Shown here in pieces: positions 1 through 64,000 of a stretch of DNA of 64,000 bases. Position numbers and translations under genes: made by a program. Numbering within the stretch: position 1 is the stretch's first letter; each line of letters opens with the position of its first letter. The DNA comes from Dawidia soli (GTDB lineage: Bacteria; Bacteroidota; Bacteroidia; Cytophagales; Cyclobacteriaceae), in assembly GCF_018598185.1 (NCBI RefSeq), contig NZ_JAHESC010000013.1, positions 62,001-126,000 on the forward strand, given 5' to 3'. A model generated the notes under the pieces. That model had not been told where the DNA came from, ran no database searches, and was given only the letters and a program-made list of their open reading frames with translations.

Positions 1-1060
1 CATCCTGGATGTTCTTACGCTCTACCTCTACGGTTTTCTCTTTTTCAATTTGTGCCAGTGTTACGATCTTCTCGCGCTCGGTGGCCTCGAGAGCACGATC
101 CTTTTCCACGCGTTCCGTTTCAACGGCATCTGTCCGTTGTTTGTTCTTCTCTGCGATGATGATCTGGCGCAACTTGTTTTCTTCCTGCACGGCCAGGGAC
201 TCTTCCGTTTTGATCCGCACTGTTTCGGATTTTAGTCTTTCTTCTTCGCGTACTTTAATAATCTCCGCTTGCTCGCGTGCACGCACGTTGTCGATCTCCC
301 TACGCTGCTTTTCTTCCTTCTCGGCCATCTGACGTTCCAGTTCCAGGATGGACTCGCGCGCCTCAACGTCCTGCTTCTTGATCACACGCTCTTCTTCCCG
401 TTTGATGAGATTGGATTTTATATTCTGCGCGGCTGTAAGCTCCGTGATCTTCTTGATGCCCTCGGAGTCCAGGATGTTTTGCGGGCTGAGGAATTTTATC
501 TCGGTCTGCTCAAGAAAGTCAATCGCACAGTCGTCCAGAATGTAACCGTTCAGATCGGTTCCGATAATATTCAGGATCTCCGTCCTAAATTCGCGGCGGG
601 CTTCATACAGCTCGATAAAGTCGAACTTCTTGCCTACTGTCTTCAGGGCCTCCGAGAATTTTGCCTCGAAAAGGTTGCGGAGTGTTTCGGTATCGCTGGC
701 GCGTTCGGTACCGATGATTTGCGCCACATTCAACACGTCGTCTACGTTCTTATTTACGCGAACGAAGAACGCTACTTTGATATCCGCGCGGATGTTGTCC
801 TTACAAATCAGGCCATCCTGCTCGAGGCGGTCTATCTGCAATTTTTTCACCGAGATATCCATGATCTCCATTTGGTGAAGGATGGGAACTACATACATTC
901 CCTTGTTGAAGGCGACTTTGCCACCACCAACCCCGGTACGCACAATTGCCTTGCCCTGCGGGATTTTTTTGTAAAAAGTCGCAAACGCAAAGAGAATAAT
1001 AAAGATAATGAATGCGATTCCGCCAATAAGCAATAAGCTAATACCGCCAAGTAGGTCCAT
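1..1060 (-). CDS. Flotillin-like (YqiK-type) membrane protein, 3' end outside window
   Basis: Reading the minus strand from an ATG at 1060 gives an open frame that runs off the left edge (about 353 residues seen). Residues about 5-25 form one hydrophobic segment, followed by a GKAIVRTGVGGGKV-type stretch and a band-7/SPFH domain to about residue 200. After that comes a long, highly charged Glu/Lys/Arg helix with many EKE and REE repeats, the flotillin coiled coil. Flotillins form oligomeric scaffolds in membrane microdomains. The next gene upstream is YqiJ-like, and yqiJ-yqiK is a known pairing, so the YqiK-type flotillin is the best call. The C-terminal tail cannot be judged. It is the last gene seen in a four-gene minus-strand cluster with PspA. 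Confidence 0.85.
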   Translation of the reverse strand, partial: MDLLGGISLLLIGGIAFIIFIILFAFATFYKKIPQGKAIVRTGVGGGKVAFNKGMYVVPILHQMEIMDISVKKLQIDRLEQDGLICKDNIRADIKVAFFVRVNKNVDDVLNVAQIIGTERASDTETLRNLFEAKFSEALKTVGKKFDFIELYEARREFRTEILNIIGTDLNGYILDDCAIDFLEQTEIKFLSPQNILDSEGIKKITELTAAQNIKSNLIKREEERVIKKQDVEARESILELERQMAEKEEKQRREIDNVRAREQAEIIKVREEERLKSETVRIKTEESLAVQEENKLRQIIIAEKNKQRTDAVETERVEKDRALEATEREKIVTLAQIEKEKTVEVERKNIQD

Positions 1061-1118
1061 AGTCAGAAAAGTTTTAAGGTTAGATGTTATTATGTGTGTA
1101 AATCAATTGCGAAACGCT

Positions 1119-1787
1119 TCAGGTAATGCTGGAGAGCGTGATTTCCGGTACAACCAGGTAAAATTTCTTATCGGTTGATTCGCCGGCAATCATTACCTCC
1201 GAATCGTATGCGATCGATTCGCCTGTTTTGCTTTTTACGTTGACACGGATGATATCACTCTGTATTTTCACCTCCGCGGCGCCGATGGTATCGCCTGAAA
1301 TGGTACTTTTCATTCGGGCAATCCTCCCTAACAATTCCTGCGGTTCTTCTCCATTATAGCCCATGGAATGATAAACTTTGACCAACGGTTTGGTTGCATA
1401 CCGGGTAATCAGATACGCGATAAAAAAAACCGGCAGAAGAATGGCAACAGATCTCCAGCCCCAGCTTGCCAAGCCTAAAAATATCGATGACGTCAAGGTA
1501 ATAACCCAGGCCAGTAATTTAAATACAGAATATACGACCATGAACGGGACCTTCCCGATGTTTACGAATTCCAGCGTCTTCTGGAAAAAAGATGCGTCTG
1601 CCGCGTCTGCGTCAACGTCGGTATCGAGGTCTGTTCCGTGCCCGGCAAAATCGCTGTCCGCGCCAGAATCCCCGAACAAGTCTCCTGCGAAAAATGTGAT
1701 GATCCAATAAATAGCTGTCACGCCTGTAAGAATGGTCATGATCGCGTTGCTCAGCGGGTGAAACAGGAGATCTTTTATACTTGACAT
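1119..1787 (-). CDS. YqiJ/NfeD-like membrane protein with C-terminal OB fold
   Basis: 222 residues. Hydrophobic segments at about residues 12-34, 78-100 and 106-126. Between the first two lies a strongly acidic linker rich in Asp (about 37-65), likely non-cytoplasmic. The C-terminal 75 residues (GRIARMKSTISGDTIGAAEVKI onward, in part) have the beta-rich look of the OB fold found in NfeD/YqiJ proteins. NfeD-type proteins work with flotillins (YqiJ with YqiK; YuaF with FloT), and a flotillin gene lies 58 bp downstream. It starts 17 bp after the PspA stop, so it is very likely cotranscribed. Family assignment rests on topology, C-terminal pattern and neighbours. Confidence 0.7.
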   Translation of the reverse strand: MSSIKDLLFHPLSNAIMTILTGVTAIYWIITFFAGDLFGDSGADSDFAGHGTDLDTDVDADAADASFFQKTLEFVNIGKVPFMVVYSVFKLLAWVITLTSSIFLGLASWGWRSVAILLPVFFIAYLITRYATKPLVKVYHSMGYNGEEPQELLGRIARMKSTISGDTIGAAEVKIQSDIIRVNVKSKTGESIAYDSEVMIAGESTDKKFYLVVPEITLSSIT

Positions 1788-1804
1788 CGGGATGTTGAGT
1801 ATTT

Positions 1805-2506
1805 TTATGAAATGCCTAATTTTTCTTTGATTGCCTGAAGATCTTTTTCAATAGAGGATGAATCATTCTTCAACAAACTGTCCAGCTCATCTTTTTTGCT
1901 ATGTCGTTCGCGGGACATTTCACCATAGGCTTTGGCAAGGGCTTCCTGATCTTCTACTTTTGATTTCATGCGTTCGAGCATGGCGATTATTCCGTTGCTA
2001 TCGACATGGGCGAGTTGCTTATTCACTTGTTCTGTCGCCTTGCTGACTTTCATCCGGGCCTTTAATGTCCGCAACTCCTTCTCCCACTTCTCCATGTTTT
2101 CCTTGAGGATCTCGGTGTTCTGCAACATCTCCCGGGAGGATCGCTGCAAGGCCACGACTTGAACCGCGAGCTCTTCTGATTCCAGGTAATACTTTCGATG
2201 GAGCGACAAAGCCTCCCGCGCAAGGTCTTCCGCTTTGATCAAGTCAACCTGCCCGGACTGCGCTTTTTGCATGATCAATATAGCCTTTTCGCCATAAGTT
2301 CTTGATTCTTCCAGACGCTGAAGCTGATCGTTTTCGGCACGGATCGCCAGGGCTTTCACCTTCGCATAGGCTTCCGTTGCTTCCGTTAGATCCGCGCGAA
2401 GCTCACGAAGGCCCTGTTCCGTCATTTTAATGGGATCTTCCATCTTATCAACCGCGGCATGGATTTCAGCCTGTCCGATCCTGAAAAGCCTTTTGAAAAT
2501 ATTCAT
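1805..2506 (-). CDS. PspA/IM30 family protein
   Basis: 233 residues, almost entirely helical and charged. The N-terminus MNIFKRLFRIGQAEIHAAVD matches the amphipathic helix of the PspA/Vipp1 family, and KMEDPIKMTEQGLREL is the family motif that follows. No signal peptide or membrane segment. PspA-type proteins bind stressed inner membrane and oligomerise as ESCRT-III-like scaffolds. It lies between a YbjN-like gene upstream and the YqiJ/flotillin pair downstream, which suggests a single envelope-stress operon. Length is normal for the family. Confidence in the family is high; a role in this organism is inferred. Confidence 0.88.
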   Translation of the reverse strand: MNIFKRLFRIGQAEIHAAVDKMEDPIKMTEQGLRELRADLTEATEAYAKVKALAIRAENDQLQRLEESRTYGEKAILIMQKAQSGQVDLIKAEDLAREALSLHRKYYLESEELAVQVVALQRSSREMLQNTEILKENMEKWEKELRTLKARMKVSKATEQVNKQLAHVDSNGIIAMLERMKSKVEDQEALAKAYGEMSRERHSKKDELDSLLKNDSSSIEKDLQAIKEKLGIS

Positions 2507-2545
2507 GACTGATAATTTTTTGGTGAAACAATCGCTGGTTCTCTA

Positions 2546-2938
2546 TTACAGCTTCGAAAAGTCAATGATCTGCTGCGAAAATTCGCTCAGTAGTAAACCG
2601 AGGGAGTTCAACGCGCTTTCAAACTCATTGAAGTCGATATTTTGAAGCTGCATGGTATACCGGAATAATACCCGATCGCCTTCCTCATTTATGACAAAGG
2701 CGCCGTGGATGGTGTCCCGGTTTTTTTGCAGCAGCTTTTTGAACATGTTCAGATTATCTTCCCGAAAGGAGAATAAAAACTGCTCCATAATGAGAATCGG
2801 AGGCGCAATGCCGAGAATCAGATTGTGGATGCCGTCGGGTTGATTATCGATCTTGAGAATACCATGCTGTTCGTTCTTATACAGGATTCTGCAGTTAAGC
2901 CTGCGTGCGAAGTCTTCAATAGTCTCAAAAGGGTTCAT
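2546..2938 (-). CDS. Small YbjN-like protein, first gene of the PspA operon
   Basis: 130 residues from the ATG at 2938 (MNPFETIEDFARRLN). An upstream in-frame ATG at 2965 lies before the transcription start predicted from the promoter at 2963-2992 and is rejected. The protein is soluble, with an alpha-beta pattern that resembles the YbjN/type III secretion chaperone-like fold: N-terminal helix, beta hairpins around ILYKNEQHGILKID, and a long C-terminal helix ending SQQIIDFSKL. Such proteins are often encoded beside PspA in Bacteroidota. The fold call is by pattern only; no catalytic motif is visible. The stop is 39 bp before the pspA start. Confidence 0.5.
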   Translation of the reverse strand: MNPFETIEDFARRLNCRILYKNEQHGILKIDNQPDGIHNLILGIAPPILIMEQFLFSFREDNLNMFKKLLQKNRDTIHGAFVINEEGDRVLFRYTMQLQNIDFNEFESALNSLGLLLSEFSQQIIDFSKL

Positions 2939-2962
2939 GCGCGTGGTGTCTGCTGACAGGAA

Positions 2963-2992
2963 CAAAGCTACCGATTATTTTCGTTAATGCAA
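2963..2992 (-). promoter_or_regulatory. Bacteroidota-type promoter for the YbjN-PspA-YqiJ-flotillin operon
   Basis: On the minus strand, TTG at 2992-2990 is followed after exactly 19 nt by TAGCTTTG at 2970-2963, a perfect match to TTG-N19-TAnnTTTG. Transcription would begin near 2956, leaving an 18-nt leader before the ATG at 2938. Confidence 0.7.
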
Positions 2993-3006
2993 AAAATATT
3001 AGCATT
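2986..3006. promoter_or_regulatory. Candidate operator between two divergent promoters
   Basis: Inverted repeat AATGC-N11-GCATT. Its arms touch the -33 TTG of both divergent promoters (2990-2992 on minus, 3005-3007 on plus). An outer GTTA (2983-2986) and TAAC (3011-3014) extend the symmetry loosely. The position fits a repressor acting on both directions; the adjacent XRE regulator is the obvious candidate. Binding is inferred. Confidence 0.45.
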
Positions 3007-3034
3007 GTGATAACCAAAATTACAACTATCTTTG
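3005..3034 (+). promoter_or_regulatory. Bacteroidota-type promoter for the XRE regulator, probably leaderless
   Basis: TTG at 3005-3007, 19 nt, then TATCTTTG at 3027-3034: a perfect consensus. The usual start about 7 nt downstream is 3041, which is the A of the ATG, so the transcript would have no 5' leader. Confidence 0.7.
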
Positions 3035-3040
3035 AGGGGT

Positions 3041-3718
3041 ATGACAAAGATCGGCGCTAATATTAAGAAGATCAGAACTACGAAAGGCCTTAGCCAACAG
3101 GCATTTGCAGACTTGTTTGAGCTAACAAGAGGGAATATTTCTTCTTATGAGGAGAATCGGGCGGAGCCTAGAATTGAGACAGTCGCGCAAATTGCCAATT
3201 ATTTTAGCATTCCGCTAGACCAGTTTATCGGAGAGAACCTGTCCATCCATGCAATACTGAAGTATAACGGAGATAAGCTGATCGAGGATGAAAATCACAT
3301 CATAAATCTTCAACTTCGACAAGTTCCATTCATGAATGACGCCATTTACATGAAATGTTGCTACCAGGAACTGTCATTCAACGACTGGAACAGTTTTCCG
3401 AAGCTCACCCTGCCGGAAGTAAACAATCGCAACCTGTTCGCGCTGGGAGTTAACTCGAATATTCCCCACCACGAATCGCTTCCGCTCTACCAGATGGGCG
3501 ATGTACTGATTTTCGAGGAGGTGACCCAACAGAATATCCACCTCTGTCAGCACAAGACCGGGCTTTTTGTTGCCGAGCGGGAGATTATGATCGGTCAATA
3601 CGAAATGAAAGACGAAAAAATTTATCTGGTCCTGAATGATTTCAAGAAAGAGCGATTCGACTTCAAGCTCGCGCAAAAGTTTTGGAAGCTGTTTGCCACC
3701 TACCGGCACGAGCAATAA
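3041..3718 (+). CDS. XRE-family transcriptional regulator with C-terminal sensor-like domain
   Basis: 225 residues from ATG 3041. Residues about 3-60 are a lambda-repressor-type helix-turn-helix: IGANIKKIRTTKGLSQQAFA, then LTRGNISSYEENRAEPRIET. The remaining 160 residues form a beta-rich domain arranged like the LexA/S24 effector part of XRE regulators (QMGDVLIFEE near residue 155). I do not see a clear Ser-Lys protease dyad, so self-cleavage is not claimed. It is divergent from the PspA/flotillin operon with a 102-bp shared control region, so it may control that operon. An in-frame TTG at 3032 lies inside the -7 element and is an unlikely start. Confidence 0.8.
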   Translation: MTKIGANIKKIRTTKGLSQQAFADLFELTRGNISSYEENRAEPRIETVAQIANYFSIPLDQFIGENLSIHAILKYNGDKLIEDENHIINLQLRQVPFMNDAIYMKCCYQELSFNDWNSFPKLTLPEVNNRNLFALGVNSNIPHHESLPLYQMGDVLIFEEVTQQNIHLCQHKTGLFVAEREIMIGQYEMKDEKIYLVLNDFKKERFDFKLAQKFWKLFATYRHEQ

Positions 3719-3755
3719 GCGATCCCTTCCATTTTCGTATGTAAGTTCCTGCCGT

Positions 3756-3763
3756 TATATTTG
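3756..3763 (+). promoter_or_regulatory. Probable -7 element for the GH43 gene
   Basis: TATATTTG, a full TAnnTTTG match, ends 19 nt before the ATG at 3783. No clean TTG at the -33 position (TTCG instead), so the promoter may be weak or activated. Confidence 0.45.
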
Positions 3764-3782
3764 TATGTATACACAATAACGA

Positions 3783-4922
3783 ATGAAACCTGCAGCAAAG
3801 ATTTTAATAGCCTCTCTTCTTTTAACGCTAGTCCTCCATGACAGCGGCTTGTTTGCACAGACCGGCAGCACGTATCAGAACCCGTTGCAGGTGACGTTTG
3901 GCGATCCGTATGTACTGCATACAAAAGATAAATATTATATGTACGGTACCGGTGGCAGGGCCAAAAATGGATTTGCCGCCTATTCGTCGACCGACCTGGT
4001 ACACTGGAAAGATGAGGGGCAGGTGTTCTATGCGGGTAATCGCAATGGCTGGAGCGATTCCACCGCCGCCTGGGACGGCGCCTATTGGGCACCCGAAGTA
4101 TATGAATATAACGGAAAGTACTATATGTTCTACAGTGCGCAATGGAAGCACAACCCTGGCAAGGAACTGGAGAATTTTCGGATCGGGGTCGCGGTGGCGG
4201 ATAGCCCGACCGGTCCCTTTATCGACCTGACCGATAAGCCTGTCTTTGATCCGGGGTATCCTGTCATAGACGCCAACGTCCTTTTCGATGCCAGCGGTAA
4301 AATTTACCTGTACTACTCGCGGTGTTGCTATAAGCACCCCGTGGAAAGCGAAGTAGCCGCCTGGGCCAAACAAAAAGGGTGGTTCGATACGATAGAAGAA
4401 AGCTGGGTGTACGGCGTGGAGCTGAAGCCCGATTTCAGCGGCGTAATAGGCGAGCCCGTGCTGCAGTTGCGTCCCCCGGTAAAAATGAATGATAAACAGG
4501 CGGACTGGGAGAGCCGCTCGGTGACGTCAAAAGAAGTCAACCGCCGCTGGACGGAGGGCTCCGTCATTTTCAAAAAAGGAGACACCTACTACATGATGTA
4601 TTCCGCCAACTATTTCGGCGGCAAGAACTACGCCGTAGGATATGCCACTTCAAAAAGCCCGCTGGGTCCGTTCACCAAAGCGGCCAACAACCCGGTATTA
4701 CAGAAAAACACAGAAAAGGGCGGCGTGGTGACGGGAACGGGACACAATAGTGTTACCTATTCACCGGACGGGAAAGAGATGTTCTGCGTATATCATGCGC
4801 GTACGCTGGCGACGGGTGACGAACGGGTTGTCTTTATCGATCGTATGAAGATTCTGAATAACGGAACGCTCGTGGTAGAAGGGCCTACCACCACGCAGCA
4901 GGCAGCGCCCCAAGGTAAATAG
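3783..4922 (+). CDS. Secreted glycoside hydrolase, family 43
   Basis: 379 residues with a signal peptide (hydrophobic core about 7-20, likely cleavage after LFAQ). The five-bladed propeller of GH43 is recognisable: FGDPYVL at the start gives the general base Asp41, VIDANVLFD gives the pKa-modulating Asp163, and RWTEGSVIF gives the acid Glu258. SSTDLVHW near residue 73 is a classic GH43 strand. GH43 enzymes cleave arabinose, xylose or galactose linkages in plant polysaccharides; the exact substrate cannot be read here. It stands alone, without its own SusC/SusD, and would be exported to the periplasm or surface. Confidence 0.9.
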   Translation: MKPAAKILIASLLLTLVLHDSGLFAQTGSTYQNPLQVTFGDPYVLHTKDKYYMYGTGGRAKNGFAAYSSTDLVHWKDEGQVFYAGNRNGWSDSTAAWDGAYWAPEVYEYNGKYYMFYSAQWKHNPGKELENFRIGVAVADSPTGPFIDLTDKPVFDPGYPVIDANVLFDASGKIYLYYSRCCYKHPVESEVAAWAKQKGWFDTIEESWVYGVELKPDFSGVIGEPVLQLRPPVKMNDKQADWESRSVTSKEVNRRWTEGSVIFKKGDTYYMMYSANYFGGKNYAVGYATSKSPLGPFTKAANNPVLQKNTEKGGVVTGTGHNSVTYSPDGKEMFCVYHARTLATGDERVVFIDRMKILNNGTLVVEGPTTTQQAAPQGK

Positions 4923-4928
4923 GGTCGA

Positions 4929-5198
4929 TCACCGCGCGTTATCTTCCAGAAGAGACATGGCTGTCTGTTCGGTCACTTCAAAGTGCCATACGTCCTTTGG
5001 CATTACTGCCACGACGGGACCGCGCTTGCAGTTATCGGTACAACCGGTCTTAATGACCTGTACTTCCCGTCTCAACCGTTGCTCTTTGACCGTGCTTTTT
5101 AATTGCTTGTACAGATGCTTTCCGCCGCGCTTTTTGCATTTGCTTCCGCAGCATACATACAAGATGCAACCGGGCTTGTGATGAAAATCTCTTGACAC
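4929..5198 (-). CDS. Thioredoxin-like [2Fe-2S] ferredoxin
   Basis: 89 residues. Pattern VCCGSKCKKRGG near the N-terminus and TGCTDNCKRGPVV near residue 52 match the (2Fe-2S) thioredoxin-like ferredoxins, where cysteines from both motifs bind the cluster. Basic N-terminus, soluble, no signal peptide. It converges on the GH43 gene with 6 bp between stops. Partner and role are unknown; related proteins are often loosely linked to cobalamin or redox metabolism. Confidence 0.75.
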   Translation of the reverse strand: MSRDFHHKPGCILYVCCGSKCKKRGGKHLYKQLKSTVKEQRLRREVQVIKTGCTDNCKRGPVVAVMPKDVWHFEVTEQTAMSLLEDNAR

Positions 5199-5319
5199 GC
5201 AACGAAGTTAGGAATTAGACAATGTCTTCGCAAATCCTGCCTCGGGAAACAGCGGGCTGTCGGCTCCCGATCTGGCAGACGGCAGGCCTGCTTACAATTT
5301 ATCCGGTATTAAAAGGCGT

Positions 5320-5327
5320 TATATTTG
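5320..5327 (+). promoter_or_regulatory. -7 element of the Crp/Fnr gene; transcript nearly leaderless
   Basis: TATATTTG lies so close to the ATG at 5335 that a start 7 nt downstream of the element falls at 5334. There is no TTG at -33. Confidence 0.5.
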
Positions 5328-5334
5328 TCACGCT

Positions 5335-5898
5335 ATGCATCAGAAATTAAAGGCACATATCGACAAGATCGCTCCCCTTACAGACGACGAGTTCGCATTC
5401 GTAAGCAAACACTTTACCGCAAAGAGCTTTAGAAAACATCAGTTCCTCGTACAAAAGGGAGAGCCGGTATCGTATAACTATTTCCTGCTATCGGGGTTGA
5501 CAAAACTGGTATATACAGACGACGAATCCAGGCAGCATATCCTGGCGTTTGCCATGGAAGATTGGTGGGACACCGACCTCCAGGCCTACTATACCCGGAC
5601 AAAGGCGACGTTGTCTATGGAATGTTTAGAAGATACGGAAGTCCTTTGCCTATCACTGGACAATTACCAAGCGCTCTGTGCCGGCCTGCCCAAGATCGAG
5701 CACTTTTTTCTGGAGAAGGCAATCTTTGGGTTCCTCGCCGCCCAGCGGCGGATCCTTTCCCTGATGACCTCCAGCGCCGAAGAGCGTTATAACCAACTGG
5801 TCAAACAGCATCCATCGCTCCTGCAACGCGTGCCTAAAACCCACCTGGCGGCCTTCTTAGGAGTTTCACGGGAGACCCTGAGCCGGTTGGCGGTGTGA
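5335..5898 (+). CDS. Crp/Fnr-family transcriptional regulator
   Basis: 187 residues. Residues about 20-125 form a cyclic-nucleotide-type beta roll (HQFLVQKGEPVSYNYFLLSG), followed by the long dimer helix and a short C-terminal helix-turn-helix THLAAFLGVSRETLSRLAV. The recognition helix carries ETLSR, as in many Bacteroidota Crp-like proteins. No N-terminal Cys cluster for an iron-sulfur sensor. It ends just after the recognition helix, which is usual for this short subfamily. A RidA gene follows in the same direction after a hairpin. Effector and targets unknown. Confidence 0.85.
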   Translation: MHQKLKAHIDKIAPLTDDEFAFVSKHFTAKSFRKHQFLVQKGEPVSYNYFLLSGLTKLVYTDDESRQHILAFAMEDWWDTDLQAYYTRTKATLSMECLEDTEVLCLSLDNYQALCAGLPKIEHFFLEKAIFGFLAAQRRILSLMTSSAEERYNQLVKQHPSLLQRVPKTHLAAFLGVSRETLSRLAV

Positions 5899-5931
5899 CC
5901 TGCCGCACACCATAATCGTGCGGTAGGTCAC
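5895..5931 (+). terminator. Hairpin at the end of the Crp/Fnr gene
   Basis: Arms 5895-5908 (GTGACCTGCCGCAC) and 5918-5931 pair over 14 bp with one mismatch; the stop codon lies in the left arm. No T-run follows, so termination may be Rho-dependent or the hairpin may protect the 3' end. Confidence 0.5.
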
Positions 5932-5987
5932 GGTCACAACTCGGGAGGTGTCGGTAGCTTTGTCCTACAAATCGGTCATATAGGTGT

Positions 5988-6407
5988 ATGGCCATTATAA
6001 CGCAAAGCAAAAACACAATGGAAAAACGAGTTATCAATCCATGGAAATGGCAGGACGAACGTCATTACGTTCAGGCGGTGGAAGTAAAACAGGTACAAAG
6101 CACGTTGTATTGCGCCGGGCAGGCAGCCGTGCATGCGGATGGAACGTCCAGTTCGGCAGACATGCAAACACAGTTACAGCTGGCGATCCAGAACCTGGAA
6201 CAGGTAATCCGCGAGGCCGGGTATGAATGCAAAAACATCGTGCGTCTGAACGTTTATACTACTTCGCATGAAGAATTTTTCCCCTGTTTTGAGGCATTCG
6301 GAAAATGGATCGCCAAAAATGAGATCCGGCAGGCCGCTACCTTCTTTGAAGTAAAAGCGCTGTTTGAAACGTTGAAAGTCGAGCTGGAGGCAACCGTGGT
6401 AAAGTAG
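5988..6407 (+). CDS. RidA family (YjgF/YER057c/UK114) protein
   Basis: 139 residues from ATG 5988; the ATG at 6018 (MEKRVINPWKW) is an equally good start. The Rid fold is visible: VLYCAGQAAV-type strand (here LYCAGQAAVHADG), ADMQTQLQLAIQNLEQVIREAG helix in part, and IVRLNVYTT. Rid proteins deaminate reactive enamine/imine intermediates; the canonical RidA has a catalytic Arg, and the C-terminal TFFEVKALFE stretch lacks the usual R-x-x-V arrangement, so this is a Rid-like paralogue rather than certain RidA. Cytoplasmic. A strong terminator follows. Confidence 0.78.
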   Translation: MAIITQSKNTMEKRVINPWKWQDERHYVQAVEVKQVQSTLYCAGQAAVHADGTSSSADMQTQLQLAIQNLEQVIREAGYECKNIVRLNVYTTSHEEFFPCFEAFGKWIAKNEIRQAATFFEVKALFETLKVELEATVVK

Positions 6408-6503
6408 CCCAACCCAGACGTTGGGACAAGCTATTGCCGCATGTGTAAACTGCGCAAATCCGACTTTGGTATCAAACGGAAAAAGCAGGCTTAGGAGCGC
6501 TCG

Positions 6504-6540
6504 ATAAAGCCTTCAAGGTACAGTACCTGAAGGCTTTATT
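6504..6540. terminator. Terminator hairpin after the RidA-like gene
   Basis: ATAAAGCCTTCAAGGTAC (6504-6521) pairs with 6523-6539 in a near-perfect 17-bp stem with a very short loop; T-rich on both strands, so it could act in both directions. The rest of 6408-6698 shows no gene. Confidence 0.7.
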
Positions 6541-6698
6541 AGTATTAAACTATAGCTTTCCGGGGGATCAACGCTGCGTTTAGCCAACACGTGTCCTCAG
6601 GATCCAAGAATCAACCGTTCATCCATTACAGCTACATTTTAACGACAATCGATATGTTTATACCGTTTTAGATTGATCTTTACCTGAAAACAGGATAC

Positions 6699-7694
6699 AT
6701 GCTTTTCAGGTTAACCGAAGTAGTGGAACAGGTACGATATGCCGATTTCTCAGAGGGATCGTTGATCTATATAGACCGACGCGGCACGGTTATCTGTAAA
6801 GATGACAATGGCACCTGTGTCATTGCCGAAAACATGAAAGACTTCCGGGCCGACCTGTCGTATATCTTTTGCTTTAACAAAATGGATAACCTGGAAGTGT
6901 ACCGAAAGGGCGAAAAGATAAAGCACTTCGATGGCACATTTTGCCGTTTACCGATATACCAGAACGCCGATCATGTATTTGTATTTCAAGAAGTTGACGA
7001 CGTAGAGAAATTTATCAGGCTGGACGCCAACCTGCACGCTGTGACGTATGCCTGGGACGACAACTTCCCAAGCGACATCCGCGGCGAGTATTTTTTTGTC
7101 AGACAGGGAGCCCTGTTTTCCTGTCATCGGCTATCCGACGGCCAGGAGCTCTGGACCATGAACGTGTATGAAGTGTCCGGTGAAACGGAGGGATCCGTTA
7201 TGTACGATCGCATACTGCTCGACGGAAAACTGTTTATCAGTCTGGTCACGGGTGTCGTGCTTTGTCTGAATGTCGCCACGGGCGAGATCATCGAAAAGAT
7301 TCCGTTTGATAAAAGTAGAATACAGCTCCACAACGGACTGATCTACGGTACCGGGGGTCGGGAATTGGGCATACTAGATCCAAAAACGTTGACGTGGCGC
7401 ACCGTCGACTTTTCAGAAACCCTAAAAGGCCATAATTTTCATTTTCAGGCAAACTGTTTTATCGTACAGGGCGATGAGCTGTATTTTATGAACAGAGTAC
7501 CGCATTATACCAGCGAAGGAGCGCATGTCATCGGTGTTGTCAAGATCAGCACTCGTGAATTGTTGTGGCATATCGATATTCCCGTCACCGAAGGCTATTT
7601 CTGGGTCGAAGACATGGGCGTAAAAGGAGACAAACTTTATGTATTAGCCCAGGAAGCTGTACTGCATATCTTTGAACGAAACGTACTATCGTAA
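6699..7694 (+). CDS. Uncharacterised beta-propeller (PQQ-like repeat) protein
   Basis: 331 residues, no signal peptide or membrane segment. Repeating short beta-strand units such as LFSCHRLSDGQELWTM, VLCLNVATGEIIEKI and VVKISTRELLWHIDI match the PQQ/WD40-like blade pattern (strand, 'tG', W). This suggests a soluble seven-bladed propeller used for binding rather than catalysis. Standing alone with its own promoter region; its stop overlaps the convergent isomerase gene stop by 9 bp. Function unknown. Confidence 0.7.
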   Translation: MLFRLTEVVEQVRYADFSEGSLIYIDRRGTVICKDDNGTCVIAENMKDFRADLSYIFCFNKMDNLEVYRKGEKIKHFDGTFCRLPIYQNADHVFVFQEVDDVEKFIRLDANLHAVTYAWDDNFPSDIRGEYFFVRQGALFSCHRLSDGQELWTMNVYEVSGETEGSVMYDRILLDGKLFISLVTGVVLCLNVATGEIIEKIPFDKSRIQLHNGLIYGTGGRELGILDPKTLTWRTVDFSETLKGHNFHFQANCFIVQGDELYFMNRVPHYTSEGAHVIGVVKISTRELLWHIDIPVTEGYFWVEDMGVKGDKLYVLAQEAVLHIFERNVLS

Positions 7695-8576
7695 CAATGC
7701 TTGCAGGTTGGTCTTGAAATACGAGGCACTGTCCCGAATGCTTTGCATGGAGTTCACCGCGAAGTTACCGCCTTGCTCGAGAAAATAGTACTGAAGCCCT
7801 GACTGAGAAGCATAGGGAAGTATGGCGGTGTAGTCGATCGACCCATTGCCGAGCTCGGTATAATCGCGTGTTTTTCGATCCATGTCTTTGATATGCCACA
7901 TCACAAAGCGGCCCGGTTGCTTTTTAAAAAGCTCCGCGGGCGTGAGCTTGGACGAATGCATAACCCAATACAGATCGATCTGCAATTTTACCAGCGATGC
8001 ATCGGTGTCGGCCAGCAGTACGTCGTACCCGTTCACGCCCTGCTGATCTGTAAACTCGTAATCGTGATTGTGGTAGGCAAAGCCCAGTCCCGCCTTGTTC
8101 ACCTGCTCACCGACCTTATTCAGCGTTTGTGCCAGGAGTTTGAACTTGTCGATCGTACGCGACTCCGGATCGAGCCAGGGCCACGTGATATATTTCTGTC
8201 CCAGGGCCTTCGCCCCCTCGATACATTGGTCGACATAACGACGCAATACATCCTCCGGCTGGAGGAAGTACCGATAGAAGTCATAATGGCCGCTGCTGGT
8301 GGTCAGTTGCAGGCGATCCAGCATGCTTTTAAAGGCTGATGCATCTATACCATAATACCGGTTAGTCTCCGGTTCAAATCCATAGGTTTCCAGGTCCTGG
8401 TATCCCAGGGATGCCACTGTTTTCAGCGTGCCGTTCAGATCTTTGGCGAGTGCGTCCCGGATGGTAAACAGCTGCAAGCCCATTTTCAGCGGTTTGGCTG
8501 CGCCGGCGAAAGCCTGCGATAACAACGGCATGCCTAAAACCATGGATGAGTTGATGATAAAATCCCGGCGGTTCAT
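7686..8576 (-). CDS. Exported sugar phosphate isomerase/epimerase-like TIM-barrel protein
   Basis: 296 residues from ATG 8576, chosen because MNRRDFIINSSMVLG begins a twin-arginine-like signal; an in-frame ATG at 8618 would put 14 extra residues before it. The body is an AP-endonuclease-2/xylose-isomerase-like TIM barrel: KMGLQLFTIRD, DLETYGFEPE, GLGFAYHNHDYEF, VKLQIDLYW, MWHIKDMD and FLEQGG carry the usual metal ligands (His, Asp, Glu). Members act on sugars or inositols, often as 3-keto-sugar or sugar-acid isomerases. Exported location fits carbohydrate breakdown. Substrate not predictable. Confidence 0.85.
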   Translation of the reverse strand: MNRRDFIINSSMVLGMPLLSQAFAGAAKPLKMGLQLFTIRDALAKDLNGTLKTVASLGYQDLETYGFEPETNRYYGIDASAFKSMLDRLQLTTSSGHYDFYRYFLQPEDVLRRYVDQCIEGAKALGQKYITWPWLDPESRTIDKFKLLAQTLNKVGEQVNKAGLGFAYHNHDYEFTDQQGVNGYDVLLADTDASLVKLQIDLYWVMHSSKLTPAELFKKQPGRFVMWHIKDMDRKTRDYTELGNGSIDYTAILPYASQSGLQYYFLEQGGNFAVNSMQSIRDSASYFKTNLQALLR

Positions 8577-8736
8577 AGAGGATAGTGATTGAGTATTCCC
8601 GGAAATCAAGGTAGGCATTAATTCGCGAAAGGAATCATTCCAACCGATTTTTTAACCGTGCTTCTGCGAGCACTACCCTTCCCACGGAATCCCGGGGGTT
8701 AAAAGCTCGCCGCCTATAACATTGTACGGATCATGC

Positions 8737-9549
8737 TTACAGATCCCCTACCTCGCGATACATCCCACACGCCTGTATAAATCCGAATTGCCCATAGAAC
8801 GGCGCCAGGTGATCACCTGTGAAAAGACCCACGGTAGCTTTGGGGTGAGCATTCGCTTTCAGCCAATCGATGAGCCCTTGCATGAGCGCGGTACCGATGC
8901 CGCGCCCTTGCCAGGCCGGCAGCACCATCACTTCGCGTATATAATAAAAGCTCATATTGTCTCCTACCAGGAAGGCGCATCCCACAGCCGCGCCCGTGGC
9001 TATATCTTCTGCAACAGAGGCCATACGAAATACCGCAGGGTGCTGCTTTAGTTCAGCCTCCGCTGCCAGCCAACCTACCGCCCGCAAGAGACCGGAGTGC
9101 TCTGCGAGTGTGGGCAGTCGTAGCGCAATGCGAACCGGCGATGCTTCGGGCGCCGGATTCCGGGCCTTGGCCACGGCGGCGAAATGGATATAATAACCAT
9201 TGATATCGCGTATAGTATATTGCTTGTGAGCCCACGGCCTTATCTGCAAAGGGTCCACGATCGTCGCTCCGTTCCGTTGATGAAGCGCATACAGGCTTTC
9301 GATATTACGCATGCGGATCCACACAGCGTTACCGACCGACGCCGCGGCAAGCTCCGGCTCCTCCGAAAATTGTATATGGGCGGCCCCGCGCCAGGACACC
9401 GCCCCCAACGTCGGTGGATCCCAGATCCACTTGTCGGGAAAACCGAGTACATCCTGCCAGTAAGTCACAGACTCCATTACATTCTTTACCGCCAGTACAG
9501 GCTCGGCATGCGAGAATACCGGCGCCGGATCGTTTGCCATAGGTTCCAT
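8737..9549 (-). CDS. Fusion of a glyoxalase/VOC domain and a GNAT acetyltransferase
   Basis: 270 residues. N-terminal half (about 15-125) is a VOC domain: AEPVLAVKNVMESVTYWQDV, LGFPDKW, and TIRDINGYYIHFA at its end. C-terminal half (about 140-265) is a GNAT domain with the acetyl-CoA loop PAWQGRGIGTALMQGLI and the closing FYGQFGF. VOC proteins of this bleomycin-resistance-like type bind small molecules; joined to an acetyltransferase it could form a two-domain antibiotic or metabolite modifier. The start may be Met1 or Met4. It lies 160 bp upstream of the isomerase gene. Confidence 0.85.
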   Translation of the reverse strand: MEPMANDPAPVFSHAEPVLAVKNVMESVTYWQDVLGFPDKWIWDPPTLGAVSWRGAAHIQFSEEPELAAASVGNAVWIRMRNIESLYALHQRNGATIVDPLQIRPWAHKQYTIRDINGYYIHFAAVAKARNPAPEASPVRIALRLPTLAEHSGLLRAVGWLAAEAELKQHPAVFRMASVAEDIATGAAVGCAFLVGDNMSFYYIREVMVLPAWQGRGIGTALMQGLIDWLKANAHPKATVGLFTGDHLAPFYGQFGFIQACGMYREVGDL

Positions 9550-10106
9550 AACATGATACCCCCTGTCGAATATACATAGTTTTAGCCGTCGCCACCGGTC
9601 CGGCCCGGCAAACGCTTTCGTTCAAAACGTCCTTTTGCAACGTTATCGCTAACACCGTTCACCTCCTGGAAATCCCTGAATCGCTTCGCCGCGCGCCAAG
9701 AATTCTGATATTCGTACAAATCTTTCAGGCTAACTCCGGATGAACCAAACTTCGGGCCGTATAAGGCGCTTAAAATACGTAACTCATTGGAAATCAGACT
9801 GAATAAGCGTCTTTCAGCGAAAATTGGCCGCGTTAACCCCTGGGAGATTAAACCCTGTCGGTACATGAAATAATAAATTGAAAATCAATGCTTTAGCAAA
9901 TAAAATAATCGCTTTTTAGGGACCTACCCGGGTTTCTTGCACTAGCGTGTGTTCCGTGCTGGCAGAGCTAGATGACCCGCAGAACAAAGTGCAGACAGGA
10001 ATGAAAATGATCTTTTTTTTTATTTTGTCCCAAAAACCAATCGATTAAGACCTTTAGGATGACAGAGCAAGGGGGCGAACGGAGTTTCTTTCGGAATTTT
10101 AAAGCT
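9550..10106. other. Gene-poor interval before the kelch regulator
   Basis: About 550 bp. One minus-strand reading frame (9582-9866, 94 residues) has no recognisable family and unlikely composition. A 7/8 match to the -7 element for the VOC-GNAT gene (TATATTCG on minus, 9574-9567) and a T-rich tract near 10008-10028 upstream of the plus-strand gene are the only signals seen. Confidence 0.4.
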
Positions 10107-12626
10107 ATGCTTTCACTGATAAAATCATATTGCTATATATTTCTAGTATTTGGTTTTATGCCGTTGCAAGCTGCCTCGCTGGGCGGATTAAAGTTTCATG
10201 GCAGCGAACAGCCCATCAATCAAAGAACGTCGTACAACGTTTTCGGTGATCAAATAGTAGAATTTTCCGACAGCCTGACCATTGAGTTCGATCTGTCGCT
10301 CTACGCCACCACCCGGATCGGTTACATCATCCGCATCAAAAATGCCGAAAGCAACCGCATCTACAACCTGTTCTACGACGCACAGGGCAGCAACCTGGTC
10401 TTTAAGTTTAACGAGGAGGGTAAATACAGCCTGATCGTTGCCACCTTCCGCGAAAAGGAGCTGCTGAACCTGCCCTGGTTTAAAATGAAGATCGCCTTTG
10501 ACCTGAAGCGCGACTCCATCTATTTAACGATCCACAACCAGAAGTTCAGCGCTGCCAACGCCCTGCCCGATACTTATCGTCCTACGATCCTCTTCGGCAA
10601 AAGCGATCACATCATCGACGTGCCGTCGTTTGCGATCAAAAACCTCTCCATCGGCGGTAAAGAGCGCTATTTCTTTCCCTTGAAAGAGAGTACGGGTGAC
10701 ATCGTGCACGATGCCAACGGCACGGCCTTCGGCCATGTATCCAACCCGGAGTGGCTCGTGAACGACGCCTATCACTGGCGGTATAAAGCTTCTTTTAAAT
10801 CAGAGTCTGTCGCGGGCGCTAACTACAACCCCGAAAAGAAGGAGATATACTACTTCAACCGCGACTCGTTGCATATATACAATGTACGGTCGGGCGAAAC
10901 AACCGTCCAGGTCTTTGGAGAAAAATGCCCGGTCGAGCTCATCCTGGGAACGAACTTCATCGACACCCGGGACAACAAGCTGTATTCGTACGAAACTTAC
11001 TACGCGCCACCGCGCGACAATTACACCGGTCCCACCGTCGCGAGTCTTGACCTCGACACCCATCAATGGACGGCCGAAAACACCAGCCAGCTCATCAGCC
11101 CCCTGCACCATCATGGCTCGTACTTCAACCCTTCCACCGATCAATATACCATCTTCGGAGGCTTCGGAAAAATGCACTACAGCAACACGTTCTATGCTTA
11201 CGATCTGAATAAAAATAAATGGGACACGCTGGCCGGTTTCACCGGAGACTTCCTGTCGCCACGCTACTTTTCTTCCGTCGGGTATTTACGAAAGAACAAC
11301 TCCATCTACATTTTCGGGGGTATGGGCAACGAATCGGGTGAACAAACCGTCGGCCGAAAATACTACTACGATCTCTATAAAGTAGACTTAAACACCAAGC
11401 GCGTTGCCAAGCTGTGGGAAATTCCCTGGGAGCACGACAATATGGTGCCCGTACGCGGCATGGTGGTACTGGACGACTCCTGCTTTTATACGCTGTGCTA
11501 CCCGGAGCATTTTTCCGAGTCGTTCCTCAAGCTGTACCAGTTCTCGCTGAAAGACGGCAGCTACAAGATACTGGGCGATTCCATCCCCATCTACTCCGAC
11601 AAGATCACGACCAATGCCAACGTATATTACGACAGCGCGCTGAACAACCTGTACGCCGTCGTGCAGGAATTTGACGATGACATTTCCTCCGATCTCAAGG
11701 TATACTCATTGTCGTTCCCGCCTATCACTGCCGACGAGCTGGCCAGTTATTCCAGAGAAAAGCGGAACTATGCCTGGGCGGTCGCCATCTTTGCGTCACT
11801 GTTAGCCGCCGGCACGGCGTATATTCTCTATAAGAAGCAACAGTCCAAGCTCACCGAGAACGACGACGACACACAAAGTCTGTATATCGAAACGGAAAAA
11901 CCGGAACCGACAACAGCAAGGCCCAACGCTATCTATCTTTTTGGCGAGTTCACGGTAAGAGACCGAAGCAACCGCGACATCACGTATATGTTCAGCGCCC
12001 AGCTGAAACAAATATTCTGTCTCATTCTGCAGTACACGACCACCGAAGATGGTATCGCGTCGCAGCGGCTCAGCAACATCCTGTGGCCCGACAAGCCAGC
12101 GGACAAAGTAAAAAACTCCAGAGGCGTTACCATCAATCACCTGCGCAAGGTATTGAGCGAGCTCGACGGGATCGAACTGGTCTATGAAAAAGGTTTTTTC
12201 AAAATAGCCCAAACCGAAAGCTTCTATTGTGACTATACCCGCTGCATTCAGATCATCACCGCCAACGAAGTGGAGACACGCCGCGACGAGCTGATCGAAA
12301 TCGTTTCGCGCGGCAAGTTCCTGCAACTCTCCGACCATCCGCTTTATGACTCTTTCAAAGAAGAAGTGGAAAAGAAGCTCGAACCGGTATTGCTATGGGA
12401 GATGGAAAAAAGCTTTGATGCCGAACTTTACCTCACAACGATCGCGTTCGCCGAAGCCATTGCCAACATCGATCCGTTGAACGATGTATCGCTCGCCTTC
12501 CAGATCAAAGCGATGCAACGGTTGAAAATGAACGATGAAGCGCGGATCCGGTACCAGACATTTGTGATCGATTACAAAAAGGCGATGGGGAATGATTATC
12601 CCCACGCCTATAAAAGCTTAACGTAA
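10107..12626 (+). CDS. Membrane-anchored kelch sensor with cytoplasmic SARP-like winged helix
   Basis: 839 residues from ATG 10107 (signal peptide LIKSYCYIFLVFGFMPLQA); an ATG at 10059 would add 16. Numbering from 10059: a concanavalin-like/LamG stretch at about 45-220, kelch repeats at about 300-540 (YTIFGGFGKMHYSNTFYAYD; IYIFGGMGNESGEQ), one membrane helix at about 571-592, then a winged-helix domain at about 624-720 (IYLFGEFTVRD, NILWPDKPADKVKNSRGVTI, LRKVL) followed by a helical BTAD-like end. The layout is an extracytoplasmic carbohydrate/ligand sensor fused to an OmpR/SARP-type DNA-binding domain. It converges on the PUL 1 genes and probably regulates nearby carbohydrate genes; this is inferred. 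Confidence 0.8.
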   Translation: MLSLIKSYCYIFLVFGFMPLQAASLGGLKFHGSEQPINQRTSYNVFGDQIVEFSDSLTIEFDLSLYATTRIGYIIRIKNAESNRIYNLFYDAQGSNLVFKFNEEGKYSLIVATFREKELLNLPWFKMKIAFDLKRDSIYLTIHNQKFSAANALPDTYRPTILFGKSDHIIDVPSFAIKNLSIGGKERYFFPLKESTGDIVHDANGTAFGHVSNPEWLVNDAYHWRYKASFKSESVAGANYNPEKKEIYYFNRDSLHIYNVRSGETTVQVFGEKCPVELILGTNFIDTRDNKLYSYETYYAPPRDNYTGPTVASLDLDTHQWTAENTSQLISPLHHHGSYFNPSTDQYTIFGGFGKMHYSNTFYAYDLNKNKWDTLAGFTGDFLSPRYFSSVGYLRKNNSIYIFGGMGNESGEQTVGRKYYYDLYKVDLNTKRVAKLWEIPWEHDNMVPVRGMVVLDDSCFYTLCYPEHFSESFLKLYQFSLKDGSYKILGDSIPIYSDKITTNANVYYDSALNNLYAVVQEFDDDISSDLKVYSLSFPPITADELASYSREKRNYAWAVAIFASLLAAGTAYILYKKQQSKLTENDDDTQSLYIETEKPEPTTARPNAIYLFGEFTVRDRSNRDITYMFSAQLKQIFCLILQYTTTEDGIASQRLSNILWPDKPADKVKNSRGVTINHLRKVLSELDGIELVYEKGFFKIAQTESFYCDYTRCIQIITANEVETRRDELIEIVSRGKFLQLSDHPLYDSFKEEVEKKLEPVLLWEMEKSFDAELYLTTIAFAEAIANIDPLNDVSLAFQIKAMQRLKMNDEARIRYQTFVIDYKKAMGNDYPHAYKSLT

Positions 12627-12697
12627 ACTTACCCAAGCTAAACGCTAAACTTAACAACTTACCTAAACTAACTAACTAAAACGTATCGTCGATCCCG

Positions 12698-14902
12698 TCA
12701 CCAGCTCAGTTTCACCTGAACTCCGTCGGGATTATTTTCAAAACTCAGGAAACAGGTCTTGCTCGCGGCATCCCACGAAGTCTTCGACTCCACCGGCTTT
12801 CCGGCAGCATCGGTTACCTGGATCTTCTTTGCCTGGGCCGGCAAAAGTACCCGCATCACGTTGGTCGTACTCGCCGGGCTCCTGGCTATAAACGTATAAG
12901 ACTTCTTGCTGACTTTCTCGTCGTAAACGCGCGCGGCGGCAGCCAGTACCTGTGGTGTCTTCGGGTTCTTCACGCTGCCGATATTGTATAAAAACGCCTG
13001 CTCACCCGGGTTCACCTGCTTTTGATCCAGTACGGGAATTTCGGGATCGAACAGATCGATGAGCTTCCCCTTCAGGACATATGGCGACGCGTCTGAATTT
13101 TCATCTACAACCGAAATAATTTCGTAGGGGCCGCGTGTCAGGGCGAAGTGATTCTTATACTGCAGCGTTGCTTCACCCGCTTTTGCTTCGTATAGCTTTT
13201 TGACGGTGTTGATATATTCTTCATCGCTGTTTGCTTTCAACACAAATTCCTTCGGGTCGTTGCGCAGAATCACAACCTTGCCTTTGCCGCAGGTATATTC
13301 ACCGGCCTGATACGGTTCTTTCAAACCCAGCGTCCTGAATAAATGTTCCGACGGAGCCTGGAATGTGTTGCCGCCGGTATTCCACCATTCCTGTACGCGC
13401 TGGAAGGCATCGTCATCCCGGCCGCTGTATATCAGCACGCCGCCGTTCTTCACCCATGCCGCCAGGTGGTCGTGGGCGGTCTTATCCATGGGTTTCATGT
13501 TGGCGTACGACATGATCAGGATGCTGACGTCCTTCCAGGTTTGCGGGAACGATACATTTTCAATATGCACGGTCTTGACAGGTACGCCGCGCTTCAGCAA
13601 CGGAAGTGCCTGACCATAAAAATTAGCCAACTGCGGGTCTTCGTAACCGCTGTGCGTTGGAAACCGCTGGAACATCAGGGAGTTGGACATCAGAATGCCG
13701 ATACCTTGCGAACCGTTCACCTTGTTCTCCGACAGCGGCATGTTGTTCAGCGTATTGATCATCACCTGCATCTGCGTAGAATAAAAACGAGGGATCTGCG
13801 CTTTCTTGTCGCTGTTGGCGCTGGTGCGATAGAGACCTTGATAAATGCGGTCCGGCCAGGGCATCACTTCGTAATCCGCAATCATCGGATACAGCAGCTG
13901 CGCGGTGAACGTAGCCTGGTAATTTTTCTTGTAGTCCGCCCAGTCGCGGGGCCAGTCTTCGATCGGGTCCGTCAGGAAAAACATCTTTCTTCCCGTGGGC
14001 GCCGTCATGGACTCCATGGAGCCATATTCCAGGAACGCCGTTTCAAACACGCGCTCTTTCTTCTCTCCATTAAAGAAATTGGGCTCGCGCGACGTGCCGG
14101 TCCATACCTGTGCGATGTAGCCGTCCACGCAGGGCAGCGATGCCAGGCTCGCCTCGGGGCTGACGATCATCCACTGCGAATAATTCACCAGCGAATGGGT
14201 GGGCACATAACACCGTACGTTCATGCCTTTGGTCTTGCCGTACTCCTTCGCATACGTGAAGCATTCGTTCAATGCGCGGTAGTACAGATGATATTTTAAC
14301 TTATTTGACAGGTAGGTGTTTTCCGGCGACTCGTGCTGCGGCCTCCAGTCAAATCCATAATATTCTTTCCACTCTTTCTTAAAGGCTGTGCTGTAGCCAG
14401 ACCGTGCCCAGAATTCAGGCTCTTCCAGAAAGATGGCGTCGATACCCGCGTCGATCACGCGCTTGATGACAGCTTCCTTCATGTATTTAATGAAGTTCAT
14501 GGACGGCACGATGTACGGCACCAGGCGTCCATGCCAGAGGGTGTCTCCCTTTTGGGTCACCTGCCCTTCGTCGAGGTGCCATTTGCCATCCCACTTGCCG
14601 GTGAAATAGTCCTGGTATTCGCCCCAGGCAATACCGGTCATGAAATGAGTTTTATATCCTTTGTCGCGCCAGCTTTGCACGCGCTGCTCAAAGGTCATAT
14701 TTCCTTTGCCGTGATGATCTTTCACGCTGTAAACGATCGCCACATCGGCCCGCACGTCTGTTACGGGCTTCCAGGGATTGGAGGTTTGAAAAACGGTCTT
14801 TTCGCCGGGTTGGCCTGACACCTTAGACGCCGCGGGCGTTGATTGAGAAAACGCCTGAACCGAAAACGCTACTAAAAGACAAAATAAAATCGACTTGCAC
14901 AT
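12698..14902 (-). CDS. Secreted glycosidase-like protein of unassigned family
   Basis: 734 residues with a signal peptide (CLLVAFSVQAFSQ). The first 340 residues look like a TIM barrel (DVAIVYSVKD; KTHFMTGIAWGEY; IDAIFLEEPEFW; MNVRCYVPTHS; YGSMESM; MIADYEVMPWPDR); FLEEPEFW offers acidic residues where a retaining glycosidase would have them. Residues about 395-540 resemble a glutamine-amidotransferase-like domain (ILIMSYANMKPMD; GGVLIYSGRDD), as in beta-galactosidase trimerisation domains, and the end is a beta sandwich. I cannot name a GH family. It lies downstream of the DUF3823 gene behind a terminator, at the tail of PUL 1. Confidence 0.55.
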   Translation of the reverse strand: MCKSILFCLLVAFSVQAFSQSTPAASKVSGQPGEKTVFQTSNPWKPVTDVRADVAIVYSVKDHHGKGNMTFEQRVQSWRDKGYKTHFMTGIAWGEYQDYFTGKWDGKWHLDEGQVTQKGDTLWHGRLVPYIVPSMNFIKYMKEAVIKRVIDAGIDAIFLEEPEFWARSGYSTAFKKEWKEYYGFDWRPQHESPENTYLSNKLKYHLYYRALNECFTYAKEYGKTKGMNVRCYVPTHSLVNYSQWMIVSPEASLASLPCVDGYIAQVWTGTSREPNFFNGEKKERVFETAFLEYGSMESMTAPTGRKMFFLTDPIEDWPRDWADYKKNYQATFTAQLLYPMIADYEVMPWPDRIYQGLYRTSANSDKKAQIPRFYSTQMQVMINTLNNMPLSENKVNGSQGIGILMSNSLMFQRFPTHSGYEDPQLANFYGQALPLLKRGVPVKTVHIENVSFPQTWKDVSILIMSYANMKPMDKTAHDHLAAWVKNGGVLIYSGRDDDAFQRVQEWWNTGGNTFQAPSEHLFRTLGLKEPYQAGEYTCGKGKVVILRNDPKEFVLKANSDEEYINTVKKLYEAKAGEATLQYKNHFALTRGPYEIISVVDENSDASPYVLKGKLIDLFDPEIPVLDQKQVNPGEQAFLYNIGSVKNPKTPQVLAAAARVYDEKVSKKSYTFIARSPASTTNVMRVLLPAQAKKIQVTDAAGKPVESKTSWDAASKTCFLSFENNPDGVQVKLSW

Positions 14903-14931
14903 GAGAACTCTATACTCCTTGTTAAAGAAAA

Positions 14932-14986
14932 GAAGGTCATGCCCGCGGCGAGCTGCTTTCGAACAGCTTCCAGTAACATGACCTTC
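14932..14986 (-). terminator. Terminator between DUF3823 gene and the glycosidase-like gene
   Basis: GAAGGTCATG (14932-14941) pairs with CATGACCTTC (14977-14986); an inner AGCTG/CAGCT stem adds to it. Read on the minus strand the stem is followed by a T-rich tail (TTTTCTTT), as expected for the end of the SusC-SusD-DUF3823 transcript. Confidence 0.65.
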
Positions 14987-15053
14987 CTATTATTTCAGAG
15001 ACGGTCAACGACTAACGCCGGCTGTAACCTCTGGCGTTAATCCCAAATTCAGC

Positions 15054-15869
15054 TTACGGAACCAGCAGTTGCTTGGATTCGTTGTAATTCCATCTTCTTG
15101 TACCACTACCTTTCGGTGTGTCGTAGTTGATACGCGCGGCCGCACGGACGAATACGGATCTTCCCGAAGGAATCGTACCGATGGATTCAATCGTCACCAC
15201 TTCGCCCAGCAAGGCGTTAAAAGCGCCCCCGGCATATTCAATCTTGCTGGACCAACGCTCGTCGCGTGCACGATACCCCACCGTTGAAGAATAGCTGACG
15301 AACAGCTGGATATCGGTTACGTTTTGAAAGTTCGCGTTATAACCTCCCATCGGCTCGATCTTCGAACGGAACTCTTCTTCCGACACGCCGCGGGTAACGC
15401 GTACCTGCGCTTTCACCTTGCCATTGATAATCTGAGGCTCGCCGACCCATTCAATGTTCAGGAAGGGCTGCACTTCAAATTTTACCTTCGTTAGGTCACC
15501 AATGGCAACCTCCTGTGTTTCGTCGGCCAGTGGAGTTCCCCGGTCATCTTCACGCAGCAGCGGAATGAACGGACCATCTACACGCACATTATAGGTGCCG
15601 GCAAAAATCTTGGTATTCTGAAATGTGCCATCAGGTTTGCAATAGAAGTCAGGATTCGGCAGCACGTTCTCACCATAGCTGAGTTCCAGCAAGCGCACGC
15701 GAATACCTTCGCTTCCCTGGTCGGTGAGGATCGGCGCGCCGGTTTCAGCATCCACCACTTCGCCCTGAATCGCTGCCGACGGTTCATCTTTATTATCCAA
15801 TTCAAACAGCCCGCAGGAGTTGAGCGAGAGCAGCGCCAGCGAAACTATATATACTGATATTTTCTTCAT
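15054..15869 (-). CDS. DUF3823 lipoprotein of a Sus-type locus
   Basis: 271 residues from ATG 15869 (MKKISVYIVSLALLSLNSCG); the lipobox Cys follows LNS. A first beta-sandwich begins AAIQGEVVDAETGAPILTDQ and a second begins LNIEWVGEPQIINGKVKAQV, the arrangement of DUF3823 proteins encoded after SusC/SusD pairs. They are thought to be surface glycan-binding accessory proteins. The gap to the SusD stop is 36 bp and the gene is closed by a terminator. Confidence 0.85.
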   Translation of the reverse strand: MKKISVYIVSLALLSLNSCGLFELDNKDEPSAAIQGEVVDAETGAPILTDQGSEGIRVRLLELSYGENVLPNPDFYCKPDGTFQNTKIFAGTYNVRVDGPFIPLLREDDRGTPLADETQEVAIGDLTKVKFEVQPFLNIEWVGEPQIINGKVKAQVRVTRGVSEEEFRSKIEPMGGYNANFQNVTDIQLFVSYSSTVGYRARDERWSSKIEYAGGAFNALLGEVVTIESIGTIPSGRSVFVRAAARINYDTPKGSGTRRWNYNESKQLLVP

Positions 15870-15905
15870 GTTTGTAATTCTTAAATATTGGCAATTCATC
15901 ATTCC

Positions 15906-17966
15906 CTATCGGTTCGGTTGCTGGTCAATGAGCGGGCTCTTCGACACCTCGCCACCTGGAATCGCGAAATAATAATCTACAATGTTATATTCGAACGTCT
16001 TCTGGCTCACCCATTGGAAGTGGGCATCGAAGAAGTACTGACCGGTCTGTGAAGACATGAACGGATACAGGCCGCGGAACTTGTAACGCGAGTTATTGCT
16101 GAACATGTCTTTATCACGCGCTTCGCCCCAGAACAAATCACGCGCTTCATAGTGATTAACTCTCCAACGACGCAGATCCCACTTGGCCTTGTGTTCCATC
16201 GCCAGTTCCTTGCGACGTTCTTTCCGAACGAGGTTGCGCCCTGCTTCGCTGCCGGTAATGCTTCCCAATAACGGGTTAGCGCCCGCGCGCTCGCGAATGG
16301 CGGCGATCGCATCCGTTGCCACTTGCAGCATGTCCGATCCGTCCGGTGAAGGTTCACCCGCCAGGCTCAGCTCTACACCCGCTTCAGCAGCGTTCAACAG
16401 CACTTCTGCGTAACGCATCAGGACGTACGGCTGCGCCGACTTGCCTTCCGCCGGTACAAATGCCGGATCCGGATTCAACCACTTGCGACCTAAAAGACCC
16501 GTCAGACAGCCTTCGCCATTGTTATAGAACGGGCCATTTTCGCCCGCTGCTGCCGTGGGTACTCCGTTCACCGGCACGATTTCCTGATCGGTCAATTCGC
16601 GCGGGCTGAGGTACAGCGACTTGGGAACTCCCGTGTACTGATTCAGCTGTTGATAGTGTCTTTCGGCATTGGCATAAGAATAGTCATTGAACAGTGGACT
16701 GATCGGCGTGCTACCGGTATAAATACCTGCACGGAGCTCAATCTCGCGGTTCTTAAACATATCACCCGGGAAGATTACGTACGCGCGCAGACGGGGTTCG
16801 GCATTTTCGAAGAAATCCATCGGAGAGTCGTACATGACATACGTTCCCTCGTTGTTCCTATCACCGGTTGTAACTTTAATCGTACCGTCGGGATAGCGGG
16901 GGAAACCATCAAACAGCTCGACAAAATCCAGTGTCGGGCAAGTGCCCGATGCCAGGGGCGATTTGAAGATATACGGTGAATTGTATGCGTCATACGCGTG
17001 GGTGGAAATCGGGTATGTGTATTCTCGCGCATAGATGGTCTCCGTGCTGCTGAGATCTGAGAACATATCGACCATGTTCTGGTATTGCGCTTCTTTGTCA
17101 TTGGCGGCCCACTTCTTCTTGTACAACGAGAATCGGTTGCTTTTAATCACTTCCTGGGCTGCCAGATACGCTTCGCGGAAATAGCGGCGCGATGCTGCGT
17201 CCCAGGTCGTGGGGTCAAAGCCCATCACACGCACACCCGTTTTCAAGCCGAGACCTGTGAGGCGGCCCGGAACGGTCTCATTGTATTTCGCGACACTACC
17301 GGCATACAACATCGCTTCCGACTTGAATGCCAACGCCACATACTTGGTAGCGTAACCTCTTTCCGTGTCAGGGTTGGTCGAACGCAGCAGGGAAATGGCC
17401 ATATCGAAGTCGGCCAATACCTGATCCCAGGTCTCCTCCTCTGTGGACCGGGCTATTTCCGGATTTTCATCGTTCGGATATTTAATAACGCGGGTCACCA
17501 GGGGCACGCCGCCGAAGCGACGCGCCATGGCATAAAATGCGGTAGCTCGAGCATAGTAGGCCTCTCCCAGGTAATGGTTATAGGTGACTTCCGGAAATGA
17601 CTCTTTATACTCCGGCAACGTTTCGATCAAGTAGTTCGCATCGCGAATCAACACGAAGGCATCTTTCCAGTAGGCGGTCCGCTCGCTGGTAAACGCGCGG
17701 CAGATTCCGTCACGGTTCACGGCCTCGCCGGTACCTTCGATACCGGATGCGTTCAACCAGCCGTTGTATTCCATACCCCATTCGCCCATGTACTTAAAGT
17801 CCTCGAACGGCATCCGGCTGTACATCCGGGCAAGGTACACTTTCATACCCGACTCATTCGTCAGCAACGTCTCGTCACCGATCACATTTTTCGGCGGAAT
17901 GTCCAAATCCGTACAAGCGGATACACAGAACACTCCGATCAACAATAAAATATATAACCTATTCAT
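15906..17966 (-). CDS. SusD/RagB outer-membrane lipoprotein, PUL 1
   Basis: 686 residues. Signal with lipobox (LLIGVFCVSACTDLDIPPKN). N-terminal TPR-rich SusD-like region (NYLIETLPEYKESF; LGEAYYARATAFYAMARRFG, GGVPLVTRVI) and the C-terminal RagB part (RKERRKELAMEHKAKWDLRR) are clear. SusD proteins cap the SusC pore and bind glycan at the cell surface. It starts 35 bp after the SusC stop. Longer than the usual 500-600 residues, mainly through an insertion around residues 330-430. Confidence 0.95.
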   Translation of the reverse strand: MNRLYILLLIGVFCVSACTDLDIPPKNVIGDETLLTNESGMKVYLARMYSRMPFEDFKYMGEWGMEYNGWLNASGIEGTGEAVNRDGICRAFTSERTAYWKDAFVLIRDANYLIETLPEYKESFPEVTYNHYLGEAYYARATAFYAMARRFGGVPLVTRVIKYPNDENPEIARSTEEETWDQVLADFDMAISLLRSTNPDTERGYATKYVALAFKSEAMLYAGSVAKYNETVPGRLTGLGLKTGVRVMGFDPTTWDAASRRYFREAYLAAQEVIKSNRFSLYKKKWAANDKEAQYQNMVDMFSDLSSTETIYAREYTYPISTHAYDAYNSPYIFKSPLASGTCPTLDFVELFDGFPRYPDGTIKVTTGDRNNEGTYVMYDSPMDFFENAEPRLRAYVIFPGDMFKNREIELRAGIYTGSTPISPLFNDYSYANAERHYQQLNQYTGVPKSLYLSPRELTDQEIVPVNGVPTAAAGENGPFYNNGEGCLTGLLGRKWLNPDPAFVPAEGKSAQPYVLMRYAEVLLNAAEAGVELSLAGEPSPDGSDMLQVATDAIAAIRERAGANPLLGSITGSEAGRNLVRKERRKELAMEHKAKWDLRRWRVNHYEARDLFWGEARDKDMFSNNSRYKFRGLYPFMSSQTGQYFFDAHFQWVSQKTFEYNIVDYYFAIPGGEVSKSPLIDQQPNR

Positions 17967-18001
17967 ATATAGTTCAGATTATAGCTCGTTAGTCTTTAAC
18001 G

Positions 18002-21000
18002 TTAAAATTTAGCCGATACACCCAGCGTATAGGTCTTGTTCAGCGGATACAGTCGTCCCAGGTCGCTGTCGGGGTGCTCGGGATCGACAAATTTCACGTC
18101 GGTGATTGTAAACACGTTGTAAGCGTTAGCGAACACGCGGACGTCCAGGGATGACGAAGAACGCTTCGGTAAGGAGTACCCCAGCTCTATGCTCTTCAAA
18201 CGCAGGTAGGCTGTGCTCACGCGGTTGAAGGATGAATTGTCACGCGGATAATGTCCGGTGTAACCATAGTAACCACTCACCCATTCGGTTTCCGGGTTGT
18301 AGGGATCCGCATTCGGATCTACCGGGTGCCAACGATCGAGGTATTGCTCCAACGCGCCACCACCGTTGCTACCCCAAATACGGTAGAGCGGTTCCTGGTA
18401 GGCCATCGAACCCATCGCGGTACCCTGGAACAGGAAGTTCAAATCGAAATTCTTGTAATTAAAGTCCGCGCCCAGGCTGAAATTCAACCACGGTGTCTGA
18501 TCGAATGCATACGGGTGTTGATCCTGATCGTTGATCTCGCCGTCGCCGTTCCAGTCTTCGTATTTGTAATCACCCGGCAGAATGTCGCGATCTTTGTAGA
18601 TCGGATAGCTCCAGATATCCTCCCAGCTTGTATAACGTCCGGCAGACTCGAAGCCGAACTGGATGCCCTGATAGCGATTGTTCAGGTTGTCGTTACGCCA
18701 TTTGTCGTATGAGTTTCCGTACGGGCCATTGGCAGCACCGAACAGCCATTCGCGACGCGTAATGGTAGCAATCGCGCGCACCTTGTAGGCAAGCTCACCG
18801 ATTTTATTACGGTGATTGAGCTCGAGATCAAGACCAAACTGACGGTCACGGTCGAGGTTTTCAACGGGAGCGGCGGTACCTACGATCGTAGGAATTTCAC
18901 TGCTACGCTGTGTATGGAGTCCGGTCCGTTTGCGTTGGAAATAGTCTAACGAAAAGCCAAACAAACCGTTCCAGCCTTCATAGTCCACGCCGACGTTGAA
19001 CGTATGTGCTTCCCACCACGTTAACTCGCTATTACTAACGATTACATCGGCGCCGTTAATAAACTGACCGCCAAACACATTACCGGGAGCCCACTGGTTA
19101 TAATAACCGTTTGCCGCGTTCGAGTTGGTGGACGGATATTTATAACCGGGATACCAATCATACCCCAGTGTACCGTCGTTGGAAGTTACACCGTAACTCG
19201 CTCTGAATTTCAACTGGTCCACGAACGACAATGCCGAAATGTTTTGAAAGAAAGGTTCTTCCGAAATCCGCCAGCCGATGGACCCCGAAGGGAAAAAGCC
19301 CCACTGATTATCTTCCACGAACTTCGAAGAACCATCATAGCGGAATTGGAACTCGGCAATGTAGCGATCCTTGTGTGTAACGTTCACCCGGCCGAGTGCG
19401 GCCGCGTTGGCGATCTCATATACGTCGTCTGTAGTCGAGCCCATCCCGCTCACCATACCCTCGTCGTTTACGCCCGCGAGCAAATACGGTAAGCCGAAGG
19501 CCAGGTTCCGGCGTGCAAAGAAGTTGTCGCCTGTTTTATTCTGGCTCTCCCAGCCAAGCAATCCCACCAGTTTTGTTTCACCGAAGGTGCGGTTATAATT
19601 CAACAGGAACTGACCTAACCACTGCCGTCTCTCCGACATTTCGCGTTGCAACTGGTTGGGTGAGCTCAGGTTGTACAATTTGGAAACGTATTCGCCGGAA
19701 AGCGGGTCAATCGCATACTGGAAATACTCGCGACGATACGCGTCGTTGTTGTTTTGACGGTAATCATAGCTAAACATACCTTTCGCAGACAACCCTTCCA
19801 GCGCCGGTGACACCGTGCCAAAATCGAATGTAAGCGACGCGGAAGATTGAAAATCCTTTTGTCTGAACTTCCGATACCCGGAGATATCAGAGGTCATCAT
19901 CGCCACCGTATTTTGCTCCAGCGCCAGGCCCTCATAGTTCAGCATCGTACCTTCGGGATCCGCATACGCGGGAAACAGGACACCCTGCGCCCAGTAGTTC
20001 CGGATGATGTCCACCGAGCTTGCGTAGGGTGTATTACGTTCGTCCGAAACTCCCGCCAGGTTGAGATTCAGCGATACGCCTTTGTAAAGTTCCGTGGTGA
20101 TATTGGTACGCAGGTTATACTTATTGTAGTTCAGGTCACCCGATTTGAAGATCCCCTCCTGATAAAGGTATCCGCCGCCGATATAATATTGCGTATTATC
20201 GTTTCCACCGGCGATGCTGATATCGTGTTGCGTTTGCGGAGCCGTATTGGCGATGATCAGTGAGTTCCAATCGGTGGTAGGCCGCTGCCCGGTGCGGAAG
20301 GCTTCAAAGTCCGCCTCGTCATAGATGATATTGCCACCATTGATGTTGTTCCTGCTCTGCTCGTTATAAAGCGTCATGGTACCGTAAGCGTCTGCCAGCT
20401 TGGGCATGTTAGACGGCTTCTGAATAGTAACGGAACCGTTGTAGCTGATGACCGGCTTTCCTTTCGTTCCTTTCTTGGTCGTTACCAGCAGCACGCCGCT
20501 CGCGGCGCGCACGCCGTAGATGGCGGCCGCCGCATCTTTCAGTACCGAGATGTCGTCGATGTCGGCAGGATTCATGCGTTGAAAATCCGCCATGGTGCGG
20601 GGTACACCGTCGATCACGACCAGTGGATCGCCCTGCATACCGCGGATATCGAAGCTAGTGTTATACGTACCGGGCTCTGCGCTTCGTTGCCACAAACGCA
20701 CACCGGCTACGCGACCCGTAAGCATGTTCTGCGGGTTTTCGTTTTTGGTCCGGCGTAATTCTTCACCCTTGATGGCGGCTACCGATCCGGTCAGGGTAAC
20801 CTTTTGTTGTGTACCGTATGCCACGACCACCACCTCGCCCAGCTGCGTAATATCCGACACCAGTGCTACGTCGATGTTCGTTTGCGCACCCACTGCAACC
20901 TCCTGCTGTACATAACCGATAAACGAAAGTACCAGCACCTCGTCTGCGCTGTTGACATTAATTACATACTTGCCATCGGCGTCGGTCGTGGTGCCGCGGG

Positions 21001-21247
21001 TTGTACCTTTCACAATCACGCTCACACCCGGCAAGCCCGAGCCATCGTCCGCCGACGTGACCGTACCCGTTACGGTAATGCCCTGCAACGGCGAAACGGC
21101 AGTGATGGCGGCTGTATGGTTTATTATAGGGTTGGCGTCGTTTGCTTCCGCTGCAAAAACAGAAGCAACGACAACGCACTGCGTCACGATTCCGTAGGCG
21201 GAATACTTCAGCAGTTTCTTTGACAATGATTTGTATTTTTTCTGCAT
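18002..21247 (-). CDS. SusC/RagA TonB-dependent outer-membrane transporter, PUL 1
   Basis: 1081 residues. Signal at about 15-33, carboxypeptidase-regulatory-like domain from about 55 (GITVTGTVTSADDGSGLPGV; GTTTDADGKYVINV), the SusC hallmark LGEVVVVAYGTQQK, then plug (IRGMQGDPLVVIDGVPR; DISVLKDAAAAIYGVRAASG) and a 22-strand barrel ending in a terminal aromatic (TLGVSAKF). It imports oligosaccharides with the SusD gene downstream. The GH76 gene directly upstream points to alpha-1,6-mannan-type substrates. Confidence 0.95.
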   Translation of the reverse strand: MQKKYKSLSKKLLKYSAYGIVTQCVVVASVFAAEANDANPIINHTAAITAVSPLQGITVTGTVTSADDGSGLPGVSVIVKGTTRGTTTDADGKYVINVNSADEVLVLSFIGYVQQEVAVGAQTNIDVALVSDITQLGEVVVVAYGTQQKVTLTGSVAAIKGEELRRTKNENPQNMLTGRVAGVRLWQRSAEPGTYNTSFDIRGMQGDPLVVIDGVPRTMADFQRMNPADIDDISVLKDAAAAIYGVRAASGVLLVTTKKGTKGKPVISYNGSVTIQKPSNMPKLADAYGTMTLYNEQSRNNINGGNIIYDEADFEAFRTGQRPTTDWNSLIIANTAPQTQHDISIAGGNDNTQYYIGGGYLYQEGIFKSGDLNYNKYNLRTNITTELYKGVSLNLNLAGVSDERNTPYASSVDIIRNYWAQGVLFPAYADPEGTMLNYEGLALEQNTVAMMTSDISGYRKFRQKDFQSSASLTFDFGTVSPALEGLSAKGMFSYDYRQNNNDAYRREYFQYAIDPLSGEYVSKLYNLSSPNQLQREMSERRQWLGQFLLNYNRTFGETKLVGLLGWESQNKTGDNFFARRNLAFGLPYLLAGVNDEGMVSGMGSTTDDVYEIANAAALGRVNVTHKDRYIAEFQFRYDGSSKFVEDNQWGFFPSGSIGWRISEEPFFQNISALSFVDQLKFRASYGVTSNDGTLGYDWYPGYKYPSTNSNAANGYYNQWAPGNVFGGQFINGADVIVSNSELTWWEAHTFNVGVDYEGWNGLFGFSLDYFQRKRTGLHTQRSSEIPTIVGTAAPVENLDRDRQFGLDLELNHRNKIGELAYKVRAIATITRREWLFGAANGPYGNSYDKWRNDNLNNRYQGIQFGFESAGRYTSWEDIWSYPIYKDRDILPGDYKYEDWNGDGEINDQDQHPYAFDQTPWLNFSLGADFNYKNFDLNFLFQGTAMGSMAYQEPLYRIWGSNGGGALEQYLDRWHPVDPNADPYNPETEWVSGYYGYTGHYPRDNSSFNRVSTAYLRLKSIELGYSLPKRSSSSLDVRVFANAYNVFTITDVKFVDPEHPDSDLGRLYPLNKTYTLGVSAKF

Positions 21248-21266
21248 ACGCTAAAGATCTTAGAAC

Positions 21267-22727
21267 TTATTTCTCCAGTTGATAGCGCGCCAATACAGCG
21301 TATTCGGCGGCATACGTAAAATTGAACATGCCCTCCACCTGGTTCTGGTTGTTGTCACGAGACCAGCCCAGCAACAAATTGATGGGCAAAAATCCCTTGT
21401 AGGCGAAGTTGTCGTAGCCGTAGTCCAGGTTTTTCTGAAACGTTTCAGCATATGTACCGGCCGCTTCGTATGAAGGAGCAACATCTACATAGGCACGCGC
21501 CAGTACGCCATTGAACCATGTGTTAAAGCCTGTGATGGCATAGGTATAATACCCTTGCTTGGTGGCGTTCGGCTTCGCGAAGTACTTGAAGGTGTCGTCC
21601 GCCAGTTTCTTGGCATCGGCCAGATACGCTGCCTCACCCGTAACACGGTACAGATCGGCGCTGCCCGAAAGCATGGATCCGCTGTTGTACGAATACGGAG
21701 GGCCTGCCGGGCTGTTGCAAGCAACGCCTTTGCGATAGCTTACGCCGTCGACAACCTCGAGCTCATGCTTATTGGGAGCACATCCGCCCATCAGGTCGTC
21801 GTATACTCCTTCGCTGCTGCGCAACAGCGCTTGTTTTTGCCAGGCATAGATCTTCTTGGCAAAATCCAGGTAGTAGTCACTCTTCTTTACCTCTTCCGTC
21901 AAACGCGTCTTCTTGTCGGTCGCGTCGACGTAATGGCGTGTGGTCACATCGTCTTTATCCTTGTACAGCTCGTGCAGCCATACCAGGGGGCTTACCATCG
22001 GTCCGTTGCTGCAGGAGTGTTTGGTAATGTAACCCGGTCCCCAGGTAATACCTCCACGCTCGGTGCCGTCGTCGTTGCGGGTACAATCCCAGCCGTCCAG
22101 CACATACTCGGTCAGGTATTCTGCTTTCTCCAGATACTTCGTGTCGCCTGTCAGCTTATAGGCTTCGAGCATCTCGCGGATAAACCACATCTGGTCGTCA
22201 TACACGTTCATGACGCCTTCTACCTCCGCGGAGCCCTTCCCGCTGCCGCGATTCACACCGTACACCGACCAGCTTTTGGTCTGTGTGTACGATGTCAGCT
22301 CAAACGTTCCTTTGTAGTAATCCGCGTTCTCATACAGGCTGGACAACAGCTCTTTGTACTTGTTAAAGTTTGCATCATACAAGGCAGGTTTGCCGTGTTC
22401 CTTCTGTGCCTGAAGACCGTGAAGAATAGCGTTTACCGCTTCGATACCGGCTGTATACATCCAGACACTACCCTTTTCGTCGGGGCGATTACCCGTATAC
22501 GGATTGTAGTAGCGGGCCATCGCCATGCCGTCACCTGTAAAGTGACCGGCAATCGTCGCGTCGGTCAGCTCCATGGCCCGCTTCAGGTTTTGTTCGGGCT
22601 GGTTTACGTCGCCATCGCCGTCCGGATCTTTATCCGGTCCGTTGTCCGACGATGTATCACTACAGGCAGCAAAAATGAACAATAAAACAAGGCTGCAGGT
22701 AGTTAATAAGTTGCGTAGTCGTATCAT
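21267..22727 (-). CDS. GH76 family alpha-1,6-mannanase-like lipoprotein, PUL 1
   Basis: 486 residues. Lipobox at Cys22 (LLFIFAACSD). The (alpha/alpha)6 barrel of GH76 is recognisable by GVMNVYDDQMWFIREML with the paired acids Asp177-Asp178, KYLEKAEYLTEYVLDGWDC, GGITWGPGY and the SGSMLSG stretch. GH76 endo-alpha-1,6-mannanases cut yeast-type mannan backbones and some GH76 members act as transglycosylases. Lies between the CarboxypepD-like lipoprotein (20 bp upstream) and SusC (19 bp downstream), so it belongs to the operon. Confidence 0.88.
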   Translation of the reverse strand: MIRLRNLLTTCSLVLLFIFAACSDTSSDNGPDKDPDGDGDVNQPEQNLKRAMELTDATIAGHFTGDGMAMARYYNPYTGNRPDEKGSVWMYTAGIEAVNAILHGLQAQKEHGKPALYDANFNKYKELLSSLYENADYYKGTFELTSYTQTKSWSVYGVNRGSGKGSAEVEGVMNVYDDQMWFIREMLEAYKLTGDTKYLEKAEYLTEYVLDGWDCTRNDDGTERGGITWGPGYITKHSCSNGPMVSPLVWLHELYKDKDDVTTRHYVDATDKKTRLTEEVKKSDYYLDFAKKIYAWQKQALLRSSEGVYDDLMGGCAPNKHELEVVDGVSYRKGVACNSPAGPPYSYNSGSMLSGSADLYRVTGEAAYLADAKKLADDTFKYFAKPNATKQGYYTYAITGFNTWFNGVLARAYVDVAPSYEAAGTYAETFQKNLDYGYDNFAYKGFLPINLLLGWSRDNNQNQVEGMFNFTYAAEYAVLARYQLEK

Positions 22728-22747
22728 TTGTCTAATCCCCTCTTTCG

Positions 22748-24571
22748 TTATTTCAATTCAATCTGTCGGATGCTCAGTTTGTTTTCGCCGGACTTAACCA
22801 TGTTGTACACGCCAATCACGATGGTTACGTCCTGGCCGTCAAACGACGATAAGTCATATTCAAAGCTGGCGTAAGCACTCAGCTCACCGTTTCCTTCGCC
22901 TGCCTGGTGTGAAAACTTCCAGAGTCCGTCCACGTCGGCGCTCGCGCTGTTTGCTGTGTTTGACGTAGGCGAGAGATGCGTTAACGTCCCGTCATTCTGT
23001 ACGGCGCTTACTTTAAAGTAGGTGGGACTGCCACTGAAATTGCGCGCATGCAATACCAGTTGATCGCTGCCACCGCTGATGGAGAACTTGGCATAGATTT
23101 GTGCTTCCGGTACGGTAGAGCTCGTTTCGTTATCGTCGCGCGTCTTGATAATGAACCCTTGTCCGGCAAAAGGCTCCGGGTCTTTCTTCACTGGCAACAA
23201 CGACCAGTTCGCGCCGATGTGGTTATTATCCCTCCAGCTGCGATACGCTTCGATATAGTGATCACGGTTTTTATCGCCGGTGTAGGTGGTCAGCCCGGAG
23301 AAAATCTTCTTCGTCTGCGGCATTGTCGACGCTGCTGTCTCTGTGGTCAGCTTCCAGCCGTTAACAATTTCAGTACCCGGCAGCCACTCCCAGCCGATAA
23401 CCTTCCGGTTAGAAAAGCGAATAGCCCGTAGAACAAGTTGTTTCCAGTAGTCACCGGTTGCTGCACGATAGGTACCGACAGCGATGATAACCTCTTTGCC
23501 TACATAGGCACTCAGGTCAAAGTCGAAATCCTGATACGCTTCGGAGTTTAAGCCTTTGGTTTCACCGATCTTAACGGCAACCGGATCCGCTGCAGAAAGG
23601 TCAACCACCTGCACGCCCCAGATCGTCGGTGCGGCATCCGATGCACTGTGTGTACGCACGCGCAGCGACAGGATTTTGTTATCGTCCGTAATTTTCTTGC
23701 TGCCAAATACGAAAGAGTCGAATACATCCAGATTGGCGGGATTCGCGCGATCAGCGTCGTCATTGCGAATGCGTAGTGTTGTGCCTTCGTTCTGCTCTTC
23801 CCAGTTACCCCGGAAATCAAGCGTACCCATATAGTTCGTCGACCAGTCCCAGTGCGGGTAAGAATCAGCGTTTCGGCCGCCGCGGTATTCGTTGAAGTAC
23901 CACTTTTCAGCGGCAGCTAAATCGTCGGCTGTTAATCCACGCAGAATCTCTTTGCCGCCCATGTTCACATCGCCGACATTGGCAATGCCGGTGGCAACAT
24001 CAAAGTCGCCTTTGCCGACCGTTTTTGTCACGTCGACGTAGCCGTCTTTATGGAACGTGACAGAATAATTGTCAACGATGAGGTTCTCGATGGTAAAGCT
24101 GCCGTCGGCGCCGGTAACCGCTTCGCCAGCTACCCCTACAGACACCCGTACGCCTTCCAGCGGTGCCAGACCATTCTTGGCGTCTTTCACAACACCCACG
24201 ATCAGTTTCGACGCATCCAACATAGACGCGTCCACCGTTGCGCGGTTGTTTTCGTCAAAATCACCAGCGTCTACGCTCAGGCTTGTGCGCAACAGTCCCG
24301 TTTTGGAGAATGTCACCGCATGCAGCTTCACTGACACTCCGTCAACGGAATATTTCCCGTTGGCATCGGTCGTCACCACGATGTCCTCCTCTTTGACGCC
24401 CGACACGGTCACCGTGACGTCAGACAGAGGCTGTCCCTGCTCGCCCGTCACCGTACCGGAAATGGTCCCTAATGCAACGCTCGTCCCCTCGTCGTCCTCG
24501 CAGGAACTCAACAACACAACGAATGTCCCCAGCAGCATAACGTACTGTAAGAATCGTAAAGTTTTACTCAT
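22748..24571 (-). CDS. Surface lipoprotein with two to three CnaB-like domains, first gene of PUL 1
   Basis: 607 residues. Lipobox in VVLLSSCEDDEG. Two clear carboxypeptidase-regulatory-like repeats: GTISGTVTGEQGQPLSDVTV with TTDANGKYSV, and the one containing VVKDAKNGLAPLEGVRVSV with TGADGSFTIENL. After residue about 215 come larger beta-sandwich regions (LRGLTADDLAAAEKWYFNEY; WEWLPGTEIVNGWKL) that look like carbohydrate-binding modules. No catalytic motif seen. As the first gene of the operon it probably presents glycan to GH76 and SusCD at the surface. Confidence 0.65.
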   Translation of the reverse strand: MSKTLRFLQYVMLLGTFVVLLSSCEDDEGTSVALGTISGTVTGEQGQPLSDVTVTVSGVKEEDIVVTTDANGKYSVDGVSVKLHAVTFSKTGLLRTSLSVDAGDFDENNRATVDASMLDASKLIVGVVKDAKNGLAPLEGVRVSVGVAGEAVTGADGSFTIENLIVDNYSVTFHKDGYVDVTKTVGKGDFDVATGIANVGDVNMGGKEILRGLTADDLAAAEKWYFNEYRGGRNADSYPHWDWSTNYMGTLDFRGNWEEQNEGTTLRIRNDDADRANPANLDVFDSFVFGSKKITDDNKILSLRVRTHSASDAAPTIWGVQVVDLSAADPVAVKIGETKGLNSEAYQDFDFDLSAYVGKEVIIAVGTYRAATGDYWKQLVLRAIRFSNRKVIGWEWLPGTEIVNGWKLTTETAASTMPQTKKIFSGLTTYTGDKNRDHYIEAYRSWRDNNHIGANWSLLPVKKDPEPFAGQGFIIKTRDDNETSSTVPEAQIYAKFSISGGSDQLVLHARNFSGSPTYFKVSAVQNDGTLTHLSPTSNTANSASADVDGLWKFSHQAGEGNGELSAYASFEYDLSSFDGQDVTIVIGVYNMVKSGENKLSIRQIELK

Positions 24572-25019
24572 TGGTTTTTAGGTTTAGATAAAAAGAACTT
24601 CTTCAGTTTAGTTGTTTAGTGTGTTATCGATTGCGAAATGCTTTCTATCGATTGCAAATCGTATCGATTTTACCAGCGGGGTGGTTAGATAATGGGTTAG
24701 AACCGGGTTAATGAGCCGGAAAAAATTGCTAATCTGCGTTTCCACGCACTTTTGCTGTTTGCGGTCGCAGAAAAATTTTGAACCGCAAACCGGAAAAATT
24801 AAGGTCGAATTAATCGGTGGCGTAAGGTGGAATCAGTAGAAACTTTCGCCTGCTAAATCCATTCAGCAATCGATTGGGGGCATATTTCTGCTTCTGGTGT
24901 TAAAACGGGCTTATTAACCCTTGTTCCGGATCGATACAACGCATTGATAATCAAAAAGTAAGGCACTATTAACCCGTCCGGACGGGGAGAGAAGCCCGCT
25001 CGGGGCAGGTTATGTAATA
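24572..25019. promoter_or_regulatory. Control region of PUL 1 with phased direct repeats
   Basis: TATCGATTGCGAAAT (24625-24639) and TATCGATTGCAAATC (24646-24660) are direct repeats exactly 21 bp apart, two turns of the helix; a partial third copy TATCGATTT starts at 24662. A perfect palindrome CAATCGATTG lies at 24867-24876. These sit upstream of the first PUL 1 gene and are candidate activator sites. No gene is seen in the interval. Confidence 0.45.
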
Positions 25020-26090
25020 TCAGGTGACATCCGTTGCGGAGATATACGCCGGCCGTGTGCGGAGACCTGACCGAACCTCCTCAGGCACTTGGATAAACTT
25101 GCAGATCACATCGCCGCCGGCATTCTTCATGATCTTTTGCACAACGCCCAGGTCCAGCGTCTTTAACGTCTCACACAACGCAGAATCCCGGTCGACCACG
25201 GTAATAGCGGAGTTTACCTGGTATTTTGCCAGCAAAGCCTCGACCAACCGTTGCAGATCATTCTGGCAGCCCTCCGCATAATAAAGACCCTCCAGTGCCA
25301 GGAATCTGTATTGGTGGCCTATAACGCGGTTCAGCATCGGTATGCGCGACACAACCGACAGTAAGGCTTTGCCATAACGGCCAGGCAGTGAGTGGACCTG
25401 CCAGCGGTCCGGCGTGGCCTGCACCCCCGCCACCACCTGCCCGCGCGGATCCCGGAGCACAAAGTACTGCCCGTCACGAAACAAGTTTTCGGTACTGAAC
25501 ATGGTGTAGTCTGCATAGAACTGCCCCAGGCGCTGCTGTATATCGGCCAATGCATCGTACTGCAACGATTCGGGCTGAGCGTCGCTGCGAAGCTTAAAGC
25601 GGGTGAATATGAACGTGGTGTACTGGCGTACCTTCTCGAACCCGAACGCACGGCACAAACTCACCGATCGCACATTGCGCGGATCCACATACGCATAGTG
25701 AAAATATGAACCGGTCGACTGCGCCCAGGTGTCGGTCTCCAGCAGCGTGGCGATCTCTGCCCGCAAAACACTCGGGCGCCGGCCGGGCCTACGGCCAGCA
25801 GCAACACGCTTAAACTGATCCAGGAAAGCAAAATACCGTATGTAAAACGCAGGGATGTCGCCGCGCCCCGTCGTGACCCTCCGGAAGCAAAAGCAACATG
25901 TTCCCACCGTTTGGCTGCCGCGCTGGAGGCTGACGAAATACGGGGCTGCAATTCCTTCGATCTTTCGGGCGACCTGTGTATGCTGATAGCACATACTCAA
26001 TCCGGGGGTACCGATAACGTTGTGAGCTAAAATGTGACGGACCCCATCGGATGGCGAAGGTTGGATGCGCAAATAATTAAAATCTGTCAT
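25020..26090 (-). CDS. GNAT-like acetyltransferase domain protein
   Basis: 356 residues, soluble. The pattern in the first half (VSLQRGSQTVGTCCFCFRRV; YVDPRNVRSVSLCRAFGFEK with the closing GNAT 'GF' element) matches an acyl-CoA N-acyltransferase fold; a second domain follows from about residue 175 with a similar strand order (YFVLRDPRGQVVAGVQATPD). It may therefore be a double GNAT. The gene upstream ends 7 bp before its start, so the two are cotranscribed. Substrate unknown. Confidence 0.6.
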   Translation of the reverse strand: MTDFNYLRIQPSPSDGVRHILAHNVIGTPGLSMCYQHTQVARKIEGIAAPYFVSLQRGSQTVGTCCFCFRRVTTGRGDIPAFYIRYFAFLDQFKRVAAGRRPGRRPSVLRAEIATLLETDTWAQSTGSYFHYAYVDPRNVRSVSLCRAFGFEKVRQYTTFIFTRFKLRSDAQPESLQYDALADIQQRLGQFYADYTMFSTENLFRDGQYFVLRDPRGQVVAGVQATPDRWQVHSLPGRYGKALLSVVSRIPMLNRVIGHQYRFLALEGLYYAEGCQNDLQRLVEALLAKYQVNSAITVVDRDSALCETLKTLDLGVVQKIMKNAGGDVICKFIQVPEEVRSGLRTRPAYISATDVT

Positions 26091-26097
26091 ACTCCTT

Positions 26098-27369
26098 TCA
26101 CGCGGCCTCCTCCTTCTTTCGATTGACCCCGAAAAAAGCGCCGAGAGCGGAGAACGTGCCGACGGCCACTTCGTTAAACGCTTCGCTCACTTTCAGGTCC
26201 AGAAGGTTCAATCCCAAAACATAATACGCCGCCGCGCACAACAACCCGATCAATGCCGCATAGGCAAAAGGCTTCACGCTGAATTTCTTCCCACCCTTCA
26301 GAAATGTAAGCAGCGCCCCGAACAAGCCGCCACCCAACGCTGCCACCAGGAACATCCAGGGAAATGTATAGGCCACCGTCATCTCATACCGCTGTGTGTA
26401 GTCCTCTGCCGAGATCGATACGGTGCCGATGCCCTCGGAGCGGAGCATTACCGTAGCCGGTTCGTTAAACTTCAGATCCAGCGTAGACGGGGTGATCGTT
26501 CCACGCTCTGCCTGAAAGCTCACCTTCCGCGACTTGTCCGAAGCAGAGCCAATATACCGGATCGTTACCGGCACCTCCTGGATCCCCAGGCCCTGAATAG
26601 ACTTCCGGTCGATGGAGAGCTGCAACGCCGGCTTAACCGGCACGAACACATCGTAACCATTCGGGTTAAAATTAGTCACGAGCTTTACCAATGCCGAGTC
26701 CTGCACATCGCGCTCCATCAACACGACATCCGACAACGGGAGGAACAGATGCGAGAGCTCGATATTCTTCGGGGTGATCGTGCGGATCGTGTTGGAGGTG
26801 ATCTGCAACGGTACCGGTTTATCCAGCGTGGTCACGCCCGCACCTTCCGATTCGTCTACCAACAGGAAGCTGATCGCTCCCGTGAACAATTCCTTCTTCG
26901 CATCAAACTCCAGCGGCACGTTCGAAGCGAAGGCAATGCGGTACGTCGTGCTGGCACCATCGTGCATGGACTTCTCAAAATGCAATTCCGGAAGGATCTT
27001 CAACTGTGTAACATCGATCGTAGCGGCCAGCGAGTCATCCATTTTCCCCGCCACCCGTTGCACCTGTCTTTCATCCAGTTTGCCGATAGCATCGCCTAAC
27101 CGAATCGTCTGTCTTCCATCGATCACCTTGATCTCATCCCGACGCAACAGTTCCTTCGAACCATCAGGCTGTAACACCTCCAATTTTTGCGTCGGCTTTA
27201 AATACGCACGTACCGTGGGCGACACCCGTTGTAGCTGGGGTCCTGGTTGCCTGGGTGCCTGCGCGGAAACAGAAGTGTTATGTAAACTCCCGGTGCTACG
27301 CTGCCCGGCCACAGGCAATGCACCTATCAGCCACACCAAAGACAGATAAACGAAGGTCAGTTTCTTCAT
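26098..27369 (-). CDS. Exported membrane-anchored protein of unknown function
   Basis: 423 residues from ATG 27369 (signal KKLTFVYLSLVWLIGALPVAGQ, part); a further ATG at 27414 would extend the N-terminus by 15 residues before the signal. A large beta-rich extracytoplasmic part includes an Ig-like segment (GIQEVPVTIRYIGSASDKSR; ADYT-type end) and is followed by two or three membrane helices (WMFLVAALGGGLFGALLTFL, FAYAALIGLLCAAAYYVLGL, VAVGTFSALGAFFGV). Ends in a short charged tail. No family recognised. Confidence 0.65.
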   Translation of the reverse strand: MKKLTFVYLSLVWLIGALPVAGQRSTGSLHNTSVSAQAPRQPGPQLQRVSPTVRAYLKPTQKLEVLQPDGSKELLRRDEIKVIDGRQTIRLGDAIGKLDERQVQRVAGKMDDSLAATIDVTQLKILPELHFEKSMHDGASTTYRIAFASNVPLEFDAKKELFTGAISFLLVDESEGAGVTTLDKPVPLQITSNTIRTITPKNIELSHLFLPLSDVVLMERDVQDSALVKLVTNFNPNGYDVFVPVKPALQLSIDRKSIQGLGIQEVPVTIRYIGSASDKSRKVSFQAERGTITPSTLDLKFNEPATVMLRSEGIGTVSISAEDYTQRYEMTVAYTFPWMFLVAALGGGLFGALLTFLKGGKKFSVKPFAYAALIGLLCAAAYYVLGLNLLDLKVSEAFNEVAVGTFSALGAFFGVNRKKEEAA

Positions 27370-27562
27370 AGCCTCAGATTGGAAATACAAAAACCCATCC
27401 TGCGTCATTTTCATTCACGCACGATGGGCTCCCTCCTCTAAAGGTACAAAGTTTTGACAAAAGCCCAACACGACGCCGGTGCAAAGCCATCTGCGCGTGT
27501 CCCCGCCCTCCTTTTGCACTCAAATCATCCCCTTACTATATTGTACGACAGTATCGACAGAA

Positions 27563-27976
27563 ATGAAAGTTCACACCACCAACTACATCGACACCTTCAT
27601 TGAAGTAGCCGACGACACAAAAGCCAGCAGCGGCACCCAACCGCCTTCCAAGGGAGACAAAAAAACCGTTGCCGAAATGCAGTACGCTCTGCTCGCCCGT
27701 AACCCTTATAAGTACACTTCCGACGATATCCTCTTCCGGGTATATGCTGAACGGAACGACATTTCCAAGGAAGAGCAAAAGGCAGCCCGCGAACAATTCT
27801 TCTCAAAAGGGCAAGCCTGCCTCCGGGCCTCACCATTGACGAAGACCTATGGCTTTGGCGCTCACAGCAACAGCGAAGGCAAGGTCGCCATTTATGGCGT
27901 GGAGACGCCGGAGTATGAAAAATTCCTAAAAGACGCAAAGACAAAAAAAGTAAAGGCCATGCGATCCGCCCGGTAA
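27563..27976 (+). CDS. DUF6157-like small protein
   Basis: 137 residues from ATG 27563, where MKVHTTNYIDTFIEVADDTK begins as in the DUF6157 family. The middle motif YALLARNPYKYTSDDILF and the end GKVAIYGVETPEYEKF are also family-like. Cytoplasmic, function unknown. Followed 18 bp later by a DUF1801 gene in the same direction; such small proteins often travel together in soil bacteria. Confidence 0.7.
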   Translation: MKVHTTNYIDTFIEVADDTKASSGTQPPSKGDKKTVAEMQYALLARNPYKYTSDDILFRVYAERNDISKEEQKAAREQFFSKGQACLRASPLTKTYGFGAHSNSEGKVAIYGVETPEYEKFLKDAKTKKVKAMRSAR

Positions 27977-27994
27977 CGCGTGGTTACCACAGCC

Positions 27995-28426
27995 ATGCCG
28001 ACCTTCGCCAACGCAACCGACATCGATCAGCTGATCGCGGCCCTTCCGCCTGACGAGCAGGTACTCGTCAGGCGACTGCGTGATCTGATCACCGAATGCC
28101 TTCCCCAAGCAACAGAGAAGGCCTACAAGGGCCAGGCCATGCCCTTTTATACCCGACACCGGTTGATCTGCTTCATCTGGCCGCCGTCTGCATCGCTGGA
28201 AGCAAACACCGATTATGAAAAACAAAAAGCCAAAGGAGTAGTTCTCGGCTTCAACCAGGGTAATTTAATGTCCCATGAAAATGGAGTATTACAAGCAGAA
28301 GGACGCAAACAAGTCTATCACATGTATTTCAAGAAACCGGGCGACATCGACGAAAATCAACTCCGGGCATTACTATTCGAAGCGGCCCTGATCGACGAGC
28401 AATTCAGCAAAAAGAAGAAACGATAA
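27995..28426 (+). CDS. DUF1801 (YdhG-like) protein
   Basis: 143 residues from ATG 27995; a GTG at 27980 would add five residues. The DUF1801 signature is visible as LRDLITECLPQATEKAYKG and MPFYTRHRLICFIWP, then GVVLGFNQGNLM. The family forms an alpha/beta fold of unknown role, sometimes linked to iron or stress responses. Lys-rich C-terminus KKKKR. Confidence 0.8.
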   Translation: MPTFANATDIDQLIAALPPDEQVLVRRLRDLITECLPQATEKAYKGQAMPFYTRHRLICFIWPPSASLEANTDYEKQKAKGVVLGFNQGNLMSHENGVLQAEGRKQVYHMYFKKPGDIDENQLRALLFEAALIDEQFSKKKKR

Positions 28427-28533
28427 GCTCACGCCGGATTCAACACATACCACAATCACCCTTGCGCGATCTAAGATGCAACTTTTGATCCGATCCTCCT
28501 AACGGTGGGGTACACGACAGCGCCCGCGACCCC

Positions 28534-29232
28534 TCACGACCAAAACCCGTTCGCAAACACCTTCCCCCGAAACCCCGACGTAGCCTTCAACGCTTTTCGC
28601 ACTTTCTGCACCATCGGAATGTGCCCTGCAATATATACCGAGCTATACGCCGACAGGTTCCGCCCGCGAATGGAATTCAACAACAGCTCTCCCGCGTCAG
28701 CATGCGGCTTCATCATAAAGTTAAATCCGCCATGCTCCGCCAGCAGGGATGCGGGCAGTGTGTACGCCTCGCTCAAGTAAACATATACATCCAGCGGGCA
28801 ACGCTCGGGCGAGATCATTTGCTTTAACGCCATAAAATGGCCTAACGCGCTTCCGTCACCCAGGCCCAACACGTTGCCATCCGACGACGGTAACGAAACC
28901 GTGCTTGCCGGCGAAAATTGTATCGTGTCGCCTACGCGCAGTTGTTGCGCCCACGCGCTGCCGAACCCTTTGTGCCCGGTTTCCACCAGCATGGTACATT
29001 GTTTCTTTCCCACGTCCCAGGTTGCAGGGCTATAATCGCGATATTCGAACTCCCCCACCTTGCACTTCAGGCGGGGAATATATTTCCAGCCTGTCATGTC
29101 GACGCCGGGAAGATAAAGCACCATCTCGACCATCGTCGCCGGCTCCCAGCGCCGGATTTCCAAAACCTTCCCTTCATCGATGATCGCTTTTTCGATCAGA
29201 TTAAATACTGCCTTCTTAATAACATTTGCCAT
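28534..29232 (-). CDS. Siderophore-interacting protein-like FAD reductase
   Basis: 232 residues from ATG 29232 (MANVIKKAVFNLIEKAIIDE). FAD-binding part: YIPRLKCKVGEFEYRDYSPA (the RxYS/T-type FAD motif appears as YRDYSPATW), then the NAD(P)H-side pattern LGLGDGSALGHFMALKQ and AGHIPMVQKVRKAL. ViuB/SIP proteins reduce ferric siderophores in the cytoplasm. An AraC-type regulator gene is immediately upstream in the same direction and may control it. Confidence 0.82.
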   Translation of the reverse strand: MANVIKKAVFNLIEKAIIDEGKVLEIRRWEPATMVEMVLYLPGVDMTGWKYIPRLKCKVGEFEYRDYSPATWDVGKKQCTMLVETGHKGFGSAWAQQLRVGDTIQFSPASTVSLPSSDGNVLGLGDGSALGHFMALKQMISPERCPLDVYVYLSEAYTLPASLLAEHGGFNFMMKPHADAGELLLNSIRGRNLSAYSSVYIAGHIPMVQKVRKALKATSGFRGKVFANGFWS

Positions 29233-29323
29233 AGTCCGTCGGTGCGATGAATGATACACAACGCAAAGGACGAGCAGGGGCTGTCCGGCAACAATGACAC
29301 ATCCACGGCAATGATAGGACAAA

Positions 29324-30184
29324 TCACGGTATCGCGATCTTCTCCCGGAATTGCAGCGGCGTCTGTCCGGTCGTCTTACGAAACAACCGGTTAAAATAGC
29401 CCGGATCATCGTATCCCAGCCTGAACGCAATTTCCTTGACGGACTGCGACGTATAGAAGAGCGTGCGTTTAGCCTCCAGGATAACTTCGTGATGAATCCA
29501 GTAGCTCACCGGATTTCCCGTGGTCGCTTTCACCACCTCATTCAGATAAGCCGGAGAAATATGCAATGCCGCGGCGTACTGCGCCGGACTCTTCATCACG
29601 CGAAAATTGGCCAGTACCAATTTCCGGAATTGCTCCGTGATCAGCGCCGGGCGCGTCTGGTGACGTGCCTGTACGTCCAGATCCCGCTGAATAGCCAGGG
29701 AAAATAAGTTCAGGCAAACGTCCAGCATCGACCGCAGCGTCAGCTCTACAGGAGGATCTTGCTGCCACCGCCCATCCAGCTGCAGCAGCAGCCGGAAGCT
29801 GTCTTTGAAAAAAGAGACCTGAGCCGGATCGACGGCAATGGAGCGGTTCCGAACCGCGCTTTCCATTAACACCGACCGGAACGAAGGATGGATCCAGTCC
29901 GAATCCACTGCAATGAACCAGAAGACAGCGTTCCGGGTATAAATTCCATGATGCACCTGTCCGGGTAGGATACACAAGGCAGCACATCCGTGCACCTCCA
30001 CTTCGTGAAAATCGATCATCACCCGGCTCTTGCCGCTTTCCTGGAACATCAAGATATAGTTTTCATCCCGGTGCGGACTGGTGCTTTGCAGACCCAGCTC
30101 GTTCGACACGACCCGCGCGATCTCGAACATCTCCTTGCCCCGCCCCCGAAGATTAAACGTCGGAATACCAGCCCGCTTTTTCAT
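29324..30184 (-). CDS. AraC-family transcriptional regulator
   Basis: 286 residues from ATG 30184 (MKKRAGIPTFNLRGR). N-terminal cupin-like sensor (MIDFHEVEVHGCAALCILPG, QVHHGIYT) and C-terminal double helix-turn-helix with AAALHISPAYLNEVVKATTG and VKEIAFRLGYDDPGYFNRLF, closing with the typical TGQTPLQFREK. Upstream of the siderophore-interacting protein by 91 bp; local control of iron uptake is plausible. Confidence 0.93.
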   Translation of the reverse strand: MKKRAGIPTFNLRGRGKEMFEIARVVSNELGLQSTSPHRDENYILMFQESGKSRVMIDFHEVEVHGCAALCILPGQVHHGIYTRNAVFWFIAVDSDWIHPSFRSVLMESAVRNRSIAVDPAQVSFFKDSFRLLLQLDGRWQQDPPVELTLRSMLDVCLNLFSLAIQRDLDVQARHQTRPALITEQFRKLVLANFRVMKSPAQYAAALHISPAYLNEVVKATTGNPVSYWIHHEVILEAKRTLFYTSQSVKEIAFRLGYDDPGYFNRLFRKTTGQTPLQFREKIAIP

Positions 30185-30510
30185 ACCTCCAAAGGTGACA
30201 AAACCCCGGTGCAAACAAAAGCACTCCCCCTGCGCGCCCTGGCAAAATGCGGGGTATTCATAGGATAAATCGCGGTGTCTGCCCGCCCGATGGCGTCGTG
30301 ACCATACATCCCCTAAAACGACTGCCTGAACTCCAGCGGCGAAAGATTCGTCCTGGCTTTAATGCTTTGATTTTTCATAATACAAATCTCCGCCGGGAAT
30401 TACCGGCATCGTTAGCCGAATCGGCTGGCATTGTAGCCAACCGAATGCTGTGCAGCGGGTGTATACTAAAAGAGCAGCCGTCGAACACACTCGCGCCTTT
30501 TCTTCGCCTC
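30185..30510. other. Interval holding only an AraC gene fossil
   Basis: No intact gene is seen. The single item of note is the short C-terminal AraC-like remnant at 30313-30378 described separately. Confidence 0.5.
30313..30378 (-). pseudogene. Fossil C-terminus of an AraC-type regulator
   Basis: A 21-codon frame ending RTNLSPLEFRQSF then stop. The 'sPLEFR' close is typical of the end of AraC regulators (compare TPLQFREK at the end of the neighbouring gene). No upstream continuation of the helix-turn-helix in any frame. Likely the remnant of a deleted regulator. Confidence 0.4.
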
Positions 30511-32757
30511 TCACACGGATTCCAGGTACCCACTCGTAATAGACTCCTTCACTCCCAACAACTCCCGGGGCGTCCCCTCAAACACCACGCGCCCTCCCTT
30601 GTGTCCGCCGTCCGGTCCCATGTCGATGATCCAATCGGCATTCCGCATAACGCTCACATTGTGCTCGATCACGATCACCGTGTTGCCCGCATCCACCAGA
30701 CGGTTCATAATGCTCAACAGGTGTTCGATATCCGACATGTGTAACCCGGTGGTCGGCTCGTCTAACACATAGACACTGCCCTTCTTGTGCAGCTCGCTCG
30801 CCAGCTTGATCCGCTGACACTCTCCGCCCGACAACGTACTGAGCGGCTGCCCGAGCGTAAGGTAATCCAGCCCCACATCGCGTAACGCCTGAAGCTTCTT
30901 TTGGATCTCTTTTTGATGAAAGAAATCGCTGGCCTCGGTCATGGTCATCGCCAACACATCGGCGATCGACTTGCCGTCGAAGGTATACTGTAACACCTCC
31001 TCCTTAAACCGCTTTCCTTCGCACACGTCGCACGGTACCTTGACGCCGTCCAGAAATGCCAGATCGGTATAGAGCACACCCGCCCCCTGGCACTTCTCAC
31101 ACGCCCCCTCGGAGTTGAAACTGAAGAGCGAAGCGCTCACATTGTTCTTCACAGCGAACGCCTTCCGCACGTCGTCCATAATGCCCGTATAGGTCGCCGG
31201 GTTGGACCGTGTCGACGTGCCCACGGCCGACTGGTCGATCACCACGGCACCAGGATGCTGCTTTAAGAATACGTGATGGATCAGCGAGCTTTTACCCGAA
31301 CCCGCCACTCCCGTCACGACGGTCAGTATACCGGTGGGGATGTCGACACTCACATCATGCAGGTTGTTGACCCGCGCATGCCGGACCGCCAGCGCGCCGG
31401 TGGAAGACCGAAACGTTTTCTTAATCGGTGTGGTTTGCTTCATATGCCGCCCGGTAAGTGTGTCGGACGTGAGCAGCGCATCAAACGTGCCCTCGAACAT
31501 GATGGTGCCGCCGCGCTTGCCCGCGTGTGGCCCCACGTCGACAATGTGGTCGGCCACCTTGATCACATCCGGGTCATGTTCCACCACGATCACCGTGTTG
31601 CCCTTGTCCCGCAACTTCTTCAGCAGATCGTTCAGCCGGTGCACATCGCGCGGGTGCAACCCCACGCTCGGCTCATCAAAGATATACATCACGTCCACCA
31701 GGCTGCTGCTGAGGTGCTTCACCATCTTGATGCGTTGCGACTCGCCGCCCGACAGGGTGCTGGTCTCGCGATCCAGGCTCAGGTAGTCCAGCCCGATGTC
31801 GACCAGGTGCTGCAACCGCTCCCGCAGCGTAACCAGCATCGGCCCTGCCACGGGCCTATCGATCGCCCCGAGAATGCTGATCAGCTCCGTGATCTCCAGC
31901 GCCGACAGCTCGGCGATGTTCTTGCCTTGTATCTTGCAATGCAACGCCGCCTGGCTCAACCGTGCGCCTTTACACAACGGACACGACTGCAGGCCGATAT
32001 ACGGTGCCACGCGTTTTTGTGTCCGCTCCGACATCGTCTTAAGATCGCGCTTGATAAAGGCCTTCGTAAATTTTTCAATGACCCCCTGGTAGGTAACGTT
32101 CATCTCGCCCCCGCCAAACTGCATCTTTACCTTGCGCGGCTTGCTGTGCAGCAGCAGGTCCATTTCCTCCGCCGAGAAGTCGCGCAGCTTCTTGTCGTTG
32201 TCGAACAGCCCCGAGCCGGGGTACATGGAATTTTCCCATGCCGCAAACACCGGCACCTGTACCGCGCCCTCGTTTAAGGACTTGTCCAGGTCCACGAACG
32301 AATCCGCAATCACGCCCATTTTTTTTCCCAGTCCACTGCACTCGGGGCACATGCCCTGCGGATCGTTAAACGAAAAGGCATTGGAGTACCCTACGTGCGG
32401 CTGGCCTACGCGGGAATATAGCAACCGCAACACGGGGGCGATATCCGTGATCGTCCCGACCGTCGAGTGCGAGCCGCCCCCCAGTCGCTTCTGGTCCACC
32501 ACAATGGGCATGCTCAGGTTTTCAATGGCCTCGGCGTGCGGCGGGGCATACCGTGGCAGGAAGTTGCGCACAAACATCGTGAAGTTCTCATACAGCTGCC
32601 GTTGCGCCTCCGTGGCAATCGTGTCAAAGACGATCGACGACTTGCCGGAGCCCGAAACGCCGGTAAAGATCGTGATCTTCCGTTTCGGCACGCGAAGAGA
32701 GATGTCCCGAAGATTGTTCTCGCGCGCACCGCGGATCTCAATATATTCTTGCATCAT
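30511..32757 (-). CDS. Short UvrA-like ABC-type ATPase
   Basis: 748 residues against about 940 for UvrA. Two ATPase halves: Walker A TGVSGSGKSS and TGVAGSGKSS, signatures LSGGESQRIKM and LSGGECQRIKL, Walker B YIFDEPSVGLHPRD and YVLDEPTTGLHMSD. Zinc-binding pairs CPECSGLG/CPLCKGARL and CEKCQGAG/CDVCEGKR are present. The missing length lies in the N-terminal insertion region, where UvrA binds UvrB, so this is a UvrA2/DrrC-like paralogue rather than the repair UvrA. Such proteins are linked to tolerance of DNA-binding drugs. Single gene. Confidence 0.9.
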   Translation of the reverse strand: MMQEYIEIRGARENNLRDISLRVPKRKITIFTGVSGSGKSSIVFDTIATEAQRQLYENFTMFVRNFLPRYAPPHAEAIENLSMPIVVDQKRLGGGSHSTVGTITDIAPVLRLLYSRVGQPHVGYSNAFSFNDPQGMCPECSGLGKKMGVIADSFVDLDKSLNEGAVQVPVFAAWENSMYPGSGLFDNDKKLRDFSAEEMDLLLHSKPRKVKMQFGGGEMNVTYQGVIEKFTKAFIKRDLKTMSERTQKRVAPYIGLQSCPLCKGARLSQAALHCKIQGKNIAELSALEITELISILGAIDRPVAGPMLVTLRERLQHLVDIGLDYLSLDRETSTLSGGESQRIKMVKHLSSSLVDVMYIFDEPSVGLHPRDVHRLNDLLKKLRDKGNTVIVVEHDPDVIKVADHIVDVGPHAGKRGGTIMFEGTFDALLTSDTLTGRHMKQTTPIKKTFRSSTGALAVRHARVNNLHDVSVDIPTGILTVVTGVAGSGKSSLIHHVFLKQHPGAVVIDQSAVGTSTRSNPATYTGIMDDVRKAFAVKNNVSASLFSFNSEGACEKCQGAGVLYTDLAFLDGVKVPCDVCEGKRFKEEVLQYTFDGKSIADVLAMTMTEASDFFHQKEIQKKLQALRDVGLDYLTLGQPLSTLSGGECQRIKLASELHKKGSVYVLDEPTTGLHMSDIEHLLSIMNRLVDAGNTVIVIEHNVSVMRNADWIIDMGPDGGHKGGRVVFEGTPRELLGVKESITSGYLESV

Positions 32758-32851
32758 ACTACTTTAGGGGGTTCGTGAATCTGACTTTAACGGATAATCA
32801 GCCCCGGAGGTTACGACGCTGCAAACTTCACGATATGACACCCGCAAAAAG

Positions 32852-32891
32852 AAACCCACGCTGCATCACGATAATAACACAGCGTGGGTTT
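32852..32891 (-). terminator. Terminator of the orphan SusC/SusD operon
   Basis: AAACCCACGCTG (32852-32863) pairs with CAGCGTGGGTTT (32880-32891), a perfect 12-bp stem. On the minus strand it is followed by TCTTTTTG. It lies 16 bp after the SusD stop. Confidence 0.8.
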
Positions 32892-32906
32892 GGTGACGCC
32901 GGCATA

Positions 32907-34442
32907 TCAATTATATCCCGGGTTCTGGTACATCTTCTCGGGATCGAGCTTGTATTCGTCGAAGGGGATTGGAAAATAAATATCTTTGACCGTCACGTTA
33001 TTCAGATCCGAAATACCGTGGTCCGCCGGATCCTTGCTCTTCATATAATCGACAAATCCCTGGGGTTCCGAGCCGAAGATACGGAGCAGATCGAACAGGC
33101 GATGGTTCTCAAACGCCAGCTCGACCCGGCGTTCGTGCAATATGGCCAACTGCAGCGTCGGATATTTTGTATGATACGCTGCGTCTGCGTTCGCCGCGGC
33201 ATACGGCGGAAGACCGGCCCGTGTACGCGCCTGGTCCAGGTAGCCGATAGCCTCCGCGGTATTCCCCAGGCGCTCGTTCACTTCGGCAAGCATGAGGATG
33301 ATATCGGCATACCGCATCAGGATAAAGTCGTTGCCGCCGTAAGCGTTGATACCGGCGGCGGCGCTCGCATCGCGATACTTGGTAATAAACCAGGCTTTTG
33401 CTTTCGCATGGTCGGCCCACTTCACCGAGAAGTCCTTACGGATGTCGTTTGTTTCATAGTCGTTCACCAGGTCGGTGTTAACATACGTTCCCTGTCCGGT
33501 GGCCGGCTTCTGCGAGTTGATGGTCTCCCCGATGGATTGATTGCGTGCTGCCACGCCAGACGCGTAGTTCTGATCGCCTTGCTTGTAGACGATCTGGAAA
33601 ATGATCTCGGGACAGGTATTCTTCTTCGCCACGTCGAACACATCCGCATACGGAATTTCAGACAGCTGGCCGAAGCTACGCATGCCATACGCTACTTCCA
33701 GGTAGGTCCTGGCGTTGGTGAGATTCTCCTGGCGGCTCGCGGCAAAGAGCTCACCCATGGTCAGGTACACCTGGCCCAGTAACCCGTTGATCGCTGCCTT
33801 GCAGGTACGTCCCTTCCCCGCGGCGGTCTGTATGTTGGGAATTTCAGATTCCAGGGCAGCTTTCAGATCGGCAACGATCTGCGCATACACATCCTCCTGT
33901 GGCACGCGATAGGTATGTGTCACGATAGCATCATAGGACGTCAGGTTTTCTGTTACCATCGGCACGTCGCCCCACTTGCGCACAAGATGGAAATACGTGA
34001 GGGCACGCAGGAAAAGGGCCTCCGATTTATAGATCGCACGATTGGTCTCGTTCGTGAATTTAATGGAAGGATTGTCCACGTAGGACAACACATAGTTGGC
34101 GCGCGACACGGCGACATACAATGCACTCCAGTGAGACTTGAGGTTGGTGTTGCCCGGCAACAATGAAAAATTGGTGAACTGAAAAGGCTCTCCCGCGTTG
34201 CCCTGGTTGTCCAGCCGGCCGGTATTATCCGAGCGTTCCTCGCTGAACAGGTCACTGGTCTCGCCTAAGCAGTCATTGCTCCGGATGGCATGGTAGATCC
34301 CGGCCACAGCTTTGTCGACGTCGATCTCCGACGAAAAATAACGATCGCTGGGTACGGCATTGGGGTTAGGTACATCCAGATAATCGCTGCACGATGCCAG
34401 CACCAGCGCAACGATCACGAACAGTAAACTTATATTTCTCAT
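32907..34442 (-). CDS. SusD/RagB outer-membrane lipoprotein, orphan pair
   Basis: 511 residues. Signal and lipobox (VIVALVLASCSDYLDVPNPN). Typical SusD features: NYVLSYVDN, YKSEALFLRALTYFHLVRKW, GDVPMVTENL, and the C-terminal LHERRVELAFENHRLFDLLR. Starts 13 bp after the SusC stop. No glycosidase follows, so the substrate is unknown and could be something other than a polysaccharide. Confidence 0.95.
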   Translation of the reverse strand: MRNISLLFVIVALVLASCSDYLDVPNPNAVPSDRYFSSEIDVDKAVAGIYHAIRSNDCLGETSDLFSEERSDNTGRLDNQGNAGEPFQFTNFSLLPGNTNLKSHWSALYVAVSRANYVLSYVDNPSIKFTNETNRAIYKSEALFLRALTYFHLVRKWGDVPMVTENLTSYDAIVTHTYRVPQEDVYAQIVADLKAALESEIPNIQTAAGKGRTCKAAINGLLGQVYLTMGELFAASRQENLTNARTYLEVAYGMRSFGQLSEIPYADVFDVAKKNTCPEIIFQIVYKQGDQNYASGVAARNQSIGETINSQKPATGQGTYVNTDLVNDYETNDIRKDFSVKWADHAKAKAWFITKYRDASAAAGINAYGGNDFILMRYADIILMLAEVNERLGNTAEAIGYLDQARTRAGLPPYAAANADAAYHTKYPTLQLAILHERRVELAFENHRLFDLLRIFGSEPQGFVDYMKSKDPADHGISDLNNVTVKDIYFPIPFDEYKLDPEKMYQNPGYN

Positions 34443-34455
34443 GGTTAAAGTCTGT

Positions 34456-37400
34456 TTAGAATTGAACTCTGATTCCTGCGTTATACGATCTCATCAGTGG
34501 ATACTTACCGTAATCCACGCCGGGCGTCAGGTTTCCGCCATTGGCATAATCCACTTCGGGATTGTAGCCTCTGTATTTCTGGAACGTGTGCAGGTTATCC
34601 GACGATACATAGAAACGTACGTTCGAGATCGTATTTCCCGTCAGCGCCGCCATGTTCCAGGAATAGCCCAGCGTTACATTGGTAATTCTGAGGAACGAGG
34701 CATCATTTAAATAAAATGTGGACAAGCGCGTACTGTTACTTTGTGTGCCGCCGCGTGACGCACGGTAGACTTCTCCGTTACCGGGATTTTCCGGCGTTCG
34801 GAAACGCTCGTCTACAACAGCGTACTGGTTGCCCGAACCTTCCATGTTCAGGTTGTAATAGTTCTGTCCGTCGAGCACCTTGTTGCCGTATGAACCGTTT
34901 GCCGATACCGAAAGATCGAAGCGCTTATACCGGCCCGACAGGTTGAATCCATAAATAAACTTAGGGTGTGGGTTACCGATGATCGTCTTATCCTTATCGT
35001 TGATCATACCGTCGGGAAACAGATCGGCAAAGTATAGATCACCGGGCTGTATCTTTGTACTCTGTGCCGACGATGGAGCATGTCCCGTGCCGTTATTCAT
35101 GGCGTCTGCTTCCTCCTGTGTCTTTACCATACCGGCCACCTCAAATCCATAGAACATCCCGATGGGTTGGCCTTCTTGCGTAATGTGCGTCATGTACGAA
35201 CGCTCTGCTCCGTTGGTAATGATGGTCGATGCCCCGCCGAGGTCGAGTACCTTGTTCCGGTTCAGCGAGAAGTTTCCGCTGGCGCGGACTTCATAGTCGC
35301 CTGACGACACGATCAGTCCATCGAGCTGAATGTCAATGCCCCGGTTGCTGATCTTCGAGTCGGGTAAGTTCGTGAGCATAGACGTCGTGCCCGACACGGC
35401 CGTGATCGGCTTGGAGAACAGCAGGTTGTAGGTGTCGCTGTCGTAGTAGTTGGCAATGACGGACAAGCGTCCGCCGAACAAGCCCACATCGGCGCCGATA
35501 TTGGTCTGCGAGGTAGATTCCCACCCCAGCTCGTTATCGCGGAAAGGGCCAGGATACATCGATGTCACAACGTTATTGCCGATCACGACACCGCCGCGCG
35601 TCATCGTCTGCTGGTAATTGTATGCACCGATACCGTTGTTACCGCTCAACCCCCAGCTTGCCCGGATCTTCAACGTGCTTTGCTCGCCCAACAGGTCCTT
35701 GTAAAAGGTCTCATCGGAAACCGTCCACCCGCCGGATACGGAAGGGAAATAAGCCCAACGGTTTTCCGGACCGAAAAGGGAGCTGCCGTCTCCGCGGAAG
35801 GTAGCCGTGAGATGGTAACGGTCGAGGTAGGTAACGTTCACACGACCGAAGGCCGACGCCATCGTATATTCGGTAATAGCGCTTTCTTTATTTCGGGTAA
35901 AGTTACTGGGATCGGCGCCACCGCCCGTAACATAGGGTACCTTGTCGTCGGTAAATCCATTGGCCGAAATATCGATCAGGTCTGTATAATGGGATTGCGC
36001 GGAAGCTCCGAGCACGCCGCTTACGCCGAACTTGTCGAATTTCTTAGTATAATTCAATGTGAATTCGGTGAGGTAATCCCGTTCGTCCGATCGCGCATTG
36101 CGCGCATTGGCTGCGGTAATCGCCTGTGGCGAATACGGCGCAAAGTTACCCGAGGTGATGCTCGTAGGCCGGTAGAACTCCCAGTTGTCGGTATTGTTGT
36201 ATGTACCGAACGAGAGCCGGGCCGTGAGCGGCTCGATGATCTTATATTGCCCGTAGACGTTATACGTCGCTCGCGTGGTTTTACGGAGATTCTTTACCTG
36301 TTGCACATACGCAACCGGGTTTTCGATGTCACCCTGAAAAGCATAATCCGCCGCTTGCGAGGCCATGCCATACTGTGCCGGCGTTCCGTCCTCATTGTAG
36401 GCCGGCAGAAAAGGAAGGTAGATCAACGCCGTGAGTACAGGGCTTTGGTGAAAACGTCCTTCCGTCACCTCTCTCGACTCCGTATCTGTATAGGCGAGGC
36501 TCGCGCCCACCGTCATCCGTTTCGAAATGTCGACGTCCAGGTTAGCGCGCAGGTTATACTTCTTCAGGCCCGTATTGACGATAATCCCCTCCTGGTCCTG
36601 GTATCCGCCGGAAACGGCATACCGCACGCCGTTGCGTCCACCGACAACCGATAAATTATGACGGTTGTTGATGGCGTTCCGGTAAAGCTCATCCTGCCAG
36701 TCAGTATCATATTCAGGATCTTTGATCGTCCCCGAAGCGAAGTCATACATGTACTCGGGGATTCTGATCGTATTTGCATTGGTATTGTTGGTGTACGCGG
36801 TCCGCGTAGTGTTGTCGTCACGCACCATGTCGTCATTCCACACCTTGCCTTGTGACGTTACCAGGTCTTTATACGTTTTGTTATGTGCGTCGACAAAGAG
36901 ATCGTAGAACTGCCGGGCATTCAAAACATCCACCTTGCGTGCAAGCTGATTGACACCAAACTGATAATCGTAGGTGATGGTCGGCTTTTCTTCTTTACCT
37001 CGCTTTGTGGTGATCAGGATCACACCGCCGGACGCCCGCGATCCATAGATGGCCGCCGAAGCGGCGTCTTTCAATACCTCGATGGACTCGACATCTTCCA
37101 TGTTGATAAAAAGATCGCCGTTCTGCGGATAGCCATCGATTACATACAGCGGATCGGAGCTCGCGTTGATCGAGCTTGTACCCCGCACGCGGATCTTCGT
37201 GCTCTTGTAGGGAGCGCCCGTTACTTGCGAGATCTGCACGCCAGCGACTTTTCCCACCAGCGCCTGACCAACCGTGGGCGATGAACGATTGAGCTCGCTG
37301 GCCTTCACGCTGGCAATGGCTCCCGTAACATCACTCTTGCGCATCGTTTGATAACCCACCACCACAAACTCTTCCAACGATTGGGTGTCGCTCTCCAATG

Positions 37401-37743
37401 CAATGGACAGCCTTGTGCTGGTACCGATCGCTTGTTCAACCGTTTTATAACCCAGGAAAGAAACGACAAGCGTCGTGGCATCATCCGGAACGCTCAGCGA
37501 AAAAACTCCTGCGGCATCCGTGATCGCACCAAGCGATGTTCCCTTAATCTGGACAGTCGCACCGGGTATAGGCTCACCCGTCGCGGTGTCGGTAATTTTA
37601 CCGCTTACTTCTTTTCGTTGTTGAAAAAAAGCAGCGGCGGTTGTCTTGCCCACAGCATCCAGCGGTGCAGAATAAAACACGACCAGCAGCAGACATGCGA
37701 TCGCGTGTAATAATTTGTTGGTAGATATTTTACTCATGTACAT
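34456..37743 (-). CDS. SusC/RagA TonB-dependent transporter, orphan pair
   Basis: 1095 residues; start at Met1 (37743) or Met3 (37737). Signal at about 12-30, CarboxypepD-like domain (SGKITDTATGEPIPGATVQI), hallmark LEEFVVVGYQTMRKSD, plug with IRVRGTSSINASSDPLYVID and VLKDAASAAIYGSRASGG, and a barrel ending GIRVQF. No STN domain, so it does not signal to an ECF sigma factor itself. Divergent from the ECF sigma gene at 38221 across 477 bp. Confidence 0.95.
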   Translation of the reverse strand: MYMSKISTNKLLHAIACLLLVVFYSAPLDAVGKTTAAAFFQQRKEVSGKITDTATGEPIPGATVQIKGTSLGAITDAAGVFSLSVPDDATTLVVSFLGYKTVEQAIGTSTRLSIALESDTQSLEEFVVVGYQTMRKSDVTGAIASVKASELNRSSPTVGQALVGKVAGVQISQVTGAPYKSTKIRVRGTSSINASSDPLYVIDGYPQNGDLFINMEDVESIEVLKDAASAAIYGSRASGGVILITTKRGKEEKPTITYDYQFGVNQLARKVDVLNARQFYDLFVDAHNKTYKDLVTSQGKVWNDDMVRDDNTTRTAYTNNTNANTIRIPEYMYDFASGTIKDPEYDTDWQDELYRNAINNRHNLSVVGGRNGVRYAVSGGYQDQEGIIVNTGLKKYNLRANLDVDISKRMTVGASLAYTDTESREVTEGRFHQSPVLTALIYLPFLPAYNEDGTPAQYGMASQAADYAFQGDIENPVAYVQQVKNLRKTTRATYNVYGQYKIIEPLTARLSFGTYNNTDNWEFYRPTSITSGNFAPYSPQAITAANARNARSDERDYLTEFTLNYTKKFDKFGVSGVLGASAQSHYTDLIDISANGFTDDKVPYVTGGGADPSNFTRNKESAITEYTMASAFGRVNVTYLDRYHLTATFRGDGSSLFGPENRWAYFPSVSGGWTVSDETFYKDLLGEQSTLKIRASWGLSGNNGIGAYNYQQTMTRGGVVIGNNVVTSMYPGPFRDNELGWESTSQTNIGADVGLFGGRLSVIANYYDSDTYNLLFSKPITAVSGTTSMLTNLPDSKISNRGIDIQLDGLIVSSGDYEVRASGNFSLNRNKVLDLGGASTIITNGAERSYMTHITQEGQPIGMFYGFEVAGMVKTQEEADAMNNGTGHAPSSAQSTKIQPGDLYFADLFPDGMINDKDKTIIGNPHPKFIYGFNLSGRYKRFDLSVSANGSYGNKVLDGQNYYNLNMEGSGNQYAVVDERFRTPENPGNGEVYRASRGGTQSNSTRLSTFYLNDASFLRITNVTLGYSWNMAALTGNTISNVRFYVSSDNLHTFQKYRGYNPEVDYANGGNLTPGVDYGKYPLMRSYNAGIRVQF

Positions 37744-38220
37744 AAAGTTTAAAGCGCTGTGAATGTCAGAGAACTAACAGGCGACCTTTCAGAGGCGGCA
37801 AAATTGAAAAAATCATCGGACGGCTGCCGCTCGGTTTCATTAAGCAATCATTACGCTTGATCGATCTTTTTTAAAGCGGTGTTAAGCAGGCCGAATGGGA
37901 ATGATTGTGGTATCGTTGGCAAAGGCTTCCGGGGTGGCATGACACGATACTTCCTGGCGGTGATTTTTGCTCACCATTCACATAGACGTAACGTTGTACA
38001 CCCCCGTGCCCGGCGCATAGAGTGCATCGCGAATCGCGTCGCAGTGGTATCGAAAACGAATGTATCCGGAACGTGCGGATGGTCCCGCCCGCAAGACGCA
38101 GCGAATGGCGTTCGCTTGACATTACCGCAAAAAGAAAAATCGGCGCACGCTCAACCGCGTGCTAAAAGCGATACGGTTTTGATTTTTCCCCAAAAAGAAA
38201 TAATTTCATCATAACAAACG
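37744..38220. other. Intergenic region between the orphan SusC and the ECF sigma gene
   Basis: 477 bp that must hold both divergent promoters. No clean TTG-N19-TAnnTTTG pair was found. Short frames across it have no recognisable product. Nothing else supportable is seen. Confidence 0.4.
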
Positions 38221-38889
38221 ATGGAAAACCATTCGCGCCCAAGAGAAGTGAGCATCTTCCTGTCTGCGAGGACGCAGGAGCCTGAGCGCACCGCCGACAA
38301 GGCCAGTGACCTGGAGCTCTGGAGCGCCTTCCGGCAAGGCGATGAGGCTGCTTTTGTCGACATTTATAAGACCTACGTCAACAAGCTCTATAACTACGGT
38401 ACCAAATTTTGCAGCGACAACGAACTGGTAAAAGACTGCCTGCAAGACTTTTTCATCTATCTCCGCAAAAACCGCGAGACCCTCGGCGACACCACCTCCA
38501 TTAAATTCTATTTATTCAAGGCCTTTCGCCGGCGCGTCGTCGACTACATAAAAGCACAAGAGAGCGAACACCAGAAAAATCAGCTGGCCAACATCTTCCA
38601 GCTGCAGATCGAGGTCTCCGACGAAGTAAAGTTTATCGACCGTCAGCTCCACGACCAGCAGCTTTTGCGGCTCAACAACGCCATCGCCGCCCTGACAGAA
38701 AAAGAACGCGAGGCCATCTTCTATTATTTCTATGAAGGGCTCAGCTACCAGGATATCGCCAAAATCCTCAATTTCACGCATACCGCCTCTGCCCGCCGGC
38801 TGATCTACCGCTCCCTGTCTAATATTAAAGACATGATGATCATCCTATCCTGCCTGGTCGCCCCCGGCCTCCTGTCATTCCTTCGCTGA
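38221..38889 (+). CDS. ECF-type RNA polymerase sigma factor
   Basis: 222 residues. Region 2: DEAAFVDIYKTYVNKLYNYG and DCLQDFFIYLRKNRETLGDT; region 4: LTEKEREAIFYYFYEGLSYQ and DIAKILNFTHTASARRLIYR. Between them KAQESEHQKNQ forms the linker. About 20-30 extra residues precede region 2, so the start could be internal. FecR and a SusC with an STN domain follow, the classic cell-surface signalling trio that switches on a PUL when its glycan is being imported. Confidence 0.93.
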   Translation: MENHSRPREVSIFLSARTQEPERTADKASDLELWSAFRQGDEAAFVDIYKTYVNKLYNYGTKFCSDNELVKDCLQDFFIYLRKNRETLGDTTSIKFYLFKAFRRRVVDYIKAQESEHQKNQLANIFQLQIEVSDEVKFIDRQLHDQQLLRLNNAIAALTEKEREAIFYYFYEGLSYQDIAKILNFTHTASARRLIYRSLSNIKDMMIILSCLVAPGLLSFLR

Positions 38890-39008
38890 CCCAACCAGCC
38901 CCCCAAAAAAAGCTGCTTCCGACCCCGATTTCGCGTCTTTAAAAAAAAAATCAACTTTTTCGGTATCATTCCAACGTTTGCGCCCTTATAGGGGTAAATG
39001 GTCAAAAA

Positions 39009-40046
39009 ATGTCTGTAAACGCCCCGGAAGAAGATGTTGTGTTATCGCTGCTGTCCAACAAGGACTTTAAGGACTGGGTACTGAACCCTTCCGGCGACAG
39101 AGACTTTTATTGGAAAAACTGGATAAAATCCAATCCCGACAAGCTTCCGGCAGTAAACAAAGCCCGCGAGCTGGCGATGCAGCTCAAGTTTAAAGAAGAC
39201 TTCCTGTCCACCCAGGAAGCAGACCAGCTGTTGGGGAATATTATCTCCGGGAAGACCTCTGACCACGCGGGAAAGGTGGTAAGCCTTCAACGACAGACGT
39301 ATATGCGGTGGGTAAAGATCGCCGCCTCCCTCCTGCTGATGGTTTCCAGCAGCATCTACCTGTACCGTTTCGTGTCTTCCCCGGAAGAAGTAGCCTTGAC
39401 AAAAGTGCAAACATCCAAGGGCCAGCGCAAAAGGATCAGCCTGCCAGACGGCAGCGTAGCCTTTCTCAATGCCAGCAGCACGCTGACATTCCCGGCGTCT
39501 TTTTCCGATACGCTCCGAAGCGTAGCCCTCACCGGCGAAGCCTTTTTTGAAGTCGTCAAAAATCCGGCGAAGCCTTTCGTCGTCACGACAAAGGACATCC
39601 AGACCGTGGTACTCGGCACATCGTTTAACGTGCGGTCTTTTGATGCCGAAGGCTCTACCGCGGTATCACTCGTCGAGGGCAAGGTGCGGGTGGCCCGGGA
39701 GTATTCGTGGCGCGATAAACAAGAACACATGCTCGTCCCGGGCGAGCGACTGGTATTTCGCCAGGCCGACCAGTCTGTGGAGAAAGTAACGTTCGACGTC
39801 GCAGACGTCACCGGTTGGAAAGATGGCGTCCTGGTATTCAGTGACAACGACTTTACCGCCACCATCGAGAAGCTGGAGCAGTGGTACGGAGTCGAGATCC
39901 AGGTACAACGCCAGCCTTCCGAAGCGTGGCATGTCAATGGACATTTCGAACATGAGACCCTGGCGGAGGTCCTGGCCAGCATTCAGTTTGTATATGATAT
40001 CAGGTTCGATATAAAAGATAATAACGTAACCCTAATATGTAACTAA
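39009..40046 (+). CDS. FecR-type anti-sigma factor
   Basis: 345 residues. N-terminal cytoplasmic part (to about 98) should bind the sigma factor; one membrane helix at about 99-117 (RWVKIAASLLLMVSSSIYLY); periplasmic FecR domain from about 135 (KVQTSKGQRKRISLPDGSVA; FLNASSTLTFP; VALTGEAFFEVVKNPAKPFV; LGTSFNVRSF) and a C-terminal DUF4974 part (FSDNDFTATIEKLEQWYGVE). It passes the signal from the SusC STN domain to the sigma factor. Its stop lies 162 bp before susC, with a hairpin between. Confidence 0.95.
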   Translation: MSVNAPEEDVVLSLLSNKDFKDWVLNPSGDRDFYWKNWIKSNPDKLPAVNKARELAMQLKFKEDFLSTQEADQLLGNIISGKTSDHAGKVVSLQRQTYMRWVKIAASLLLMVSSSIYLYRFVSSPEEVALTKVQTSKGQRKRISLPDGSVAFLNASSTLTFPASFSDTLRSVALTGEAFFEVVKNPAKPFVVTTKDIQTVVLGTSFNVRSFDAEGSTAVSLVEGKVRVAREYSWRDKQEHMLVPGERLVFRQADQSVEKVTFDVADVTGWKDGVLVFSDNDFTATIEKLEQWYGVEIQVQRQPSEAWHVNGHFEHETLAEVLASIQFVYDIRFDIKDNNVTLICN

Positions 40047-40087
40047 ACATGACGCAGCAGACAAACCAAAGCCCTTGAAACAAAGAA

Positions 40088-40112
40088 CGGAAGATCACCA
40101 AGTGACCTTCCG
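40088..40112 (+). terminator. Hairpin between fecR and susC, possible attenuator
   Basis: CGGAAGATCAC (40088-40098) and GTGACCTTCCG (40102-40112) pair with one mismatch around a 3-nt loop. No T-run. It could reduce read-through from the regulatory genes into the PUL. Confidence 0.45.
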
Positions 40113-40208
40113 CGTGTTAACGCTCCAGGGTACGCCGACCGATCTGGACAATCAACGGTATACCGGGGAGCAGCGATAAATAGAAACTATTTACCTCAAC
40201 CCAAACTT

Positions 40209-43200
40209 ATGGAAAAAAGCTTACGCAATTTGCTTTTCCGAATGGCCTGTGGCCTTTTTTTTGGACTAATCCTACAAACGTTTCCGGTGACGCAGCTCCT
40301 CGCCCACGAAGGCGGAGCCCAGGTCAACGAAGTCTCCCAGGACCTGAAAAGGGTCTCCATTCAGGTCGATGTACAAAACGCCTCCATCGAACAGCTCTTT
40401 AAGCTCATCGAGCAAAAGACCGAGTTTAGATTCTTCTACGATAAAAAGGCGTTGAACTCCCAAACAAAGTTCACGCTCAACAAGGAGCTGACGCTGTTCG
40501 ATCTCCTAACGTGGATCACCGAACGCACCAGTCTCCAGTTCAAACAGGTAAAGAAGAACATCAATGTGCGCCTGGTGCCTGTAAAAGCAGCCGTGGTCGG
40601 CCCGCCGCAAGACGTCGCCGTCAGTGGCCGGGTTCTTTCCGCCGACGATGAACAGGGCCTTCCCGGTGTGAATGTCGTGGAAAAGGGCACCTCCAACGGT
40701 ACCATCACCGACGCCGACGGAAATTATAGCCTGCGTGTGCCCGACGATGCCGTGCTGGTATTCTCCTTTGTAGGCTATACCCAGCAAGAGATCGCCGTCG
40801 GCGGCAAAACCGTCATTAACATATCGCTGCAACCCGATATACAGGCGCTGGGCGAAGTCGTGGTCGTGGGCTATGGCACGGTGTTGCGCAAAGACCTTGT
40901 AGGCGCCGTAGACCAGGTCAAGGCCGACGCCATCCAAAGCCGGCCGGTGTCGAACCTCACGCAGGCGTTGCAGGGCCTCTCGCCCAGCCTCGTCATCCAG
41001 CAACGAAGCATGAACCCCAACGACAATACTACGAATATCAACATCCGGGGTATCAACAGCTTCAACAACAACGAACCCCTGGTGGTAATCGACGGGATGA
41101 TCATGGAAGACGTGGGCAGCATGAACCTGCTTAACCCCAACGATGTCGAGAGCATTTCGATACTGAAAGATGCCGGTGCATCCGCCATCTATGGCTCACG
41201 CTCTGCCAACGGCGTGATCCTGATCACGACCAAAAAAGGAAAAATAGATATGCGGCCCGTCGTGAGTTTCAATGCTTCTGTAGGAGTCCAGGATCCTAAA
41301 GTTCTACTCAAGCCCGTCAAAGGATACCAGAATGCGCTGCTGCGCAATGACTCTTACGTTAACGCCGGTCTCGACCCCATTTATACTTCCGAGCAGATCG
41401 CCAATTTTGCCAAAGGCGACAGCGAATGGGGCATGGACGCGATCATGCAAAACGCCTTGCAGCAGAACTACAACATCGGTGTACAGGGTGGTTCCAAAAC
41501 CGGCTCGTATAATTTATCCTTTGGGTACTTCGATCAGGAGAGCAATTTCAAAGGGCCGGACTACGGCCTGAAGCGGTATAATATACGCGGCAACTTCGTC
41601 AACGAAATCGGCAAGGTAAAGGTCACCACCGTCCTCGCCTACAACCGGCAGGCAGGTTTCTCCGACCGCGGCGGGCTATTCCTGGCCGACGTCATGCGGG
41701 TGCCTACGTATAACACGTATGATCTGTACCCCGACGAAAACGGGCATTATTATAACAACGATATCACGACCGGTGGTAACATGCTGGCCACGCTATACCA
41801 CGGCGGCAGCACGACCAACGACAACGACCAGTTCCAGGGCATCGTTACCGGCGAGCTCGATATTTGGAAAGGCCTGAAGGCCCGGGCCGTACTCGGTTAT
41901 GACCTCAAGTCCGAGCACCGCGTCATCAGACGGCGCTATTACCCCGTGTACGACTTCATCAACCGCAACAGTATCACAAACGCGGGCAGCGCCACAGACT
42001 TCCAGATCGAAGATTACAACGCCAAGATGACGACGCTCAATAGCCAGTTCCTGTTGGATTATAAGCGAACGTTCAATGAGCGGCACACCGTTACGGGCGT
42101 CTTCGGGTATACCAACGAATCGTGGCGTCGCGAACGGAATGAAATTAAAAAGACGTTTGTTGACGACCTGTATCAGGATACCGACAATACCATCATCGGG
42201 GCCGACAGCTACAACACGCCCAGCGGTACGGCCGAACGGGGCCTCTACTCCTGGCTGGGACGTCTCAACTATGCCTACGGCGACAAATACTACGCAGAAG
42301 TAAGCGGCCGATACGACGGCTCATCACGCTTCCTGAGCCAGCGCCGCTGGGGTTTCTTCCCGGCAGTCTCTGCCGGCTGGCGCGTCTCTGAAGAGGCATT
42401 TTTTGAACCCGCAAAGAAGGTCCTCGACGACTTCCGGATTCGCTCCACCTACGGTGTGCTGGGTGCTCAGACCGTCGAAGATTATCAGTACATGACTACC
42501 TATGATATCTATACCAACCAGTATGCCTTCGACAAGAAGGGCGTGACCGGTACCGGCTATACCCTCGGTAACGACAAGCTGACATGGGAAAAAACCGCGA
42601 CGTTCAACGTAGGCTTCGACGCGGCCGTGCTGAGCAACAGCCTGGCATTTTCCTTCGATTACTTCGACAAGCATACCACCGATATATTAATGAATCCCCC
42701 GGTTCCCAAAACGCTGGGCGGTGGTCAGGCCAGAAAGAACATGGGCGAAATGCGAAACCGTGGTTTTGAGCTCAATGTAAGCTATCGTCTCAACCACGGC
42801 GACTTTAAGCACATGATCAGTGCAAACCTGGGCGACTCGTACAACGAAGTCGTGAAGTTTGGTCCCCAGGCCATTTCCAAAGCAGACGAAGTGGAACGGA
42901 TTGTGCGTGAAGGTGTACCGTTGTACAGCTACTACGGTTACAAAACCGACGGCCTGTTCCAAAACACCTCCGAGATCGAGAACTCCGCCGTCTGGGTGGG
43001 CGCCAACGTGCAACCTGGCGATGTCAAGTATGTCGACCGCAACAACGACGGTGTGATCGACGACAACGACCGGTTTATTCTCGGCAATGCCTTTCCCCGC
43101 TATACCTTCGGTTTTATCTACAATCTGAACTGGAGAGGCTTCGACTTCAGCATGATGTGGCAAGGCGTCGGCAAACGCGACATGGCGTTGCGCGGCGAAA

Positions 43201-43613
43201 TGATCGAGCCGTTTCACGGCAGCTACTACTACGTCATGTTTGAGCACCAGCTCGACTACTGGCGCCCGGGCAACACCGACGCCGAGTATCCGCGTCTGGT
43301 CAACAGCGCGTCACCGTCATACTCCAATAATTACGGCCACGGGTCAGACCGGAATATCTACAACGCGGCGTACCTGCGCCTGAAGAATATCCAGATCGGC
43401 TATACCGTGCCCCGCGCCATCACGCAAAAAGCGCGCATCAACAAGCTGCGCCTGTATGCCACCGGCCAAAACCTGCTGACGTTCTCCAAGAACAGCTTTA
43501 TCGATCCGGAATCTTCCGAATTCGGAAGCAGCATGAACGCCAGCGGCGCCAATAGCGGGCGTAACTACCCGACTTTATTGTATTACGGCGGAGGTATTGA
43601 GGTTGAATTTTAA
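40209..43613 (+). CDS. SusC/FecA-type transducer with STN domain, PUL 2
   Basis: 1134 residues. Signal at about 8-32, then an STN (secretin/TonB N-terminal) domain at about 48-125 (VSIQVDVQNASIEQLFKLIE; TEFRFFYDKKALNSQ), a CarboxypepD-like domain (VSGRVLSADDEQGLPGVNVV), hallmark LGEVVVVGYGTVLRKDL, plug (INIRGINSFNNNEPLVVIDG; VESISILKDAGASAIYGSRS) and the barrel ending GGGIEVEF. The STN domain contacts the upstream FecR, linking uptake to sigma-factor activation. Overlaps nothing, but the SusD start follows within 26 bp. Confidence 0.95.
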   Translation: MEKSLRNLLFRMACGLFFGLILQTFPVTQLLAHEGGAQVNEVSQDLKRVSIQVDVQNASIEQLFKLIEQKTEFRFFYDKKALNSQTKFTLNKELTLFDLLTWITERTSLQFKQVKKNINVRLVPVKAAVVGPPQDVAVSGRVLSADDEQGLPGVNVVEKGTSNGTITDADGNYSLRVPDDAVLVFSFVGYTQQEIAVGGKTVINISLQPDIQALGEVVVVGYGTVLRKDLVGAVDQVKADAIQSRPVSNLTQALQGLSPSLVIQQRSMNPNDNTTNINIRGINSFNNNEPLVVIDGMIMEDVGSMNLLNPNDVESISILKDAGASAIYGSRSANGVILITTKKGKIDMRPVVSFNASVGVQDPKVLLKPVKGYQNALLRNDSYVNAGLDPIYTSEQIANFAKGDSEWGMDAIMQNALQQNYNIGVQGGSKTGSYNLSFGYFDQESNFKGPDYGLKRYNIRGNFVNEIGKVKVTTVLAYNRQAGFSDRGGLFLADVMRVPTYNTYDLYPDENGHYYNNDITTGGNMLATLYHGGSTTNDNDQFQGIVTGELDIWKGLKARAVLGYDLKSEHRVIRRRYYPVYDFINRNSITNAGSATDFQIEDYNAKMTTLNSQFLLDYKRTFNERHTVTGVFGYTNESWRRERNEIKKTFVDDLYQDTDNTIIGADSYNTPSGTAERGLYSWLGRLNYAYGDKYYAEVSGRYDGSSRFLSQRRWGFFPAVSAGWRVSEEAFFEPAKKVLDDFRIRSTYGVLGAQTVEDYQYMTTYDIYTNQYAFDKKGVTGTGYTLGNDKLTWEKTATFNVGFDAAVLSNSLAFSFDYFDKHTTDILMNPPVPKTLGGGQARKNMGEMRNRGFELNVSYRLNHGDFKHMISANLGDSYNEVVKFGPQAISKADEVERIVREGVPLYSYYGYKTDGLFQNTSEIENSAVWVGANVQPGDVKYVDRNNDGVIDDNDRFILGNAFPRYTFGFIYNLNWRGFDFSMMWQGVGKRDMALRGEMIEPFHGSYYYVMFEHQLDYWRPGNTDAEYPRLVNSASPSYSNNYGHGSDRNIYNAAYLRLKNIQIGYTVPRAITQKARINKLRLYATGQNLLTFSKNSFIDPESSEFGSSMNASGANSGRNYPTLLYYGGGIEVEF

Positions 43614-43638
43614 CATCGAACGCATGAGACTCAAAAAC

Positions 43639-45261
43639 ATGAAACCGAGCATCAACTACCTGTCACGGTGCCTGACCGCCTGCATCTTTTTGCTGGCCGG
43701 ATGCGTCGAGCTCGACGTGGTGCCCACCAATAAATTTACCGACGACACCTATTGGTCGTCTGTAGAGAAAGCCTCGTCCTTGCTTAGCATGGGCTATCGC
43801 CAGATGAACGACGTCGGGCGGATTTTCCGCGACGAGCGGCTTAGCGACAACCTCTATAACAGCTACGGCAACGACGACGTGCGCGTCACCGCCAACGGAC
43901 AGGCAAACACCTCTACGGCCATGTTCGACAATTACTGGGGCGATATGTACGGCGGTATAAAAACCACGCACACCTTCCTGGCCAATGTCGACCGCGTGGA
44001 AGGCATGGATGAAGCCCTCCGGAATCGCATGAAGGCGGAAGCCCGCTTCATTCGTGCGTTCCTGTTCTTCCAGCTCACGAACTGGTATGGCGATGTCCCC
44101 TTCTTTACCGAAGACATCACCCTGGAGATTGCCACCACCATCTCGCCGACGCCGCAGACTACCATCGTAGACTTTATCCACAGCGAGCTGGAAGAAGTTG
44201 CCGAAATCCTTCCCACCAGCTATGGCCCAGGCGACAAGGGTAGAATTACCGCCGGCGCAGCGATGGCCTTCAACGCCCGCGTGGCCCTGAACTTCAACGA
44301 CTGGGAGCGTGTAAAGACGTATACCGACAAGCTCATCAACAGCACCCAATACGGCACGTACACGCTCTTCCCAAGCTATGAGGGCATCTTCCACTTCGCC
44401 AACCAGTATAATTCCGAGATCATCCTCGATATACAATATGCGCCGGAAGTGCGTACCTGGAGTGAGATTTCCACCTACGTTCCCTTCAGCCTGACGGGTG
44501 TACAGTATATCCAGGCCAGCCCCACGCAGGACCTGGTGGACACCTACCTCATGAAAGACGGCACGAAATGGGATGAAAGCAAAGACCCGTACGCCGATCG
44601 CGACCCGCGCCTGGACATGACCATCTATCGCCACGGTAGCCCTATTAACCGCAGAGACATCCCAGACAGCGTCTATAACGTAAACGTCGATCCGAATGAC
44701 CCCGACAACGACACCAACGATAAGATCGGCCGGGAAAACGGCACGCAAACGGGCTACTTCTACCGCAAGTTCTATGACCCCAACCCGGCAGCCTGGACCG
44801 GTGGCACGTCGTGGAACTGCAACATCAACTTTGTCGTGCTGCGCTTTGCCGACGTGCTGCTGATGCATGCCGAAGCGATGAACGAGCTGGACCAAATGGA
44901 TGCCGCCGTGTGGGATAAAACCATAAAGCCCCTCCGCGAACGCGCCGGCTTTGACAACACCGCCCTCGCACGCGATTTTCCCGGCGGTGGCAAAGACGCC
45001 CTTCGCGCCATTATCCGCGACGAGCGTCGCGTAGAGCTGGCGTTGGAAGGTACCCGCGTCTATGACATCCGCCGCTGGCGCATTGCCGAGACCGTCATGA
45101 ATGCGCCCCGTCGCGGAGCGAAATTCGATCTGAGCACCGGCTCGCTGAAGTATTATGAATACCGAAACAACACCTTCAACGAGAACCGCGACTACCTGTG
45201 GGCCATTCCACGCCAACAGTGGCTGATCAATAAGAACCTGGGACAAAATGATGGATACTAA
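43639..45261 (+). CDS. SusD/RagB outer-membrane lipoprotein, PUL 2
   Basis: 540 residues from ATG 43639 (MKPSINYLSRCLTACIFLLA, lipobox Cys after LLAG); an ATG at 43624 adds five. SusD pattern: THTFLANVDRVEGM, MKAEARFIRAFLFFQLTNWY, GDVPFFTEDI, and the C-terminal RAIIRDERRVELALEGTRVY-DIRRW. Paired with the STN-type SusC upstream and SusE downstream. Confidence 0.95.
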   Translation: MKPSINYLSRCLTACIFLLAGCVELDVVPTNKFTDDTYWSSVEKASSLLSMGYRQMNDVGRIFRDERLSDNLYNSYGNDDVRVTANGQANTSTAMFDNYWGDMYGGIKTTHTFLANVDRVEGMDEALRNRMKAEARFIRAFLFFQLTNWYGDVPFFTEDITLEIATTISPTPQTTIVDFIHSELEEVAEILPTSYGPGDKGRITAGAAMAFNARVALNFNDWERVKTYTDKLINSTQYGTYTLFPSYEGIFHFANQYNSEIILDIQYAPEVRTWSEISTYVPFSLTGVQYIQASPTQDLVDTYLMKDGTKWDESKDPYADRDPRLDMTIYRHGSPINRRDIPDSVYNVNVDPNDPDNDTNDKIGRENGTQTGYFYRKFYDPNPAAWTGGTSWNCNINFVVLRFADVLLMHAEAMNELDQMDAAVWDKTIKPLRERAGFDNTALARDFPGGGKDALRAIIRDERRVELALEGTRVYDIRRWRIAETVMNAPRRGAKFDLSTGSLKYYEYRNNTFNENRDYLWAIPRQQWLINKNLGQNDGY

Positions 45262-45277
45262 CATTAACCGAACAAAC

Positions 45278-46441
45278 ATGAACACGCTCTATAAAAACAT
45301 ACTGGCCTCTGCCACGCTGCTCGTCCTGATCATGACCGTGCTGATCGGCTGTAAAGACGATGAAGGTTCCTTCAACGATGTAACCGTCACGTCCGTCGAG
45401 CAATTTTACGAACCCGCCGACGACAAACACATAACACTGCAATCTGCCGGCAGTACCTATTTCGAGTGGGAGAAAGCCACTGCGGCCGACAACAGCATCG
45501 TGTATTACGATGTACTGTTCGATAAAGCCGACGGCGATTTCACCAACCCGGTCTACGTTGTCAGCTCGGATAACAAAGGCACCTCGACCGGCGCCACCGT
45601 TACGCACAAAACGCTCAACAAGATTGCCATGATGGCCGGCATCGAGCTGGCCGAAGAAGGCGCCTTGAAATGGACGGTGCGCTCGAGCCGCGGCCTGAAT
45701 TTTAACCTTGCCAACGAAAGCCGCAGCATCGCGGTCATTCGCATCAACAGCGTCGACGACCTGGAAGGCGGAACCCTGTATATCACAGGCGCAGGATCGG
45801 AAGATGGCCAACAGGTAAAAGCAAGCGGTGCGATCGGCGAGTACGATATCTACACGAAACTCGAAGCGGACAAACCGTACTACTTCTACTCCACGATGGG
45901 CAGCAGTCAGCGAACCTTTGTTATCAACCCGGACGAAACATCGTTCAAAGAGACACTGGAAACACCCGAGGGCGCTACCGTAAGCGAAACCGGCGTATAC
46001 CACATTCACCTCGACTTCGGCGCGGCCGCCGCTACCGTCGAAAAGATCGACAAAGCCGAGATCGTGGTAAGCTGGACACAGCGTCGCACCGCCTTTACGT
46101 ATAAAGAAAAAGGCGTATGGGAATTAATAGATTACAACGTCCAGCTGGCCGCAGCGCCCTGGGGCTTTGACGAACGCTACAAGATCGTCTTCACGATGGC
46201 CAACGGCAGCGAACAACACTGGGGACAAAAAGGCCCGCACTTCGACGACAGACCGTCCATCAACCGGCCCGGCTATCGCGACATGGCGCCGACGGAAGGC
46301 GGCCAGTGGGGTGGTTCACAATTCAAGTTCCCAAGCGAGCTGGCCGACGGCACCGACCTGGACAAGTACACCGTCGACGTGACCATGTCCCTGACGGCCG
46401 ACAAGAACTATACGCACGATTTTACCAACGTACGGCCGTAA
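45278..46441 (+). CDS. SusE/SusF-like surface glycan-binding lipoprotein
   Basis: 387 residues from ATG 45278 (MNTLYKNILASATLLVLIMT, lipobox Cys in VLIGCKDD). N-terminal SusE domain with ITLQSAGSTYFEWEKATAAD and KWTVRSSRGLNFNLANESRS, then further beta-sandwich domains (IYHI-type strands; VSWTQRRTAF) as in glycan-binding Sus proteins. An ATG at 45248 overlaps the SusD end and is a less likely start. Position between SusD and GH76 is typical of mannan PULs. Confidence 0.85.
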   Translation: MNTLYKNILASATLLVLIMTVLIGCKDDEGSFNDVTVTSVEQFYEPADDKHITLQSAGSTYFEWEKATAADNSIVYYDVLFDKADGDFTNPVYVVSSDNKGTSTGATVTHKTLNKIAMMAGIELAEEGALKWTVRSSRGLNFNLANESRSIAVIRINSVDDLEGGTLYITGAGSEDGQQVKASGAIGEYDIYTKLEADKPYYFYSTMGSSQRTFVINPDETSFKETLETPEGATVSETGVYHIHLDFGAAAATVEKIDKAEIVVSWTQRRTAFTYKEKGVWELIDYNVQLAAAPWGFDERYKIVFTMANGSEQHWGQKGPHFDDRPSINRPGYRDMAPTEGGQWGGSQFKFPSELADGTDLDKYTVDVTMSLTADKNYTHDFTNVRP

Positions 46442-46474
46442 CAGGCGCCAGTATAACGCTTAAAGCTTTTAAAC

Positions 46475-47665
46475 ATGAAGAAACTATTTCTAGAAACACT
46501 CTGCGTGGCGCTGCTGCTCATCGCGTGTGATTCGTACGAAGACGAATATATACCGGTGAACAAGTTCCCCACGTTTGCCTGGCAACCTGCTGCCGACAGC
46601 AGCACCAGCGCATTCGTGAGCCGCTACTTCAATTCCACGTACCACGTCTTCAACAATACCTACGACGGCCAGATTACCTGGAACGACTACTGGCCGGAAG
46701 CGCACGGCCTGGACGTTTTAGTCGATGCCTACGCTCGCACCAGCGACGATGTCTATAAACAAGCGATCTACGACTTCTACGAAGGTGTGCGCGAAAAAAA
46801 CTGGTATAGCGACAACTGGAAGAACGAATATTACGACGACATGGGCTGGCACGGGTTGGCTCACCTCCGCGCATTCGAAGCCACGGGCGACGTTCGCTAC
46901 GAAGAGTCCGCACGTAATCTGTGGCACTGGATCACCGAAGGCTGGACCGAATTCGACGGCGGCGGCATTAAATGGCGCGACACCGACGACGAGGAAGGCA
47001 ACTCCAAAGGCATTCCGGCCAACGGCCCCGCGGCCATCATCGCGGCCCGCCGCTACCAGAAGTATCCCGACGAAGTCGTTGACGGCCTGAACAATCTACA
47101 ATGGGCGCAGCGCATCTACGACTGGATGAAATACAACCGCACCGTCCTGGCCACAGGCCGCGTCTACGAGAGATTCAACGACACCAACGGCGATTACTCC
47201 TACGATGTGGGCACCTTCATCGGCGCCGCCCTCGAACTGTACAATATCACGAAGGAACGGGTATACCTCAACGACGCCATCAAAGTCGCAAACTACCACA
47301 TCGGCGCGAACATCAACACCAACAATCGTGTTATGACCGACTTTGGCGAGCAGTCCGGCAACGGCGGTGGCCACGACGTGAACCTGTTCAAAGGCATCTT
47401 CGTGCGCTACTTCACCCTGCTGATCCAGCACCCCGATCTGCCCGAAACAGCCCAAAACCGGTACATCTCGTTCCTGAAAAACAACGCCAACTATTTGTGG
47501 GCCTACGGCACCGACAAATCCGCCGGCATAAAATTCAGCTACTCCTGGTGGGAAACCCCGACCGGCGACACCAAGTGGGGCGACCTCCGCTCCGCCATCA
47601 GCGGCGCCACCACCATCGAAGCCATGGCCCGTCTCGAGAAGGAAGGCTACTTCACCAAAGAATAG
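46475..47665 (+). CDS. GH76 family alpha-1,6-mannanase-like lipoprotein, PUL 2
   Basis: 396 residues. Lipobox Cys18 (ALLLIACDS). GH76 pattern YYDDMGWHGLAHLRAFEAT with the catalytic acid pair Asp121-Asp122, then GGGIKWRD and the late QSGNGGGHDVNLFKGIFVRY. Shorter than the PUL 1 GH76 and only distantly alike, so the two are not a recent duplication. Ends the PUL 2 operon at a strong terminator. Confidence 0.9.
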   Translation: MKKLFLETLCVALLLIACDSYEDEYIPVNKFPTFAWQPAADSSTSAFVSRYFNSTYHVFNNTYDGQITWNDYWPEAHGLDVLVDAYARTSDDVYKQAIYDFYEGVREKNWYSDNWKNEYYDDMGWHGLAHLRAFEATGDVRYEESARNLWHWITEGWTEFDGGGIKWRDTDDEEGNSKGIPANGPAAIIAARRYQKYPDEVVDGLNNLQWAQRIYDWMKYNRTVLATGRVYERFNDTNGDYSYDVGTFIGAALELYNITKERVYLNDAIKVANYHIGANINTNNRVMTDFGEQSGNGGGHDVNLFKGIFVRYFTLLIQHPDLPETAQNRYISFLKNNANYLWAYGTDKSAGIKFSYSWWETPTGDTKWGDLRSAISGATTIEAMARLEKEGYFTKE

Positions 47666-47692
47666 AAGTACACGATAAAACGCGCGAGCGTA

Positions 47693-47737
47693 AGAGCGAG
47701 TGTGAACGCGAAAGCGAACACACTCGCTCTTTTTTTT
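47693..47737 (+). terminator. Strong intrinsic terminator of PUL 2
   Basis: AGAGCGAGTGTG (47693-47704) pairs perfectly with CACACTCGCTCT (47719-47730), followed by a run of T. The loop contains a smaller CGC/GCG stem. 28 bp after the GH76 stop. Confidence 0.9.
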
Positions 47738-47960
47738 AAGCCACCACGACATCCACGAGATCCACACACCCGATTGGACGAAGCGTTAAGATCAACCGCA
47801 TAGGCGTTGCCTGCCCATCGTTCAATTCACCCTCAATTTCACCCGAAATGGATCATTTTACTTTTAATTTAAAAGTTCTTCACTATTTTGAAACCAATAA
47901 AAAAAGAATCCCGTTACGATCTGGTAACCAACGACGACAAAGTCCGGCAACAAAACACGC

Positions 47961-48362
47961 ATGCTCACATTCAACAAACGATACGGTGCGCTCGCCCTGG
48001 TAATTCTGCTTATCGAATTTCTCATCGCGGGCTACGTCCATGACGCCCTCATCCGTCCCTATCTCGGTGACGTCCTGGTGGTCATTCTCCTCTACTGCTT
48101 TGTAAGAACGTTCCTCAGCACGCCGGTCCTTCCAACGGCTATCGGAGTCTTGTTATTTTCATACTTTGTAGAGCTTCTTCAGTACCTCAGGATTGTCGAA
48201 GTGTTGGGCCTGGGTAAATCAACGATCGCCCGCATAGTCATCGGTACGTTATTCTCCTGGCTCGACATCCTCTGCTATACCGCCGGCATCGCCGTTGTCC
48301 TGGCGGTAGAAAAATATGGACGCAAAAAAACGCTCCGCATACGCCCCGCAATAAACAGCTGA
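47961..48362 (+). CDS. DUF2809 family membrane protein
   Basis: 133 residues with four hydrophobic helices. The DUF2809 pattern VHDALIRPYLGDVLVVILLY, then FVELLQYLRIVEVLGLGKS and GTLFSWLDILCYTAGI is clear. Ends in a basic tail (KYGRKKTLRIRP). The next gene starts 4 bp after its stop, so they are translationally coupled. Function unknown. Confidence 0.85.
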   Translation: MLTFNKRYGALALVILLIEFLIAGYVHDALIRPYLGDVLVVILLYCFVRTFLSTPVLPTAIGVLLFSYFVELLQYLRIVEVLGLGKSTIARIVIGTLFSWLDILCYTAGIAVVLAVEKYGRKKTLRIRPAINS

Positions 48363-48365
48363 ATC

Positions 48366-49175
48366 ATGGTGGCACGAATCAACCCGATACCCCATTCCGG
48401 AACGATGGAGTACTTCGTAGACGAGCACTCCGTCGTGCGAACCATCTGGGGCAAGAGCGACACGATCCTGTTGATATTTGCCGGCGCCGCCGCCGAGTTC
48501 GCACTCAACAAAGCCGTGGACTGGCTATACTTCACCGGACGCCTCCCCGCCGATCCCCTGGGCCGACTATTCTCCACCGTGGGGTATGCGCAAACCATCG
48601 TCTTCGCCGAAAAACAAACCGCCCTGCGTGCCGTCGACGCCATGGCAAAGATCCACGCCGAAGTGGAGAACAAACGCGGCACAAAGATACCCGACTCGGC
48701 GTACCGCGACGTATTGTTCATGCTCATCGATTATTCCATCCGGTCGTTCGAGGTGCTCGAACGCACATTGACCCTGGCCGAAAAACGCGAAGTATTCGAC
48801 GTCTTCCACCGCATGGGCACGCGGCTCGGCGTACAGGGATTACCCGACACGCTCGAAACCTGGCAATACATGCGCCATGCGCACGTACTCGAAAACATGC
48901 AACGCTCGCACTACACAACAGATCTGTTTCAACAATACCGAAAACACCTCGGCGCCATACGTTATAAAATCCTCCTCGAAGCACAGACCCTCGTCGCACC
49001 CGAGCGCGTGCGCGAGCTTCTCGCCTTCCGGAAAACCTCCCTGTTACACCCCGTGGTGATTGCCTACAAGATCAGCCGCGCCATCCGCCTGGACGGCCTG
49101 ATGAAAGCCCTGATCCTTCCCGCGAAGTATAAAAAAGAAATCGAAGCACTGGACCATACACGAACTGCACGCTAA
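48366..49175 (+). CDS. MpaB-like oxygenase family (DUF2236) protein
   Basis: 269 residues. The DUF2236/latex-clearing-like pattern is visible: SDTILLIFAGAAAEFALNKA, GRLFSTVGYAQTIVFAEKQT, then MAKIHAEVENKRG and YRDVLFMLIDYSIRSFEVLE. In this superfamily conserved His/Arg/Asp residues hold a heme or act in oxidation; the His of KIHAEV is kept. Cotranscribed with the DUF2809 gene. Substrate unknown. Confidence 0.72.
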   Translation: MVARINPIPHSGTMEYFVDEHSVVRTIWGKSDTILLIFAGAAAEFALNKAVDWLYFTGRLPADPLGRLFSTVGYAQTIVFAEKQTALRAVDAMAKIHAEVENKRGTKIPDSAYRDVLFMLIDYSIRSFEVLERTLTLAEKREVFDVFHRMGTRLGVQGLPDTLETWQYMRHAHVLENMQRSHYTTDLFQQYRKHLGAIRYKILLEAQTLVAPERVRELLAFRKTSLLHPVVIAYKISRAIRLDGLMKALILPAKYKKEIEALDHTRTAR

Positions 49176-49411
49176 GCACTCACGGCCGGCGACAACTACC
49201 TACTATATCGAGCGGCCCTGAAAGTCACCGCTGACTTCGCTGCCCGGACAACCTAACCCGCCCCGGGGGCCGATCCCTGGTCGCCTGCCGTAAAATACGT
49301 GTACGAGTGATATTTCCGGTTCTTCCGCAAAGAGAAAAAACACGCGTACTTTCACGCCAAAAGATCGCTTTTTAAGGTACCTTAGAGGTGCTACTTCAAC
49401 CCAGCAACGTA

Positions 49412-50467
49412 ATGTACCTACACAGAACGCTCCTTTATCTTGCCATACCGGCGGTGGTTGCCGTAATCAGCATCCGATGTTCCGATGACGACACGCCCCC
49501 GAAAGATCCGGAGCAGGAAAGTTCCGAAAAAAACATCACTTCGTTTAAGTTCCCGGGTCTCACGCCGGTTGTTACGGCTGCGATCAACGCCGACGAAAAA
49601 ACCATCGCCGCGACCGTGCCGGCCGGAACCGATGTAACAGCACTCGTTCCCACCATCGAAGTATCAAAAGACGCCAGTGTTTCGCCGGCTTCCGGTATAG
49701 CACAGGACTTTACTGCGCCCGTTACCTACACGGTAACGGCGGAAGACGACAGTAAACAAACCTACACGGTAAACATTACGGTAGAACAAGAAATTATGTG
49801 CTATCCATCGGAGCTGCCGGAAGTCTTTTACTATCGCACGATGTACCTTACCTACAACACCGACAATACCGTCGCCAGCATTACCTATACGGAAGAAGGA
49901 GTCGATTTACATTCCCGCACGGAGTTCGAGTATACCAACGGCAAGCACAGTCGTATCGACTATTTCCACGACGACGTCCTGGTCAGATACATCACCATAA
50001 CCTATAATACCGATGCAATTATCGTCACGCGCTACCCTCAGAACAACGGCTTCGAAGCGGACCAATACTACATCTATTACCTTGACGGCGACCGCGTCAC
50101 GAGCTATGGCCGGCACTCTTTGAAAGACGGAGATTCACGCACAGACTCCGCCGTGTTTACCTACACAAACGACAATATCACGCAGGTGGACGGCTATTCA
50201 ACCGGTGAGGAAGTGGTCTGGTCCGAGACGATGGAATATGACGACAAACCCAACCCATACGCACAAGTAGGCTTCACGGGCTGGGACTACGAATACATGA
50301 ACCCGTACTCGCTTAGCAAAAACAACGTCACGGTCTTTATCTACAACGACTGGGAGTTTGAAAACGTCACCGAGACAGCTGCCTATACCTACAACGAAGA
50401 AGGACTTCCGCTGACTCGAAGCTTTGACGGAGCCGCCGCCACGACATTTGCGTACGATTGTCGATAG
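49412..50467 (+). CDS. Lipoprotein with DUF5018-like domain and YD-like repeats
   Basis: 351 residues from ATG 49412 (MYLHRTLLYLAIPAVVAVIS, lipobox Cys in SIRCSDDD). Residues about 35-125 are a DUF5018-type Ig-like domain (FPGLTPVVTAAINADEKTIA; VTALVPTIEVSKDA; VTYTVTAEDDSKQTYTV). The rest is a series of short Tyr/Asn-rich beta units (LTYNTDNTVASITYTEEG; FEYTNGKHSRIDYF) like DUF4595 proteins. Surface-exposed, role unknown. Confidence 0.7.
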   Translation: MYLHRTLLYLAIPAVVAVISIRCSDDDTPPKDPEQESSEKNITSFKFPGLTPVVTAAINADEKTIAATVPAGTDVTALVPTIEVSKDASVSPASGIAQDFTAPVTYTVTAEDDSKQTYTVNITVEQEIMCYPSELPEVFYYRTMYLTYNTDNTVASITYTEEGVDLHSRTEFEYTNGKHSRIDYFHDDVLVRYITITYNTDAIIVTRYPQNNGFEADQYYIYYLDGDRVTSYGRHSLKDGDSRTDSAVFTYTNDNITQVDGYSTGEEVVWSETMEYDDKPNPYAQVGFTGWDYEYMNPYSLSKNNVTVFIYNDWEFENVTETAAYTYNEEGLPLTRSFDGAAATTFAYDCR

Positions 50468-50574
50468 CCTTACAAAAGAGACTGTCTCAAAAAGAAGGTT
50501 CCTTTTTTGCGAGATCGGTTTAAACGCCCGGTCTGCCTGCGAACGTAAAAAAATCGCACATCGTAACGCACAGA

Positions 50575-51261
50575 CTAAACACACCCCTGTGATGCTTTCA
50601 GCTTCGGAAACAACACATTATTCTCCAAATGCAACCGGTGCGTCAGCGTCTTATCCAACCCCTGCAGCATTACTCCCGCCAGCGCCACACTCGGCGACGA
50701 CAGCTCCTGCATCGAATAATTCCCCGTCAGACACCGCAGTGCGTGGATGAGGTCCGCCAGGTATAAATGCTCCTTTTCCATCTTCGCCAACCCGGCGCGC
50801 ACCGCGGGCCGCCCCCTACCCTTGACGTTATTCCGCAAAGGCTTCAGCAACAGTTCCTCTTCTGCATGTGTATGCCGCCGGCAAGCCGCACACAAGCTCG
50901 TAAAACACGCATGGATCGCCGAGATCTTCGGCTCCTCTGCCTTACTACACTCCTTCAACACCTGGTTGAGCACTTCTTGTAACATCACCAGTTCCGTATT
51001 CAGAACATCCGCATGGTTCAGGATCAGGTCGGAAAGAAAGTCCGCCGCACATCCATCCCACGTCTGCTTCCAGCGGCTATCGGCGGGGGCTGCCGCCACG
51101 ATCTCGCGCCACAGCACCGCGGCGTCCAGATCTTTTTCCTGGCAAGCCTCGATAAACGGCGTCGCGCCGCGGCAGTAATAGTCCACATTGTACCGGTCCA
51201 GGATCTCTACCGCGTGCGGGAAGAAAACCACGACATCATATACCGTCGCCACCAGGTTCAT
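50575..51261 (-). CDS. RIC/ScdA-type iron-sulfur cluster repair di-iron protein
   Basis: 228 residues. ScdA_N part with EILDRYNVDYYCRGATPF, where the usual Cys-Cys pair is Tyr-Cys (only Cys30 kept). Hemerythrin-like four-helix bundle with His83 (LNHADVLN), His130/His132 (RRHTHAEEE), Glu residues that follow, His165 (KEHLYL) and His208/His211-Glu213 (HRLHLENNVLFP) as di-iron ligands. RIC proteins repair clusters damaged by NO or oxidants. Divergent from the class II ribonucleotide reductase, with a TGAY-N4-RTCA box set for each direction, which places it in the nos regulon. Confidence 0.85.
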   Translation of the reverse strand: MNLVATVYDVVVFFPHAVEILDRYNVDYYCRGATPFIEACQEKDLDAAVLWREIVAAAPADSRWKQTWDGCAADFLSDLILNHADVLNTELVMLQEVLNQVLKECSKAEEPKISAIHACFTSLCAACRRHTHAEEELLLKPLRNNVKGRGRPAVRAGLAKMEKEHLYLADLIHALRCLTGNYSMQELSSPSVALAGVMLQGLDKTLTHRLHLENNVLFPKLKASQGCV

Positions 51262-51289
51262 AGCTATATAGTTTTATATGAGACGGACG

Positions 51290-51297
51290 CAAAAATA
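51290..51297 (-). promoter_or_regulatory. -7 element of the RIC gene
   Basis: TATTTTTG on the minus strand (51297-51290), a full match. Its 5' end is 30.5 nt from the centre of the box at 51322-51333. No TTG at -33, as expected for an activator-dependent promoter. Predicted leader about 22 nt. Confidence 0.55.
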
Positions 51298-51321
51298 GCT
51301 CACGGCTACAGATCATTCTTA

Positions 51322-51333
51322 TGATTTATATCA
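51322..51333. promoter_or_regulatory. Crp/Fnr-type box, serving the RIC gene
   Basis: TGATTTATATCA, matching TGAY-N4-RTCA. Centre about 44 nt upstream of the predicted RIC transcription start and 26 nt from the next box. Confidence 0.7.
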
Positions 51334-51347
51334 CATCCCCGCATGTA

Positions 51348-51359
51348 TGACTCAAATCA
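51348..51359. promoter_or_regulatory. Crp/Fnr-type box, serving nrdJ
   Basis: TGACTCAAATCA, in the extended symmetry ATGACTCAAATCAT. Centre 29.5 nt before the start of the nrdJ -7 element, about -43.5 from the predicted start. Confidence 0.72.
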
Positions 51360-51382
51360 TGCCGCCTGCGCATCACCTCGTT

Positions 51383-51390
51383 TATATTTG
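51383..51390 (+). promoter_or_regulatory. -7 element of nrdJ
   Basis: TATATTTG, a full TAnnTTTG match; predicted start near 51397, leader about 31 nt. The -33 position has no TTG, consistent with activation from the box at 51348-51359. Confidence 0.65.
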
Positions 51391-51427
51391 ACACCATCGC
51401 TATCGTTAAACTAAAACAAACAAGCCT

Positions 51428-53278
51428 ATGCAATTAAATCAGCGCATCCTGAGTGACCTGATCATCCACATGAAATACGCGCGGTACGTTCACGCCCTGC
51501 AACGACGGGAGCTGTGGCCCGAGATCTGCGAGCGTTATGCCACCATGCTCATCGAGCGCTATCCGGCCCTGCAGGAAGAGATCCGCGCGCAGATGCAGTT
51601 TGTACTCGATAAAAAAGTACTGCCTTCCATGCGCGCCATGCAGTTTGCCGGCACGGCCATCGAACGCAACAACAGCCGCATCTACAACTGTGCCTATCTG
51701 CCCGTAGACGACATCCGCGCATTTTCGGAAGCCATGTTCCTGCTGCTCGGCGGCACGGGGGTAGGCTTCTCCGTGCAACGCGAGCACATCGAAAATCTAC
51801 CGGCCGTTCAAAAAGCGCCGAAGCGAAAACGCTTTCTCGTCGGCGACAGCCTCGAAGGCTGGGCCGATAGCGTCAAGGTATTGCTGAAAGGTTATTTCGG
51901 TCTGAGCGCGTATCTGCCCGACTTCGACTACTCCGACATCCGCCCGAAAGGCGCACGCCTCGTGACCGCCGGCGGCAAGGCCCCCGGCCCCGAGCCGTTG
52001 AAGATCTGCATCGCCCGCCTCTCCGCCATGCTCGACGGCAAACGCGACGGTGAACGGCTCTCGTCGCTGGAGTGCCACGACATGATGTGCCACATCGCCA
52101 ACGCCGTGCTGGCGGGTGGCATCCGGCGGTCGGCCATGATCTCCCTGTTCTCGTATGACGATGAGGAAATGCTCACCTGCAAGTTCGGGAACTGGTGGGA
52201 GCTGAACGAGCAACGCGGCCGCGCCAACAACTCCGTCGTACTTCCCCGCGACACCACCACCCGCGAACAGTTCTTCGCCCTCTGGCAAAAGATCGAATTG
52301 TCGGGCGCGGGCGAACCCGGTTTCTACTTCACCAACAATGCCGACTGGGGCACCAATCCCTGTTGTGAGATCGCGCTACGGCCCTTCCAGTTCTGCAACC
52401 TCTGCGAGGTCAACGCATCGGACATCGAAAGCCAGGAAGACCTCAACCAACGGGCGGGCGCAGCGTCGTTCTTCGGCACGCTGCAGGCCGGCTTCACCAA
52501 CTTCCACTACCTGCGCGAAGTATGGAAGACCACGACCGAGAACGAAGCCCTCATCGGCGTCGGCATGACGGGCATCGCCAGCGGCGAAGTCTTTAAATAC
52601 GATTTACAGGAGGCCGCCGAGGTCGTGAAGCGCGTCAACATGCGCACCTCCGGTAAGATCGGCATCCAGTTCGCCGCCCGGTGTACAACGGTCAAGCCCT
52701 CGGGCACCTCATCGATCGTGCTGGGTACATCGTCCGGCATCCACGCCTGGCACAACGACTACTATCTGCGGCGCGTACGCATCGGCAAGAACGAAGCGCT
52801 CTACGACTACCTCAAAGACAACCACCCTGAATTACTCGAAGACGACCTGCTCAACTCCAGACAAGGCATCATCCGCATTCCGCAACAGGCGCCGGCAGGT
52901 TCCATCCTGCGTACCGAAAGTGCGCTCGACCTGCTGGAGCGGATCAAAAAATTCAACACCGAGTGGGTGCGCAACGGCTACCGCAACGGCAGCAACGCCA
53001 ACAACGTATCGGCCACCGTCAGCATCCCCGACGGCGACTGGGAAAAAGTAGGCGAATGGATGTGGCAGAACAAAGCTTCCTACAACGGCCTCAGCGTCCT
53101 TCCCTACCACAACGGCAACTACAAACAAGCCCCCTTCGAAGACATCCCCGCCGCCGAATTCACCCGCCTCGAAGGCACCCTCAAAGACCTCGACCTCTCC
53201 CGCGTCTTCGAACCCGACGACCTCACCGACCTCCAATCCGAAGCCGCCTGCGCCGGCGGCGCGTGCGCAATCGTGTGA
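51428..53278 (+). CDS. nrdJ: B12-dependent class II ribonucleotide reductase, compact RTPR type
   Basis: 616 residues, compact. Ten-stranded barrel motifs are present: IERNNSRIYNCAYLPV with Cys88, LLGGTGVGFSVQ, and NPCCEIALRPFQFCNLCEVN with Asn310, radical Cys312, Glu314 and Cys323. The 11-residue spacing Cys312-Cys323 equals that of Cys408-Cys419 in the Lactobacillus leichmannii enzyme, so Cys88/Cys323 would be the reducing pair. The tail ACAGGACAIV carries Cys608 and Cys613 for re-reduction. Makes deoxynucleotides without oxygen using adenosylcobalamin. The paired Fnr-type boxes upstream fit expression at low oxygen. Confidence 0.92.
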   Translation: MQLNQRILSDLIIHMKYARYVHALQRRELWPEICERYATMLIERYPALQEEIRAQMQFVLDKKVLPSMRAMQFAGTAIERNNSRIYNCAYLPVDDIRAFSEAMFLLLGGTGVGFSVQREHIENLPAVQKAPKRKRFLVGDSLEGWADSVKVLLKGYFGLSAYLPDFDYSDIRPKGARLVTAGGKAPGPEPLKICIARLSAMLDGKRDGERLSSLECHDMMCHIANAVLAGGIRRSAMISLFSYDDEEMLTCKFGNWWELNEQRGRANNSVVLPRDTTTREQFFALWQKIELSGAGEPGFYFTNNADWGTNPCCEIALRPFQFCNLCEVNASDIESQEDLNQRAGAASFFGTLQAGFTNFHYLREVWKTTTENEALIGVGMTGIASGEVFKYDLQEAAEVVKRVNMRTSGKIGIQFAARCTTVKPSGTSSIVLGTSSGIHAWHNDYYLRRVRIGKNEALYDYLKDNHPELLEDDLLNSRQGIIRIPQQAPAGSILRTESALDLLERIKKFNTEWVRNGYRNGSNANNVSATVSIPDGDWEKVGEWMWQNKASYNGLSVLPYHNGNYKQAPFEDIPAAEFTRLEGTLKDLDLSRVFEPDDLTDLQSEAACAGGACAIV

Positions 53279-53329
53279 GAGCAAAAATAGAGTGAGTGTG
53301 AGCGCGAATAGTATGGGGTGAGGGGTAGT

Positions 53330-53422
53330 AGGGGCGCAGCCCCTGCATGCACACATCTGGCGCAAGTTTGAGCGAAGCGGAAACTTGTGCCTGAACGGTA
53401 GGCAGTTTATAACTGCCTACCG
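53330..53422. repeat. Three-hairpin intergenic element, copy 1
   Basis: Stem 1: AGGGGC (53330-53335) with GCCCCT (53339-53344). Stem 2: GGCGCAAGTTT (53359-53369) with AAACTTGTGCC (53381-53391), one G-T pair at position 4. Stem 3: CGGTAGGCAGTT (53396-53407) with 53411-53422, perfect 12 bp, loop TAT. Lies between the convergent ends of nrdJ and the 598-residue gene, so it may also end both transcripts. Same layout as the element at 63809-63908. Confidence 0.75.
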
Positions 53423-53424
53423 TA

Positions 53425-55221
53425 TCACGCACACACAACCTCCAACCTCCTCACCAATTCCCCGATCTCCACCTCACACCGCGTCAGCTGCTCATTAAAA
53501 ACTCCCGCCTCCACGGTAATCCCCTCGCTCATCTCCCGGTAATACCCGATCCCCTTCAAAAGGTTCTGACTGAAATGCAGCAGGTCCTTCGCGACTTTCC
53601 CATCCATCTCCGTCAACGCCAATACCTGTTCCTCCAGGTACTTGATATTCAAGAGCAATTCTTTGATAAACATATGCGGTCTGTTTTTTATACCGATCAA
53701 ATCTCCACGGCCATATATATGGTCCGTCATTTCCACCAGCGACGCCACCCGGCTGAAGTAGGCTATATTCGGTCCGGGGCACACCGTCACCGCCTCGAGC
53801 TTCTTGAACGGCGGCAGCCCGTAACGATGGATCGCCGAATTGCTCAGCCCGATGCACAGGCACTCCTTGCTGATGACCTCGTGATACCGCTTGATATACT
53901 GTTCCTGCGGCAACCCGAGCGAACGCAGCTGTTCGATCTTCTTTTTCTGGTACGCATGCGACGCCGTACAGATCGGCTCCGTCGTAAACTCCGTGTTCGA
54001 GATCAGGTGCTTCTCCGTACACGGACTACCCGGCCGCCCCTGCGTCACGCGCAGTAGTCTTTCCCGTTGGCCCGACGTTCCCTTCAGGTAATTGAACCGC
54101 ACCCCCAGCGGCGAAGCATCACTCAGGATCACATCCTCCTCGCGCGCGGCGCCGAGCAGCTGCAACGTCTCGTCGTCCACCGTCGTCGCCTCGGGGCACA
54201 ACAGAAAAGGCGTACCCCAGCCCACGCTCGCCAGCGCATAGTGCGCCGCCAGGAACGTCGCCTCCTCGCACGTGCCGACACCGCCCTGCGCCGTGATGCG
54301 CAGCGGATGCGGGGCATCAAAGACCGGCAAGCCCTTCGCCACCGCGGCCGGTTGATACAACGCATGCAGCGACGCCACCAGCTCGGCCCGTTTGGTCTTA
54401 AACTCTTCCAGGATCGGCCCCAGCAACGTACCGTCTGTAGCAAACGCGTGGCCGCCGCAGTTGAGCCCCGATTCGATCCGGAACTCGCTCACCCAGATTC
54501 CTTTCTTCGCCAGGTATTTACCCTGCACCAGGGCCGAGCGATAGTCGCTGACCTTGATGATCACCTCCTTGCCGAACACACCATGATCCAGCGGATGAAA
54601 CGCCTCCAGCTTTTCCAGGTAGTTGAACAGCCGCGGGTTCAACCCCGCCGAAAAAACCACCGCCGAGTTTTCCAGTACACTGCTCGCATACCCGCGTAGC
54701 GCCGCCAGCGCATCCGATGCATCGGGCAGCACGCTGCCGTCTTTCGCATGGTGATTCCGGTCTACCTTCGTCATGATGTTCACATCGATCCGGCCCGGGC
54801 GGATCTGGCTGCGCAGGTATTTCTCCAGCGTTTCCTTTTCGCGCCGGTCGACCGACTTTGTCATGTGCTCATAGATCCCCCGCAGGGGGTTCCCCTCCGG
54901 CAGCATTTCGAAATACTTCGAGAGCTCGGAGCCCGTAGTGAACACCGCGCTGCGCAGCTTCCGGATCTGCCCGTGCACCAGGTCGTGCACCAGGTTCAGG
55001 TAATCGGCGATGCGCCGGGCCCGGTAGTCGGGCTCATGCTGTGTTATCGCGAAGAATGGCCGGCCGGCCTGCTGGTAATAATGTTTGCGCATGGCTTCGA
55101 TCAGGTTGTCTTCGATGATCGAGATCACCGAGTCGATGCCATACCGGGCTACCTTCACAGGCGTATCGACTGTAAAGGCCAATCCCATTACCGGAATATG
55201 AAAGTTGTGTAGTGCTTGCAT
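53425..55221 (-). CDS. Uncharacterised Cys-rich TIM-barrel-like protein of the low-oxygen island
   Basis: 598 residues, soluble, no signal. The start IPVMGLAFTVDTPVKVARYG and the later RITAQGGVGTCEEATF followed by SVGWGTPFLLCPEATTVDD resemble the FMN-binding TIM barrels of nitronate monooxygenase, FabK and glutamate synthase domain 2 (GG-x-GT, then G-T-x-F). Cysteines at 255 (NCGGH), 318, 342, 401, 418, 454, 456 (ECLCIG) and 481 (VCPGP) are in conserved-looking Gly/Pro contexts and could hold an iron-sulfur cluster. The last 100 residues are helical. Divergent from the oxidase-like gene with two Crp/Fnr-type boxes between. I know no characterised member; flavin and cluster binding are inferred. 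Confidence 0.6.
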   Translation of the reverse strand: MQALHNFHIPVMGLAFTVDTPVKVARYGIDSVISIIEDNLIEAMRKHYYQQAGRPFFAITQHEPDYRARRIADYLNLVHDLVHGQIRKLRSAVFTTGSELSKYFEMLPEGNPLRGIYEHMTKSVDRREKETLEKYLRSQIRPGRIDVNIMTKVDRNHHAKDGSVLPDASDALAALRGYASSVLENSAVVFSAGLNPRLFNYLEKLEAFHPLDHGVFGKEVIIKVSDYRSALVQGKYLAKKGIWVSEFRIESGLNCGGHAFATDGTLLGPILEEFKTKRAELVASLHALYQPAAVAKGLPVFDAPHPLRITAQGGVGTCEEATFLAAHYALASVGWGTPFLLCPEATTVDDETLQLLGAAREEDVILSDASPLGVRFNYLKGTSGQRERLLRVTQGRPGSPCTEKHLISNTEFTTEPICTASHAYQKKKIEQLRSLGLPQEQYIKRYHEVISKECLCIGLSNSAIHRYGLPPFKKLEAVTVCPGPNIAYFSRVASLVEMTDHIYGRGDLIGIKNRPHMFIKELLLNIKYLEEQVLALTEMDGKVAKDLLHFSQNLLKGIGYYREMSEGITVEAGVFNEQLTRCEVEIGELVRRLEVVCA

Positions 55222-55278
55222 GGAGCTTGTTTACATAAAAGAACGCCGAAAGAAACAACGTTCGCCGGCAACGCGGTA

Positions 55279-55290
55279 TGACCAAAATCA
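55279..55290. promoter_or_regulatory. Crp/Fnr-type box upstream of the 598-residue protein gene
   Basis: TGACCAAAATCA. At the expected 29.5-nt distance toward the minus-strand gene lies TTTCTTTC, a partial -7 match. 26 nt centre to centre from the next box, the same spacing as at nrdJ/RIC. Confidence 0.65.
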
Positions 55291-55304
55291 CAGTCACCGA
55301 TACC

Positions 55305-55316
55305 TGACAAAAATCA
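55305..55316. promoter_or_regulatory. Crp/Fnr-type box upstream of the oxidase-like gene
   Basis: TGACAAAAATCA, 58 nt before the ATG at 55374. No recognisable -7 element at the standard distance on the plus strand. Confidence 0.62.
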
Positions 55317-55373
55317 GCCGCGCGCCTGATCCTTGCCACACATTCCCCGCCGGCATCGAGCGACCTTCGTTAC

Positions 55374-56558
55374 ATGAGCTCTCTCTACAAAGTCCCGCTC
55401 CTCCTGCTGTTCGTCGGCGCCTGCATGGGCCTGTTCCTGCGGTACCAGCTCATCGCTCCCACGCAGGCCGTCAACTTCACCTATGTGCTGCACGGACATT
55501 CGCACGTCATGTTCCTGGGCTGGGTCTTTAATGTGCTCTACCTCGCGTTCGTATCGCAATTCACCGCCGGCCAGCGCATCTTCCGCATCCTGTTCTGGAT
55601 CCTGCAGGTCAGCGTCGCCGGCATGCTGGTCTCCTTTCCGCTGCAGGGCTACGGGCTGTATTCCATTGTTTTTACCACGCTGCATACCTTCGGCGCCTAT
55701 GTCTTTATCGCCTGCTTCCTGTTCCACACGCGCACCCGCTCGTCGCTGGCGATAACGCTGGCCCGCACCGCCCTGCTGCTTTTTGTCGTATCTTCGTTCG
55801 GTCCGTTCTACCTCGGCTACCTCAATGCCACCGGACTTGGACATTCCAATCTATACCGCTTCGCCATTTACTTCTATCTGCACTTTCAATACAACGGATT
55901 CTTTTTCTTCGGCGTGCTCACGCTGCTCCTCCAGGCCGTCGAGCCTGCCCTCACCCCCGCGGGCCGCACGCGCGTCCGGCGGGGCATGTATATAGCATGG
56001 GGCACCAGTGTACTCACCTATCCGCTCAGCATCCTGTGGGCCTCGCCCGGTATGGGCTATAACATCGTGGGGTTTGTCGCCGCCGTCGTGCAAGTCCTCG
56101 CGCTGCTTTGTTTCATCACGCCCGTAAAGATCTTCCTATCGCAACTGACCGATCGCAGTGCCCGCCTGCTCGTGGTGCTGAGCGCCGCTGCCCTGGTGTT
56201 TAAGTGTATACTGCAGATCCTTTCCGCCCATCCGGCGCTCGCGCTGTTTGCCAACGAATACCGCGCCGTCGTGATCGCCTACCTGCACCTGGTCTTGTTG
56301 GGATGCATCTCCTTCTTCCTCGTGGGCTGGCTGATCTATAAAGACCTGCTGCCCGCCGGCATCGGCCGTCCCGTCAAAGCGATGATCATCGGTTTTATCG
56401 GTTCGGAGATAGTACTCGGCATCATGCCCTGGTCCGCCGCCGTCTTTCGTGTCGAGCCCATGCTGCTGCACAAAGGGATCTTCGTGCTCTCGATACCGCT
56501 GACCATCGGCATGGCAGGCATCACCTATCGCGGCACGATCGGCACGCGACGCATCTGA
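55374..56558 (+). CDS. Heme-copper-oxidase-like polytopic membrane protein without catalytic HH pair
   Basis: 394 residues, about twelve membrane helices. Helix 2 carries YVLHGHSHVMFLGW (His40, His42, His44), like the low-spin heme helix of oxidase/NorB subunit I; further helix histidines are His104 (TTLHTFGAY), His170 (FYLHFQYNGFFFFG) and His305 (AYLHLVLLG). The CuB HH pair and HxH pair of working oxidases are not seen, so it is more likely a heme- or NO-binding relative (compare NnrS) than an oxidase. Placed between the 598-residue protein and the nos genes; the Crp/Fnr-type box at 56556 overlaps its stop codon. Confidence 0.65.
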   Translation: MSSLYKVPLLLLFVGACMGLFLRYQLIAPTQAVNFTYVLHGHSHVMFLGWVFNVLYLAFVSQFTAGQRIFRILFWILQVSVAGMLVSFPLQGYGLYSIVFTTLHTFGAYVFIACFLFHTRTRSSLAITLARTALLLFVVSSFGPFYLGYLNATGLGHSNLYRFAIYFYLHFQYNGFFFFGVLTLLLQAVEPALTPAGRTRVRRGMYIAWGTSVLTYPLSILWASPGMGYNIVGFVAAVVQVLALLCFITPVKIFLSQLTDRSARLLVVLSAAALVFKCILQILSAHPALALFANEYRAVVIAYLHLVLLGCISFFLVGWLIYKDLLPAGIGRPVKAMIIGFIGSEIVLGIMPWSAAVFRVEPMLLHKGIFVLSIPLTIGMAGITYRGTIGTRRI

Positions 56559-56567
56559 TGTAAATCA
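56556..56567. promoter_or_regulatory. Distal Crp/Fnr-type box of the nos operon
   Basis: TGATGTAAATCA; it begins with the stop codon of the upstream gene. 23 nt centre to centre from the proximal box. Confidence 0.62.
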
Positions 56568-56578
56568 CCCGGCACATA

Positions 56579-56590
56579 TGATTCGAATCA
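56579..56590. promoter_or_regulatory. Proximal Crp/Fnr-type box of the nos operon
   Basis: TGATTCGAATCA, inside the perfect 14-bp palindrome ATGATTCGAATCAT. Centre 29.5 nt before the -7 element at 56614, the same as for nrdJ. Confidence 0.78.
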
Positions 56591-56613
56591 TACGGAAACA
56601 ACAGCCCCCGAAA

Positions 56614-56621
56614 TACTTTAG
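56614..56621 (+). promoter_or_regulatory. -7 element of the nos operon
   Basis: TACTTTAG, one mismatch from TAnnTTTG, placed exactly where the nrdJ geometry predicts. Start near 56628, leader about 43 nt before the ATG at 56671. Confidence 0.55.
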
Positions 56622-56670
56622 TATCCGAATAAAGGGCCAAACCATTATTCAACTATACAACCAAAATACT

Positions 56671-57141
56671 ATGAAAAAGGTAATTCCAGTTCTCGTCGTC
56701 AGCCTGCTGGCGGCGGCCTGCGCACCCGACAAACCGAAGCAGCAGGAAAAAGATGCGTACGACAGCTACGAAACCGCCGAGCCGCTCAAGAACGATCACG
56801 ACGGCAAGGGCATCGGTCAGGTCAAAGACGTCACGCTCAACACACCCCTCGAGCAAGAGCGGGTCGGTCGCGGCAAAGCCATCTATGAAATGAAGTGCTC
56901 GGCCTGCCACCAGCTCACCGACCAGCGCGTCGTCGGCCCGGGCTGGAAGGATGTCACCACCCGCCGCAAACCCGAGTGGATCATGAACATGGTCACCAAC
57001 GTAGACGTCATGCTCGACCAGGACGCCGAAGCGCAAAAGCTGCTGGAGCTCTGCTTAACGCGCATGCCCAACCAGAACGTCAGCATCGGCGATGCCCGCG
57101 ACATACTCGAGTTCATGCGCCAGAACGACGGAGAAAAATAA
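56671..57141 (+). CDS. Lipoprotein cytochrome c, electron donor candidate for NosZ
   Basis: 156 residues from ATG 56671. Signal with lipobox (VVSLLAAACAPDK). One heme site CSACH (Cys76, Cys79, His80) and a likely distal Met in LTRMPNQNVS near residue 131. Acidic linker between lipid anchor and heme domain. First gene of the nos operon, 25 bp before nosZ, so it probably hands electrons from the quinol chain to NosZ in the periplasm. The frame is open upstream to 56578 but that start would lie before the promoter. Confidence 0.9.
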   Translation: MKKVIPVLVVSLLAAACAPDKPKQQEKDAYDSYETAEPLKNDHDGKGIGQVKDVTLNTPLEQERVGRGKAIYEMKCSACHQLTDQRVVGPGWKDVTTRRKPEWIMNMVTNVDVMLDQDAEAQKLLELCLTRMPNQNVSIGDARDILEFMRQNDGEK

Positions 57142-57165
57142 CACGTAACGCCACACTATACTTCC

Positions 57166-59151
57166 ATGAAAACAATCAATCGAGTTCTATTCGGAATGCT
57201 GGCCGTCGCGGCCGCGTTCTCCGCGCAACGCTGTAAACCTTCCGGCCCCGAGCAAGCCCTCACCGGCGACGCGGCCAGCAAGGTATACGTTGCGCCCGGT
57301 AAATACGACGAGTTCTACAACGTCGTCTCCGGAGGCTTCAACGGCCAGATCGGCATCTACGGATTGCCCTCGGGCCGTCTCTTCAAAATTATACCGGTGT
57401 TCTCCACCTTTCCCGAAAACGGCTACGGCTACAGCGAAGAAAGCAAGCCCATGCTCAACACCTCGCACGGCTTTGTGCCGTGGGACGACCTGCACCACAT
57501 CGCCCTGTCCACCACGCAAGGCGAGCACGACGGCCGCTGGGCCTTCGCCAACGGTAACAATACGCCGCGCGTGGCCCGCATCGACCTGCGCACCTTCAAG
57601 ACCGCCGAGATCCTCGAGCTGCCCAACAGCGGCGGCAACCATTCCTCGCCGTTCATTACCGAAAACACCGAGTACGTCGTGGCCGGCACGCGCTTCAGCG
57701 TGCCGATGGGCGACAATACCGACGTGCCCATCAGCTCGTATAAAAAGAACTTCCGCGGCACCGTCAGCTTCATCAAGGTCGATACCTCCGGCCGCATGAA
57801 CATCGCCTTCCAGCTCGTCACGCCCGGTGTCAACTTCGACCTGGCCCGCGCCGGCAAAGGCCCTTCCCACGGCTGGTTCTTCTTCTCCTGCTATAACACC
57901 GAGCAGGCCTATACCCTGCTGGAAGTGAACGCCTCCCAGAAAGACAAGGACTTCATCATGGCCGTCAACTGGAAGAAAGCCGAAGAATACCTGAAGGCCG
58001 GAAAAGGGAAAACCGTCAAGGCTGAATATGCCCACAACACGCTGGACGAGTCTACACACACTGCCACCTCGGAGATTCTCCGGGAAGTACTGCAGCTCGA
58101 CCCGCTGGAGCTCAAGGACATCATATACTTCATACCCTGTCCCAAGTCACCCCACGGCTGCGACGTAGACCCTACCGGTGAATACATCATCGGCAGCGGC
58201 AAGCTGGCCGCCCTCATCCCCGTGTTCTCGTTTGCCAAGGTCCAGGAGGCCATCGCCAAACAGGACTTCGAAGGCGACTTTGCCGGCATCCCCGTCATCA
58301 AGTACGAGTCCGCCCTCTACGGCGAAGTGCAGAAACCCGGCCTGGGCCCGTTGCACACCGAGTTCGACGGCAAAGGCAATGCCTATACCTCTATGTTCGT
58401 ATCGTCGGAGATCGTCAAGTGGAATATCAAAGACCTGGCCGTCATCGACCGTGTACCGACCTATTATTCCATCGGCCACCTCTCGGTGCCCGGAGGTCCT
58501 ACCCGCAAGCCGCATGGCAAGTATGTAGTCGCCTATAACAAGATCACCAAAGACCGCTACCTGCCCACCGGGCCGGAGCTTACGCAGTCCGCGCAGCTGT
58601 ACGACATCAGCGGCGAAAAGATGAAGCTCATCCTCGACTTCCCTACCACGGGCGAGCCACACTACGCCGAGGCCATCCCGGCCGGCCTCATTACGCCCAG
58701 GTCGGTCAAGATCTTCAAACTGGAAGAGAACAAGCACCCCTATGCCGCCCTGGGCGAAGCCAAGACAAAGGTCGAGCGCAAAGGCAACGAGGTGCACGTA
58801 TACATGACGGCCATCCGCTCACACCTCACGCCCGACAACATCGAGGGCATCAAACAAGGCGACGATGTATACTTCCACGTCACCAACCTCGAGCAGGACT
58901 GGGATGTGCCGCACGGCTTCGCTGTCAAAGGCGCGCTGAACGCGGAGATCCTCATCATGCCCGGCGAAACCCAAACGTTGAAATGGAAGGCCGACAAAGT
59001 CGGAATATTCCCCTACTACTGCACCGACTTCTGCTCGGCCCTGCACCAGGAAATGCAGGGGTACGCACGCGTATCCGCGCCCGGCAACAACGTACCGTTA
59101 AAATATTCCACCGGCAAAATCGAAGATCAGACCAGCGGCGCAGCCCAGTAG
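57166..59151 (+). CDS. nosZ: Nitrous oxide reductase, clade II
   Basis: 661 residues. Reduces N2O to N2 in the periplasm. The N-terminus is a Sec-type signal (RVLFGMLAVAAAFSAQRC) with a Cys, not the twin-arginine signal of clade I. Seven-bladed propeller with CuZ histidines in DDLHHIAL (His110/His111), GGNHSSPF (about 159), SHGWFFF (about 235), SPHGCDVD (about 330), PLHTEFDG (about 397) and GHLSV (about 438). C-terminal cupredoxin CuA site: His583 (VPHGFAV), Cys619, Cys623, His627 and Met630 in CTDFCSALHQEM. All ligands expected for activity are present. Confidence 0.96.
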   Translation: MKTINRVLFGMLAVAAAFSAQRCKPSGPEQALTGDAASKVYVAPGKYDEFYNVVSGGFNGQIGIYGLPSGRLFKIIPVFSTFPENGYGYSEESKPMLNTSHGFVPWDDLHHIALSTTQGEHDGRWAFANGNNTPRVARIDLRTFKTAEILELPNSGGNHSSPFITENTEYVVAGTRFSVPMGDNTDVPISSYKKNFRGTVSFIKVDTSGRMNIAFQLVTPGVNFDLARAGKGPSHGWFFFSCYNTEQAYTLLEVNASQKDKDFIMAVNWKKAEEYLKAGKGKTVKAEYAHNTLDESTHTATSEILREVLQLDPLELKDIIYFIPCPKSPHGCDVDPTGEYIIGSGKLAALIPVFSFAKVQEAIAKQDFEGDFAGIPVIKYESALYGEVQKPGLGPLHTEFDGKGNAYTSMFVSSEIVKWNIKDLAVIDRVPTYYSIGHLSVPGGPTRKPHGKYVVAYNKITKDRYLPTGPELTQSAQLYDISGEKMKLILDFPTTGEPHYAEAIPAGLITPRSVKIFKLEENKHPYAALGEAKTKVERKGNEVHVYMTAIRSHLTPDNIEGIKQGDDVYFHVTNLEQDWDVPHGFAVKGALNAEILIMPGETQTLKWKADKVGIFPYYCTDFCSALHQEMQGYARVSAPGNNVPLKYSTGKIEDQTSGAAQ

Positions 59152-59176
59152 CAAAGCATCATAGTTTGAAGGTTGA

Positions 59177-59218
59177 AGGCCCCTGTTCCCATCGATAGCT
59201 ATCGGGGGAACGGGGCCT
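59177..59218 (+). other. Large hairpin between nosZ and the NosL fusion gene
   Basis: AGGCCCCTGTTCCC at 59177-59190 pairs with the segment ending at 59218 (GGAACGGGGCCT) with one bulge; the loop holds the palindrome CGATAGCTATCG. No T-run. Suits partial termination or 3' protection of nosZ mRNA, giving more NosZ than accessory proteins. Confidence 0.6.
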
Positions 59219-59235
59219 CATTTAAACACAGAGAT

Positions 59236-60261
59236 ATGAAGACGTTAAATCCCTTTTCCAGGATCGCCCTGGTCCTCTCGGCCGGCATGCTGCTGGCCGC
59301 CTACTACGTGCCGCTCTGGCAGATCCTGATGTGGGCGCCGCAATACCCCGAGGGCCTCGAAATGAAGATCTGGATCGACAACATCACCGGCGACGTAAAG
59401 ATCATCAGCGCCCTCAACCACTACATCGGCATGAAACACATCGAGGTGAGCATGTTTCCCGAGTTCGGCTATATGAAATACATCGTCGCCGCCGTCATCG
59501 GCGCCGGCCTGCTCGCGGCCGTCATCAACAAACGAAGCGCCCTCGTCGGCTATGCCCTGCTGCTGCTCGGCTGCGGCGTGGCCGCCCTGGTAGACTTTTA
59601 CCTCTGGGGGTATAACTATGGCCACAACCTGGACCCTACCGCGCCCATCGTCGTGCCCGGCATGTCCTACCAGCCGCCGCTGCTCGGCACCAGGCAGCTC
59701 CTCAACTTCACCGCCTTCTCCGGACCGGCCACCGGCGGGTGGATCTTTTTTGCCTCCGCCCTGCTGGCCTTTGCCGCCGTCGCGCGCGAAGTGTGCCCGC
59801 TCCGTTGGCAAACGCACCGCATCACCGCTACCCCTGTCGCCGCCCTGCTGCTCAGCTTCGCCCTGGCATCGTGCACCGTCGGTCCCGCGCCGATCCAATA
59901 CGGCACGGACGCCTGCCACCATTGCAAAATGACGCTGATGGACCCGAAGTTCGGCGCCGAGATCGTGACCCGCAAAGGCAAAGTATATATCTTCGACGAC
60001 ACCGGCTGCCTGGTCTCGTTCTTACACGCCGGCGAGGTCAAACCCGCCGACATCGCCCACACCCTCATCACCGACTTTACCACCGGCACCCTGGTCGATG
60101 CCGCGGCGGCCTTTTACCTGCAGGCCGACGCCGTCGGCAGTCCCATGGCCAGCAACCTCGCCGCCTTCGCCCACCGCGCCGACCGCGACGCCTTCCAGAA
60201 GACCTGGCACGGCGCCTTCCTTACCTGGCAACAGGTCACCACCCAAGCCGCCCATCCATGA
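59236..60261 (+). CDS. nosL: Fusion of a four-helix membrane protein and NosL copper chaperone
   Basis: 341 residues from ATG 59236 (MKTLNPFSRIALVLSAGMLL). N-terminal part with helices at about 9-28, 75-93, 98-118 and 165-185, similar in place to NosB-type membrane proteins of clade II nos clusters. After a fifth hydrophobic stretch with a lipobox-like LASCTVGP comes a NosL domain: YGTDACHHCKMTLMDPKFGA with the copper-binding Cys-x-x-Cys-x-Met, YIFDDTGCLVSFL and ITDFTTGTLVDAAAAFY. NosL delivers copper to NosZ. The stop overlaps the nosD start (ATGA). Confidence 0.85.
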   Translation: MKTLNPFSRIALVLSAGMLLAAYYVPLWQILMWAPQYPEGLEMKIWIDNITGDVKIISALNHYIGMKHIEVSMFPEFGYMKYIVAAVIGAGLLAAVINKRSALVGYALLLLGCGVAALVDFYLWGYNYGHNLDPTAPIVVPGMSYQPPLLGTRQLLNFTAFSGPATGGWIFFASALLAFAAVAREVCPLRWQTHRITATPVAALLLSFALASCTVGPAPIQYGTDACHHCKMTLMDPKFGAEIVTRKGKVYIFDDTGCLVSFLHAGEVKPADIAHTLITDFTTGTLVDAAAAFYLQADAVGSPMASNLAAFAHRADRDAFQKTWHGAFLTWQQVTTQAAHP

Positions 60262-61490
60262 GACTGATCCTGCTGCTATATTTACTACCGGTACTCCCGC
60301 TGCTGGGCCGCACGGTAACCGTCAGCAAGACCGGCCCGCTCACCAGCCTGAAGCAAGCCGTAGCACAGGCACAGCCGGGCGATACCATCCGCGTGCAGGC
60401 CGGCACCTATGCGGAAGGCAACATCGTCATCGAAAAATCACTCGTGCTGCTCGGCGAGCACTACCCCGTGCTCGACGGCCGGCATAAAGATGAGCTGCTC
60501 ACCGTGCACGCCCGGAACGTCATCATCCAGGGCTTCCGCTTTGTGCACACCGGCATCTCCAGCATCCACGACCTGGCCGGCGTCAGGATCCTCGACTCCG
60601 AGGCCGTCCGCATTCGCGGAAACCAGTTCGATGACACCTTCTTCGGCATCCACATCTCCAACTCCTCCCACTGCCGCATCGAAGACAACACCCTGCACGC
60701 GCAGGTTCGGGTCGAGCACCAGGTCGGCAACGGTATCCACCTCTGGAAATGCCAGCACATGACCCTGCACAACAACCGCGTGCACGGCCACCGCGACGGC
60801 ATCTACTTCGAGTTTGTCACCAACTCGCTGATCACCGAAAATTACAGTGAAGGCAACCTGCGCTACGGCCTGCACTTCATGTTCTCCCACAACAACGAGT
60901 ACCGCCGCAACACCTTCGAGAACAACGGCGCCGGCGTGGCCGTCATGTATACCTATGGCGTGAAGATGCTCGACAACACCTTCGCGCACAACTGGGGTTC
61001 GTCCGCCTACGGCTTGCTGCTCAAAGACATCCGCGACAGCGAAGTACATCACAACCGGTTCATCCAAAACAGCGTCGGCATTTTTATGGAAGGCTCCAGC
61101 CGCATCCGGTTCACCCAAAACGAATTCGACGGCAACGGCTACGCCGTACGCCTCCAGGCCAGCTGCGACGACAATACCTTTCAGCAAAACAACTTCCAGG
61201 CAAACACCTTCGACCTGGCCACCAACGGCACGCTGGTGCTCAACCACGTCGACGGCAACTACTGGGACAAATACCAGGGCTACGACCTGGACAAAGACCA
61301 CATCGGCGACGTGCCCTTTCACCCCGTCAGCATGTACTCCATGGTCGTCGAGCAAATGCCCGCGGCCGTGCTGCTGTGGCGCAGCTTCCTGGTGCTGCTC
61401 ATGGACAACGCCGAAAAGGCCATCCCCGCCATCACGCCCGAAAACCTGAAAGACAACTCACCCGCTATGACACCGCATGATCTCCATTAA
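60258..61490 (+). CDS. nosD: NosD periplasmic copper-site maturation protein
   Basis: 410 residues from ATG 60258, overlapping the nosL stop. Signal peptide LILLLYLLPVLPLLGRT, then a right-handed beta-helix of parallel repeats (NRVHGHRDGIYFEFVTNSLI; YRRNTFENNGAGVAVMYTYG; HHNRFIQNSVGIFMEGSSRI) and a C-terminal hydrophobic anchor (VEQMPAAVLLWRSFLVLLMD). Works with NosF and NosY in building the CuZ cluster. Its last 14 bp overlap nosF. Confidence 0.93.
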   Translation: MRLILLLYLLPVLPLLGRTVTVSKTGPLTSLKQAVAQAQPGDTIRVQAGTYAEGNIVIEKSLVLLGEHYPVLDGRHKDELLTVHARNVIIQGFRFVHTGISSIHDLAGVRILDSEAVRIRGNQFDDTFFGIHISNSSHCRIEDNTLHAQVRVEHQVGNGIHLWKCQHMTLHNNRVHGHRDGIYFEFVTNSLITENYSEGNLRYGLHFMFSHNNEYRRNTFENNGAGVAVMYTYGVKMLDNTFAHNWGSSAYGLLLKDIRDSEVHHNRFIQNSVGIFMEGSSRIRFTQNEFDGNGYAVRLQASCDDNTFQQNNFQANTFDLATNGTLVLNHVDGNYWDKYQGYDLDKDHIGDVPFHPVSMYSMVVEQMPAAVLLWRSFLVLLMDNAEKAIPAITPENLKDNSPAMTPHDLH

Positions 61491-62205
61491 GAACGTACGC
61501 AAAACCTTTGGCAAGCTCACCGTGCTCGACGGCATCGACCTCACGCTCACCGCCGGCCGCTCCTATGCGCTGGTGGGGCCCAACGGCTCGGGCAAGACCA
61601 CGCTCATCAAAAGCATCCTGGGCATGGTGCTGCCCAGCGCCGGGGATATATACTTCGACGGCACCTCCATCGCGCGCCACTGGCAGTACCGCGAAAAGAT
61701 CGGCTACATGCCGCAGATCGGCCGCTACCCCGAAAATATGACCATCGGCCAGATCGTCGACATGATGAAGAACATCCGCACCGGCGCCCACACACCCGAC
61801 GAAGAGCTCATCGAAAAGTTCAAACTCGCCGGCATGTACAGCAAACGCATGCACACCCTATCGGGCGGCACACGCCAGAAAGTAAGCGCGGCGCTGGCCT
61901 TTCTCTTCCGCCCCCCCGTCCTGATCCTCGACGAGCCCACGGCCGGGCTGGACCCCGTGTCCGTCGAGGTGCTGAAAGAAAAGATCCTCGCCGAGAAAGA
62001 GAACGGCAAGCTCGTCATCGTCACTTCGCACATCCTCAGCGACCTCGACGAGCTCACCACCGACCTGGTATACCTGTTCGAAGGCCGCATCCATTTCAAC
62101 GACACGATCGCCGCCCTCAAAGCCGACACGCAGGAGCCCCGGCTGGGCCGCGCCGTCGCCACCATGATCCGCCAAAAACAATTACAGGAACCCGTTCAAC
62201 ATTAA
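61477..62205 (+). CDS. nosF: NosF ABC transporter ATPase
   Basis: 242 residues. Walker A GPNGSGKTTLIKS, Q-loop GYMPQIGRYPENM, signature LSGGTRQKVSAALAF, Walker B VLILDEPTAGLDPVS and switch His in VIVTSHILSDL. Cytoplasmic partner of NosY; powers NosDFY. Starts inside nosD and ends 4 bp before nosY, showing tight coupling. Confidence 0.95.
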   Translation: MISIKNVRKTFGKLTVLDGIDLTLTAGRSYALVGPNGSGKTTLIKSILGMVLPSAGDIYFDGTSIARHWQYREKIGYMPQIGRYPENMTIGQIVDMMKNIRTGAHTPDEELIEKFKLAGMYSKRMHTLSGGTRQKVSAALAFLFRPPVLILDEPTAGLDPVSVEVLKEKILAEKENGKLVIVTSHILSDLDELTTDLVYLFEGRIHFNDTIAALKADTQEPRLGRAVATMIRQKQLQEPVQH

Positions 62206-62209
62206 GCCT

Positions 62210-62977
62210 ATGCGCCGCATCATCCAATACGTTCTATACGACATCCTCCGCACGCGGTTCATGCTGCTGTATACCGCGCTGCTGTTCATCAGCACGCTGG
62301 CCATGTTCCAGCTCGACAACGATCCGTCCAAAGTGGTCATGAGCCTGCTCAACATCGTGCTCATGGTCATCCCCCTGGTCGGCATCGTCTTCACCACCAT
62401 CCATTTTTATAATTCCTACGAGTTCATCGAGCTCATGCTCGCCCAACCCGTCGACCGCAAAGTGATCTTCCTGGGCGAATACATCGCAGTAGCCTGCTCG
62501 TTAAGCATCGCCTTCCTGCTCGGCTGCGGCCTCCCCATCCTCCTCTACGGCGCCACCCCCGCCGCCATCACCCTGCTGTGCTGCGGCACCGTGCTCACGC
62601 TGGTATTCGTCTCGCTCGCCTTCCTGGCCGCCGTCCTCACCCGCGACAAAGCCAAAGCCATCGGCGTAGCCCTCCTGTTCTGGTTTTATTTCTCCCTGAT
62701 CTACGACGGCTTCTTATTATGGTTCGTCTACGCCTTCAGCGACTACCCCCTCGAAAAGGTCACCCTCGCCCTCATCGCCCTCAACCCCGTCGACCTCGCC
62801 CGCGTCATCATGCTCCTCCAGCTGGACATCTCCGCCCTCATGGGCTACACCGGCGCCTTCTACAAATCCTTCTTCGGCAGCCACACCGGCATACTCCTCT
62901 CCACCACGCTATTAGCCGTATGGATCGCCCTCCCCTGCTACCTGTCATTACACATCTTCAGTAAAAAAGATTTATAG
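62210..62977 (+). CDS. nosY: NosY ABC transporter membrane subunit
   Basis: 255 residues, six membrane helices: FMLLYTALLFISTLAMF, VVMSLLNIVLMVIPLVGIVF, the helix of VACSLSIAFLLGCGLPILLY, ITLLCCGTVLTLVFVSLAFL, IGVALLFWFYFSLIYDGFLL and the last LLSTTLLAVWIALPCYLSLH. The cytoplasmic motif EFIELMLAQPVDRKVIFLGEY is typical. Last gene of the nos operon; converges on the Crp/Fnr gene with a hairpin element between. Confidence 0.93.
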   Translation: MRRIIQYVLYDILRTRFMLLYTALLFISTLAMFQLDNDPSKVVMSLLNIVLMVIPLVGIVFTTIHFYNSYEFIELMLAQPVDRKVIFLGEYIAVACSLSIAFLLGCGLPILLYGATPAAITLLCCGTVLTLVFVSLAFLAAVLTRDKAKAIGVALLFWFYFSLIYDGFLLWFVYAFSDYPLEKVTLALIALNPVDLARVIMLLQLDISALMGYTGAFYKSFFGSHTGILLSTTLLAVWIALPCYLSLHIFSKKDL

Positions 62978-63006
62978 GAAGAATCAGCGCGAGAGCAAAA
63001 AAAAAT

Positions 63007-63080
63007 TCTGGCGCCGGTATCTGACCGGTGCCTCGTACTGTGTCCGACTACTGGCGGATGGGGGCGGTCTCCCGACCGCC
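63007..63080. repeat. Hairpin intergenic element, copy 3 (shorter relative)
   Basis: GGCGCCGGT (63010-63018) pairs with ACCGGTGCC (63024-63032) with one G-T pair at position 4, and GGCGGTC (63063-63069) with GACCGCC (63074-63080). Flanks TCTGGCGC and GTGCCT are the same as in copy 1, and GAGAGCAAAAA precedes both. Lies between convergent nosY and the Crp/Fnr gene; likely a bidirectional stop signal. No stem 1. Confidence 0.6.
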
Positions 63081-63085
63081 TTGAT

Positions 63086-63700
63086 TCAAAACCGGATCTT
63101 ATGATCGAGCAACGACAACTTCTTCTCCTTCTCCATTTTCTTCACCGTTCTGATCACCGTCTCCACCCGCAGCCCGGTCATGTCGGCCAACTGCTGCCGT
63201 GTATACGGAATAATCACGCCAGCATCGCGCCCCGTAGCATTCTTGGATTTATAGTGCTTCAATAGCGAAAGGATCCTATGCTCCGGCTCATAACTGGAGA
63301 TCTCCGACAACACCATAGACTTATACCGCAGCCGCTCACACAACACCCCGTCCATTTTCAGGTGCAGGTCAAAATTTTCTTTGAGCATCTGGAAAAAATA
63401 ATCCGCCGGCAGCTTCCACACCTGCGAAGGCTCGAGCGCCGCCACATTCCCGGGGTACGGAAACTTACCGATCAGCGCCGGCTCGCCAAAGCTTTCTCCC
63501 GCGCAAAAAATTCCCTGGATAAACTCCTGCCCCTGGGGGTTCACAATAAACATCTTCACCGCGCCGCGTTCCACCTGCAAGTAGTCCGTCGCCGCATCCC
63601 CCTCACACACCAGCATCTGATCCTTCCGAACCGACACCAGCTTCGCATGATACTGCATCAATATCTTCTCAGGAAACACTCTTCTTTTTCGTTTACCCAT
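63086..63700 (-). CDS. Crp/Fnr-family regulator, probable controller of the nos island
   Basis: 204 residues from ATG 63700 (MGKRKRRVF); the ATG at 63658 (190 residues) is supported by the predicted transcription start near 63693, and a start at 63736 is least likely. Effector beta roll with VCEGDAATDYLQVERGAVKM and GIFCAGESFGEPAL, dimer helix, then HTH YTRQQLADMTGLRVETVIRT. The recognition helix reads E-T-V-I-R where Fnr has E-T-I-S-R. No four-Cys iron-sulfur motif, so it is not an oxygen-sensing Fnr; an NO- or heme-based DNR/NnrR role is plausible. A box at 63731-63742 suggests autoregulation. Confidence 0.9.
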   Translation of the reverse strand: MGKRKRRVFPEKILMQYHAKLVSVRKDQMLVCEGDAATDYLQVERGAVKMFIVNPQGQEFIQGIFCAGESFGEPALIGKFPYPGNVAALEPSQVWKLPADYFFQMLKENFDLHLKMDGVLCERLRYKSMVLSEISSYEPEHRILSLLKHYKSKNATGRDAGVIIPYTRQQLADMTGLRVETVIRTVKKMEKEKKLSLLDHKIRF

Positions 63701-63707
63701 AAAGCTA
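63700..63707 (-). promoter_or_regulatory. -7 element of the Crp/Fnr regulator gene
   Basis: TAGCTTTA on the minus strand (63707-63700), 7 of 8 match, starting 29.5 nt from the centre of the box at 63731-63742. Predicted start near 63693, inside the longest reading frame. Confidence 0.5.
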
Positions 63708-63730
63708 ACAGTAAAGCATGTGTCTAATCC

Positions 63731-63742
63731 TGACATCCATCA
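63731..63742. promoter_or_regulatory. Crp/Fnr-type box of the regulator's own promoter
   Basis: TGACATCCATCA fits TGAY-N4-RTCA and stands at the same distance from the -7 element as the boxes of nrdJ and nos. Confidence 0.55.
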
Positions 63743-63808
63743 CCCCACCCACTGACATATTACTCCCATCGCAGCATTGCGCGCACAGCGCACAATACCC
63801 AAGGGGTT

Positions 63809-63908
63809 GTAGGGGCAACGCCCCTACACACCAGCGTCTGGTTCAAGTCTTAGCCCCGTCTCGGGGCGGAGACTTGGACCCAGCATGGCGGGGGGTCTAT
63901 GACCCCCC
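63809..63908. repeat. Three-hairpin intergenic element, copy 2
   Basis: Stem 1: GTAGGGGC (63809-63816) with GCCCCTAC (63820-63827). Stem 2: GGTTCAAGTCT (63840-63850) with AGACTTGGACC (63870-63880), mismatch at position 4 as in copy 1; an extra GCCCCG/CGGGGC hairpin sits inside. Stem 3: GGGGGGTC (63890-63897) with GACCCCCC (63901-63908), loop TAT as in copy 1. The base pairs differ between copies but pairing is kept. The rest of 63701-64000 shows no gene. Confidence 0.75.
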
Positions 63909-64000
63909 AACGGTACCGTCGTAACCCGTGCCCACTACATCGCTCACCTGCCAACGTCTTACCCATACCTCACACCCACGCCCTCTTAAACCTTTCAAAC

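Follow-up and report, generated by a model that had tools for sequence, protein, structure and literature searches.

HcpR is a Crp/Fnr regulator of nitrogen-oxide genes in Bacteroides and other bacteria, with dnrN (RIC) among its targets in B. fragilis, as described in the excerpted text of PMC1274295. The available portion of PMC8510549 assigns Crp homologues of Ignavibacteria, Flavobacteriales and Saprospiraceae to MalR or Flp and presents, within that portion, no evidence that these homologues control denitrification. In Nitrosophilus, exact TTGA-N6-TCAA boxes start 48-49 nt before predicted start sites, with centres at approximately -41.5 (PMC11539149, partial text). No FNR-type regulon with a box at fixed distance from the -7 element TAnnTTTG was described in Bacteroidota among the papers listed in literature searches.

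Here an island of such promoters is described from a 64-kb window, the whole stretch of Dawidia soli DNA that was analysed. We assign it, with a probability of roughly 0.8, to a low-oxygen, probably NO-linked, Crp/Fnr-type activator regulon, a reading drawn from sequence under which the genes would probably switch on together at low oxygen. Low oxygen is the inferred signal and NO a possible one.

Genes of the island

The island comprises the following genes:

50575..51261, minus strand: RIC/YtfE-type di-iron repair protein, 228 aa, ScdA_N and Hemerythrin domains
51428..53278, plus strand: nrdJ, adenosylcobalamin-dependent (class II) ribonucleotide reductase, 616 aa, RTPR-like
53425..55221, minus strand: P598, 598 aa, uncharacterised family, remote PfaD/FabX-like predicted fold
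55374..56558, plus strand: 394-aa membrane protein, haem-copper oxidase / NO reductase subunit I predicted fold
56671..57141, plus strand: cytochrome c, first nos operon gene
57166..59151, plus strand: nosZ, clade II (Sec-dependent) N2O reductase, TIGR04246 937.8 bits (cut-off 625)
59173..62977, plus strand: nosL (N-terminal membrane part), nosD, nosF and nosY
63086..63736, minus strand: Crp/Fnr regulator, recognition helix TGLRVETVIR

RIC scored below the stricter TIGR03652 cut-off (99.1 vs 204.7 bits), and NrdJ gave 252.9 bits with TIGR02505 (RTPR), under the cut-off of 340.05 but nonetheless the best-scoring family. NosF was assigned by position, length and blastp only. The true start of the regulator is probably 63658 or the GTG of codon 20 (63679).

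Subunit I of haem-copper oxidases and NO reductases has a ligand pattern that includes paired His. The predicted structure of the 394-aa protein (AF2 pLDDT 88.3) has this subunit I fold, matching a cbb3 oxidase subunit and cNOR NorB in Foldseek at TMq 0.75-0.80. Unlike these proteins, to which it is approximately 14% identical, it has no Pfam match above cut-off and no paired His ligand motif among its invariant positions. In nine sequences His was invariant at 40, 42, 44, 170 and 305, with no invariant HH pair and without the full haem/metal His ligand set.

Promoter geometry in the window

The promoter regions contain the following boxes and -7 elements:

51290..51297, minus strand: RIC -7 element TATTTTTG
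51322..51333, minus strand: RIC box TGATATAAATCA, centre 30.5 nt from the RIC -7 element
51348..51359, plus strand: nrdJ box TGACTCAAATCA, centre 29.5 nt from the nrdJ -7 element
51383..51390, plus strand: nrdJ -7 element TATATTTG
55248..55255, minus strand: weak candidate -7 element of P598, TTTCTTTC, matching 4/6 positions
55279..55290, minus strand: box TGATTTTGGTCA, nearest gene P598, with the weak element at 29.5 nt
55305..55316, plus strand: box TGACAAAAATCA, nearest gene that of the 394-aa protein, no clear -7 element
56556..56567, plus strand: upstream box of the nos tandem TGATGTAAATCA, 23 nt from the next box
56579..56590, plus strand: nos box TGATTCGAATCA, centre 29.5 nt from the -7 element
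56614..56621, plus strand: nos -7 element TACTTTAG
63700..63707, minus strand: regulator -7 element TAGCTTTA, spacing 29.5 nt, overlapping codon 13 of the listed ORF
63731..63742, minus strand: regulator box TGATGGATGTCA

The initial annotation reported a spacing of 29.5 nt at nrdJ, nos and the regulator and of 30.5 nt at RIC, and all four are seen in the sequence. No TTG separates the box from the -7 element at nrdJ and RIC, where the lack of a -33 TTG had been noted, nor at nos and the regulator, and one is present at P598. Neither P598 nor the 394-aa gene has a good -7 element in the window, the latter having no recognisable element at 29.5 nt from either box; for these two genes the initial annotation had made no claim on geometry. 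The box before the 63.1-kb regulator suggests possible autoregulation.

A pattern search found 11 exact TGAYNNNNRTCA sites in the window rather than the seven counted earlier, a number reached by none of 100 shuffled windows (mean 3.40, sd 1.90, maximum 9). Seven of these are the sites of the four island promoters, and the earlier statement that all sites lie there holds for these seven but not for the remaining four (19755, 37011, 41215 and 55116), all within long ORFs. The 56579 site is flagged as lying within a 187-aa ORF solely through the gene caller's choice of an upstream start, the cytochrome c start likely being the ATG at 56671.

In this model a Crp/Fnr dimer would occupy the TGAY-N4-RTCA box, whose centre is seen in the sequence at a fixed 29.5 nt before the first T of TAnnTTTG. 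Relative to the start site the centre would then fall at approximately -41.5, as in class II FNR/CRP promoters. The bound dimer would replace the missing -33 element and contact RNA polymerase. In many relatives a stronger box lies 22 nt (two helical turns) further upstream, which would constitute a tandem promoter, and the nos promoter of the window is a tandem of this kind with 23 nt. The putative output is N2O respiration (nos), O2-independent DNA precursor synthesis (NrdJ) and Fe-S repair (RIC), together with the membrane protein of haem-copper fold and with P598, which is probably an enzyme of FMN fold. Activation is a predicted role, and since some of the boxes fall inside the start or the coding part of a gene, they might instead be operators, bound by a repressor or by a dimeric factor of another kind, their spacing reflecting promoter overlap. 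We consider this very unlikely, since fixed positions (29.5 nt and, at P598 below, 51.5 nt, two turns apart), the lack of a TTG at four out of five promoters in the window and the adjoining Crp/Fnr genes fit an activator.

Conservation of the geometry

Genome-wide statements on D. soli derive from pattern searches. When the 7.48-Mb genome was scanned with TGAYN4RTCA-N{9,39}-TANNTTTG and duplicate matches removed, 26 matches were obtained, 13 in the four gaps 22-25, where about 1.9 were expected, and 13 across the other 27 gaps (Poisson P for the excess ~1.4e-7, rising to 5.9e-6 when the two discovery sites are left out). A one-mismatch scan gave 22 matches against 8 in the backwards control, and from it the nos and regulator matches alone were used. 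In sampled genomes of the family, the 29.5 spacing (gap 23) gave 422 matches in 104 of 118 genomes, compared with 49 matches in 38 of 118 at a control spacing (gap 28). Isolated boxes are common, given that the genome contains 801, above the 147 of the backwards control; this frequency is what an origin of the boxes in chance or base composition could appeal to, but spacing controls, shuffles and conservation make such an origin extremely improbable. As the source of the family-wide geometry, chance or base composition was ruled out on the same three grounds.

The initial annotation had asked whether the motif is equally common before unrelated genes. Seven of the 13 genomic matches precede genes fitting the regulon (nrdJ, two RICs, GlutR, HPF, PEP synthase and aldolase), four precede other genes and two (L010 and L016) have no downstream start found, a partial answer that carries no statistical control, function classes having been judged from general knowledge with no control gene set. 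Twenty annotated motif loci, a hand-picked and non-random choice among those listed, include a metal ATPase, GlutR, two NapC/NirT-type cytochromes, Usp, HSP20, HPF, RIC and glycolytic enzymes. Motif-bearing genes not obviously related to low oxygen encode a ClC channel, an ABC ATPase, an a/b hydrolase, a lamin-tail protein and GH57.

Among named loci, where 0.04 boxes are expected per gene, a box was found upstream of relatives of the cytochrome c preceding nosZ in 6/9, of RIC in 6/11 and of the 394-aa gene in 5/8 (one of these at the start codon), and five, four and three of these boxed loci, respectively, have an element matching at least 4/6 positions at 28.5-30.5 nt. The regulator has a box in 2/6 named loci and nrdJ in 0/3; in family genomes nrdJ has a box in 11/30 loci, six at 29.5 nt, with the exact box absent from 19/30. 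With the nearest box only, the 29.5 spacing was seen in 19/33 named loci. An early survey took the best-scoring box where there were several, and in it L063 and L091 represent one genome; later counts for the P598 region and named loci use the nearest box. The same box and geometry are found in several classes of Bacteroidota, and the geometry was not seen in the six testable Ignavibacteria/Omnitrophota loci (L149, L154, L157, L159, L167 and L170).

P598

P598 is present in 126 of 245 sampled family genomes, and 114 of these were surveyed upstream of the gene, 12 with partial genes or contig ends being left out. A box was found in 85/114 (shuffle expectation 2.5, reversed control 1) and in 33/78 named loci, the exact box being missing in 29/114. 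In most of the 85 genomes the box is placed either 29.5 or 51.5 nt from TAnnTTTG, a difference of 22 nt. This arrangement agrees with promoters of the class II and tandem Crp/Fnr types that use the Bacteroidota -7 element, and with a low-oxygen regulon of FNR-like kind. For elements matching at least 5/6 positions, the nearest box was at 51.5 nt in 42/85 promoters (41 with a perfect element) and at 29.5 nt in 13/85, with about one expected per offset, and in 27 of 44 upstream-type promoters the best second box lay exactly 22 nt downstream. Neither position fits 28/85 boxed promoters, and imperfect elements produce two unexplained lesser peaks at 6.5 (10/85) and 26.5 nt (9/85).

P598 gave no Pfam match at E up to 10 and no NCBIfam match at E up to 0.1. 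Its predicted structure (AF2 pLDDT 91.8) has PfaD and FabX as top Foldseek matches (E 6e-10 to 9e-10, probability 1.00), with TMt 0.40 for PfaD (E 6e-10) and up to 0.64 for FabX, TMq 0.34-0.41 and rmsd 8-14. The model thus has, as a remote match, a PfaD/FabX-like fold of the FMN TIM-barrel type. In the NMO/PfaD/FabX superfamily the catalytic His lies in a GGH motif, with a later GGI/V motif. P598 contains CGGH at 255-258 and QGGVG at 312-316, invariant except V315, as candidate counterparts of these motifs, and six invariant cysteines (255, 401, 418, 454, 456 and 481). No NMO-like protein for profile comparison was found in the DNA searched. With Helicobacter FabX and PfaD, P598 shares this predicted fold and, as far as the available text of PMC8626469 describes them, a cysteine-rich C-terminal part and, as a candidate match, the His in GGH. 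It differs in its low TMq and lack of a Pfam match, and its cysteines fail the FabX [4Fe-4S] spacing C-x3-C-x3-C-x11-C, formed by C300, C304, C308 and C320 (PMC8626469, same text).

It might be proposed, though doubtfully, that P598 is a new flavin and iron-sulfur enzyme family at the core of an FNR-like regulon extending throughout the Bacteroidota. In its boldest version this tentative proposal would make it an O2-independent acyl dehydrogenase/isomerase of FabX-related fold. If this were true, unsaturated lipid synthesis would be sustained without O2 as NrdJ sustains the supply of DNA precursors, and the island would stand in for O2-requiring biosynthesis, N2O meanwhile being the electron acceptor. 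FabX requires O2 according to the same part of PMC8626469, and therefore the electron acceptor of a FabX-like P598 would have to differ.

Candidate regulators

The window regulator contains cNMP_binding (67.6 bits) and HTH_Crp_2 (35.7 bits) domains and no FNR-type N-terminal cysteine cluster, with Cys only at 7 and 44 in its first 60 residues. Lack of Fe-S cysteines, an E-x-x-x-R recognition helix and a position adjoining denitrification genes are features of DNR/NnrR-type regulators, and the window regulator shows all three. Named loci hold six relatives, 32-75% identical, in the neighbourhood of P598, in some cases together with nos, and the near-identical helix GLR[VI]ETVIR is kept in 6/6 of these close relatives. 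These relatives, the adjoining nos genes and its own box with 29.5 geometry would suit a reading in which the 63.1-kb regulator alone serves all boxes, as the DNR/NnrR-like control of an NO/N2O regulon that does not extend beyond the island. However, orthologues were found in 58/245 family genomes and the P598 box is present in 72/92 genomes without one, compared with 13/22 with one; G074 and G177, of the same genus, have P598 and its box, and a search at E up to 1e-15 found no orthologue in them; and in the D. soli genome hemA, HPF, PEP synthase and aldolase likewise have the motif upstream. A single reader is unlikely on these data, and one regulon read through this regulator is not borne out.

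At least three further D. soli Crp/Fnr proteins have an E-x-x-x-R recognition helix, and four others (L035, L040, L043 and L046) have RE[TA]LSR at the extreme C-terminus. L031 and L033 are receiver-Crp hybrids (Response_reg, cNMP_binding and HTH_Crp_2) with ESVIR and ESLNR helices, and hybrid orthologues occur in 119/245 genomes. Near P598, where gene calls and neighbour clusters came from a simple longest-ORF script, PAS histidine kinase cluster genes were found in 14/80 loci (single-linkage, one member checked) and a receiver-Crp cluster in 7/80 (one member checked), with genes of both clusters adjacent in L139. These observations are consistent with the hybrids being the main readers, a two-component oxygen/redox sensor driving the regulon as a fused FixJ-FixK analogue, but we think this improbable, as 64 of the genomes with P598 have orthologues of neither the hybrids nor the regulator and 52 of these 64 keep the box. 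Regulator loci of a further type (L032) have an N-terminal, FNR-like C-x2-C in 15/30 and a box upstream in 17/30 of the best-scoring 30.

One regulator for all boxes is thus unsupported, because the P598 box persists without the orthologue and at least three other potential readers exist. In the activator regulon preferred here, several Crp/Fnr proteins probably read the box, namely L032-type relatives, receiver-Crp hybrids and the nos-linked regulator, which in D. soli probably acts locally on nos, nrdJ and RIC. The single regulon claimed initially stands as shared Crp/Fnr-type control with fixed geometry, P598 and the oxidase-like gene being included through box conservation.

Comparison with known systems

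The geometry amounts to a promoter rule that can be tested on the low-oxygen genes of Bacteroidota, a phylum often carrying clade II N2O reductase. It places the widespread uncharacterised P598 family in a functional setting and suggests that Crp/Fnr sensors of differing kinds may share one promoter architecture. HcpR resembles the present system as a Crp/Fnr regulator of nitrogen-oxide genes with RIC among its targets, but the HcpR2 motif GTAACnnnnGTTAC is another box and the name derives from hcp, according to the same excerpt of PMC1274295. The Bradyrhizobium FixLJ-FixK2-NnrR cascade, as far as the partial source describes it, likewise places more than one Crp/Fnr factor over nos and other denitrification genes, whereas here, in another phylum, a single protein combines the receiver domain with the Crp domain. 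Proteobacterial FNR/DNR/NnrR class II promoters share Crp/Fnr-type regulators, a palindromic TGA-N6-TCA core and control of denitrification genes. In contrast to these, the box here is placed relative to the Bacteroidota -7 element TAnnTTTG rather than a -10, the outer T of TTGA is not needed, and several dissimilar Crp/Fnr proteins have similar recognition residues, the window regulator lacking the FNR cysteines.

The box–element pattern of the island, a gene cluster at 50575-63742, is real, conserved and wider than the initial annotation had proposed. The exact palindromic Crp/Fnr-type site TGAYNNNNRTCA (the box) was found 11 times in the 64-kb window (G000:C27:62001-126000 of the D. soli genome, 7.48 Mb in 122 contigs), compared with a mean of 3.4 sites in the shuffled window and with none of 100 shuffles reaching 11. 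All seven promoter sites reported initially (at 51.3, 55.3, 56.6 and 63.7 kb) were recovered, but the total had been too low, as four more boxes lie within long ORFs (19755, 37011, 41215 and 55116), the last inside the gene for P598, an uncharacterised 598-aa protein. The fixed spacing proposed between the box centre and the first T of a TAnnTTTG-like -7 element was also confirmed at four promoters.

-7 elements of window promoters and distance of the first T from the box centre
nrdJ: TATATTTG, 29.5 nt
nos (N2O-reduction operon, first gene cytochrome c): TACTTTAG, 29.5 nt
Regulator (Crp/Fnr protein gene at approximately 63.1 kb): TAGCTTTA, 29.5 nt
RIC (YtfE-type repair protein): TATTTTTG, 30.5 nt

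In this comparison P598 had only a weak element at 29.5 nt (TTTCTTTC), and none was present at that distance from the box of the 394-aa gene, which encodes an oxidase-like membrane protein. The nos promoter carries two boxes 23 nt apart, and a spacing of 26 nt was observed for the two divergent box pairs. At 63658-63736 the listed regulator start overlaps the predicted promoter and the true start is probably more downstream; the -7 element overlaps codon 13 of the listed ORF, which makes either the codon-20 GTG or the ATG at 63658 the probable start.

Promoter geometry across the genome and the family

A search of the 7.48-Mb genome for box-N{9,39}-TANNTTTG gave 26 matches. Gaps of 22-25 nt between box and element accounted for 13 (six at gap 23, equivalent to 29.5 nt) and the remaining 27 gaps for the other 13, an excess with a Poisson probability of approximately 1.4e-7, or 5.9e-6 without the two discovery sites. 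Genes behind these 13 matches include RIC, nrdJ, a second RIC, GlutR (hemA), class II aldolase, PEP synthase, HPF, a ClC channel, an ABC ATPase, an a/b hydrolase and a 301-aa protein without Pfam match, presumably EboA-like; the remaining two (L010 and L016) yielded no downstream start. The element lies 183 nt from the start of HPF and 133 nt from that of the aldolase. The second RIC-type gene (244 aa, G000:C27:125973-126704, window 63973 to past the end) lies upstream of the regulator gene in the same orientation and has a box of its own, with TATTTTTG 29.5 nt away. On the same contig the full motif occurs at G000:C27:45801 and 50277, before the 301-aa and ClC channel genes and near the Crp-type regulator L032.

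Among family genomes, gap 23 gave 422 matches in 104 of 118 genomes, versus 49 matches in 38 of 118 for control gap 28. Twenty gap-23 loci, a non-random choice, were fetched for annotation, and in all 20 an ORF of at least 70 codons starts 11-152 nt past the element (15 within 51 nt). Products were a P-type metal ATPase, which we take to be CcoI-like, NapC/NirT-type cytochromes in two genomes, which we assume to be NrfH-like, GlutR, HPF, HSP20, Usp, RIC, triosephosphate isomerase, phosphofructokinase, phosphate acetyltransferase and a radical SAM protein. At the remaining eight loci were GH57, lamin-tail, DUF4136 and rhodanese/lactamase-type proteins and four without Pfam match (L399, L402, L406 and L410). 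To us the products of these non-randomly chosen loci, annotated without a control gene set, look like an FNR/ANR-type low-oxygen set.

P598 and the 394-aa protein

P598 is present in 126 of 245 family genomes, and an exact box lies within 300 nt upstream in 85 of 114, against 2.5 expected from a 2-mer-block shuffle and one in a reversed control. TAnnTTTG-like elements (at least 5/6) were concentrated at 51.5 nt (42 of the 85 promoters, 41 perfect) and 29.5 nt (13/85), where approximately one per offset was expected. The best second box of 51.5-type promoters is exactly 22 nt downstream in 27 of 44, and thus itself at 29.5 nt from the element. Lesser peaks without a perfect element, at 6.5 nt (10/85) and 26.5 nt (9/85), possibly reflect box flank bases and, in upstream-type promoters, the -33 region; neither main position fits 28 of the 85. 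From named genomes, 582 stretches encoding a P598 relative were obtained and the best 80 kept, mostly from Bacteroidota with a few from Ignavibacteria and Omnitrophota. A box was upstream in 33 of 78 of these loci, with an element at 29.5 nt from the nearest box in 19 of the 33. Neighbours of P598 in the 80 loci (L091-L170) include an Rrf2 regulator cluster and a PTPS/QueD-like cluster, each at 16 loci and each named from one checked member.

P598 had no Pfam match at E values up to 10, and searching the PDB by sequence returned only chance matches (to the C-terminal helices and one other region). The AlphaFold2 model of P598, built from 59 sequences (pLDDT 91.8), resembles the FMN TIM-barrel enzymes PfaD and FabX, the best Foldseek matches (E 6e-10 to 9e-10; TMt up to 0.64), at a TMq of only 0.34-0.41. 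The motifs CGGH (255-258) and QGGVG (312-316) resemble motifs of the PfaD/FabX superfamily. Invariant cysteines at 255, 401, 418, 454, 456 and 481 suggest an Fe-S cluster, although their spacing is unlike that in FabX. The 394-aa protein has the predicted fold of a haem-copper oxidase/NO reductase subunit I, with five invariant histidines and no invariant HH pair among nine sequences.

Other island genes in relatives

With 0.04 boxes expected per gene, named loci had a box upstream of six of nine cytochrome c relatives (one further locus being too close to a contig end), six of 11 RIC relatives and five of eight 394-aa gene relatives, one at the start codon; an element of at least 4/6 at 28.5-30.5 nt accompanied five, four and three of these, respectively. 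No box directly preceded nosZ at eight named loci, as expected because nosZ is inside the operon. At named loci a box was found before nrdJ in none of three and before the regulator in two of six; among family genomes 11 of 30 nrdJ loci had one, six with the element at 29.5 nt and one at 30.5 nt. In L091, from Chryseolinea sp. H1M3-3 (a Cytophagales genus), nos and P598 occur together with RIC, nrdJ (81% identical) and the regulator (75%); the RIC, nrdJ and regulator genes lie in a row with a box before RIC. The single ORF at 59173-60261, a membrane part plus NosL, is matched by two ORFs in L091 and one in L095.

Candidate readers of the box

By domain match the window regulator belongs to the Crp/Fnr proteins. 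Its best PDB sequence matches are two cyclic-nucleotide-binding proteins, followed by DNR and next by CRP; inspection of its sequence revealed no FNR-type cysteine cluster. The proposal that this one protein serves all boxes of the island is not supported. Orthologues (E below 1e-30) occur in 58 of 245 family genomes, and genomes without one carry the P598 box no less often (72/92) than those with one (13/22). Crp matches near P598 were found in 12 of 80 named loci, six being close regulator relatives (32-75%), all with the helix GLR[VI]ETVIR, and six being proteins of 353-357 aa, of which the one checked (L151) is a receiver-Crp protein. At L139 a PAS histidine kinase gene adjoins a Crp-matching gene of the same length as the receiver-Crp hybrids.

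Screening of 24 cNMP-domain matches in the D. soli genome identified four that combine a Pfam Crp-type HTH with an E-x-x-x-R helix: L032, the regulator and two hybrids of a response-regulator receiver and Crp, L031 and L033 (G000:C51:17555-18613 and G000:C111:153462-154511). Four more (L035, L040, L043 and L046), with RE[TA]LSR at the C-terminus, may be further readers. Of the 245 family genomes, 119 encode receiver-Crp hybrids and 206 encode L032-type proteins. Among the best 30 L032-type loci (L362-L391), 15 encode an N-terminal C-x2-C, as in Fe-S FNR and absent from D. soli L032 itself, and 17 have a box upstream (a pair 22 nt apart in four), suggesting autoregulation. Given several candidate Crp/Fnr readers, and a P598 box that is no rarer where the regulator orthologue is absent, the box looks like a shared address for several sensors.

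Predicted promoter mechanism

The F. psychrophilum map (PMC9723704) names TAnnTTTG the -7 box. If transcription starts approximately 12 nt downstream of the first T in this element, the Crp/Fnr box would be centred near -41.5, as at class II promoters, and the more distant box of tandem promoters near -63.5. The lack of a TTG between box and -7 element at four of five window promoters, noted earlier for nrdJ and RIC, would fit a Crp/Fnr activator taking the place of the -33 element. The arrangement is a known kind of control, in a form for which no description was found in the literature searched.
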